Source: Pempheris klunzingeri
Lineage: Eukaryota > Chordata > Actinopteri > Acropomatiformes > Pempheridae
Assembly (NCBI RefSeq): GCF_042242105.1
Contig: NC_092027.1
Span: 1,732,506 to 1,796,505, forward strand
Direction of reading: 5' to 3'
Length of the DNA: 64,000 nucleotides
Shown: one piece after another, positions 1 through 64,000 of the stretch
Layout: every line of letters starts with the position of its first letter
Numbering within the stretch: the first letter of the stretch is position 1
Notes under the pieces: generated by a model
Database searches by the model: none
What the model was told of the DNA's origin: nothing
What the model saw: only the letters and a program-made list of their open reading frames with translations
Program-made: the position numbers and the translations under genes

Positions 1-220
1 TTACCACATAGAGTACAGGAGTAGTTCGACAACCCCTGCCTCCAATCTTTAACTTGTTTGTGTTAACAAAAGTTGTGTTGGATCTGAATGAACCCCATAA
101 AACACCAAAGTCACACAATAACACAAACTAACAAACTAATTGTGGCAGCAGTAGACCAGCAACTCCTGGGTAAAATTACTGTTTTTTTCAATAGAGTCTG
201 GTGGCTTGAAACTGTGTAAA
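1..220. repeat. palindromic interspersed repeat, copy 1 (cut by window edge)
   Basis: The segment carries the internal part of a family repeated elsewhere in the window: ACACCAAAGTCACACAATAA, a stretch rich in CAAACAAAC, a phrase like AGTAGACCAGCAACTCC, and an arm ending near TCTGGTGGCTTGA. The other copies lie at about 691-975, 15125-15505, 29455-30180, 33350-33855 and 61240-61390. Only one arm is visible here because the copy runs off the left edge. Confidence 0.6.
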
Positions 221-690
221 ACAAGGGCCCAGGTTAAAAAAAAAATAAAAAAAACTGTCTGGAGAACAGGGGCTGGTTTTCGTGCTGAGAGGCGATGAGC
301 TGCAGGTGAGGAAGGCCAGGTGAGTGCAGGGCATAGGAGGGAGGTGGGAGCAGGTGTGAGGACTTTGCTCCAGAATAAATCCAAGCTTGAGTTGATTTTA
401 ACGTGTCTGCACACAATCAGCACTCTTTATACTTTTTATAACATATACGATCCTCCTGGAGCTCTGCTGAACAGATAATCTGTCAAAATTTAAATTATTG
501 TGACTCCAAACTGTTGCTGTGCAGCCTCTAACAGTGCGACAAACACCCGTCTGTCTGTTCCACGAGCAGCTGGATGATCCTCAGCAGCGCAACGTCGCCC
601 CCCAGCTGCTCAGAGAAACACCAGCAACAAGCAGCTCAACCAGTAACACACTGAAGCTGCATGTTCCTGCAAGTAAATAATTATACTGGA

Positions 691-975
691 AGATCCCTTT
701 GGTTTGACCACTAACAGCTCACTGCAAACACACCAGACTCCTTTGAGAAAAACAGTAATTTTACCTCACAGAACACAGGAGCTGCTGGTCTGCTGCCGCC
801 TCCATCTGTAAAGCTGCTTGTGTTATTGTGTGTCACACAAATATTGTTCTGGATCTGAACAAACCCTTTAAAACACCAAAGTGACATAATGACATAAACA
901 AACTAACCGATCAAGACATCAGTAAAGCAGCAACTCCCACGTAAAATCACTGTTTTTGTCAATGGAGTCTGGTGG
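691..975. repeat. palindromic interspersed repeat, copy 2
   Basis: The copy begins near AAGATCCCTTTGGTTTGACC. It contains ACACACCAGACTCC followed by AAAAACAGTAATTTTACC, and ends with the reverse complement of that arm, TAAAATCACTGTTTTTGTC then TGGAGTCTGGTGG. Inverted arms flank an internal segment of about 150 bases. No coding capacity is seen, so it is probably a non-autonomous foldback or MITE-type element. Confidence 0.65.
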
Positions 976-2865
976 CTTGACGAGGGATCCAGTGCTCCAG
1001 CACAGTTTTCCATTATTTCTCCTAAAAACATAACAAAAATTAAGATATTACAACAATTGATAGAAAATTAAAAGCACCTTTACTCAAGTACTGTGCTTTT
1101 ATTTCACTTTTCAGCTTCCACTAAACACGCTTCATCTTAATTCACTACATTTATTCAATAAACTCAGTTTTTAGTTTTAGCTTCAGATGAATAAAACAAA
1201 TTATCATCATTAGTTTCCTCTTTCAAATCTATATATTTTAACTTATGTCTTATTTTATTATCTGTTCTTATTGTAGAATCACTTTGTAGCTTGTTTGTGA
1301 AAGTTTCTGTATAAATAAAGGTTTTATCATTAAATTAATAATTATTTTATCAATGAGTTTATAGATTCACAAGCAGGATTTAAGGTAAAAAAAAAATCTA
1401 AATATATATAAATGAGCTGCATTATTAAAGAGATGAACGCATTAATCATGATCCAATAAAATATTATACATTAAAGGGCCATTCTGCACAATGAGTACTT
1501 GTACTTTTAGTACTTAAAGTACATTTTGTGAGAATGAACCTGAGTATTCTCCTCAGGTGAGGGTGAGGACACCTGGTGGGACCCTCCCTCCGCCCTCCGA
1601 GCTCCTCCTGAACGATTATTGACCTGCGGCGGCCCCCTGAGCTCCAGGCGGTAAAACTTTAGGGCTCCGCTGAACGGCGGGGCGGTGGGTCAGCAGGTCG
1701 GCGGGGGCCTCAGGCGTCTGCAGGTGTGCCGCAGGTCAACCAGGGTCCACCAGAGGAGCTTCAGAGCCGTCGGTCGGTCACCAGACACAGGAAATCTACT
1801 GTGTTGTTATTCTGTTGAGAAAAGGTGGTCAGATGTTCGGACAAACGACAGCAGCGCCGAGATTTGGTTTATTTCGTCTTTATCAAAGTCAGCTTCTCTT
1901 CCTGCGAACAAAACAAAAGGCAGCGGCTCGTTTCATCAGAGGGGGAAAGATTCATTTACACATTTATTCCTCCTATTTTAACAAAAACACAAAGGCAGAC
2001 TGTGTTCGTCCTATTTACATCGGTACCTTCGTGCTTTTAAAGGTTTCTGACAGTAAAAAAACTGAAGTGGACGTCTGATGTGTCGGCTCCCATCAGGTCG
2101 GTGGTTCTTCGCTGGATCGTTTTGTCTTTTAGGGTCTCAACTTTTCTGGTTTTAAATCCTCACAGTTATGATTTATTTAAAGACAAATCTGATCCAATCT
2201 GAGGTCTCTTATTTCATTAGTTTTACGTGCATTAAACGTCCCTGTAAATGTGCCAGTGTTGGTTAAATGTTAATCAGAATTGGCTGTAGAGTTAAACAAC
2301 CATAACATTCATCATTCATTTATGGAGGAAAAACCAAAAATTAATTTAGGATTTTGCTCAGAAAGTGAACATTTGCTGTTCATTTTTGGCATTTAGGGAC
2401 ATTTCTGTTGCCGTTTTGTGACATTTTATGACTCAAACAATTTGTGGATTCATCAGGAAAATACTGACAAACTACTTGATAATAAAAATAACCGTTAGCT
2501 GCAGCTGTAAATACAATTTAAAAAACATTTGTGTCGGCTCTGCTGTAGAAACTACAACAGCAAGACAAACTTTAATTAACAAAACATTTCCTCCGTTATT
2601 TTAGGTTTGAAAAACAAAACTTTCTGTGTTAAGAACCACAAACTGAATGAGAATTATTGCCGTTATCGTCCCTCCATCATTTCCCACCAACTTCATTTCC
2701 ACTTTTTTTTCATCTTTGCATGTTTTTTACACAAAAGTAAAAAAATCAGTATATAAAAAAAAAAGACAAAAACAATTAGTAACGTGTGTTTTTTGGGCTT
2801 TTTTCCCCAAAAGACGAGGAGCTTCACATCCACAAGAATGCACCGTGAACACGAAACTTCAGCGA

Positions 2866-2945
2866 GCAGCCCGTTAGCTTAGCTTAGCATAAAGACTGGA
2901 AACAGCTAGCCTAGCTTTAGCCTAGCTCAGAATCCACCTCCCAGC
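2866..2945. repeat. short dispersed repeat with TTAGCTTAGCATAAAGACTGG core
   Basis: The core is GCTTAGCATAAAGACTGGAA followed by ACAGCTAGCCTAGC. The same sequence occurs in reverse complement near 34925-34985 (TTTCCAGTCTTTATGCTAAG). Both copies are short and non-coding. The type is common in fish introns and intergenic DNA. I can show only the two copies in this window. Confidence 0.6.
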
Positions 2946-4679
2946 GGCTCTAAAACTCACTGACGAACTCGATCCATAATTCACCTGCGGTCACGTGTCA
3001 AGACTGTTTAACTGTCTTAAATTTTGATTGTCAGCTTTTCTGTTTAACAGTTTTAGGTTTAGTTGCATAAACTTGTTGATTTTTCTTTTTAAAGGGGGCA
3101 CTGAAACAATTTAGTTAATTTTAAAGAAATAAATTGAAATGGCTGCATAGAAAAAAATAAATAAATAAAAATCAGGGCCCCAAAGCCACTGGATCCTACA
3201 TTTCCCATAATGCAACTAAACTGTCTTCCCGATTTCAGCCGAACTCTGAAACACCTTTTCAGACTTTTAGGATCTCACGGAGGAGCCTACGTTTCCCATG
3301 ATGCCGAGCAAACTGAGCTTTTAAAGACTTTTAGAGCCGATGAGAGGATTCGATGAGCAGACAACACAAAGACCAAAGAAAACACATGAAAAACAAAGAA
3401 AATCAAACATTTTTTGGTCAGAAAAAAAATAAAATAAAATCAGAAAGTGTTCATTTCTTTTACAAACTCAATTTTACAAGTAAAAAAAAAAAAAAAAAAT
3501 CTGTCAGGCTCCATTATTTTGTCTTTTCTGGGATGGTTGCAGCATTTTTAAAACAAAACCGACCACATAGTGAAGTTTGAGTTTATTCTGTACAATAAAA
3601 AAAAATCTGTGTATATATATAATCTCCATAAATATATCGTATCAGGACAGAATATCCTGAGTTCAGACTGCGAGCACAGAGAGAGCGAAGCTGGTTGGTC
3701 CACTGAACTCAACACAAGAATAAAAAATATTAAAAAATCCAACATCAGTCCATTTTTTTCCTGTTTTCTCTCCCACTGTGAGCCTCATTATTTATTATTT
3801 ATTAGTTTTCTTTCACTTTTTGTTGCCAAAAGACAAAGAAATAAAAATTTATAAAAAAGGTGACAAAAAACAAAGAAAATATCTACAGAGGGAACACTGA
3901 TATTTACAACTATTAAATAATCCCCATTGGAAACAACAACATGATTTTTCTATAAAAGAAAAACCAAACTAATCAAACAAATAAAGGTGACAGATGCCAC
4001 ATGAAGAAGGATCTTTGTGAACAGGAGGGCGAAAACTGCTTGTGCAAAACCGCTTTCTTATATTTTTAGATTCAGCTTAAAGGTCAAAAATGATCATAAC
4101 AGAAACCCGACAGAATTTGCTGTTGAATGGCGGTTAAAGCTTCACAGTTTCGGGTTCATCAAGAGTGGTTTGCAAGGATTTGTTTGCATTTTAGCGCCAT
4201 TAAAGGGACGCCGAATTAGCAACTATTAGCTAATGTTTCCAGTTTGTCCATTAATGAACAGACACGTATCACCGGGCGACTCTGATCCTGCAGAAAACGT
4301 AAAAACGTGATGATTCTCAGGCAAGTTCTGCAGTTGAGAACCCGACCGTGTTGATAAAACATAAACATTTTAAATAATGCGTTGATGCAGACGGATAAAT
4401 TGTGAGCAGATCCAGCTTCATGCAGCGGCCGTCAGTACTGATATCAAGCATCCAGACTACATGTTTTCTGTTTTGTTTTTTTTTGTTCCTGCTTACATGT
4501 AGTCTGATTACTGAGAGTCACAACAACACAAATATACAAACAGAGACCACTGAGTCAGTAGTGTCGAGCTGCACGGCTACAGCGGACGATTTCAGCTCCC
4601 GTTGCTCACAAACTGGTTTATTGCTGATGAAAAGACGCAGGAGAATATGGATCCTGGTGTCTACAAAAGGTTTTTAGAT

Positions 4680-4685
4680 TTTATT
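4680..4685 (-). terminator. candidate poly(A) signal of atf6b
   Basis: The hexamer reads AATAAA on the minus strand about 370 bases after the atf6b stop codon. No other canonical hexamer lies nearer the stop. The assignment is positional; transcripts would be needed to confirm it. Confidence 0.4.
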
Positions 4686-5054
4686 CTATTGTAACTGTGA
4701 ATGTGCAGCCCCGCGGCGCCCCCTGTTGGCCGAACCGGTTAGAGCCGGGCTTTAAAGACGTAAAATCTGCACATAAACTGCTCCGGACAGCTTCCCGCCT
4801 CGACGCGTCATTCAAACGGGACATTTTCATGGTTAAATATTAAAAGGCGGCGCTGTTTGTAAGTGCGGTGCGCCGCCGTGTCTGCGTCAGACTTTCATTT
4901 TTAGAAATATATTCTCATGTTTTAAGACGTTATCGTCTGAAGAGGCTTTTCCAGCCCAGGATCTGACGTGTGTTTGTTACCTGTCGGGGATGAAGAAGTT
5001 ATTTTTCTAACTAATCTCCCGCCGCCTCCGTCTCTTCCTTCCATCATCGCCTCA

Positions 5055-20017
<14,963 letters not shown>

Positions 20018-20110
20018 CGCCCCGGAGGCGGCGGAGGAGTGTTTGGGGAGCGGAGAGCGACGTGATACCAGCTAGCTAGCTAGCTAGCGAAGCAAACACA
20101 CACACAACAC
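20018..20110 (-). promoter_or_regulatory. atf6b 5' untranslated leader
   Basis: The sequence immediately upstream of the atf6b start codon is GC-rich and includes a (CTAG)n tract at about 20071-20090. No upstream ATG in frame is needed. The transcription start is not defined by any TATA box that I can see. Confidence 0.5.
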
Positions 20111-20314
20111 TGCCGCCGCGCTTAGCATGAAGATACCCGGGCGGCCCCAGCAATGGATATCATTTATAGCTCAAGTTAAAAGGCTATTTCCTGCGTCGGG
20201 AAGCTTCAATTTATGTCCAGTTTGTGTCTCGGCACGAACTATCGCCTCTTGCTTTCGCTTCGCATATGACAGAGTCAGACAAGGAAACCGGAAAAGCGCC
20301 GCCCACTTGTGCCA

Positions 20315-20540
20315 GAGCAGCCAATGACAGCAAAGGGTTCTGTGATTGACGAGGTTAAGAGCCAATGGGATGACTCGGAGGGCGCGATTGGGCGTAGTTA
20401 ACCTATGATTGAGGGCGGGGGGCAGAGAGTGTTTTAAAGATGATTTGGTCCAATCGAAAGAGAGGATTTTGATTGACAGGTATAGCCAGCCAATGAACTT
20501 GCTCAGCTTTTAATTGACATGCGTGCCAGCCAATCACGGT
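20315..20540. promoter_or_regulatory. CCAAT-box cluster upstream of atf6b
   Basis: CCAAT words on the plus strand start at 20321, 20362, 20450, 20490 and 20530, with an inverted one (ATTGG) at 20387. A GC-rich GGGCGGGG run lies at about 20413. Such clusters bind NF-Y and are usual in TATA-less promoters. No CCAAT-N9-CCACG ER-stress element is seen among them. The region is a promoter by position and composition only. Confidence 0.5.
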
Positions 20541-21309
20541 TCACCAGTGCAAAAAAAACTGGCAGTTACAGTAGAAGTCACGTTGATTCAAGCGTTGCGG
20601 AAAATAACACTGCGTTACGACGGTGTAGGCGAGAAATAAAACGTTTCTGCGTTACAAAACTAAATCAGTTGATGCTGCATATTGTTCAAATAATCTCTCC
20701 TGCAGCGGGGGGACTCTAATTTGTAATGTGGAGAAGAGGAGCTGTTACATAACTGCAGTGAGGGGCGTTTAAGGACAGACTGGAGCCCCCACCAGCAGCC
20801 TCAACCTCAACTGTTTCCATTATAGTTTATGCTTGAAGCAGTTAAACACCATTAGGGGACGGAGCAGGTGTTTTGAGCAGAGACTTGCATGACTTAGGGC
20901 GTCTTTTGCATTTCAAATACACATGCACCAGCCCAGATTTATGTGCTACATCTGCATCAGAATGTAAAAATCACATCAAGGTTTAAAACTTCTTTTTATT
21001 TGTCACATGCACAGAGATATAGAGATATAGAGACAAGCTGCTCACTGCTTTTGAACCATGAACAGTGCGTTATGCAGAAAAAAAAAAGCCAGGCAAAGTA
21101 AAAGTTTGGTAAACCACCTTGTGCACAGGTGGAGGATGTTTTTAGATGCTTTATTATGAAACTGAAAACACTAAACTATAAAAATAGTGTCACATGTAAA
21201 AGTCCTGCTTCAGTAAAAGTATGGGGGTATAATCTGGAAAATGTAGTTAAAATAAAAGTACTCTGTTCAGACTGCTTTACCATTATATAGTAGACTGAAT
21301 ACAAATACA

Positions 21310-21515
21310 GAACACATTTGTTTGTGTGCTCATTTTGAGTCTGTCGACATGTTGTGCCTCTTTGTGCTCATTTTTTGGCTCTGTAGTTATGTTGTGCCTC
21401 CTTGTGGGTGTTTTGTGCCTCTTTCTAGTCATTTGTTGTCTTTTAGTGGTCATTTTGCGCCTCTTTGTGGTCATTTTTGTCTCTTTATGGTCATTTTGTG
21501 TCTCATTTTGTGATA
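21310..21515 (+). repeat. degenerate minisatellite, unit about 22 bases
   Basis: Units similar to TTTGTGGTCATTTTGTGTCTC are repeated about nine times with divergence. The reverse complement resembles the unit of the larger array at 27957-28550 (AGAGACAGAAAATGACTAAAA), so the two arrays may share an origin. Confidence 0.7.
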
Positions 21516-21559
21516 TTTGAACATTACTTGAATTTCCAGTTTCTTCATCCTCATCTTTT

Positions 21560-21678
21560 ATTGTTCATATGCTCTCATCATATCTCATCAGGTCCTTCAT
21601 CCCGACTGCAGTCAGACTGTACAAAGCTGCATTATAGCCTGCTGCACCAATCACAAGCAGAACCACCACCTAATGCAC

Positions 21679-21713
<35 letters not shown>

Positions 21714-21950
21714 ACTGTGCAATAATCCACATCATGTTTCATCCCTTCCCACTCTGTTGTTGTTTCTTTGTAATTATTGTATTCAGTGTACATAATGTTT
21801 CTTTGTGTATATAAGGTTTTCCTCTGTATATATTATGTTGATTTAATTTTCTATTTCTTTAACTGTGTGTCTGTCCCCTTGAGCTGCTGTAACAGCAAAT
21901 TTTCCCCACTGAGGGATCAATAAACGTTATCTTATCTTATCTTATCTGTC
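21560..21950 (+). mobile_element. LINE 3' end with (TTATC)n tail
   Basis: A phrase translating as F-I-P-T-A-V-R-L-Y-K-A is followed by a TAATGCACTTTATTATT run, AT-rich 3' UTR, CCCACTGAGGGATCAATAAA and TTATCTTATCTTATCT. This is the canonical 3' end of a fish LINE, 5'-truncated. It belongs with the remnant at 18915-19435. Confidence 0.7.
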
Positions 21951-23017
21951 ATTCCCGTGTCTCTCCATCGATGGTTGCAGTTTAACACACTCGGCTACGT
22001 TAAGAAGACGCATCAGGTTGTTCACGGACGGCGGTCTTTACTCAGAGTGATGTTTCCTGTTCAGAGATCACAGCCTGCGTGTCCCTGTGGTCTCTTCAGC
22101 TGGTTCAGGATCAGTTTCACCTTCAGTAACTGAATTTAATGCCAACACATAACCAGTTTCACATCCAGTTTCTCATGTTCATAACAAAAACCAAATTTCA
22201 TGAAATTTCACAAAAGTGTTAAAGTCCGTTTGTGGTGAGGTCTGCATCTCTCACTAGGGTTCACTAACAGATCTTAGCAGACACATAGACGCATAATCTA
22301 TATTTCTGTATCTATGGTGTATCAAAGGGGTTTAAAGGACGCACATACAATCAGACACGACAGGAATATTATTATAAATAAAGTTACTTTAACCCTTTTC
22401 TCCTTTAAGTAAAATTATTTTGGAGATACCACCCCGACTGTCCAAGATCTGAAATATTAAATATGTCACAGCTTTATTTCTAGAAGCTGTTTCATATAAA
22501 CTGTTTCCTAAAACAGTCAGGACAGGTTCATATAATCTAGGACAGGATTAGACGTGTTAAACTGTCTGAAACTCACCTTTTAATGACTAAAACTGTTTAA
22601 AATCAGCTGGTTGTTTAAATCAGGTGAACCAACATTTTGGAAATGGTCACTGGGTCACATGACTGCAGCAGGAAGGAGTTAAAGTCAAGGATAAAAGCTG
22701 TAAAGGGACATTTCCAATATATTTAAAGGGTCTAAAGACACTCAAAGTAAGTAAAAATGGACTTAGATAAAATTAGAAATAACAATAATGATAGATAAAA
22801 TAAAAAACTGGGAGAGTTAATATGAAACAAGTTCTAAAATGATAATAGTTAAATCTTTCTCCAGTGCCTGTAACCACTAAGTGACTTCCTGTATTGCGTG
22901 TGACCATCAGCATCAGCGTTCATTTACCACAGAATACATTGACAATGGGTTTCATTAGAAAAACGCACGTCTGCACACAGATGACTTCCTGTTCTCTGTT
23001 TGTCAGCCAGCACAAAG

Positions 23018-26000
23018 ATGAAGGCGCTCGTCTTCAGCAGTCTGTTGGCTTCAACTCTGTGTTGCTTTGTGTCTGCAGGTAAGGACTCCTCTGCTCTCAT
23101 ATCTAGTCCTCATCACTTTAATGCTGCTGTTTGTATATTTTTGTTATTTTAGCTACCTGTAATGAAGCCTTGTTTCAGTCAGAGTATTGATCATGTGACC
23201 AAACAGCACCTTACCTGAGCTCATATTCTCATTTTATCAGACGCTTGCTTGCTTGTTGCTGGTTACACAGAGTGGAGTTCTCAGTCAGAAAGACGAAGTT
23301 AACCGAGTTTAAATTTGGTTGAACTTTCACTCGAGCAGATGCTTAGAGGAACGTGGCTTTAGTCTCTGGTTATAATTTAAAGTACCAAAACCACGTTTAA
23401 ATTCATCCAGGTCACATCCGATGATCGCTCAGCTTATTTATTTGAAATGTGGTTTTCTCTTGCAGAAATAATCCATAAACAATCTGTGGAAAAGGGCCAA
23501 GTCTCTCTGCCGTGTCCTCACTCTGTGGAGGGTAAAGTGACGTGGAGCAGAGAGATTAATGGAAATAAAGTCGACATATTTATAATTGATGGTGAACGGG
23601 ATATAAGACCCAATGACCCTTACAAACGATACTCGTCTTTGGCAGATAAATCACTTCACATTAACAAAGTTCAAGTCTCAGACTCTGGACGATACTTCTG
23701 TAATAATGGACCAGCTGTGAAACTGAAGGTGATCCCACAAGGTAACATCTGACTTTAATAAAACTCTTCTGCTTTCTGTAATCTCTTCCTGTTTCAAAGT
23801 CACGTCTCTGAGTTAAATGTTTCCCTTTTCTTTGATAAACATAAATTCATCCGCACAATAATGAAGTGATGCAGATGGTCACAGGACATGAAGGCTGTTG
23901 TTGGGTTCAACCTGCTGCTCTGTTCGCACCTTTGACGTCTTATTAGCAGAGCTAGCGTTAGCCACATAGCGATGGCGGACAGCGAGGCAGATTGAGGTTT
24001 TCAGCCTGCTGCTTTGACACACTGGGGACTCACATTTATGTTGGAAACACATTAAAAAGTGCATTTTAACAGTAGCTAACAAGAAAACCACTTATATAGT
24101 GAAAAGAAGTGGGAGATTAAAGGCAGATTATTTTGTGTTTAATGTACTCTACCTATTATATTTAAATTTGACTCACTTTAATCCAAACCATGATCTTTTC
24201 CTCAACATAACAGAGTGGTTTTGGTGCCTAAACGTAACCAGACTGCCACTGAAAACTGATAATAATAATAACAAAATAAAACTGAAATATGAAAGTTAAC
24301 AAATCTTTCTGATTAAATTTTCTGTTTTTCAGAAGTCACAGGCTGGTTTCTACCTTTTTAGCATTTTTGCTAGCAGACAAACTTCTAGTTATGTAAGTTA
24401 GCTTCGTTTTCAGTCTCACAAGTGGAGCAAACAACATCGTCTGTGTTCAACTATGTGGTGAGAACTGATAAAGTGCATCTTAACATCCTGTATTATATGT
24501 TGTACGTGTCTTTCTCACCCTGAAGGTAACGGACTGTCACCCACAGCGGTCCAAACACCTCCAGCAACAACGTCTAAACCTACACCAACAACTGCTACAA
24601 GACCAACAGCAGCATCAAACACAGACACGACGACGGCAAAGAAAAAAAATGGTAACAAGAAACCTGAAAGAAAAAAACAAGAAAGGCAAGAGAGAGGAAG
24701 AGGGAGGATTAAATTATTCTGTGCATGTGTTTCTAGTCCACAATCTCACATTAACACATGAATATTCTCAAAGTTTATATTAAATAATATTATTATTATT
24801 ACTACAACGGAAACGTCTTGACACGATACTTTTTATGGAAGCTGTTGTAACATAAAAACATTTAACTGACCGTCCGTCCCAAATCATGATCTGTCACTGA
24901 AGTGGACGTGTCCACGTTTTGAAGCAGCGTGTTCGGCTTCATGGCCGTCGCCATTTTGTTTTTTTTGGAGCCAGAAGTGACAGTCCACAGAGACCATCTC
25001 TGATTGGTTAGTCAGCAGGTAGCCCCGCCCTAAAGAGATATCTGATCACTGTAATATAGATTTACGGTTGTGACTGGTCATAAATGGTGGATGAATTTAA
25101 TGTGAATGCTGTCAATCAAATGGTGAAACTGTTTGTCATACTGGACTCAGTCTTCTCTCTGCCCCACACAGGACGTAGAAAGACTCCAGACTTAAATAAA
25201 AGTACTGAAGAAACTTCAGCGAAGACAATAACAACTTCTACACCAGCGGTAAACAAAGGTAGGACGACAACCACAAAACAAAGACAGACTTAGAAGAAAA
25301 ACATCATTTAAATGTTATTTGTTTGTTAAATTCTCATCAGAGTTCACAATAAATCCACTGTAGCATCAGTTCGACGCTACAGATCCAGCTGCTGTTTATT
25401 AGTAATACAAATAACAGTCAACTCTATTTTTATAGCAGGTTTCATAAACTAACTTACAGGCATCAAGTGAAAAGCAGGCAAAAAATAAGTCTTTAGCTTT
25501 GTTTTAAAGATCTTTAGTGAGCTGGCGTTCTTGATATCTGCAGGTAAGATGTCCATGTTTTGGCTGCAACCTTGATTTTCTTCATCAAACCTCCAATAAA
25601 CCAGCAGCAGGAGTTTTGACTGAGTCTCTCAGTGGTAACAGTGAATCAGCTTTTCTGCATCTTTCTGATTTATAAACGGTCGCGCTAACATGAAATGTGC
25701 TGTCGTCTTGTCTTCCAGTGACTCCTGAAGAGCAACAACCACATTTTAGTTTGGTGATGAAAGTAACTGTCCCCCTACTCATCATCTTCATCATCCTCAT
25801 CACCATCATCTACTTTATCAGGAAACACAGGCTTAAAAAACAAGGTGAATAAAATCTGACCCAGAAAAAAACATATGATAAAAACAACAATAATAATATA
25901 ACATTTTAATAAATGCAAATGTGAGAATATGCACTAATACATGTGTGTGTGAGATGTTTATATATATTTCAAAGTCAAAGAGGAAAAAAAAGAAAATGTG

Positions 26001-26891
26001 CCCTGGAAATGTTTTAAATGTAAGCAGGAAAATATAGTAGAAATATTTACCATATTTTTTACAGTATATATTTTCTATATACAGAATTAACAATATGTTT
26101 TGTTAATTTATCGTCTACAACCACTTTTAAATATCCGTTATTTAAAAGTATCTTCTCTGCTTTGTTTCTGATGTCACAAACAAGGTGAGAGGGTTTTTCT
26201 AATTTTGTCACTAGTAAGATCTTTTTTTTTTCCGTCACAGGAAGTGAAGACACAAACGTCTATGAGGAGATTCACGATCGATTGGAGTCTCAACCCACAA
26301 ATGGTGAGAAATAAGAGCAGTTCCTTTTTTATAAAAAAAGCACTTCCTGTTTCTAATGAGAACAACACTGATGTGAAATTAAACACCACAATCTGCTTTG
26401 TCATGCTTTCATCCACAAAAACACATCTAATTTTTCTGAGTCTCACAAAACAACAGTGCTTTAAACAAGTTTAGTTTCTTTACTTCTTCCTGCAAACAAC
26501 ATTTGTGCTCGATAGAAAGCTCCTACTGCTGCAGGCATGCAGACTTTTTGAAGCTGCTGCTGTTTGGTTATGTTTAGGCGTCTGGCTTTATCTATAAAAC
26601 AGATCAATCGTGAGTTGATGTTAAGTTAAATGTTTTAACAGATGGATCAAACCTAAATGATCCCACGTATTCCACCATCCCCGACCTTCCTCCAGCGGAG
26701 AAGATGACCGGTAAATCATTTAAACTCAGATATTTCAGCATCGAAGGAAACCCTCTGGTGATATAGTCCTGGTCACACACACACTTTATGTATTTTATAT
26801 TTAATTTCTCCCAACAGGCACATTTGCACCTGTTGATTCCCCTTATTGCCTGATCACCTACAAGGTTACTGGTGGAAATGCTCATTATTAA
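23018..26891 (+). CDS. single-V-domain Ig receptor with mucin-like stalk and tyrosine motifs (receptor A)
   Basis: Predicted type I surface receptor of 293 residues. Exons 23018-23078, 23466-23741, 24526-24651, 25172-25258, 25719-25844, 26241-26303, 26642-26710 and 26818-26891; every intron is phase 1. Order: signal peptide MKALVFSSLLASTLCCFVSA; one V-type Ig fold (about 24-110) with B-strand SLPC, core W in VTWSRE and F-strand DSGRYFC; Thr/Pro-rich stalk over two exons (113-183); membrane segment about 195-217, rich in Ile and Leu; tail with Y233 in VYEEI, Y256 in TYSTI, Y279 in SPYCLI and Y284. SPYCLI fits the ITIM pattern (S.Y..I), while YEEI is a classic Src-family SH2 target. Signalling is inferred. 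An intron may follow the stop (donor at about 26893, acceptor near 27086). No orthologue is recognised. Confidence 0.85.
24870..25050. repeat. dispersed repeat with GGAGCCAGAAGTGAC / CCCCGCCCT core
   Basis: The segment has GGCCGTCGCCATTTTG, a T-run, GGAGCCAGAAGTGACAG, CTCTGATTGGTTAG and AGCCCCGCCCT. Related copies lie at about 34575-34770, 39675-39900 and 48585-48990, some inverted. They are non-coding, and the family is common in fish. Confidence 0.6.
25360..25680. repeat. probable retroposon fragment in receptor A intron
   Basis: The phrase CTCTATTTTTATAGCAGG and the long moderately GC-richer stretch behind it resemble fragments at retroposon 3' ends. Boundaries are unclear and no terminal repeats are visible. 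Confidence 0.3.
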
Positions 26892-27956
26892 GGTAACTTA
26901 AATCATTACAACCTCATTTTGTCTTGCACGGTGTCGAATCTGTAAATCTGTAAAATAGCAGATTAAATGTAAAACTGGAGATAATAGAAACAAACATAAT
27001 AAAGATGAATAATAATAAAATATAATATTATCATTATATATATTATAAAACAATAATGAAAGAACTTTTTTTTTCTTGATTCGCAGGTTCGTCCGTAAAC
27101 AGCGACGACCATCATCGACATAAAGGTGCTTAGAATAAGAAAATAATGTGAATAAAAAAGCTGAGATGTTGGTCAAACGGCTTTTAAAGGGCTTTAAAGG
27201 AAAAAGCACACGTGACTTTTAACATGTTTCACATGTGAAATCAAACTAAGACAAACGAAATGTTTAATTTTGCATGAAAAATGTTCTTTGTTTGACATTT
27301 TATGTTGCAAAAGAGCCTTGAAGCTTCATGAAAATGACACTGAGTGAACTAACAAGAAGAAAAATCAGCTGTTTTATATAAACATCATTTCTTCTATGTC
27401 AATATATTATTTCTATATTTTCTATTTTGTGTTCATTTGTCATGTTTCTCCTGTTTTTACCTTTTTTTTTTCCTTGTTTGAGTCTAAATGAAATTGAAAT
27501 GTTATTTTATTTATAATATTATATAATATAAATGTTCCATGTAAGGTCGATCAGCTAAACTGAGTTTGCTTCTGTTTGTTTCCCAAAATTAACTTCGTCA
27601 TCTGGAAAGTTGCTGAATTTACAGTTTAATTTTAGATTTTTATGATTCATTTGTGCATTAAACAATGAGACAGAACATCAAACTACATCAAAGCTGGTCT
27701 GCCTCCTCTTCCTGTTTCTAAAATCACCTCTGTACTAAATGTTACATGTAAATAATGTTGTTGTAAACAGCTTTGATAGCGGACGTACCCACTTCCTCTC
27801 TTTATTTTTAGCGTGTTGCTGAATGAGTCGAGTTTTGACCTTTTCATCGTTACACCACGTTGAACCGTCTTCTCTGAGTCACTTGGGTAAAGTGTGAATG
27901 CATCTTCTGATTATGATCTCTGATTGTTCACACCACCAGTGGAGCAGGTTTCACAC

Positions 27957-28550
27957 AAAATGACTAAAAAGAGACAGAAATGACTAAAAAGAGACAGAAA
28001 ATGACTAAAAAGAGACAGAAAATAACTAAAAAGAGACAGAAAATAACTAGAAAGAGGCAGAAAATAACTAGAAAGAGAGAAAATAATTAGAAAGAGACAG
28101 AAAATAACTAGAAAGAGACAGAAAATGACTAGAAAGAGGCAGAAAATAACTAGAAAGAGACAGAAAATAACTAGAAAGAGGCAGAAAATAACTAGAAAGA
28201 GAGAAAATAACTAGAAAGAGACAGAAAATGACTAGAAAGAGGCAGAAAATAACTAGAAAGAGACAGAAAATAACTAGAAAGAGGCAGAAAATAACTAGAA
28301 AGAGAGAAAATAATTAGAAAGAGACAGAAAATAACTAGAAAGAGACAGAAATAACTAAAAAGAGACAGAAAATGACTAAAAGGAGACAGAAATGACTAAA
28401 AAGAGACAGAAAATGACTAAAGAGACAGAAAATAACTAAAAAGAGACAGAAAATAACTAAAAAGAGACAGAAATGACTAAAAGGAGACAGAAATGACTAA
28501 AAAGAGACAGAAAATAACTAAAAAGAGACAGAAAATAACTAAAAAGAGGC
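27957..28550 (+). repeat. minisatellite array, unit about 21 bases
   Basis: Around 28 units of GACTAAAAAGAGACAGAAAAT and close variants (ACTAGAAAGAGGCAGAAAATA) run head to tail. There is a higher-order pattern: a block of ACTAGAAAGAGACAG and ACTAGAAAGAGGCAG units repeats in the middle of the array. The array ends about 200 bases before the first exon of receptor B. Confidence 0.97.
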
Positions 28551-28753
28551 AGTTTGGTTTGTAAAAATGGTGAAAATAGTGAAAAGTGATTATTGCGAGG
28601 AAAAGCGGGTAAATCTTGATCGTTTTGGAACACGGAAGCAGGAAAAGCAGGATGACGCTCTGTGGTTCCCAGGAAGAGGAAGAGGAGCAGCAGGGATGAA
28701 GAGCGTCCCACACACTGAAGTTCCACAGTCTGACGTCTGCTTTTCACCTGAAG

Positions 28754-30736
28754 ATGCTCAGTTTCATGATCGTCTGTCACGTCTGGTTCCTGCACACGGT
28801 CCTGATCCTCTGCAGGGAAAACTCCACAGGTACCGAAGGACCTCGTGCTCCTATATCTACATATTTTACTATATTCAGCACGTCTGTGTTTGGTTTTATT
28901 ATTGTATCACTGTTTTCTGTCAGTTCTGTATATGTGCACTGATTCAGAGTTTTCTTAATTTAACTTTTACACTTTGAGACCTTAAATGCATCAGAATAAG
29001 TTTAGGAAATGTAAAGAAGTTTGTTGCGATGAAAAAAAAATAGGTTTTCAGTTTCTTTACAGCTGCAAAAAAGTCATTATATTCAGTTTAATTGTGATAT
29101 AAATCTTTCTCAAACAACACTTTATGTACACTAAACCTCAAATAGCGGACAATATTATTTTTTAAATGAACTAAATGTGAAAAAGAAAACAAGTATTTGG
29201 CACCCAGCTCTTACGTCTATTTCTGTCTGACTGTATGTTTCCTGCGTTGTTATTTTGGGGCCGGCTGGGCAACATGTTCCCATGAGATAAAAGAGGGAAG
29301 GCAGATAAAAGAGGAAACACGGCTAAAAACTGACCATGAGCAGTCAAATGTCGGGTTACATGTGGATAACGTGATGCACAAAGGACATTCAGAATATTTC
29401 CAGTGGAAACATGAAAACCCAACAGAATATAAAGTAGTTAAAGTGAGCACAGTCCAAAGCCACCAGACTCCATTGAAAAAAACATTAATTTTACACAGTG
29501 ATTTCTGGTCTACCGGTGTCTTGATCAGTTAGTTTGTTTGTGTTGTTGTGTGTGTGGTGTTTTAAAGGGTTACTTTGGATCCAACACAACATTTGTGAGA
29601 CACACAATAAACAAACTGATCAAGGCGGCGATAGATCAGCAATGCCTGTGTTCTGCAAAGTAAAATCCCTGTTTTTGTGAATGGAGTCTGGTGTGTTTGC
29701 AGAGAGCGATATAACGAGCCTTTTGGTAGAGAGCGAGCTCTGCTAACACACCAGACTCCATTCACAAAAACAGTAATTTTACCTTGAAGAACACAGGAGT
29801 GGCTGATCTACTGCTGCCTCTATTGGCTTGTTTGTTTGTGCTATTGTGTGTTGCACAAGTATTGTGTTGGATCTGAACAAACCCTTTAAAACACCAAAGT
29901 CACACCACAACACAAACAAACTAACCGATCGAAGCAGCAGTAGACCAGAAACTCCCATGTTAAATCCCTGTTTTAGTGAATGGAGTCTGGTGTGTGTGCA
30001 GAGAGCGATATAACAGCTGTTTGTGGTTAAACCAAAAGGATCTTCCAGGTCTCTCTCTGTAGGGATCCTTTCCATGATGCTGTCACACACTTAGAATAAC
30101 ACTCTGAGCCTGTCAGTGGATCAAACAAGCTCTTTTAGTGGACCTACTGTGATCAGGTGCAGTTGTCCCAAAGGATCACGTTGCAGCCATTGCAGCCAAT
30201 AAAAGTGAAATTAAACATGGTGAAATAAAGAGATGAGGGTTCCTGTTTCTGTCCTCTGCCAGTGATCCGGTTCTCGGTCCCTGAGGATCACCACGTCAGC
30301 CTGCCGTGTGGAGGCCTTGACGACCCCGATGTGGTCTGGACCCACCAGGACAGGAAGGTCCCGGTGACCCTACTGGAGGACTACAGCAGCAGTGAGGACG
30401 GCACTCGCTACCTGCTGCTGCCCGGCGGCGGCCTGCACCTCCTGCAGCTGGACGACTCCGACAGCGGGGAGTACCGCTGCAACCAGAGGCTGGTGGCCGA
30501 GCTGCAGGTGCTGACAGGTGCGCTGGGGGCGGAGCCGAGAGTGGTGCATCATGGGAGTGAGGGACACATGTACAAGTGTGCCTTTAAAGTGTAAAGCTGT
30601 TGACAATTATCCTGACAAAACAAATATTAAGGTGTATTTTTGTGTGTTTTCTCTGTCTGATAAGTGACTGAAAATTATTATGAAGGAGCTTTTACATGAT
30701 ATTTTTCTAAAAGAGGATTCCTGCAGTCTGAATTTG

Positions 30737-30787
<51 letters not shown>

Positions 30788-32629
30788 ACCTCAAAATGTA
30801 CAAAAGTGAACTTTTAAATCCGAACTGGAGACTAAACGCAGATTTTTGCCAAATGTTGGCTTTGATTGCTCCACAATCTCTGATCTGGTCTCTTACACTC
30901 TGTGGTTTAGGCTCATAATGTTTCATGTACCACCTGCTGAGAGACACAATGATAAATACCCATAGTTCCTCTTTGTTTCTGCCCCCCCCCCCAGGCCGTG
31001 ACTTCATGGTGTCTGCAGGCTGGACGCTGCTGCTCCCCTGCAGCACCTCCAGACCCAAAAAGAAGTGGTTTTATCAGCGGAGGGAAGGAGGGAGGCAGGA
31101 GGTCATCTTCACCTGGTTCAAAAACGGTACGGCGAGACCAGAGAGGGAGGGGGGTCGGCTCAGCTACGAGAACGGCGCCCTGCAGATCCGGGACCTGCAT
31201 CCAAACGACGCCGGAGTCTACCTGTGCAACAAGAAGGTGGTGGGCAGACTCACCGTCCTGACAGGTGGGTGGTTCCACATTCAGCTCAGTTAGTGTGTGC
31301 TTTTACTTTTAATGTTCTTGATGTGATACGTCCCGAAATAATCCATGTTTTCAAATGAATTGATGAATTTTGACGCTTTTCTATGAATTTTTCAACTTTT
31401 ATTTACTCATTCATGCATTTTCCATCTAGAGACTCCAGTCAAACTTTGAAATGTCCCATATTTTCCAAACATTTTGGGTTTTGGGGGTTTTAATCCCATC
31501 AAACCTTCTAACCAAAGTACTGGAAGTGCATTCTGGGTTTTAACTCAACTTTTAAATCCCATTAAAACTCTATTTAAGGTTTGTTTACAATGGAAATGAA
31601 TGAGAAAAACCTTCAAACCCGCCCACACAGGTTTCATTCATGCATCCACATAGAAACTCTCAAAACTTTGAAATGTTCCACATCTTTCATACATTCTGTG
31701 TTTTATTGAATTAAAACATACAACTGCATTTTAAGTGTGATGAACTGATATAATATAATTTAATATAACATAATTTAATATAATTTAATTTAATATAATA
31801 TAATTTAATTTAATTTTATTTTATTTTATTTAATTTAATTTAATTTAATATAACATAACATAATATAATATAAGACAGTTACTACGGCCTGTTATTTCTA
31901 TATGGCTGCTGCTATGGATCTTTTTTAATTAAATAAAATCATTTTAAAGTCACTATTTTGTGCCAAATTATAGATTTCTTCTGTATGAAGCATCATTATT
32001 GTAAAACGAACCCCTTCACCTTGATTCTAGATGACACCTGCACATTATCCCTTACCCATAAAGCACTCTGCTCAGGTAGTTACGCTTTGAGAGGAGTTAA
32101 CAACTTGTTCTAAAAAAAACTTCTTTTCTTATTAATCAGTGCAGCCAGAGCCAACCGGCGTCCAGCAAACCAGCAGCACGACCCAAACACCCACTGTGAT
32201 GAAAACAGGTGGGATTCATTTACATCAGTACAACAGAAACATGAAGAATAATTTAAGTCAGTTTCAATTTAATTATCAACTGCTTGTATTTTGATTAAAT
32301 GCTTATTTTATTCTTATAAAGCTTATAAACAGATTAATGTATGAATGTGGGAAAATGTTACATCCAGTTTGACCATTTTTGTGCATTTTTTAAAATAATC
32401 AATTTCATGGTGGTCAAATGTTAAATATTAATAATCAAAAAAAAAAACCAGAATGTTTTCTCATATTGAAATAAACAGCACTGCAATATAAAACAATGAA
32501 AAGTGTGCGTATCAATAGTTTGTTAACTGTTTCATGTTGTTCCTACTCTGTTTGTCAGATGTGGTTGAAATAAAAAAGAAGAAGAAGAGACCAGAGAACG
32601 GTCAGTCACATCCTTCCCTCACCGCCCCC

Positions 32630-32715
<86 letters not shown>

Positions 32716-34145
32716 AGCTTAAGTGATCACCACCATGAATACAAACAAATAAATAAGCAAAATAACAAAAGAAATAAAAAAGTTTTGCAGGTAAATAAAT
32801 ACAAATGTAATGATTGTGAATGTTTGACGAGCGGCTGCTCTGCCTGTCGTCTCTCTCAGCCCTGCTGATGGTCGCCGTCGTCGGTTTGGGGTTAATGATC
32901 CTCCTCATGGCCGCCGTCTGTGTGTTACTGACCAGCATGAGGTGCAGGAGCAAGAAGAGATACAGACGCACGGGTCATTATTTCTTTATTCAGTCTGTTT
33001 CATCAGATTTTTCTTTTTTTACAAAACATTTCTTGGAATTGAAAAACTGGAAAATTGATTTTTTAAAAAATTTCTTTGTGTATTTTATGTAGTTAATTCA
33101 TTCATGTATTCATTTCCTGTCCCGTTAGTCGTGTTCCTCCATATGTGTGGTTTTAATATCACATCTCTGTGTTTAAAGTTGAAGCAGTAAGAAACTTCTG
33201 CAGCCCATAAACGTTTCAAACCAGTTAAAGGATAACGTTGGTATTTTTAAACAACAAAGTTTTGTTTTACATATTTTGAAATTTAAATGACTTGAAAGCA
33301 CAAAAACTGGTCCAGTAGACTGCCTCAGCTGGCAACCGAGAATGAGTGGTTAAGTGATCCTTTGGGACAGCTGCACCTGATCACAGTAGGTCCACTAAAA
33401 GAGCTTGTTTGATCCACTGACAGGCTCAGAGTGTTATTCTAAGTGTGTGACAGCATCATGGAAAGGATCCCTACAGAGAGAGACCTGGAAGATCCTTTTG
33501 GTTTAACCACAAACAGCACACACACCAGACTACATTCATAAAAACAGGGATTTAACATGGGAAATGATGGTCTACCGCTGCTTTAATCGGTTAGTTTGTT
33601 TGTGTTGTTGTGTGACTTTGGTGTTTTAAAGAGTTAGTTCGGATCCAACACAATATTTGTGTGACACACAGTAACACAAACAAACAAGCCAATAGAGGCA
33701 GCAGTAGATCAGCCACTCCTGTGTTGGTAAAACTCCTGCAAGGTAAAATTCCTGTTTTAGTGAATGTAGTCTGGTGTGTGTGCTGTTTGTGGTTAAACCA
33801 AAAGGATCTTCCAGGTCTCTCTCTGCAGGGATCCTTTCCATGATGCTGTCAGACACCGAAGGATTACAGCCATTACAGCTCAGTCTCATTCCAATAGTTT
33901 CTGTACCTGCCAGTCATTTGAAATTACGAAACATTTTTTTGTGACAGATCAGTGATACGAGGAAACTGCTGCCATCTTTATGTTCATCCTCTTTTGTTTC
34001 ATCAGCAGCAGCAGCAGCAGCTCAGAGGCACGAGGACACCGAGCTGCAGCCGTGGAAGACGTCCAACACACAAACTGGTAAAACCCTCATTCCTTCTCAC
34101 TGCATGCTTCACTAATCCTCAGGTGTGTTCTCACCTGTTAGCACA

Positions 34146-34195
<50 letters not shown>

Positions 34196-34351
34196 GAGTG
34201 TGTGCTTTACGAGAGCTCGTCTCAGCCGGAGGAGACGATCCATTACGCCTCTCTGGGCCGACAGAACTGGAGGGAGAGACCCAACTGGACCGATCCGAAC
34301 CACCACGACGTCATCTACTCCTCCGTCATCACCAGACCTGCCGCCAAATAG
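28754..34351 (+). CDS. two-Ig-domain inhibitory receptor with paired ITIMs (receptor B)
   Basis: Predicted type I surface receptor of 350 residues. Exons 28754-28829, 30263-30517, 30995-31264, 32140-32208, 32559-32600, 32860-32973, 34006-34077 and 34197-34351; all introns are phase 1. Domains: signal peptide MLSFMIVCHVWFLHTVLILC; Ig 1 (about 26-110) with SLPC, core W in VVWTHQ and SGEYRC; Ig 2 (111-200) with LLPC, FTWFKNG and AGVYLC; short stalk containing a basic KKKKKRP run; membrane segment about 238-262; tail with Y304, Y316 in TIHYASL and Y340 in DVIYSSV. The last two fit I/V-x-Y-x-x-L/V, so recruitment of SHP-type phosphatases is expected. This makes it inhibitory by motif. The acceptor of the seventh exon lies in a CAG run, so in-frame variants that drop or add residues are likely. 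Family placement among fish Ig receptors is open. Confidence 0.87.
29455..30180. repeat. palindromic interspersed repeat, tandem double copy
   Basis: Two units lie head to tail in the first intron of receptor B. Each has ACACCAGACTCCATTCACAA with an AAAACAGTAATTTTACC arm and the inverted arm TGTTTTTGTGAATGGAGTCT. The outer right arm runs through GATCTTCCAGGTCTCTCTCT and GGATCCTTTCCATGATGCTG to GTTGTCCCAAAGGATCAC at about 30180. That end is the mirror of the left end of the copy at 33353. Confidence 0.8.
30738..30786. repeat. (AC)n microsatellite
   Basis: About 23 AC units lie between the two Ig exons of receptor B. Confidence 0.95.
31735..31875. repeat. AT-rich pentanucleotide-like tract
   Basis: Repeated TAATT and TATAA words (ATAATTTAATATAA) form about 140 bases of nearly pure A/T in a receptor B intron. 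Confidence 0.8.
32629..32715. repeat. (GATA)n microsatellite
   Basis: About 21 perfect GATA units begin 28 bases after the donor of the fifth exon of receptor B. Confidence 0.98.
33353..33855. repeat. palindromic interspersed repeat with long terminal inverted arms
   Basis: This is the most complete single copy. The left end is TGATCCTTTGGGACAGCTGC, followed by ACCTGATCACAGTAGGTCCA, GAGCTTGTTTGATCCACTGA and GGAAAGGATCCCTACAGAGA. The right part is the reverse complement (CTCTCTGCAGGGATCCTTTC, ATGATGCTGTC). It lies in the last-but-two intron of receptor B. There is no transposase, so it is probably a non-autonomous foldback element. Confidence 0.8.
34152..34190. repeat. (CT)n tract serving as polypyrimidine tract
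   Basis: About 20 CT units end seven bases before the acceptor of the last exon of receptor B, so the repeat doubles as its polypyrimidine tract. Confidence 0.9.
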
Positions 34352-34574
34352 ACAGAAACACACACTACTGCGTCCTGTCGTGGCCCTCTGACACACAGCA
34401 GGCGGATGAAATGTTAAATATAAAACCACAGGATCATAATTATACATGTAAATGATCTTTCTGGAAGTAAACGTTTGCTGTTAAAGAGTCTGATTTTGCT
34501 TAACGTCGTCCTTTCAAGGGAAATTTACATCAGAAGTACACATTGACTGTATTAACATGGATGTGGCTGCATGA

Positions 34575-34770
34575 AACCTAGTTTACACCAGGAAGAGGGG
34601 GCGGGGCTTTAGGGGCGGGGCTTCCTGTTCATTGACCAATCAGAGAAGGGTCGTGTCTAAATCTAACCAATCGGACGCTGAGGTCTTCAGGGAATTAAAG
34701 CCACTTCTGGCTCCAGAAAAATCAAAGATGGCGGCGGCCAAAGTGCCAAGAATAAATGCCGAGAGTTAAA
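34575..34770. repeat. dispersed repeat with GGGGCGGGGCTT and GACCAATCAGAG words
   Basis: The copy reads AGAGGGGGCGGGGCTTTAGG, TTCATTGACCAATCAGAG, CTAACCAATCGG and TTCTGGCTCC. It matches 48775-48925 (GGGGCGGGCTTTAGGGCGGG, CACTGACCAATCATAGGAGG, CTAACCAATCAGATC) closely in order. Confidence 0.65.
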
Positions 34771-34924
34771 TGAGACGACGAGGTTGCCAGGCAACAAGCT
34801 GAGTCTCCCTGAAGTGACTCGTCCGGCACATTACACCTCGTAAAATCATGAAAATTGTTTTTATGCTTTGATTTTGGGACTTTTTAGACAAACAAGAAAA
34901 CTCAGTTAGTGAGTGAACTTGAAA

Positions 34925-34985
34925 GCTGCTGGTAGCTGTTTCCAGTCTTTATGCTAAGCTAAGCTAACTAGCCGCTGGCTCCTAT
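34925..34985. repeat. short dispersed repeat, inverted copy of 2866-2945
   Basis: The core TTTCCAGTCTTTATGCTAAG then CTAAGCTAACTAGCCGCTGG mirrors the element at 2866-2945. Confidence 0.6.
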
Positions 34986-36103
34986 TAAATATTCCATAAT
35001 TTACTCTTTAATATTCACTTTAATATATTTTTTATATACTTTAAAAACAGCGTTCATGACTGGTTTCATGAAACATGTTTATTCCAGCACATCTCCTTCA
35101 TTTATTATCCGTGTTATTAATTATATTATTGATTATCATCGTTTTTAAAGTTTAAAACACTTTAGCAAACTTTTTGAACATACATATTTTATTACTATTT
35201 ATGTTTCAGCACCACAAACAACATTAGCTTTTGTTCTAAATTATTTATTTATTGCTTTTTTGTCCATATATGCGTATTTTTTATAAAAAGAAAAGAAACT
35301 GTCGACAGATACATTTGAACAACAGGGAGACGTACTACAAACAAACTTTTTTACCATTATGTGCATTTGGCAAACAGTAACAGAGTCACAGTAACATTTT
35401 GACATTTTCCTGAGGTGTATTTGTGCGAATAAATGAATGTAAAGAAGCAAAAAACAATTTCTGAAAACTAAAAGCAAAGAAGAGAAGAAAGAAGAGATCA
35501 TGCAAGAAAAAGACATCACGCTAGCTTATTAAAAAACTAAATAACCTGGTTGAATTTTGCCATGAATCACACACGTGATGTCTGTCAGATCATTTTGCGA
35601 GAAAGTTGAAAGTTGAAAGTTTGTTGTTGAAAATACGTAATCAGACAGACGACACACCCAAACGTCTGCAGCGGCGTGCAGCTAACCGGCGGCGCTAAAG
35701 CTGGGATAGAGGTAGATAGAAGGGTGATGGAGGGTGATGGCTGATAAAAGGAGTCTCTGATAAAACACATCCGGTCAGATAACGTTACATTAGCACGGGG
35801 ACGTAGCGTAGTTAGCTCGCTAGCTAGCAGGAGAGGAGAGGATGTAGCTCACTGAGCGGTTTCACACCAAACTAAATGGTTCTTTACCATCTTTGTGGTT
35901 TTAAAATGATCTTTTAAACTGACAAACATCAGACTTTATTTGTCTCTATGACTGTAAATATTTTCTCCAAAATAAAGTCCCATGATGCACTCCTGTCTAT
36001 AAACTTGTTGAAATAGCAGAAACTAAAAACGGGCATATTTTTACGTTTAGAAAATCTTTAAATCAAAGCAGGTTTTACTGCTGTGAAACAACAAATAGTC
36101 CTT

Positions 36104-39100
36104 TTATCTGAGGTCATGTGATCCGTTTGGTTTCTTGCGACTGGCCACTGCAGAGTATGTGACGTCCTCTTTGGCCAATCCCGTGCCACCTCGGCCAGAG
36201 GGGCGGGGCTTGTCTGCATGCTTCAGACTGGAATAGTGCAGCGAAGCGTCCTGCAGCGACAGAAGAGTAATTATACTTTATATAAAGGTGCATGAAGGTC
36301 ACGATAACATAGTTAGAGAGAAGATTTTAAAGTAGTTTTTAAAGTTATATAAGTTTATTAAGTCTACAAATAAATTGCAGTCGTATGCTTCACTTTTGGT
36401 CTTTCACAGGATTTTAACGACTCCACATTCACATCAATCTTTCACTTGTAGTGTCTGATATGTGCCTTTAGTGAGTATAAATATGAATGTAGTGTTTGGT
36501 ATGTGCCTTTAGGGCATATGATGTTGGTAGTGGTCAGTGTTTCTCTTCTTCGGATCTGTGATCAATTATCTGGAGACGAGAGGCTGGGAATTGCTTGACC
36601 TGGCCGGGGAGATCTGACCTTTGCTCCCCCTTACTAGATACTGGGGGATGGTGTCCTTCTAATATATCCGTGTTCCCCTAAAACAAAGACTAGACCTGTT
36701 ATATGGATGAAAACCAGATGTTGGGATGTATGGTCAAGGGGGTATAAAGAAGTGACCAGAGAGGTGGCTCGAGGAAGACGAGGACAGAGAGACAGCAGAT
36801 TCGGCCGGGGGTTACGCTGTCTGTTCCTGCAATTGGCTGAACGTCTTCTCAGGCTTCCATGGTGCCTGTTAGACAACTGACCTTTTTGCAATAAACCTAT
36901 TTTTATTCATTAAGTCGTTGTCAGCGGAAGTTTCCTTTCATCAGCTGCACATCATCATCATCAGAGAAGATACGACACACTATTTGAGAATCAGGTGTTT
37001 TTAAAGGAGTAAAAAGTGTTTGTGCTACGTCTCCACCCATCCACTGACCTCTGAGGCCCTCGGACCGGTGTCGCATCTCGCCGAGTCACAGCAGCAAACA
37101 GCCGGTTTACCTGAAGAGAAAAGAGGAGCAAAGGTGTGAGAGAATGATTTAATCTGTTCTAAAGAGGCTCGAGGTTCAACAGTTATTACAGTGTTAAATC
37201 TAGCCATCAAGCATGAATCTATTGTGGGGACTGTGGGGAGTGAGAGAGTCCAGCCCTCAGTGCTGAGAAGGCTGTGACTTACAGGAAGTATGAAAGTAGA
37301 AAGTGAAACTAAGTCAGGCTGTTTGTGTCGTAACAGCTGCCTCGACGTTCAGACAGCTCAGACGGGAGAAGCAGTTGGTTTTTCTTTGTGTGTGGAGAGC
37401 AAACGTCCCTCTTGCTGCCCTCCTCCTCCTCCTCCTCCTCTTCTCAGCGGCATGCCGGACGCCAGGCTGTGTCTGGAGGCCCTGTCGGTGCTCTCCGGCT
37501 GTAATGTGGAGCCGACTGACGGGCCCTCCCAGCTCAGCCCGCAGGACTTTGTCAACATCGTGGCCCTCAAGGAGTTTTACAAGCAGGAGGGGTTTAAGGA
37601 GCTGGAGTATCCCAGTTTAGGGACTTTATCCCTGCAGGACCAGGACGACCAGGACATGTACAGCGCCCCCCCGGCGCTGACCGAGGGCGCCTCCACCGCC
37701 GGGCCGGAGCAGAGCCTCAGGACCACGATGAAGATCAACCCTAAGGACTTCTTCCACCCCCAGTACGACTACGACTTCACCAACATAAAGGTTAGTCCTC
37801 TTCCCTTCTGCTGCACTCTTTATCTCTCTGAAGGGTGGGGGGAGGGAAACAGGGAACAACAGGCTGAATGACCAAGAGAACAAATAAGAGTGAGGAAATC
37901 AGTGGGTAAGAGAGTGTCCGAGCTAGTTCACTAATGTTTTCACCCTTTAACTAACGCTGTAAAAGATGTCCTTGAACACATCGTCCTGTTAACCAGTGAG
38001 GGAGCTAAAATGACCTCTGGGCTCCTGCCAATGTGTTTTATTGGTGCTTTATTAAATCTAACGTGTGCCGACCCCTCTGTCCACCCCCAGGATGGCAACA
38101 CCAAGTTCTTGCGAGGTAATGAGCCGTACGTCCGTCCCTGTGGGTGGACCCGGGTCGCCCTGCAGGTCCTGCAGAGGTACGACGGCGGGGACGGCTGGCT
38201 CGGGACGGGGAGGGACGCCTGGCCCGTCTCCTACCACGGGCAACACATGGACGGCTCCCTCGGCATCATCCTGACCCGCGGCGAGGGCCCCGGCGATGAG
38301 CCGAGCTTCCTGGAGGCCGCCGCCGCCTCTCTGGTCACCAAGGAGACGAGGGGCAGAGGGGTGTACTCCACGCCGGACGTCAGGATGGCGGAGAAGTACT
38401 GCAGGAAGTTCAAGTCCAAGGTGGACGGGAAGATGTACAAAGTGCTTCTTCAGAACCGCATCAACCCGGAGAGGAGGAAGACGTGCCAGAGGGAGGACAC
38501 CTGGCTGGTCTACGTCCCCGAAGGCCGCAACGACGTCCAGACGAGGGCCATCGTGCAGGAGTCCATCCGGCCGTACGGGCTGCTGCTGAAGCTGGTGTGA
38601 GGACACTCAGACAACCAGAATGATCAAGCCGAAGTTTTATTGATTATTGGCAAAGAAACAAAAACACAGATGTGGGAGTAACCAAGATACCATTAAGAGC
38701 CTTTTTCTTACTTTGTATAAGAATAATCCTAAAAATAACAAAGATACAGCTGAACTGCAGAAACTGAGTCCTACTTCACTGACTTAGGACCTTCTGTTGA
38801 CCTTCAGCTGCCTTATTATTATTAGTTTTATGTTTAAAAAAAGCTCTAGAGAAGTCATTTTAACTTTTATGTCTGTGTTATGATGTCGTCATCTAACGTG
38901 ACAGTTTCCTTTGTTATTGTAGGAACAAATAGTTCTCCGTAATGAGTTGCTTGGATTTTAAAGTGAACTTTTTGCACAGGCCGACTACATTTGAACTGGT
39001 GAAAGTGTGCGTCGTCAAACCAAAAGTGGTTTTATTATCCTGGCATTGCTGCTTTCAGGGCATCAAACATGTTAGATACTGTTTAAAGCAATTAACCTGT

Positions 39101-41809
39101 GACTTTGAATGAACGGTCTGTTTTGTCCGTACCGTACATCCATTAAGACTACAACTCCCAAAGAGTCCGATCTTCCTGTTTTCCATGTATGTAATTGAAC
39201 AGTGTGCACAGATCCTGGTGTGTGGAAGCTGTTTATTGTGTTATTCTACAATTAAACAAGGTGATGTTATATCGTTTCACTTCTTACAGTGTCTCTTCAT
39301 ATTAATATCGAAGGTTCGAGGCAGTGGACTTTGGAGCCATCACCAATGTCAAATTTGAAAGTTTTGCAAATCTAAAAACCCTTTGTTTACTTTTCCCTTT
39401 CCCGGACTCGTCCTGGCAGCACGTTCTCCTTTCAGAGAGCTGAGATGTGTCCGTAGATGATGGAAAGAATAAATGAAATAGTAATAAATAGATAATAAAC
39501 ACACAACCAACCATCAGACCACGCACCTGAGCACAGGAAGGATGTGACGATGATGACGACACACAGGACGAGTGAAGCTGGAAGAACACAGATCCCCAGA
39601 CTCCAACATGGCTGCGTGTCTGACTCCTTATAAGCTCCTGGAAACACGAAACACAGTAAAGTGAAGCAGTGGAGCAGTTTCACGGCCGTCGCCATCTTGG
39701 TTTTTTTGGAGCCAGAGGAGCAGGTAGCTAGAGACTGAGAGCAGAAACTCATCAGGAAGATGTTCACTGAGCTGATAAATCATTTCCTCATTGACATCCA
39801 TCCAATCAGACTCCTGTTTGGAGCCAGTGGAGTCGCCCCCTGCTGGACATCAGACCCAGAAGCTACGCCCACTTCTTATATACAGTCTGTGCATCTGACA
39901 AAGACCTCCTCCTCCTCCTCTGAGATAAAATCTAATGTTAAACTAATACAGCGACCTTCTTACCATCCACAGCCAGATGAACTCCTCTGTCCACATGAAC
40001 AGCTCCTCCTCTCCGGCTGGTGCAGAAATACAGGCCGGCGTCCTCCTCCTGCACCCCCAGGATCTCCAGATCGGCCGACCGATTGAACTGGACGACCTCA
40101 ACAACTTTGATGCGGCTGTTTGCAGTGTGAAAACTGACTATGTGTTGTCCCGCTTTACTTGGTGTAACCGTCAGCAGAGGCAGCAGCTGATCTGAGCGCA
40201 GGAGGTACCAGGTGACGTCCATGCCGGACGTCAGGTTACAGGTCAGCAGGACGTCCTGCCCCGTCTGGTGCACCCGGGGAACAGGTGAGGCCGAAGACGG
40301 GCGGCTTCCTGCAACGCCTGAGGAGGGTAAGGAGGGCGGACGGTGGAGGAGGAAGGAGCATCATCAGCATACTTGATCTCATACAGATAAAACTGTGTGT
40401 GGACACCTCTGTCTGTATACATCAGTGTACTGGTGGTCTGTTTGGGCTTCAGTTCAAATGAAAGGAACTCTTCTTCACGCTACTAAAGACAATTTAATTC
40501 AAAACCAGTGGTTCAGGATGAATCTGAGGAGTCACACAGTGATTGAAAACATATTTCTGCTGCACAAAATCGTGTTTAGATCTAAATATCTGTTAACCTT
40601 CCAGTCTCCAGTGTGCTCTACTGTATAAATGTATAATCCTCTTCCTCTTTCTTCCTCCTCTCCTTCTCCCTAGCCAGGTTTGCACAGCGGATTTTACTTG
40701 AAATCTGGATATTTTAGATTAATTAAGATTTCTTTTCATCTTTTGGTATTGTATACTAGTCTTATGTTAAACTATTCTACTCTAGGTTGGACATATTTTA
40801 TATTTCCACATATCGTTTCCTTTTCTTTTCACCACTGTTTTTGTTAAGTGTTGGTTGTCTTGTGGTGGCTATCTGTCTGTCTGTCTGTACCACTGCCGTG
40901 ACAAAGTCATTTCCTGTGAAGGACTAACACAGAAACTATTCTATTGTTATTCTAGTGTGGTCAACCAATGGAGGCTCTGAGGAAATCTTTCTGTTCTATC
41001 AAATCTCCGTCGTAATATGAAATAGTTCAGATCTCTTCTGGAGGGTTCACAGATCTTTAGTTTCTGTTTCTACGTTCATGTTTTCTGTCTTTATTTAGTC
41101 ATATTTGATGGAAAAACCAAAAAAAAATGTTTCCCCATATATGGAACAATCAACAAAAAGAAGTTGAAGATGCTGCAAGAAACGACGTCACATTAAGAAA
41201 AATACCACAACAGGCACAGACGAACTTTTAGTTTACAGACTTTACGTGTTAATGATCAGATTCTAGCGTCTCTTCACACCTCGAGTCTTCGCCGCCTCTG
41301 CGTTCACGTACATTTCTGCAGAGCGGCTGCAGATCTCACTCTAACTGCACCCTGGGAAGGTGGAGACGAGGTTTTTGGGAGGTCAATGACGACATTTTTG
41401 GCTTCGGACACTGATCCGAGTCACCGTCCACAGGCTCATGTGATGCCTGACAACAAGCGATGTAAGAAAACCCTCTTGAAGCAGGTCCCAGGTGATCAGA
41501 CACACCCTCACACCTGTGGATTTGCTTTTGTTTTCACCTTAGCTCTGGTATTTCTTTCTCCAGCTTGTGTGACTCGACCAAAACCAGCTGTTTCTTGAGA
41601 ATAAAATATGAAAACACCAAAATAAACACACCAGACATGACAAATATGAAGCTCTAATCCTCTAAGTCAACCCTTCTCTTGTGCCAACAGTCCTTGAATC
41701 TCTCCACGCAGCACCTTGAAAGTCTCTCACTGCATTTCAATTAACAAATATTTAGTGAAACTGTCCTTAACTTACAGAGGAGAGGGAGGATCCATGTGAG
41801 AGCTGCCAT
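36104..41809 (-). CDS. single-V-domain Ig receptor with two ITIM-like motifs (receptor C)
   Basis: Predicted type I receptor of 235 residues on the minus strand. Exons 41776-41809, 39964-40317, 39527-39637, 37049-37110 and 36104-36250; introns are phase 1, 1, 1 and 0, and the frame closes exactly. Order: signal peptide starting MAALTWILPLLCVAG; one V-type Ig domain with LLTC, core W in VTWYLL and EEDAGLYFC; short stalk; membrane segment about 143-165; cysteine-rich juxtamembrane exon with AVCCCDSARC; tail with Y193 in SLHYSSL and Y219 in DVTYSAV. Both tail motifs fit the ITIM pattern, suggesting an inhibitory role. The V domain (WYLLRSDQLLPLL, SADLEILGVQEED) has the look of CD8/TCR-like fish receptors. 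The large intron between the membrane and juxtamembrane exons holds the PARP-like gene on the other strand. No firm orthologue. Confidence 0.83.
36520..36945. mobile_element. solo-LTR-like fossil
   Basis: A segment of about 430 bases without coding content has the composition and order of a retroviral-type long terminal repeat: a TATAAAGAA promoter-like box near 36745, a downstream GC-richer part, and CAATAAACC near 36890 as a poly(A) signal. Its surroundings are AT-rich and unlike it. No internal viral genes lie beside it, so it would be a solo LTR. The ends are approximate and I did not identify a target duplication. It lies inside the last intron of receptor C. Age is uncertain. Confidence 0.45.
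37452..38600 (+). CDS. predicted ADP-ribosyltransferase-fold (PARP/Gig2-like) protein, two coding exons
   Basis: Predicted protein of 282 residues. Coding exons 37452-37790 and 38091-38600 join in phase 0. The start is the first ATG after a strong pyrimidine tract and CAG (acceptor at about 37447), which implies an upstream non-coding exon; an in-frame ATG at 37290 exists if that intron is not removed. The first exon is acidic and Ser/Pro-rich, ending in a KINPKDFFHPQYDYDFTNIK block. The second exon carries a compact domain with YVRPCGWTRVALQVL, WPVSYHG (H162), GRGVYSTPD (Y205), KYCRKF, YKVLLQNRINP and a C-terminal IRPYGLLLKL. The spaced His and GRGVY Tyr fit the H-Y pair of PARP-type transferases, as in the fish virus-inducible Gig2 family. 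The third catalytic residue is not clear, so activity is unproven. It is nested inside an intron of receptor C on the opposite strand and is markedly GC-rich. Confidence 0.85.
39675..39900. repeat. dispersed repeat with TCCAATCAGACTCCTGTTTGG words
   Basis: The copy reads GGAGCCAGAGGAGCAG, CATTGACATCCATCCAATCA, GGAGTCGCCCCCTGCTGGAC and CTTATATACAGTCTGTG. The reverse complement appears at 48595-48720 (CCAGCAGGGGGCGACTCCAC, GTCTGATTGGATGGAAGTCA). It is a common fish repeat, here in an intron of receptor C. Confidence 0.7.
41268..41319 (-). pseudogene. orphan exon-like frame, tail-type peptide
   Basis: Downstream of a CTCTGCAG acceptor the minus strand reads E-MYVNAEAAKTRGVKRR and then a stop, with a phase-1 entry like the neighbouring receptor exons. 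A Y-V-N motif of this kind is a Grb2-type SH2 target and is common in short receptor tails. It lies inside intron 1 of receptor C and cannot be its last exon. It may be the surviving tail exon of a lost neighbour, or chance. Confidence 0.25.
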
Positions 41810-41964
41810 GTTTCAGAGGGTGAAAGCTCCGGGAGGACTGTTGAGTTCATTCAGGGAGCAACAAGTGAAGTTAGAGGGAGGAGATGTGCTGCAGGACAGA
41901 CAGCAGAGACCACCAACATGCCTTTATTAGTGCAGAAAACGAAAGACTGAGGATTTCCTACTAA

Positions 41965-41995
41965 TCACACACTCACACACACACACACACACACT

Positions 41996-42054
<59 letters not shown>

Positions 42055-42090
42055 ACACACACATGTACACACACACACACACATGCACAC
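41965..42090. repeat. (AC)n microsatellite, interrupted
   Basis: Blocks of AC units are broken by TCTC and GTAC, with TGTAC and TGC interruptions, between receptors C and D. Confidence 0.95.
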
Positions 42091-42109
42091 ATACACTCTC
42101 TACGTGGCA

Positions 42110-42960
42110 ACTGATAAAGCCACACTAAGTTTCGTTTCTCCGGAGATGCGTTGGTATCTATTATGCAGGCGATACAACGGACAGTCCTTCAAAATAAAAG
42201 CGCGATTAAAAAAACAAACAAAACTCCCTTGTGTAGTTGTTGAATTATTATCAAATTTACTGAAAAATATACTTTATAGAGCTCACTGGCTCAATAAAAA
42301 GTTTTCACAGGATGGTCAACAACCTTTAACAAAACATATATACGTAATATATATATATAATATATACGTAAACATATATATATAACTTTTTTTGGGCCTT
42401 CAAACTAAGTTGATATTAAAATAAAATCACTTCAGAGGTTTTAAAGATGTGTTTATGAGTCCTGTGATTCTCATGATGTGATTCTATAATATTGTTGTAA
42501 AAATATTATATTTCTGTCATAAAACAACACACATACACAAAAATAAACAATATAAACAGCATATAATATAATAATGAACAATTAATACCAACAATAACAA
42601 CACTAAGAAATGAATTAATGAAGAACAATCAATGTAATAATCTTTGACAATTAAAGCCTGCATGTATTTTTAACTGAAATTAAGCTTCAATAATTATGCA
42701 GTGATGATCATTAATTGATAAACAGTCCTGAACACCTATAATAAAAACTTTAGGAGTAAATTAAAACCGGTGAAACAGTTTTCTATAACATAGAATAAAT
42801 AAAACCTCTTAGTTAAGTATCAAAAGTATCAAGCGCTTTTATTTTGAAATCACAGGAAACGGTTGGCTCAACGTGATGGGCGGATTGAATTTAAAGACAC
42901 ACACTTTAATAATACAGACACTCACTCAGACAGCGCTGACGAGGACAGTGGACTCAACCT
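42110..42960. other. intergenic region between receptors C and D
   Basis: Very AT-rich DNA, with a TATA-type run at 42330-42385. The two genes are divergent, so their promoters should share this stretch. I cannot point to a TATA box with confidence. Confidence 0.4.
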
Positions 42961-42969
42961 GTGGACAAG

Positions 42970-43239
42970 ATGAGGCAAGAAATTAAGAGGTACGGGTGAG
43001 AGACATTTATTTTGAAAGGAAACGCTTCTTTTGCAGCCAGTAAAAATACATTTGCATTTCCTTCTGCGTCTGCTTTACTTTATTACTTTACTGCGTATGG
43101 TCAAGCAGAATTAACAGAGGATGCTTTTTCTTTAAATTAAAATATGCAACAAGAAGTTTACAGGCTGCAGAAGGTGGAAACATCTGCAGGATAAAAACTA
43201 TTCTCTTCACATTCAGTTCAGCAGGTGAGGACAGGTAAC

Positions 43240-43276
<37 letters not shown>

Positions 43277-46200
43277 AGTTTCATTAGTGAGGAAACCAGC
43301 AAGTGAACAGAAACGAAAGCTAGTGATCAGATTAGATCATAGTACTCATGGGGGGAACTGTGGTTAAGATCCAAGTGACATTTGAGCAATAAAACAAACT
43401 AGTAAATTGATTTTAATGTCTGAATATAAGAAGTGGAGTCAGTTTTTGGTGTTAAAACCATTAAATAAACATATTTTTTTTCAAATCCAAGACTCATCAT
43501 GTGAAAGAGACTCATCCAGAACCTCTTAAACTGTTTTTTAACCAACACCACTGCTGTATTTCATGTTAAATGTTACTTAATTCTGTATAATTTAGACATT
43601 TTAGTCTTTTCTTGTTGCATTTCACACTTTTTTATGTCATTTTACAAGCTTTAAATCAATATAATAAATAAAATCTGCTTAATTATACTGAATAAACAAC
43701 TTTATTTATTATGTACGATGTTCTAGAGACTGATTATTTCTGATTTTTCCAGTCATTCCTTCAGGACCCTCCTTCTCCTTCAACTTCACTGTCTCCTGCT
43801 TGTCCATTTAGTTGGTGAGTATCAGCGTGTGGTTGACGCTCACAAACCCGTTAGCTTAGCGTTGTTTCAGCCGGATGTTTTAGATATCACCTGGATTTTG
43901 GACCCAAAAACTGGCGCCAATTCTGTCCAGTAAGAGCCATTTTTGGAAAAGTTTAGGTTTAGGAATGAGGTCGAGGTGGACAGATGGGTTAGTGAAACCA
44001 AAAGTAACCCAAACCACCAACGCCTCCTAATCTAAACCAGCTGCTGCCTACTAACTAATCACTGTTATAGATCCTCTATAACTACAGATGTCTCACTACA
44101 GCCTCAGTAATATATTATTCCTGCTGTAGTGGACTGTAAGCAGAGTTTTTATAGTTATTATTGCAGAGAATGAAAAGAAAGTTAACTTCAGAGGATGAAC
44201 CACACCCTCATTATTCTGTCTGAATCCTCAGCGGATGTCGTCTCTGCGCTGGAATCTCAGACAAATGAAACCATTCATGGTTAATTCATTAATCACTAAC
44301 ATGTGACTTCCATGAAAAGGGTTTGAAGGAGAAGTTAAAAACATGAGCTGAGGAACAAGTGGTTCATATTTTGGTTTGGACTTCGTTTTTTATAAGCTTT
44401 ATATATTTATTTTATACGTCGTCCTCTTGTTAGTTGTCTCTGTTCTTGCTCGTAAAACTTTTGGCTCTTAAAAAACTGGCTGACTGGACGTTCAACATTT
44501 AGAAACAGGCCATTTTTCATCACTTTAACATGACTTTTCCTAAAACACAGCTAAACATTTTGTATTAAAAGAGCCTTCATGCCCCTGTGTAGCCCCTGAA
44601 CTACAGTTAGCTAGCGGTTCCCAAGCTGGGGGTCTCTTAGGGCCCCTCTTAGGGGTCGCACCAGGGAAGGCAGAGCGGTCGTGGGATGATTAATGGGGGA
44701 GGAAAGACGGAGAAACAGAAATGGTGGATAATTTGACCTCTTGGGGAAACATCTGAGGTGGACCTGCAGCTGAGATTATATTGTACATGTTTAATAAATA
44801 TAGAGTCACACCTACGATATTATTTCCCTGGAGTAGAAATATAAAGCAAACTTACTAAAGTAAGTACATATTCCTTCATTAGCACTTAAGTTAATATATT
44901 TTTCTGTGACTGGTGTCAGCATATCGTCTAACGTTAGCGAGGAACTAATCGTCCAAGACGTTGCCTCTCCTCTCCCAGAATCCTCTGCCCACCTCCAGAT
45001 CGTCACCTCCAAGGTGGGAAGCCGGGCCGTGCTTCCCTGCAGCTGGAAGCTACGCCTGGAGGAGGCGCCCCCGTCCCCCTGCCATGTCCAGTGGAGGAGC
45101 CCGGCAGACACCGTGTTCGAGCTCTGGGGAACGCAGAAGTGGCAGTCGGAGGAGTTCGATGGCCGGGCGGAGATTCCCGAGGACAAGCTAGAGTCCGGGG
45201 ACTGTTCCCTGATCATCAAGGACGCTCAGATCGTTGACGCGGGGCGATATGAGAGCTTCATGGTGGTGAATGGAGTGAGATCCACAAAGACCAGGGTCTT
45301 CATTCAGAGCGTCAAGCTGTCTGTGCTCGGTCAGGGTCGTCTTCTGTTGTCTTTTTATCTCATGTAGACTAATCCGTGCTGACGTCTTTACTGACCTTGG
45401 ATGTTTGTTGTTCCTTTTAGACCATAAGTCCCTGCAGACCCATCGTCCGGGGGAGAATTTAGTCCTGGATCTCTACACCGTTCACTCTGAGAGAGTGGTC
45501 TTCCAGGGCAGGTGAGTCATAACTAAAAGTGGGGGTGGATGGTTAGTGGCAAGCAGGTAAACTTTCATTTAATTCACACCAGAGGCTTCAATCGGGACCA
45601 GTAAAGCTGCTCTTTCAGTATGAAGCTATAAACAAACCCATTTTCCTGAGATAAAACAAAAACCAACTAAAATAAAAGCACCTTTTCTTCTGTATGCTCT
45701 GATCTTTCCTTCCTTATCTCTTATTCCATTGTCTCATCGCCCGGCTCCTACGCTCAGGTTACCTCCTCTGATGGTTTGTTCCCACCGCCCAAAATGACTG
45801 TTTACAGCAAACTAAGACTAAGATTACAGGCTGCTGGTGCAGCCATGAGTCAACCTGTGATGTCTGCTCACAAAGTGGAGGGTAAAAAGAGACACAATCA
45901 TGATAGTAATGGAAAAAAATAAGAGACTTCATGTGGGGGAACTTACCAAAGTCAGTATTAATCATATGTGGTGTTTCTCCCTGTTGCTGTTGACGCACAG
46001 CAGATACAGGAACCAGGATATCATATTACTACATCAAACTATTTTGATACCATTAACACACTGCGTCCTGCGACAGCTGCTGTCTTTGCCTGTGAGGTTG
46101 CTTGTACAAACTTGCAGCACAAGTGTTATCAACACTAAGCACCTTTTTGTTTCTGGTGCAACAGTTTGCTCTTAAAGATGTAAATGGAAAAAAATGAAAA

Positions 46201-49200
46201 ATAAATCTGATGTTTTGTTGCAGAAGTGGTTAAGCCAAGGACAAAAGACAATAAAGACGTCTGATGGCGATACAGGGAAAGACTTCGGGCTGTTACATGA
46301 GCCAAAGCAATGTGCTATTTGACTAAATGTGTCACTGTAAAAATGCACGTCCAATTGGATTCTGGCACCATGACGGACATGGAGCTCACGGCGACTACAG
46401 TGCTACTGTAGAGAAGAACGATTGCAAAGTTAAAATGAAGGAAGCGTAAATTTTGCGGATCCTCGAATTCGTGTAATTCGCCTCTTGTGAGGGCGAGGAC
46501 ACCAGGTTAGAAAAATATATTGTGATTGATTTATTCTGTGCACCACCTGTCGGAAAGGATGTTAAATCTGTTCCTTGCTCCTGTCGGGATGCTTTCTATG
46601 AACGGCATGCCGAAGACAACGATGGCGCCTATTCTGTCCAATGAGAATTTCCCATCTGGTGCATTCGCCAAAAAAAAAGCTTCTTTCTCTTGGATTATGC
46701 TCCCGATTACGCCGCCTGCTGAATATGCTCAGCAGTGTTAATCCCAAGGCCTCTGGCCTAACTATGAGACATGAAGAAAAAAGAAAAACGTGCAATATTT
46801 CCTATATTTTTTTATATTTTTATAACCAAACCATGTGCAATAGCCTTTTTCATCATGCAAATTACACTGTTGTTTGTATATACTGGATATATATATATAT
46901 ATATATATTCTCCTTTTTTATATCTTTTATTTATTTTTTATATTTCTATATATCTTTCCAGTGTATGTGTATGCATGAACTGCTGCTGCTGACACTGAAT
47001 TTCCCTGCCGTGGGATGAATAAAGGCTAATCTAATCTAATCTATGCTGGTGATTGGCTCTTTTAACAAAGATTAAACTCCCATGGTTTAAAGAAAAAGCG
47101 GCTATTGGGAAAAATTGGAATTAAGGCTGAGGTATCCAGTTCTCATGATGCATCCATGGTCTATTTTCACTGAAAGATTAAAGCCATGAATCTGCGAATC
47201 TGTGAGCTCATGTTTTATGTGCTCTGTTAGATGCGTCCGGCCTGATAAGATACGATACGCCACTGAGGCATTTCCATAAACAACCAAAATGGCGGCCAGT
47301 GATGTGGAGCGTCCTGTTGAATCAGCATCAAACGAAGTGCACGTAAAGGTTAAGTTGATAAGAAAGATGTGTTTAAGTCAGCGCCGCGTCACATGTTTTG
47401 CCGCTCTGATTGGTTGTAGGTCTATCCAATCACATCAGAGGCGTTTCGGTCTGCGCCCATCGTTAAGACCCTTCGGAAACTGAAAATGAAGCGAGAGGTT
47501 CTGAGAGCATTTGCGACTCGTCGATGCGATGGCAGGCGTACGTGGAGCTGCGCGAGAAAAGCTGTTCGACTCTTCTGAGAGGATCGCGATCACTCAGAGC
47601 TCTTTGGCGAAACAAAGCTGCTTTACCACCCGAAAGATGGTAAGGTGGTTCTCCTCTTCTTCTGGGGTTCTTCTTCATGAACGTCTCTATCCCCTGTGGT
47701 GAGTTTGTGTCCTCCATCCTGATCTGTGTTTAAATTCCACCACAGGGCAACGCTCGGGAGGCACGTGGGCAAGCTCGCCGACCAGATACCGCGTGTGGAG
47801 CGGACGAACCCGGGCTCACTTATGGCGCTTTTCCATCACACAGTTTTAGCTCTACTCGCCTTAACTCGCCTCGGTTTGGTTGGTTTTCCATTACAATTGC
47901 GTACCACCTCAACCGGATGAGTAGGTACGAAAAAAGTACCAGGTACTATCAGCTAATGGAAAAACCCAAAAGACCGAGTCGGGTCGGGCCGAGTCGAGCT
48001 GAGTAGGTGTTAGAGGAAAAGCTCCATTAGCGGCTTTGATGAAGGTGATCTCAGCCACCAAGTCCCCGACCCGAGAGGAGAATACTTTGGATCCTTGTTA
48101 CGCGACAGTGAGCTGTCTGACCACATCATGATCCACCTGAGTCCTGCATGCAGACAGAAACTAAACCTCCTCCATCATCATCATCATCATCATCATCTGG
48201 AGTCACTCGCCACCAGTCTGCCGTCTCCCCAGGACCCCGAGGTGAGCAGGACAGATTACGGTCGACTCCCTCCACCCCAGACTTTTTCCAAACTCTCGCC
48301 TCCAGCAAGAAGCTGAAGTCCATCAAGACCAAGACCTCTCACCAAAAGAACAACATCTCCCAGACTTTAAATGAATGAACTGTTCCGTCTTTATTTTTAT
48401 GCCCCAGAATAAAAAAGAGGAAGAAGAAGAATTCCTTGTATGTGAAAATCTACTCTGGGAATAAATGAAGATCACAGCACTTGCTGCGTGCTGAAGGCAA
48501 GACGTTGGAAACTTATTTCCAAGTTGCCCTGACATGTCCTTCAACCATATGCTGTGACGATGCTGAAGAGCCTTAAAGCTGCATCCTCTCTAACGTCCAG
48601 CAGGGGGCGACTCCACTGGCTCCAAACAGAAGTCTGATTGGATGGAAGTCAATGAAGAAATGATTTATGAGCTCAGGGAACAGTTTCTGCTCTCAGTCTC
48701 TAGTTTACTGTCTTCTTCAGCACAGCAGGATGTTCATTTAGTCAATTATGGTCCATTTAGAGGAAGATACACCAGGAAGAGGGGGCGGGCTTTAGGGCGG
48801 GGCTACCTGCTCACTGACCAATCATAGGAGGGTCACGCCTAAACCTAACCAATCAGATCCGGTTATTTTTTGCAGAATAAACGTCATTTCTGGCTCCAAA
48901 ACCAATATGGTGACGTCCTAAATGCCAAACATGAGGCTTCATAATGGCGTTCCACAAACCAGTGAGTGATGTCACAGAGGCTACGCCCCAAATTTCACAC
49001 AATGGATATCAGAATTTGATCGCCAGATTGTCATTAGATTAAGAGAGATTAACTCTTTTTATTTTGATTACTTCTTTAGCTGTGCTGTTTCCAAGATATA
49101 GAGGAAGGTTGGATTTTTATGAATTTCACTCCGTAGATTCTTTGTCCCCAGAGGATGAAGTCATTTCAATTTGTTTACCGTTATATCTAGTGTCATCGTC

Positions 49201-50239
49201 AAGACAAAAAGTAAAGCTTGTAAGTAAACTGAAAACTAAATGGGCTGGTTTTCATTCGTTTCACAGGATATACTCATGCTTCCTTTTTATTTCCAGGAGC
49301 TCTGACTGAAAATGTGACCTTTGCTGAGTGCATTCATGCTCCCCAGAGGATGAACCCTTTTGCTGGGCGTTTTCCTTTCCTAGCTCCACTCCTGGTGATC
49401 TGTTGCGATTACCAAAATGATCTGTGACTATAACAGCTGCTCTTATTCTTTTTTGTTGGCTTGTTCTAAGGATTACTGAACTGTGCTCCGCAGGAACAGC
49501 TCGGAGTGGTCGGACCTGTGGAAGAAGGGGGATAAAGACTGCCATCGTATGGAGAAAAATCCACTGAGAGACCAGCTGACCATTAAGAAGCTCGAGAGGT
49601 CGGACGAAGGGACGTACAAGGTGCTGGATCAACACGGGCTCGCTGTGAGCACTGTGCAGCTTTCGGTGGACGGTGAGAGGCCATTTTGTTTTTCTCTCTT
49701 ATTAACCTCCTGGTGCATCAGCCAAGTGATGAAGGTCAGATTATGGATCATAACTGCGATTATAGATGCATAAAGTCTTTGTGTCTATTATCAAGAAGTC
49801 ACATTATATTGCGTTTAGTCCACAGACCACTTTTTAGCTCTCACCCGGGATGGTTAGTGAAACATTTTGACATTACATTTGTTTCTGGGAGCTACAAAAG
49901 GACCAGAAAACAGGTCTCCCCTACTCCAGTAGTTCAACTTTAGTCTTAACCGGCACAACGGGTGCATTTCTGCATGCGATCCATCTCCTTTCTGACTTTG
50001 AAAACTGTTCACCGTTTCACAGAAAGTTCCCCACCTCCCAAAAGCCATCAGATTCAGGAAATTCAGCCGCTAGCAGGTGAGAAAATAACATTCAGGTAAA
50101 TGACGGAGACTCACCTGAGGGGAAAGCTTGTGCAATAACCGTCTCTGCTGTCTTTCCAGATGACGCTGCCAAAAACGTCTGCTCAGCTCTTCTCCTGCCT
50201 GTTCTTGTCACGACTCTCCAAATTCTTCATCACTCCTGA
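42970..50239 (+). CDS. two-Ig-domain surface protein with hydrophobic C-terminus (protein D)
   Basis: Exons 42970-42989, 43753-43814, 44979-45329, 45421-45511, 49494-49672, optional 50027-50077, and 50160-50239. The frame closes with the optional exon (277 residues) or without it (260). Exons 1-2 give a signal peptide (SHSFRTLLLLQLHCLLLV). Exon 3 is a V-like domain with AVLPCSW and core W in HVQWRS, but where the F-strand Cys is expected it reads AGRYESF. The second Ig-like domain is split over exons 4 and 5 and has no canonical Cys pair; its end is RSDEGTYKVLDQ. The last exon encodes NVCSALLLPVLVTTLQILHHS, a hydrophobic end with almost no tail, which suits a GPI signal or a tail-less anchor. 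Introns are mostly phase 1, and the split of domain two is phase 2. A 4 kb repeat-rich intron separates exons 4 and 5. No orthologue recognised. Confidence 0.72.
43241..43277. repeat. (CTG)n microsatellite
   Basis: Twelve CTG units end in CAG in the first intron of protein D. This is not an exon, because the open frame is not maintained on either side. Confidence 0.95.
46745..47043 (+). mobile_element. LINE 3' end with (TCTAA)n tail
   Basis: AT-rich sequence with an (AT)n run at about 46889-46908 leads into TTTCCCTGCCGTGGGATGAA, TAAAGGC and CTAATCTAATCTAATCTA. This is the classic LINE terminus, in the large intron of protein D. The body upstream is not recognisable. Confidence 0.6.
47050..47820. 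other. unassigned repeat-like DNA in intron of protein D
   Basis: The composition rises in GC and CpG here compared with the rest of the intron, as in a recent insertion. Open frames of 60-85 codons on both strands carry no known domain. I could not find terminal repeats. Confidence 0.3.
47824..48025. mobile_element. MITE with GGCGCTTTTCCAT / GGAAAAGC ends
   Basis: The left end GGCGCTTTTCCATCACACAG and the right end near GTTAGAGGAAAAGCTCC form an imperfect terminal inverted repeat around about 200 bases. Inside, GGTACGAAAAAAGTACCAGG and GGTCGGGCCGAGTCGAGC are also partly palindromic. No coding capacity. I assign it to a non-autonomous DNA transposon of unknown superfamily. Confidence 0.6.
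48172..48198. repeat. (CAT)n microsatellite
   Basis: Eight or nine CAT units lie in the protein D intron. They create a poly-His or poly-Ser run in open frames, which should not be read as protein. Confidence 0.85.
48585..48990. repeat. composite copy of the GGAGCCAGAAGTG / GACCAATCA repeats
   Basis: The left part (GTCCAGCAGGGGGCGACTCC, TTGGATGGAAGTCAATG) mirrors 39740-39860. The right part (AGGGGGCGGGCTTTAGGGCG, TGACCAATCATAGGAGG, TTTCTGGCTCC) matches 34585-34760. The two families therefore probably belong to a single longer element. Confidence 0.65.
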
Positions 50240-50386
50240 GAACACAGTGACGACAGCACTCCCATACAGTGCTCACTATATTTTAAGAATGTACCACTTT
50301 CTGTCCGGTGTGACCACGAACACTGCACATTTCATACGAGTCACAGAATGAGGATCGGATATGATTTAGCTCCAAAAATGTATATA

Positions 50387-51683
50387 CAGTGGGGCAAAAA
50401 AGTATTTAGTCAGCCATCAGTTGTGCAAGTTCTCCCACTTAAAAAGATGAGAGGCCTGTAAATTTCATCATAGATACACTTCAACTATGAGAGACAGAAT
50501 GAGAAAAAAAAAAAATCCAGAAAATCACATTGTCTGATTTTTATAGAATTTATTTGCAAATTATGGTGGAAAATAAGTATTTGGTCAATAACAAAAGTTC
50601 ATCTCAATACTTTGTTATATACCCTTTGTTGGCAATGACAGAGGTCAAATATTTTCTGTAAGTCTTCACAAGGTTTTCACACATTGTTGCTGGTATTTTG
50701 GCCCATTCCTCCATGCAGATCTCCTCTAGAGCAGTGATGTTTTGGGGCTGTCGCTGGGCAACACGGACTTTCAACTCCCTCCAAAGATTTTCTATGGGGT
50801 TGAGATCTGGAGACTGGCTAGGCCACTCCAGGACCTTGAAATGTTTCTTACGAAGCCACTCCTTCGTTGCCCAGGCGGTGTGTTTGGGATCATTGTCATG
50901 CTGAAAGACCCAGCCACGTTTCATCTTCAATGCCCTTGCTGATGGAAGGAGGTTTTAACTCAAAATCTCACGATACATGGCCCCATTCATTCTTTCCGTT
51001 TTTACCAAAAAGTTCTATTTTGGTTTCATCTGACCATATGACATTCTCCCAATCCTCTTCTGGATCATCCAAATGCTCTCTAGCAAACTTCAGACGGGCC
51101 TGGACATGTACTGGCTTAAGCAGGGGGACACGTCTGGCACTGCAGGATTTGAGTCCCTGGCGGCGTAGTGTGTTACTGATGGTAGCCTTTGTTGCTTTGG
51201 TCCCAGCTGTCTGCAGGTCATTCACTAGGTCCCCCCGTGTGGTTCTGGGATTTTTGCTCACCGTTCTTGTGATCATTTTGACCTCACGTCCTTTGACAGC
51301 TCTTTGGTCTTGGCCATAGTGGAGTTTGGAGTGTGACTGTTTGAGGTTGTGGACAGGTGTCTTTTATACTGATAACGAGTTCAAACAAGTGCCATTAATA
51401 CAGGTAACGAGTGGAGGACAGAGGAGCCTCTTAAAGAAGAAGTTACAGGTCTCTGAGAGCCAGAAATCTTGCTTGTTTGTAGGTGACCAAATACTTATTT
51501 TACAGAGGAATTTACCAATTAATTCATTAAAAATCCTACAATGTGATTTCCTGGATTCTTTCCCCCCATTCTGTCTCTCATAGTTGAAGTGTACCTATGA
51601 TGAAAATTACAGGCCTCTCTCATCTTTTTAAGTGGGAGAACTTGCACAATTGGTGGCTGACTAAATACTTTTTTGCCCCACTG
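50387..51683 (-). mobile_element. Tc1-like DNA transposon, internally deleted
   Basis: The ends are inverted repeats (CAGTGGGGCAAAAAAGTATT on the left, its complement on the right) flanked by TA target duplications at 50385-50386 and 51684-51685. The length is 1297 bases. Transposase is on the minus strand. The start MAKTKELSKD near 51315 runs soon into a stop, because most of the first helix-turn-helix region is missing. A middle part reads NPRTTRGDLVNDLQTAGTK and IWSDETK (first Asp). A second gap and a stop follow. The last part reads [14 protein letters not shown] (second Asp) and [11 protein letters not shown] (Glu of the DD34E triad). It cannot make active transposase but could move in trans. 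It sits 150 bases behind the stop of protein D. Confidence 0.95.
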
Positions 51684-51699
51684 TACATGATGGACAGAA

Positions 51700-53762
51700 A
51701 ATGACTGAAAATGTCTTCACAGGAACGGGACAACTATTTTGGAAAATTTGCTTAGTGATATTTGCACATCTTGCAGTTGTTTAAACATACACGTGTGACA
51801 GTATTTTTTTTATGGGATGCATTTTGTGGACTATTTCTGAAGACATTTAAATTATAATTAATGAAAAAAAACCTAAAGTTTTCTGAATGAATCTGAAACT
51901 GGACGATAATTCATTGATAATAATAATAATTAATAATTGATTTCAGTCATTATCATTCATTCTCGTTACACTTGTAGGGTAAAAATGTGGTAGGTGGTTT
52001 TACTCAACGTGGTTATTGTTTTCAGTGCTTAATTGCTTAATTGATATAATATAATACTTCAATGATAAACTGGTGTTTCTTCCCTGTAAATGCTATGAAT
52101 TCATTTTAATTAATGGGGTTAATTAATATCTGTGTGTGTGTGTGTGTGTGTCTGTGTTCTGTAGCCAACGTAACTTTTGCAAGAAGTTGCTTGTGTTTAA
52201 TAACCTCTTCTGTTTCAAGAAGCTGAAAGAAGAAACTACATCGTGCACAACAGTGAAATAATAAAACAAGTGAACTCACAGTCGTGTCGTATTTCTGTTA
52301 ATTCATCGTTAAACTGCACAGACTGTTTGTTACGTCACGCTGGAATGACTCCGCACACAGATAAACACAGCTAAATAAATGAACAAAGGCACGCAACAGC
52401 TGTTAAAGATCGACTCCCGCAGCGTCTGGTGATGTTCTGGATTTTCCTTCCTGTCAATGAATCTCATAAAAAAAAAAAAAAAAAAAACTTTTCCTATCAA
52501 ACCAAAGTGCATCTGCTGCCCCAAATACTCACTAGAGCACTGGATGTGGATTAATACGCCGATTAAAATAGTCCCAAAGTGTTGAGAGACGGACGAACAC
52601 ACCGCTGGTTTTGGTCTTTACAATATGAGAAACACAGAATATCACCAGGTTTAATGGTTAGTGTCACTAAAACATCACAGACGGACATTTAAATAAAAAT
52701 AAAAAAAAAAGTTTTTCAAGTAATGCGTCCACGAGAAACAAATCAGATCTGATCGCTGCCATCGTTTCTTCTTCTGGATTAAATTAAAAAACATGAACAT
52801 AAGCGTGTCTCTTCAGTGTTTCATCACTTTCTGCCAATGAAGTTGTTTCTTTACTGAATGTCTGTTTTTCTGTTTTCTTTTTATGATCCTTAAGATTTTA
52901 TTCACTGCTCACGGTCGGTTATTTAGCTTCTGTGATTTCGTGCAGCGTGTGATCCAGCCTTGGTTTTTGTAATTAGACCTCGCTGCTGCTGCTCTCCTGC
53001 GGCTGCATCAGAGCTGCTGCTAACGCTAACGTGTTAGCTCCACTGGTTTTTATTGTGAAGAAGCCAACAAAAGAATTACTGCCTTCATTTACATGTTTGT
53101 ATTTAGCTTGATTTTATGCTGCTTCTATAAATTCTACTCATTTTGACTTCATTCATTCTATTTTTTTTTTAATTCCTGATGAGTTTCTTCCATTTCTATA
53201 TCATGCATTTACTGTATTTCATGTTAATGCTTTTAATGGCCTGCTTCATGTCAGGCACTGGTGCCGTTAGATGAAGAGCGCAGCAGCAAAAGATGATTAG
53301 ATTAAAGACGCCGTTGTTAAATCAGCTTTTTGTTTTGGTGGTTTTAACCAACCAGGACTAAAATCTGAAGGATTATAACTTCAATTCTAATTATTATTCT
53401 CATTTTTCTCATTATAAATCTGTGTGTTGGAGCTGCAGTGGCTCCACAGCTCGATTTCCCACATTTCAGTGTTTGGTTTTACTGCAGTGAAAAAAAACAA
53501 AAAACAAAACAAGGCTCACTGACTTGGTTCGTGTTAATGATCTACGACACCACTCCATCTTCAGCTGGAAGGAAAAGGCTGGAAAAAAAAAAAGTCTTGC
53601 TTTAGGGAGCTTCCCTAAACGTACAGTGAGAGTCAGGTTCTTCAGCTGAGGAGGAGGAAGAGGAGGAGGAAGAGGAGGAGCCTGGAGGGAATCAACACCT
53701 CCAGACTCCAGTTATTTTCCGTTGTTTGTTTTACACCCCCCTCCTCCTCCCGAGCCGCCCCG
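51700..53762. other. intergenic region between protein D and vps52
   Basis: AT-rich DNA with a short (GT)n at 52131-52151 and A-runs at 52469 and 52706. An AATAAA at 52260-52265 could end a long protein D transcript that includes the Tc1 element. TTTATT at 53049-53054 could be a vps52 poly(A) signal on the minus strand. Both are positional guesses. No gene is seen. Confidence 0.4.
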
Positions 53763-54371
53763 TTAGAAGTTGGGCTTGTGCTTCTTCACCTCCACCATGA
53801 GGTGGTGCAGGTTGATGAGCTCGGAGCGGACGGCCAGGCTGCGGAACGTCGGCTGGTTGAGGATCTTGTGGAAGCCGTGGTAGTACTGGATCAGCTGGGT
53901 CAGAGCGCCCTGCGGCAGGAGGATCATCACACCAAGCACAGACCAGCAGAACTGTTTAGATACTTATATAAGATATGTTTATATCACTAATAACAGCAGT
54001 GGAAGGATTTAGGAAGGAGAGCTCATCGAGAGGTAACATTCAGGTTTTTACCAACGAAGAAAGCAACATTTAAACAGATTTGATCAAGTGGAACTAATTT
54101 AAACCATTTATTCAAGTAAATATATGTTATTTAAGCACTTGAGTACAAATTTAAGGTACTTTATACCTCTACTCTACTACATCTCAGGACTTCTTACTCC
54201 ACTACATCCATCTGACAGCTTTACTTACTTTACAAATTAAGATTTTTTACACATAAAACATGTGAAGAGTTTATAAATATGATGTTCTGGTGTAAATTTA
54301 AACACCCAACAGTTTCTATAAATACAGCTCGATTATTTAATTAGCTGATTGACTGAAAATAGTAACCTATT

Positions 54372-54418
<47 letters not shown>

Positions 54419-54934
54419 GCTTTTCATTTCATTTGCTGCTCTTGTTTTTGATTATTTTATGAATTTTAGTGCATCATTAAAGGGAAACTTTGCCGATTGT
54501 GCACAAAATAACTGATCATTTTACCGTTACTGAATCAAGCACTGGACTCATTTTCACCATCTTTACAAACCAAACAATCGATCAGTTATTGGGAATAACT
54601 GACGAATCCAGAGTGAAAAGAATCATCGGCTGCAGTTTGATGCTAAACAGTAAAATCCTGCTTTTCCATGAATGATGGAAACAATAATATAATAATAGAA
54701 AATAGAGACGCTTTTCTATTGAAAGAGGACTTTAGAAATGATTATACTGCAACAACCGATCGATTAGATTACTCACTGAAGCTCCACACACCTAAAACCC
54801 GCCCATCTCACCTGGATGATGCTGGTTCCATTCTTGAAGTTGGTGAAGGACCTCATGACGTCCTGACTCATCGACTCCACCGATTGTTTCCACGTGCTGG
54901 AAAAACCCCGAACCAGCTGAGTGACACGAGCTGC

Positions 54935-54990
<56 letters not shown>

Positions 54991-57900
54991 CACACACACG
55001 CACACACACACACACACATTTTGCACACTTTGACAGATTCTCATGTGTTTCTCTTCTTTATTCGCTCCATATTTGTGTTTATAGCTCCTCGGTTTTCAAC
55101 AGCTGAGTTCTGCTTTTCTCTCTTTCTACTTTCACATGCGGACAAACGGGCACAACGAGGTGGCGATTATGAGAGGAAACAGTGAAAAGGATGTGGAAGT
55201 GGTGAGAAAGAAAACCTAAAGAAGAGAAATAAAACTGAGAGGAAGCAAAGCCGCCGGTTAGTCTGTAAAACAAAACTGACCCGTGAAGCGGAAGAATCGC
55301 CGGCGTGTTAGTGTTAGTTAGTTATTCATGTCTGTAACCGCAGCAGCAGCAGCTCACTGTGATGTGTGAAGAATGTGTTTGTGTGTTTCTCGCCACTCTC
55401 TAACCTCATCCTTGAACAACTATCTTCTCGACACACATTCCTGGAGGCTTTGTTTTACTCTCATCGTCTGACCTCATGAAGGCATCCTGTTTCCCCATTC
55501 CTTATCTCAGTTCTCACCAATAGAAGAAAAACAGTTGTAATCTCTGGTTTACTGTCTGTTCCAAGTACGCTCGTCCCTCTGTCTAAAAACAAGGGCTGTA
55601 TTTTATAAACTGATCATATTTTCTGGGTCAAATCTTAACCTGGAGTAGCTGCATTCACCAAAGACATGATTCCCACAGAACGGTAGTGAAGTAGCATTAA
55701 ATACTGACTAAATGTATTCAGCTGGTTCCTGCTGCTATCGTACAGCTTCTTGTTCTCTCGGGTTCTGCTCACCTTCATCGTTCTTCAGGCGGTCCAGCTG
55801 CCCTTTCTCCGTCAGAGCCTCGGCCTCCTTCACGAAGGCGATCATCCCTCCGAAGGGGGGGGACAGAATCTCCTCGATGAACTCCTTGCAGGGGGGGTTA
55901 AAATGATTTAAAACCATTTTAGACTTAAATCCACTCATTCATCTTCACCTCTGTGGTGTTTAATTACAAGAGAACACACGTTCATATACGACTGAGCCTG
56001 CAGAGCATCTAGACTTCTAGTATTAGCGTTAAAAAAAAAAAAAAAAGGAATTCATGTAGGAAGGAAATATACTGAGAGCTGGTGTTTAACCCTTTAACCT
56101 TCTGCTCAACCATATGGTCGAGCACATTTTGACTCACTATATCTTATTGAAAACATGTTTTACTTACGACATCTCAACCGTTTGGTAGAGGCCAATATTT
56201 CAAAAAATGTGGGGTCTGTTCTTAAAAAGACATTGATTTTTGTAATTAGTGCCCCAAGGAAGTAAAATATATAAAGAATACATTTTTTCATTGCTTTTTT
56301 CTTGGTGAGGAGGTTAAAGGGTTAACCTCATTACCTCTAGAACAGGGGGGTCAAACTCAACCAAAGAAGGGCCCAAAATTTAAAACAGGGTCTAAAAGTG
56401 ACTCTTTTATTAGAGTATATAATATAATAATATATATTTTATCCAGAAATATGAATGTAAACAGACAAACTTCAACAACTTTTCCTCAATAAGATAAATA
56501 CAACTTTTAATTCTATTTTCTTTTTTTCGTTTTTGTACGTGTCCTCATGTTTTGTCTCTTAGTGTCGTCTTATATTTATATTCTTTAATTATGGCAACAT
56601 CAGCTCCACAAACAAGACACACAGGTTCACCTCCGATATCGACAAACAGGTAAACTTTGCCCCCCACCTGCTTTCAAAGTCCACTTTTCCTTTAGCCATT
56701 TATTTTGGGGGGGGGGTAGCTGAAGTGTCACTATAACAGCGCTGACCGATGCATTGACCCGCTGATCGGTGTGTCGTTATACCTGCGGGAGGAGGGGCTG
56801 CTGCACGGGTCCTGACTAGCGCGGCAGCTGTTCAGTGCATTGTGGGATTGTTAGTATTAGAGGTGGGAGTGCTGTTTACCGACGGGCCGTTCTTAATAGT
56901 CACATGAAATTATCTCGCGGGCCGGATATAATTGAATTGAGTTTGACATGTCTGCTCTAGAATGTGACTTCATGTAATCTTCAGTAAATCAGTAAGAACG
57001 GTTGATCATTTATTCACTTATTGTGCTTCCACTCGCACTGAGCTGTTTCAGACCTCAGTGTGTTTTCTAAAAAAATGTGTGTGCGTGTCAGATAATAATT
57101 CTGTGGAGAAGACGTCTTGTGATCAGCTCGTGATCTCCAACTGTAGAAGGTTGTTTGTTGGAGATGACCTTTGTCTCCTGTTACTGAACAATAAGAGCTT
57201 TTAACCTTCAGTGTTTTATGTCCTCACACTTTTCTCTAACATTGAGTTTTACCTTACAGCAGTTTTCTCTGTGAGTGTGTCAAAATAAAAGCTCTGAGAG
57301 AGAGAAAGAGTGCAAGCACGGACGTACAAACAGGTCTGGATGTGTATGATGTGGGAGTCCGGCCACCGTGCGGTCGTTGCTCAGAGACTCATGAAACCAA
57401 ACAAACTTTGACCTCTGGGAGTCTAAAATTACAAAATGACTCATTTCGTCTCTGTCACATTGTAGGTTAAAGGTCTTTTTAGTCACAAAGCAGATGTTTT
57501 TGTTGTAACTGAGCCAGTATGTCAAAAATAGCTTCGAAGTCTGGTGCACTTCACCAGATTTCCCAGATTTCCCATAATTCCTCTGTGATGTTTACCTGCG
57601 TCCTGGCCAGAAGCAGCTGCTGGAAACCTTCCACCTCTTTACTGTCATCTGCTGCCCTCTCCTGGAGGCAAGGGGGACGTTTAACAGTAAGTAAACGATG
57701 GGTTTGTAAATATTAGATTAGCACAAAGCAAAGACGCGCCGGTCTGAAGCTCACCATGAGGACGCTCAGCATCATGTCGTAGTTGTTGATGAGGAAGATG
57801 AGCTGATCTCTTCTGGAGGGAAACTCTGCCGCCATCTTTAGCACAAAGTTTTCCACCTCAACCTGGAAAACAAATATTCATCTTTCAGCATTTTACGACA

Positions 57901-58185
57901 TATTGAGTTTACGACAGAGAGCAATTTAAGGAAATCCACCTCCAACTTCTTTTATCTAAATGACATAAAAATGAGAGAATGTAGCAAGACGTCAGATAAA
58001 AGGTCGATTTATTGTTCAAATGTGATCAGTTCATCTACAGCTTAGCTATTAAAGGTGGTGTGATTTCATTCAGACACTTACAGAAACTCTTAACTCTGAA
58101 AATGTGATTCTCAATTCAATTAAGCTTTGGTGCTTTCTTACTTCCTTTTTATTACTGACTTGGATGATTTAGTACACGAGTGCTG

Positions 58186-58224
<39 letters not shown>

Positions 58225-58358
58225 CTGCAGCTGCCCCAGCAGAGAGTTGGTCCTCTCGTTGGGAAACGTCTGGTTGATGCTGACGATGGCCGACGAGAAC
58301 TCTGCGTAACGACGAGTGATCTGAGGCCGACAAACACAAGAGCTCATTTCAGGCTGTG

Positions 58359-58397
<39 letters not shown>

Positions 58398-58537
58398 ACC
58401 TACGTAGTGTGGTCTGGTGTCCAGGACTCCCAGTTTCTGAGGGTCTGTGTTTCTGATGCTGTGGATGTTCATCTCTAGAATGAGCTCAAACCTCGGCCAC
58501 AGCAGCTCCAGCACCGCCTCCCAGTACCTGACACACA

Positions 58538-58584
<47 letters not shown>

Positions 58585-61500
58585 AATACATTAAGTCAAA
58601 ATACAAGTTACTTTCCTTTTTAATATTTCTAGTGGGTGTCAGCCACAGCAAAATGATGAAAAAACAGCACGTGATGATGAAACTTGTGGCTGGAAGCTGC
58701 CTCTTCTTCTGGGTTTTTGCCCCGTCATCATCATCGTCATCATCTCTTCCCCCCCTTACACTCATTCCCCACATTTAAGGCCAAGTAGTTAAAGCAATAA
58801 ATGGGAAAGCTAGAGGATTTCTGGCTCAATAATGTGCTTCAATGAAGAGAAGAGGAACAGTTTATAAAAAGGAGCGTGAAAAGTCCTTAAAAACTACTTT
58901 TCCACTCGTGTGTGTGACTCCTGGATTTAAATCCCATGTTTCCAGGATGATTTTATCCACCTTTTGTCCCTCTGCAGCATCTCAGCAGTATTTCCAGTCC
59001 TGACTTTTAAAGACAACAGATCTCACAGCTGCTGGGAGGAAAAAACAACCTGAAAAACACCGCGGTGGCAGAGGAGGAAGCATGTTTTCCTGCATGCAGC
59101 TTTTTCTCTCATGAGAGGAATAAAAAGCTCTCTTTTCTACATCAGGTGGTCTTTAGTGGGACACTGACTTGTCGAGGGCGGGGATGTTCCTCTTGGCGGT
59201 GATGGCTCTGAAGCGGAGGATGATGTGGATGCACAGGAAGACGGCGATGCTGTCGTAGCAGTCGGACACATACGTGGACATACTCTTCTGCAGAGACAAC
59301 AGGACCGAACGGTAAGTTATGTGTCACGTCACTGCGTACGAACACAAATAAACTGAAAAACAGCATCAGATAACTCCTGTAGATTCTCAAATAACAGCCG
59401 GGGGGGCGTGGATGAACTTTGCTGCCAAACATCCTGAACACGTCCATCACTTTAATCTAGTAAATTCATTAATCTTTTGTCTGTTTCAGTCACTCCTGCC
59501 CATGTGTGAATGTCTCAGTGCCACACGACGGCACAGTCCCGCAAATGTTTCACAATAAAAGTCTTTGTTAGGACATGAAGGGATTCTCCCCGCGGAGAGG
59601 CTTTTAGTTTGAAACACACGCAGGAAGTGTTGAGTTTGTGTTGACAGCGTAATGCACAAACACAGATCTAACAGGGCAAACGCCTTCATACAAGAACATA
59701 ATCAAATATAGTTATCAAACAGCAGGAATTCTAGAGAATAAAGGCCTGAGACCATCTGCAGTGGACGGCTGACAAGAGGCGGAGGAGCAACAACGGCTAG
59801 TTAGGCGGTAACCATTTAGCTTTAAGCCTATCAGCAACAGTTTTTATGAACATGTAAAATGTTTTTCAGACAATCAAATATGTGGATCCCTGGTGTGGCC
59901 ACAGAGGAATAAATATATATTCATATATCGTGGCCACAAAATACGATTCGTTGCCATGAATGTGTGACAGCTGCAGCTGAGGAACTGTCTGCTCTCTGTT
60001 CACACAAGACGTGGCCATGAATTGAATTTGTATGCAGTGAAACATCTACCGATATACACATATATATATAGATATATGAACGAAGGTGTGAGGGGGGCGG
60101 CTTGGCGTTCGTACCAGGAACATGCTGAGAGTTTTCCCCATGATGCTGTTGAAGAGGTCAAGGGCGGAGTTTCCTGCCACCATGAAGAAGTCGGAGAGGA
60201 AGAGGAACTCTCTGCAGCCGTTGTCCAGCAGAGCGTAGTGCTGGCTGCGAAACAGCGTCTCATAGGGATACTGGAGGAGTTTAAACAGTTTAAAACTCTG
60301 GTCTGCACTTTCTTAATATTTGATTTGGAGTCATTGAAATACATGCAGTGACACACAGATTTCTGCTGATCATGTCGAGTCTAACTACCAGGATCCTGGA
60401 GCCTCTGCTGCTGCTGCTAATGTGCACAAAAAGTTAAAGTTCTCTTTAAATGTACTGAGTGAGCGACATGTTTTCAAACCCTCAGCACAGCTGCTCATTT
60501 TAAACGATTTCTATGATGATATCATGATTCACATGATTTCAAAGTTTAAAGAGTCTTTAGTCTCTGAAGTTCTTCTGAAGTATGAAAATCAGATTTGTTT
60601 TAGTTTGGTCGCTGAGCTGAGCGACCTTAGCGTTATATTTAGGTTAGGTGATGGTTTGGAGCAGCAGAAAGCACCTGTTGGATCATTTATCATCAGTTTT
60701 CTGTCTTCTTGTCCCAAAACTGATGAATTAATCTGATTTTAATTCAGTCATGGTTTGTTAGAATTGAATAATCCTGCTTTATTTGTTCCCACTGATTTGC
60801 TTGGTATTGATCTTCAGTATTGAACGTGCTGTGTTGTGTTGTGCTGGTGGATGTCCGGGGCGTCTCACCCTGCTGTCTCCTCTCTGAGCCGTGTGTGGAA
60901 CCAGGATGGGCCCCTCCAGCTCGGCAGGACTCAGGATGGTCCCCCTCTGGCCCAGAGTGAAGATGGTGTTCCTGCTCTTCAGGGACGGCTTGGAGAAGAA
61001 ACCTGCAGCGGGAAGTCAAGGAGCTTGTGGAAGTCATTTTATTTTTGACTTGTTTGTGGAAAATATAAATATTCAATGTCAGAAATGTTTTTTTTTAAAT
61101 GTTTTTTAATATTGTTTGAGCATTAAAGGTAAACCTGGGTGCTATTTTTACATATTTTGGAACGACTAATAGGTACAATAGGTACAAAGACTTCTGGAAG
61201 AGGTTCAGTAGCCGCGAACGGGCAACTGTACCTGATCAAAGGAGCTTGTTTTAGCCACCGACAGGCTCAGAGTGTTATTCTAAGCGTCGTTATATCGCTC
61301 TCTGCACACACACCAGACTCCATTCACAAAAACAGGGATTTTAGCTCACAGGACACAGGAGCTGCTGCTGGTCTACTGCTGCCTCCATCAAATAAATATG
61401 GATTATTTCTTTATTACTGGAAACTTTTTTCAATACCAGTTTACATTTTGGCCTCTTGTACTTATTAATAACGATGAACTTCTATAGTCCCGGCCAAGAG

Positions 61501-62124
61501 CCTCCCAATGAATGTGCAGTTACAGTTACATCAGTCTCATTGCAAGAAAAGAAAATCCTCAGTCCAGTAAAATAATAAGCTGTAAAATAACATGGATTAT
61601 TTTATTATTATGTAAGATTTGATCAGCAGAATTCTTGGAAACACACACACATGTATTCATAACAAACTTTGGAATTGAAGTTGCTTTGTGAAGCTGAGAT
61701 AAGATAAGATAAGATAAGATAAGATAAGATAAGATAAGATAAGATAAGATGGACTTTATTGATTTTATTATTGCTGCTGAAGTTGGTGTTCGGCTGATGA
61801 GGCGATTTTCTTATTTTGCAGATAAGCTGCCATTTATTCCACCCTGTATCTCACTGGTGTCTTGTCTTTTTAGCTGCTCGATCGTCACCAGCTGGTCTCT
61901 AAATGAGTCCGTCTGCTGTTTCCTGCTGACCGAGGTCATGTGCAGCGAGTTCGATGCTCTGATCCTCATAATTTCGTAACTTATTCACATCCTGTTGATT
62001 TTAAAGCTAAAATCTGATTCGAGTTGCTAGATTGAAGTTGAAAGCAGGGACTGAATGAAGAGTGACTAAACCCAAAAACCACCGTCGTATTCAGTTCAGG
62101 TCCACACACACACACACACACACA

Positions 62125-62171
<47 letters not shown>

Positions 62172-63644
62172 ACACACAGACACACACACAGACACACACA
62201 TTTTAAAGGATATCTTTCTTGGCTGTGTCTTCTACTCCCATCAGGTCGTCTTTGTCTGCCACCTCCTCGTACTGCAGACGGGACACACAGAAAAATCAGG
62301 TCACACGTAATCAGAATCCTCCTTCAAGTCAAGACTGCAGTCAGACTGACCTCTGATGTACCAAAGAATCCATTCATTTCACGTTATATGTCTTTTTTTG
62401 TTTACACTGTATTCTGATATGTTCAATTTGGCTAAAAATCCGGTGATGTCTGGTTGTCTTAAGCGTGAAAATCCACCGACCTGCACTTTGAGCAGCCTGC
62501 CGCTGTACGACTTGAAGTAACTGTAGTAAATCTTGCTCATGGTGTCCACGTACTCGTCTCTGATCTCCTTCGCAACTGTTCTCTCATTGGCCAGAAGGAA
62601 CTGGTAGAAAAACCTGCAGCGAGAGGAAGCACAGAGGCACAGAGTGGACGTTTAAATGTCTGCGGCTGATTACGATCTTTACGCTAGGAGAGGATACGAT
62701 AAGAAATAGGGCACAAAACCTGCAGCTGCATCCTGTCGCGTTTCCTAACAAAACTACCACTGGCGCTGTGCTCACCTGTACTTCAGCAGAGTGTTCTGTG
62801 GGATCTGGTAGTTGGTCATCGGCTTCCTGAAGGAGTAAGTCTTCTGAAGAATGAACTCCCGGATCTTTGACACCGCCTGAGGTGAAGCGGGGACATTAAT
62901 AAAGATTCATGACAGCAAAGAGTTCAGCAGGTTCCAAAGAAAAACTGAGACAAGAGAAAAGAGATCGACAAGAATCAGTCGTGCTGATCGTTCCAGGCTC
63001 TCAAATGTGAGGGTCTGGTGCTTTTCTTGGTTTTACGTTAGTTAATTGAGTATTTTTGAGTTTTGGGCTGTTGGATGGACAAAATAAGACATTTGATGAA
63101 GTCTCTTTGGGCTGTAGGATGTGTTTAATGTTTATAGACCAAACAAATGAAAGAAACTGTAACATGTAGCCTGGTTGTTCTACTCAAATAAACCTGAAAC
63201 ATTGAGATCAGTTCCTCCCACTCTCTGTGTGTCTCACCTTGAGTTTGAGGCGGTCGACGATGTCCTGGATGTCGGAGCAGGCCAGCGTCTCCCTGAAGCT
63301 CAGCTCTTTGGCGAAGTTGATCTTGTTGTTGAGCTCGTGGAGCTGCTCCAGGAACTCCTGCTCCGTCACAGGACTGTCCAGGATGGTGCTGCGACGACAC
63401 GGCACCACATCAGACAAACACTTTGCCCTCTCACATATCTGACGTATCACCAACTCTCTCTAACTTACGAGATCATGGCTCCGGGCACCACCAGCTCGTC
63501 CACCAGCTGGCTGAGGTGGCTGCGCACCGCCTGCCTGTTCTTCAGCCGGACGTTCATGCTGACCGACTGCTGCTGCAGAGTCTGGATCTCACTGCTGATG
63601 GAGGACAGGTCGCTCTGGAAGCCGCTCAGCATGCCCTCCATACG
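53763..63644 (-). CDS. vps52: VPS52, GARP/EARP complex subunit (5' end outside window)
   Basis: Subunit of the GARP and EARP tethering complexes, which catch endosome-derived vesicles at the trans-Golgi network and recycling endosomes. Minus-strand exons: 63469-63644, 63238-63388, 62776-62876, 62481-62613, 62214-62271, 60869-61002, 60115-60270, 59169-59287, 58404-58527, 58225-58320, 57755-57862, 57596-57661, 55773-55884, 54812-54930 and 53763-53909. They join in frame to 599 codons plus stop, so about 120 N-terminal residues of the usual 720 or so are missing at the right edge. Landmarks: QQQSVSMNVRLKNRQ and LVVPGAMI; FRKPMTNYQIPQ; DLMGVEDTAKKGFFSKPS; ALFRSQHYALLDN-like block; WPRFELILEMNIHSIR; FVKEAEALTEKG; C-terminus LMVEVKKHKPNF. 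One intron is of U12 type. Identity is firm. Confidence 0.97.
54372..54417. repeat. (AAT)n microsatellite
   Basis: About fifteen AAT units stand in the last intron of vps52. Confidence 0.95.
54939..55018. repeat. (AC)n microsatellite abutting a vps52 acceptor
   Basis: About 40 AC units with a few CGC interruptions begin nine bases before the exon at 54812-54930. On the transcribed strand they read (TG)n in place of a normal polypyrimidine tract. Confidence 0.95.
56343..56954. mobile_element. non-autonomous hAT transposon with perfect 8-base duplication
   Basis: The ends CAGGGGGGTCAAACTC and GAGTTTGACATGTCTG form an imperfect terminal inverted repeat, and CTCTAGAA stands directly on both sides (56335-56342 and 56955-56962). 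The 612-base interior has no open transposase frame. The CAGGGGTGTCAAACTCA type of terminus and 8-base target duplication are those of hAT (Charlie-like) elements. It lies in a vps52 intron. Confidence 0.9.
58189..58220. repeat. (GT)n microsatellite in vps52 intron
   Basis: About 16 GT units end beside the donor of the exon at 58225-58320, on its intron side. Confidence 0.95.
58356..58395. repeat. (GT)n microsatellite filling a short vps52 intron
   Basis: About 20 GT units make up half of the 83-base intron between the exons at 58404-58527 and 58225-58320. Confidence 0.95.
58538..58580. repeat. (AC)n microsatellite in vps52 intron
   Basis: AC units begin about ten bases before the acceptor of the exon at 58404-58527. 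Three exon-flanking dinucleotide runs therefore lie within 400 bases. Confidence 0.95.
61240..61390. repeat. palindromic interspersed repeat, partial copy
   Basis: A fragment with GACAGGCTCAGAGTGTTATT, TATATCGCTCTCTGCACACA and CACCAGACTCCATTCACAAA, then CAGGAGCTGCTGCTGG. It is the left arm plus part of the core of the family seen at 33353-33855, and lies in the U12 intron of vps52. Confidence 0.7.
61699..61750. repeat. (AAGAT)n pentanucleotide repeat
   Basis: Ten perfect units of GATAA are followed by GATGGACTTTATTGAT. On the minus strand this reads like the end of a LINE with an (TTATC)n tail, as at 21900-21950, but little of the body remains. Confidence 0.85.
62103..62200. repeat. (AC)n microsatellite with CAGACA interruptions
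   Basis: About 48 units with regular AGAC interruptions stand directly inside the U12 intron, starting about a dozen bases from its donor. Confidence 0.95.
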
Positions 63645-64000
63645 CTGGGAGAACAAACAAACAGTTAAACAAACAATTATTCTATTTTTCTCTTTGGAGT
63701 GATTAAAGTTAAGTCCAAAAAGGACTGTTTTACATCTACATCAACTTAATTTAGTCTGAAAGTTTCAGGGGAAACCGCAAGAGAGAGTCTGAAAGTGAGA
63801 GTGAAGACAGAAAACAGTGGGAGGAGCAGAAGACGAGGTTTAGATTCAGGACTTTCAACCAGAAGATCAACTATAAAAGAACAGACTCATGAAAAGGAGT
63901 CATCCAAAGACAGACTAGAAGCATGGAAGATAGATATTGGAGAGGGTATACTTGAAGAAGACTGGGAAGTGGCATGCTTAAAGGCACAGCAAAATACAAT
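63645..64000. other. vps52 intron to the window edge
   Basis: The remaining 350 bases lie 5' of the first visible vps52 exon and form intron. A purine-rich run occupies 63775-63840. I see no further exon. Confidence 0.6.

Follow-up and report, generated by a model that had tools for sequence, protein, structure and literature searches.

Gene content of the atf6b–vps52 interval

In the window, a 64-kb stretch of Pempheris klunzingeri DNA with one edge at vps52 and the other 5 kb past atf6b, four IgSF genes (A to D) and a two-exon gene with ART-type motifs were found in the gap between the two flanking genes, which spans 33.7 kb (20,017-53,763), so that vps52 and atf6 lie within one short block (Table 1). 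The initial annotation had put this distance at about 34 kb, and both flanks were confirmed by Pfam and coordinates: atf6b gave a bZIP_1 match (E 1.4e-9), and the hand-joined exon pieces of vps52 matched Vps52_C (E 7.1e-49) and Vps52_CC (E 5.5e-29). Following the initial annotation and general knowledge, we take the left flank to be atf6b, not atf6a, and its C-terminal landmark to be presumably that of ATF6. As gene models, the four IgSF genes and their flanking genes are real; the models of A, B, the ART-like gene and mature D have GT/AG sites throughout and consistent phases. The IgSF genes are interspersed with, and bordered by, dispersed repeats and a Tc1 element. Two Pfam matches under the cut-off, PF11354 DUF3156 (E 0.0035) at 36,637-36,906 and PF09331 DUF1985 (E 0.017) at 3,344-3,577, were discarded.

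Table 1. Positions of the genes and gene parts in the window.
Feature	Position	Strand	Description
atf6b (ATF6-type bZIP gene), left flank	5262..20017	-	C-terminal landmark to first coding exon
atf6b C-terminal landmark	5,262-5,333	-	
atf6b bZIP exon piece	10,783-10,887	-	
atf6b first coding exon	19,946-20,017	-	
IgSF gene A	23018..26891	+	8-exon model, 293-aa open frame
IgSF gene B	28754..34351	+	6- or 7-exon model
ART-like gene	37452..38600	+	two exons, 282 aa; open frame, GT/AG splice sites
IgSF gene C	39527..40317	-	V exon and TM exon
Gene C V exon	40,317-39,964	-	
Gene C TM exon	39,637-39,527	-	
IgSF gene D	43753..50239	+	five in-frame exons behind leader piece
Gene D leader piece	43,753-43,814	+	hydrophobic
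Gene D V-like exon	44,979-45,329	+	
Gene D second Ig domain	45,421-45,511 + 49,494-49,672	+	split by 4-kb intron
Gene D stalk	50,023-50,076	+	
Gene D C-terminal exon	50,160-50,239	+	hydrophobic, GPI-type
vps52, right flank	53763..63641	-	Vps52_C, Vps52_CC; 5' end maybe further right
vps52 C-terminus	53,763-53,906	-	
vps52 exon piece	63,531-63,641	-	most N-terminal piece seen

Ig domains of the four IgSF genes

Pfam searches and a six-domain comparison identified six Ig domains over the four genes, in agreement with the annotated plan of one, two, one and two. In the comparison, which was run without composition correction, the domain of A and the first domain of B (B1) shared 30.5% identity (E 9e-10) and the two domains of B (B1 and B2) 31.1% (E 1e-7), while those of C and D matched the other domains at E 0.005 at best. 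The cluster is mixed, with A and B appearing as short V domains of about 30% identity, C as another V type and D as B7/CAR-like. A six-domain profile, run against open frames of at least 30 aa over the whole window in a scan that is circular for the six domains and informative on others, gave six matches, namely five whole domains and the second half of the split domain of D; seven weaker matches had E values between 0.45, for the other (first) half of this domain, and 4.3. The IgSF genes are non-rearranging, as no recombination signal beyond chance was found: with three mismatches allowed, the whole window held one match for each spacer (12 and 23) against 1.13 and 1.34 expected, and both matches lie away from the V exon ends.

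Gene A comprises a leader, one short V domain (V-set E 4.6e-9, over the curated cut-off), an S/T/P-rich stalk of two exons, a TM segment supported by hydropathy and a three-exon tail. Gene B encodes 336 aa, or 312 aa without an optional exon, arranged as a leader, two V-like domains, a short stalk, TM and an ITIM tail; its second domain exceeded the curated cut-off (V-set E 7.9e-10), and the best match of the first was to Ig_3 (E 8.6e-5, under cut-off).

In gene C, the V exon matched V-set over residues 11-116 on model positions 3-108 of 109 (E 2.5e-10, over the curated cut-off), and splice scores were 4.6-9.2. Only the V and TM exons were modelled; a leader and a tail were looked for in this gene and not found. 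The leader scan yielded nothing but a dinucleotide-repeat artefact, and IIYGHI-type strings past the donor were not counted, as the stretch resembles an AT-rich intron. In PDB sequence searches the top two matches were MuSK and pIgR; NITR10 (E 8e-4) and NITR11 (E 3e-3) also matched, with TCR chains scoring about level with the NITRs, and BTNL2 stood low in the list (E 0.0016).

The frame of mature gene D stays open across five exons whose splice sites are GT/AG and whose phases agree, with acceptors 49,494 (1.8) and 50,023 (2.4) weak under crude weights; no initiating ATG was found for this gene. Its first domain, which lacks the canonical second cysteine, gave V-set E 1.8e-5 (25.3 bits against a cut-off of 26), and the two halves of the second gave I-set E 0.0019 and 0.0042, under the cut-off. 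The best PDB sequence matches were PD-L1 and CAR (E 4e-4), with BTNL2 low (E 0.071), and a structure prediction of the first domain without alignment had a mean pLDDT of 50, too poor for fold search. D reads as a B7/CAR-like Ig gene, and its hydrophobic end is of predicted GPI type.

Tail motifs

ITIM or ITIM-like tails had been ascribed to three of the four genes, which overstates the result, as B alone carries [SIVL]xYxx[ILV] motifs in a tail behind the TM beyond chance. Its two strict ITIMs, IHYASL and VIYSSV, with tyrosines 24 residues apart, were matched in 0.275% of 20,000 tail shuffles, and its two loose xxYxx[ILV] strings in 4.8%; the donor of its TM exon (32,973) is weak (2.1 under crude weights). 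The tail of A contains NVYEEI, PTYSTI and SPYCLI. Its one strict ITIM was equalled by 13.2% of tail shuffles, within chance, and was rejected as evidence; the three loose strings jointly occurred in 1.7%, and the acceptor of the PTYSTI exon (26,642) scores 0.0 under crude weights. For C and D the strict count was unusable, because no tail was found in C and D has no cytoplasmic tail and hence no ITIM.

The ART-like gene

The fifth gene had been called PARP-like. It carries ART-like motifs (YHG; GRGVYSTPDVRMAEKY; TWLVY); the whole protein had no Pfam family at E ≤1, and the PARP/ART label of the 282-aa product is a motif-based, putative one. The C-terminal half gave at best DUF3990 in Pfam (E 0.15), no match in NCBIfam and a single chance-level match among plasmids (E 0.8); a search of viral contigs for relatives of this half gave eight stretches fitting a peptide pattern, none of which was confirmed. 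The protein had no PDB match at E ≤10. An AF2 model of the domain without alignment was uninformative (mean pLDDT 30) and too poor for fold search.

Comparison with known receptor families

NILTs of salmonids, carp and zebrafish resemble the present genes in having one or two V domains, TM, an ITIM tail, clustering and phase-1 Ig exons. According to the excerpted text of PMC3022915, they are marked by an additional CXnC cysteine pair within the Ig domain (n=3, 6, 7) and have a phase 0 ITIM exon. No extra CX3C, CX6C or CX7C pair was present in any of the six domains (two cysteines each in A, B1, B2 and C, three in D1 with spacings of 13 and 40, one in D2), and the ITIM exon of B is in phase 1, starting with two split-codon bases; neither of these NILT features was present. 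By description, gene B resembles catfish LITRs (IpLITR), which have tandem ITIM tails with a tyrosine spacing of 22 against 24 in B, and likewise DICPs, which have two V-like domains and ITIMs. Zebrafish DICPs show linkage to class I Z genes of the MHC.

Gene C resembles NITRs in that its V exon fits V-set nearly end to end and NITR10 and NITR11 are among its PDB matches. It differs in that MuSK and pIgR outscore the NITRs and the full FGXG J-like motif is lacking, with a single FGXG glycine present in the exon end VDRGVHLAVDG. The NITR V domain has this J-like motif, which is not kept by every NITR. NKp30, UrIg, other MHC-linked V genes and human BTNL2/AGER are non-rearranging IgSF genes in or beside an MHC, and they resemble the cluster by type and location; BTNL2 stands low among the PDB matches of C and D. 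The initial annotation had suggested that the cluster may match no named mammalian locus; the human ATF6B-VPS52 interval does contain IgSF genes, AGER and BTNL2.

Relation to the teleost MHC scaffold

The closeness of vps52 to atf6b is an arrangement already published for teleosts. In the excerpted salmon map, the IB order is RING1b, RPS18b, VPS52b, VHSVb, ATF6b and TNXBb (PMC2846915), and Salmo ZAA, of the MHC class I Z-lineage, is placed by the excerpted text of PMC7853315 in the MHC Ia region, with a VHSV-induced gene on one side and ATF6a on the other. The Atlantic salmon class IA and IB extended regions, like the present interval, thus have vps52 and atf6 as flanks enclosing one or more further genes; unlike in P. 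klunzingeri, the Salmo slot is occupied by a class I gene of the Z lineage, with no IgSF receptor named there in the excerpted text. TNXB and ATF6 are linked to Z genes in salmon, medaka, stickleback, platyfish and tilapia, and in medaka and stickleback the MHC region lies about 13 Mb away from the TNXB-ATF6 block. The neighbourhood itself is known from salmon; new here is which receptors P. klunzingeri keeps in the slot.

The initial annotation had proposed an MHC-linked innate receptor cluster. The linkage part is upheld by the published teleost gene maps, on which the label depends because nothing else within the window bears on it, and by analogy with them MHC linkage would extend to P. 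klunzingeri. No MHC, TAP or proteasome domains were found among 32 selected ORFs and exons run against Pfam, nor any MHC or FN3 family match in 10 ORFs, nine of them outside the cluster. The receptor part fits B well and A moderately, and C and D by domain type only.

Discussion

The explanation that we favour, and hold to be somewhat better than an even bet, is that a slot of the MHC class I scaffold holds four non-rearranging IgSF genes and an ART-like gene, with B probably inhibitory. The interval would be part of the extended MHC class I scaffold of teleosts, which runs RPS18, VPS52, a variable middle, ATF6 and TNXB; in Salmo this middle holds a class I Z gene, and here it would be filled by the four IgSF genes plus the ART-like gene. 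Judged from its sequence, B is probably an inhibitory receptor, most likely of leukocytes; its two V-like domains would bind a surface ligand, and its two ITIM tyrosines, once phosphorylated, would recruit SHP-1/2, as the catfish LITR 1.1b tail, with tandem ITIM tyrosines 22 apart, binds SHP-1 and SHP-2 (PMC4810170, excerpted text). A would probably be a receptor related to B whose stalk is mucin-like and whose tyrosine motifs are weaker, C would be a V-type receptor, and D would probably serve as a ligand or co-receptor of the B7/CAR type, either GPI-linked or tail-less. What the sequence itself shows are the domains, the exon structure, the motifs of B, the flanking genes and the lack of recombination signals beyond chance, while expression, ligands, signalling and the MHC linkage in P. 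klunzingeri are what we infer. We counted as points against this explanation the lack of MHC, TAP and proteasome domains among the 32 selected pieces, the possible decay of C and D, the weak splice sites, including the donor of the TM exon of B, and the place of MuSK and pIgR atop the PDB matches of C.

The location could be meaningless if the four genes were local copies of genome-wide teleost IgSF families of the NITR, DICP, LITR or NILT sort. At least three domain types are apparent among them, the repeats and the Tc1 element around them favour insertion, and seven transposable-element genes occur on a salmon NILT BAC in the excerpted text of PMC3022915. Against this, four IgSF genes fall within 27 kb between two scaffold genes and the corresponding slot in Salmo reportedly houses a class I Z gene, and we give such copying roughly one chance in a handful or slightly more. 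About the same low weight goes to a cluster of two receptors plus relics, since C or D could be decaying: no start codon was found for either and the V domain of D is without its second cysteine, to which the lack of a usable tail in C may be added. Decay sits poorly with the long open exons, GT/AG sites and consistent phases of C and D, the frame of D being open over five exons, and some Ig domains, those of the CD2 type, are functional without the canonical disulphide. Considerably less probable is that DICPs have their neoteleost counterparts in A and B, with the slot by ATF6/TNXB as their ancestral home; the case for this is one of architecture and linkage, namely the two-domain ITIM plan of B and the Z genes found with TNXB and ATF6 in the five fishes named above.

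Taking the favoured scaffold explanation further, the VPS52-ATF6B slot might be a compact receptor locus, in which an inhibitory B and the related A, together with C as a receptor of V type, D as a GPI-linked partner resembling B7/CAR, and an ART-like gene of antiviral function, co-evolve in a single haplotype with MHC class I; we regard this extension as a long shot. To our knowledge, it is still debated whether NK-type receptors of fish are co-inherited with the MHC class I molecules that are likely to be their ligands, and for this question the locus offers named flanks (vps52 and atf6b) together with a single, well-formed candidate for an inhibitory receptor. Because the word vps52 occurs seven times in a fine-mapping paper on tilapia lake virus resistance (PMC12774591), the vps52 neighbourhood may matter to the disease resistance of farmed fish.

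Gene content of the interval between atf6b and vps52

Judged from its gene content, the window would be vertebrate DNA whose genes resemble those of teleosts. Exon coordinates within it separate the ATF6-type gene (atf6b) from vps52 by 33.7 kb, in line with the gap of about 34 kb in the initial annotation, and the four immunoglobulin superfamily (IgSF) genes placed there, designated A to D, proved to be a real set with one V domain (A), two Ig domains (B), one V domain (C) and two Ig domains (D).

Features of the interval and its flanking genes (window positions; the Pfam searches of atf6b and vps52 used hand-joined exon pieces)
Feature	Position	Strand	Description
atf6b	first coding exon 19,946-20,017; bZIP piece 10,783-10,887; C-terminal landmark 5,262-5,333	minus	Pfam bZIP_1 E 1.4e-9
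Gene A	23,018-26,891	plus	8 exons, phases consistent, splice sites GT/AG; 293 aa
Gene B	28,754-34,351	plus	leader, two V-like domains, short stalk, TM, last exon with IHYASL and VIYSSV
Two-exon gene	37,452-38,600	plus	282 aa
Gene C	V exon 40,317-39,964; TM exon 39,637-39,527	minus	V-set E 2.5e-10
Gene D	43,753-50,239	plus	hydrophobic leader piece, V-like exon, split second Ig domain, stalk, final exon
vps52	C-terminus 53,763-53,906; most N-terminal piece located 63,531-63,641	minus	Pfam Vps52_C E 7.1e-49

Mobile and repeated sequences were also observed. The gene A-gene B interval holds a 600-bp minisatellite (27953-28552; 29 copies of 21-nt units, 91% matches), and a minus-strand Tc1/mariner element with inverted end arms lies between gene D and vps52 (50382-51688; Pfam DDE_3 in one ORF, E 3.6e-11, and HTH_Tnp_Tc3_2 in another, E 3.2e-23).

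ITIM motifs of genes A and B

In gene A a leader precedes one short V domain (Pfam V-set E 4.6e-9); Ser, Thr and Pro make up 49% of the stalk behind it, after which come the TM segment and a five-tyrosine tail. With crude splice weights, three of its seven acceptors scored at least 5, and the acceptor at 26,642, of the PTYSTI exon, scored 0.0. The tail contains NVYEEI, PTYSTI and SPYCLI, of which the last alone satisfies the strict ITIM rule; one such motif was equalled in 13.2% of 20,000 random reorderings of the tail, the three xxYxx[ILV] strings together in 1.7%. In gene B, the pair of strict ITIMs was seen in only 0.275% of tail shuffles, and to credit three of the four genes with ITIM or ITIM-like motifs was thus too generous.

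By its sequence, gene B qualifies as an ITIM receptor. Its second V-like domain (B2) matched V-set at E 7.9e-10 and its first (B1) matched best to Ig_3 at E 8.6e-5, below the Pfam cut-off. The model gives 336 aa, or 312 aa if an optional 72-nt exon is left out, and its TM exon uses a donor that is weak by the crude weights. The ITIM tyrosines are separated by 24 residues, against 22 in LITR 1.1b of catfish, and recruitment of SHP-1 and SHP-2 is described for the tails of both LITR 1.1b and LITR 1.2a (PMC4810170). Introns of gene B (29461-30179 and 33354-33856) contain inverted repeats, one of 210 nt (91%) and one of 164 nt (99%), as well as direct copies, which represent recent mobile-repeat activity inside a receptor gene.

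Genes C and D and the two-exon gene

Around the V and TM exons of gene C, a leader exon and a tail exon were looked for and neither was found. With the E limit set at 0.1, its V domain matched 158 PDB sequences; the best 60 of the 158 were headed by MuSK (2.2e-4), pIgR (4.5e-4) and NITR10 (8.4e-4), after which came TCR chains, with NITR11 at 3e-3. On these matches, gene C encodes a V-type domain without a clear family. One copy of a dispersed-repeat inverted pair (39756-39854 and 48589-48687, 91%) lies about 120 bases upstream of its TM exon.

Mature gene D is an open frame over five exons, and its opening codon takes its initial base from the G at the end of the leader piece. The V-like exon lacks the canonical second cysteine (reading GRYES), and a 4-kb intron splits the second Ig domain. 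Its 36 PDB sequence matches within an E limit of 0.1 were led by PD-L1 and CAR (E about 4e-4). The final exon ends DDAAKNVCSALLLPVLVTTLQILHHS, and this C-terminus, with a 19-residue hydropathy of 1.61 versus 2.8-3.0 in the other TM segments, resembles a GPI signal or an anchor lacking a tail.

The product of the two-exon gene reads ..WPVSYHG..GRGVYSTPDVRMAEKY..DTWLVY.., a pattern reminiscent of ADP-ribosyltransferases (ARTs). The whole 282-aa protein matched no Pfam family at E up to 1 and no PDB sequence; its C-terminal half gave a weak match (E 0.15) to DUF3990, an ADP-ribosyl clan family, and its predicted fold was uninformative. The earlier PARP-like label is unproven and comes down to an unproven likeness to ARTs by motif.

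Relations among the Ig domains

In a six-sequence comparison without composition correction, A matched B1 at 30.5% over 82 residues (E 9e-10) and B1 matched B2 at 31.1% over 90 residues (E 1e-7), while C and D reached no better than E 0.005 over short stretches. Since A, B1 and B2 are alike and C and D hardly match, the cluster is a mixture and not a single tandem family. Two named families did not fit on the features compared: NITR on the J-like motif, which belongs to the NITR definition, and NILT on both features examined, the extra cysteine pair and the phase-0 ITIM exon described for NILTs (PMC3022915). The whole window showed no excess of recombination signals over chance, and genes A to D are therefore non-rearranging; the non-rearranging V genes NKp30 and UrIg have been discussed as MHC residents (PMC10751288).

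Position relative to published MHC maps

The IA region lists RPS18, VPS52 and a VHSV-induced gene (PMC1971071), Salmo ZAA sits between the VHSV-induced gene and ATF6a (PMC7853315), and TNX adjoins ATF6b in Chinook salmon and coelacanth and lies near it in lungfish (PMC11401434). For zebrafish, one study assigns vps52 to chromosome 19 and reports that an ATF6B (CREBL1) orthologue was not found (PMC1309616). The word vps52 occurs seven times in a study of a tilapia lake virus resistance QTL (PMC12774591). Because published teleost maps show the VPS52/ATF6 neighbourhood, the proximity of vps52 to atf6b is already known; the idea of an MHC-linked cluster was right in outline, and its flank arrangement had been published. 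No report of IgSF receptors in this slot was found in open-licence texts, an absence that is weak since gene-map figures and supplements lie outside that scope. The four genes form a real, compact IgSF set inside a known slot of the MHC scaffold.
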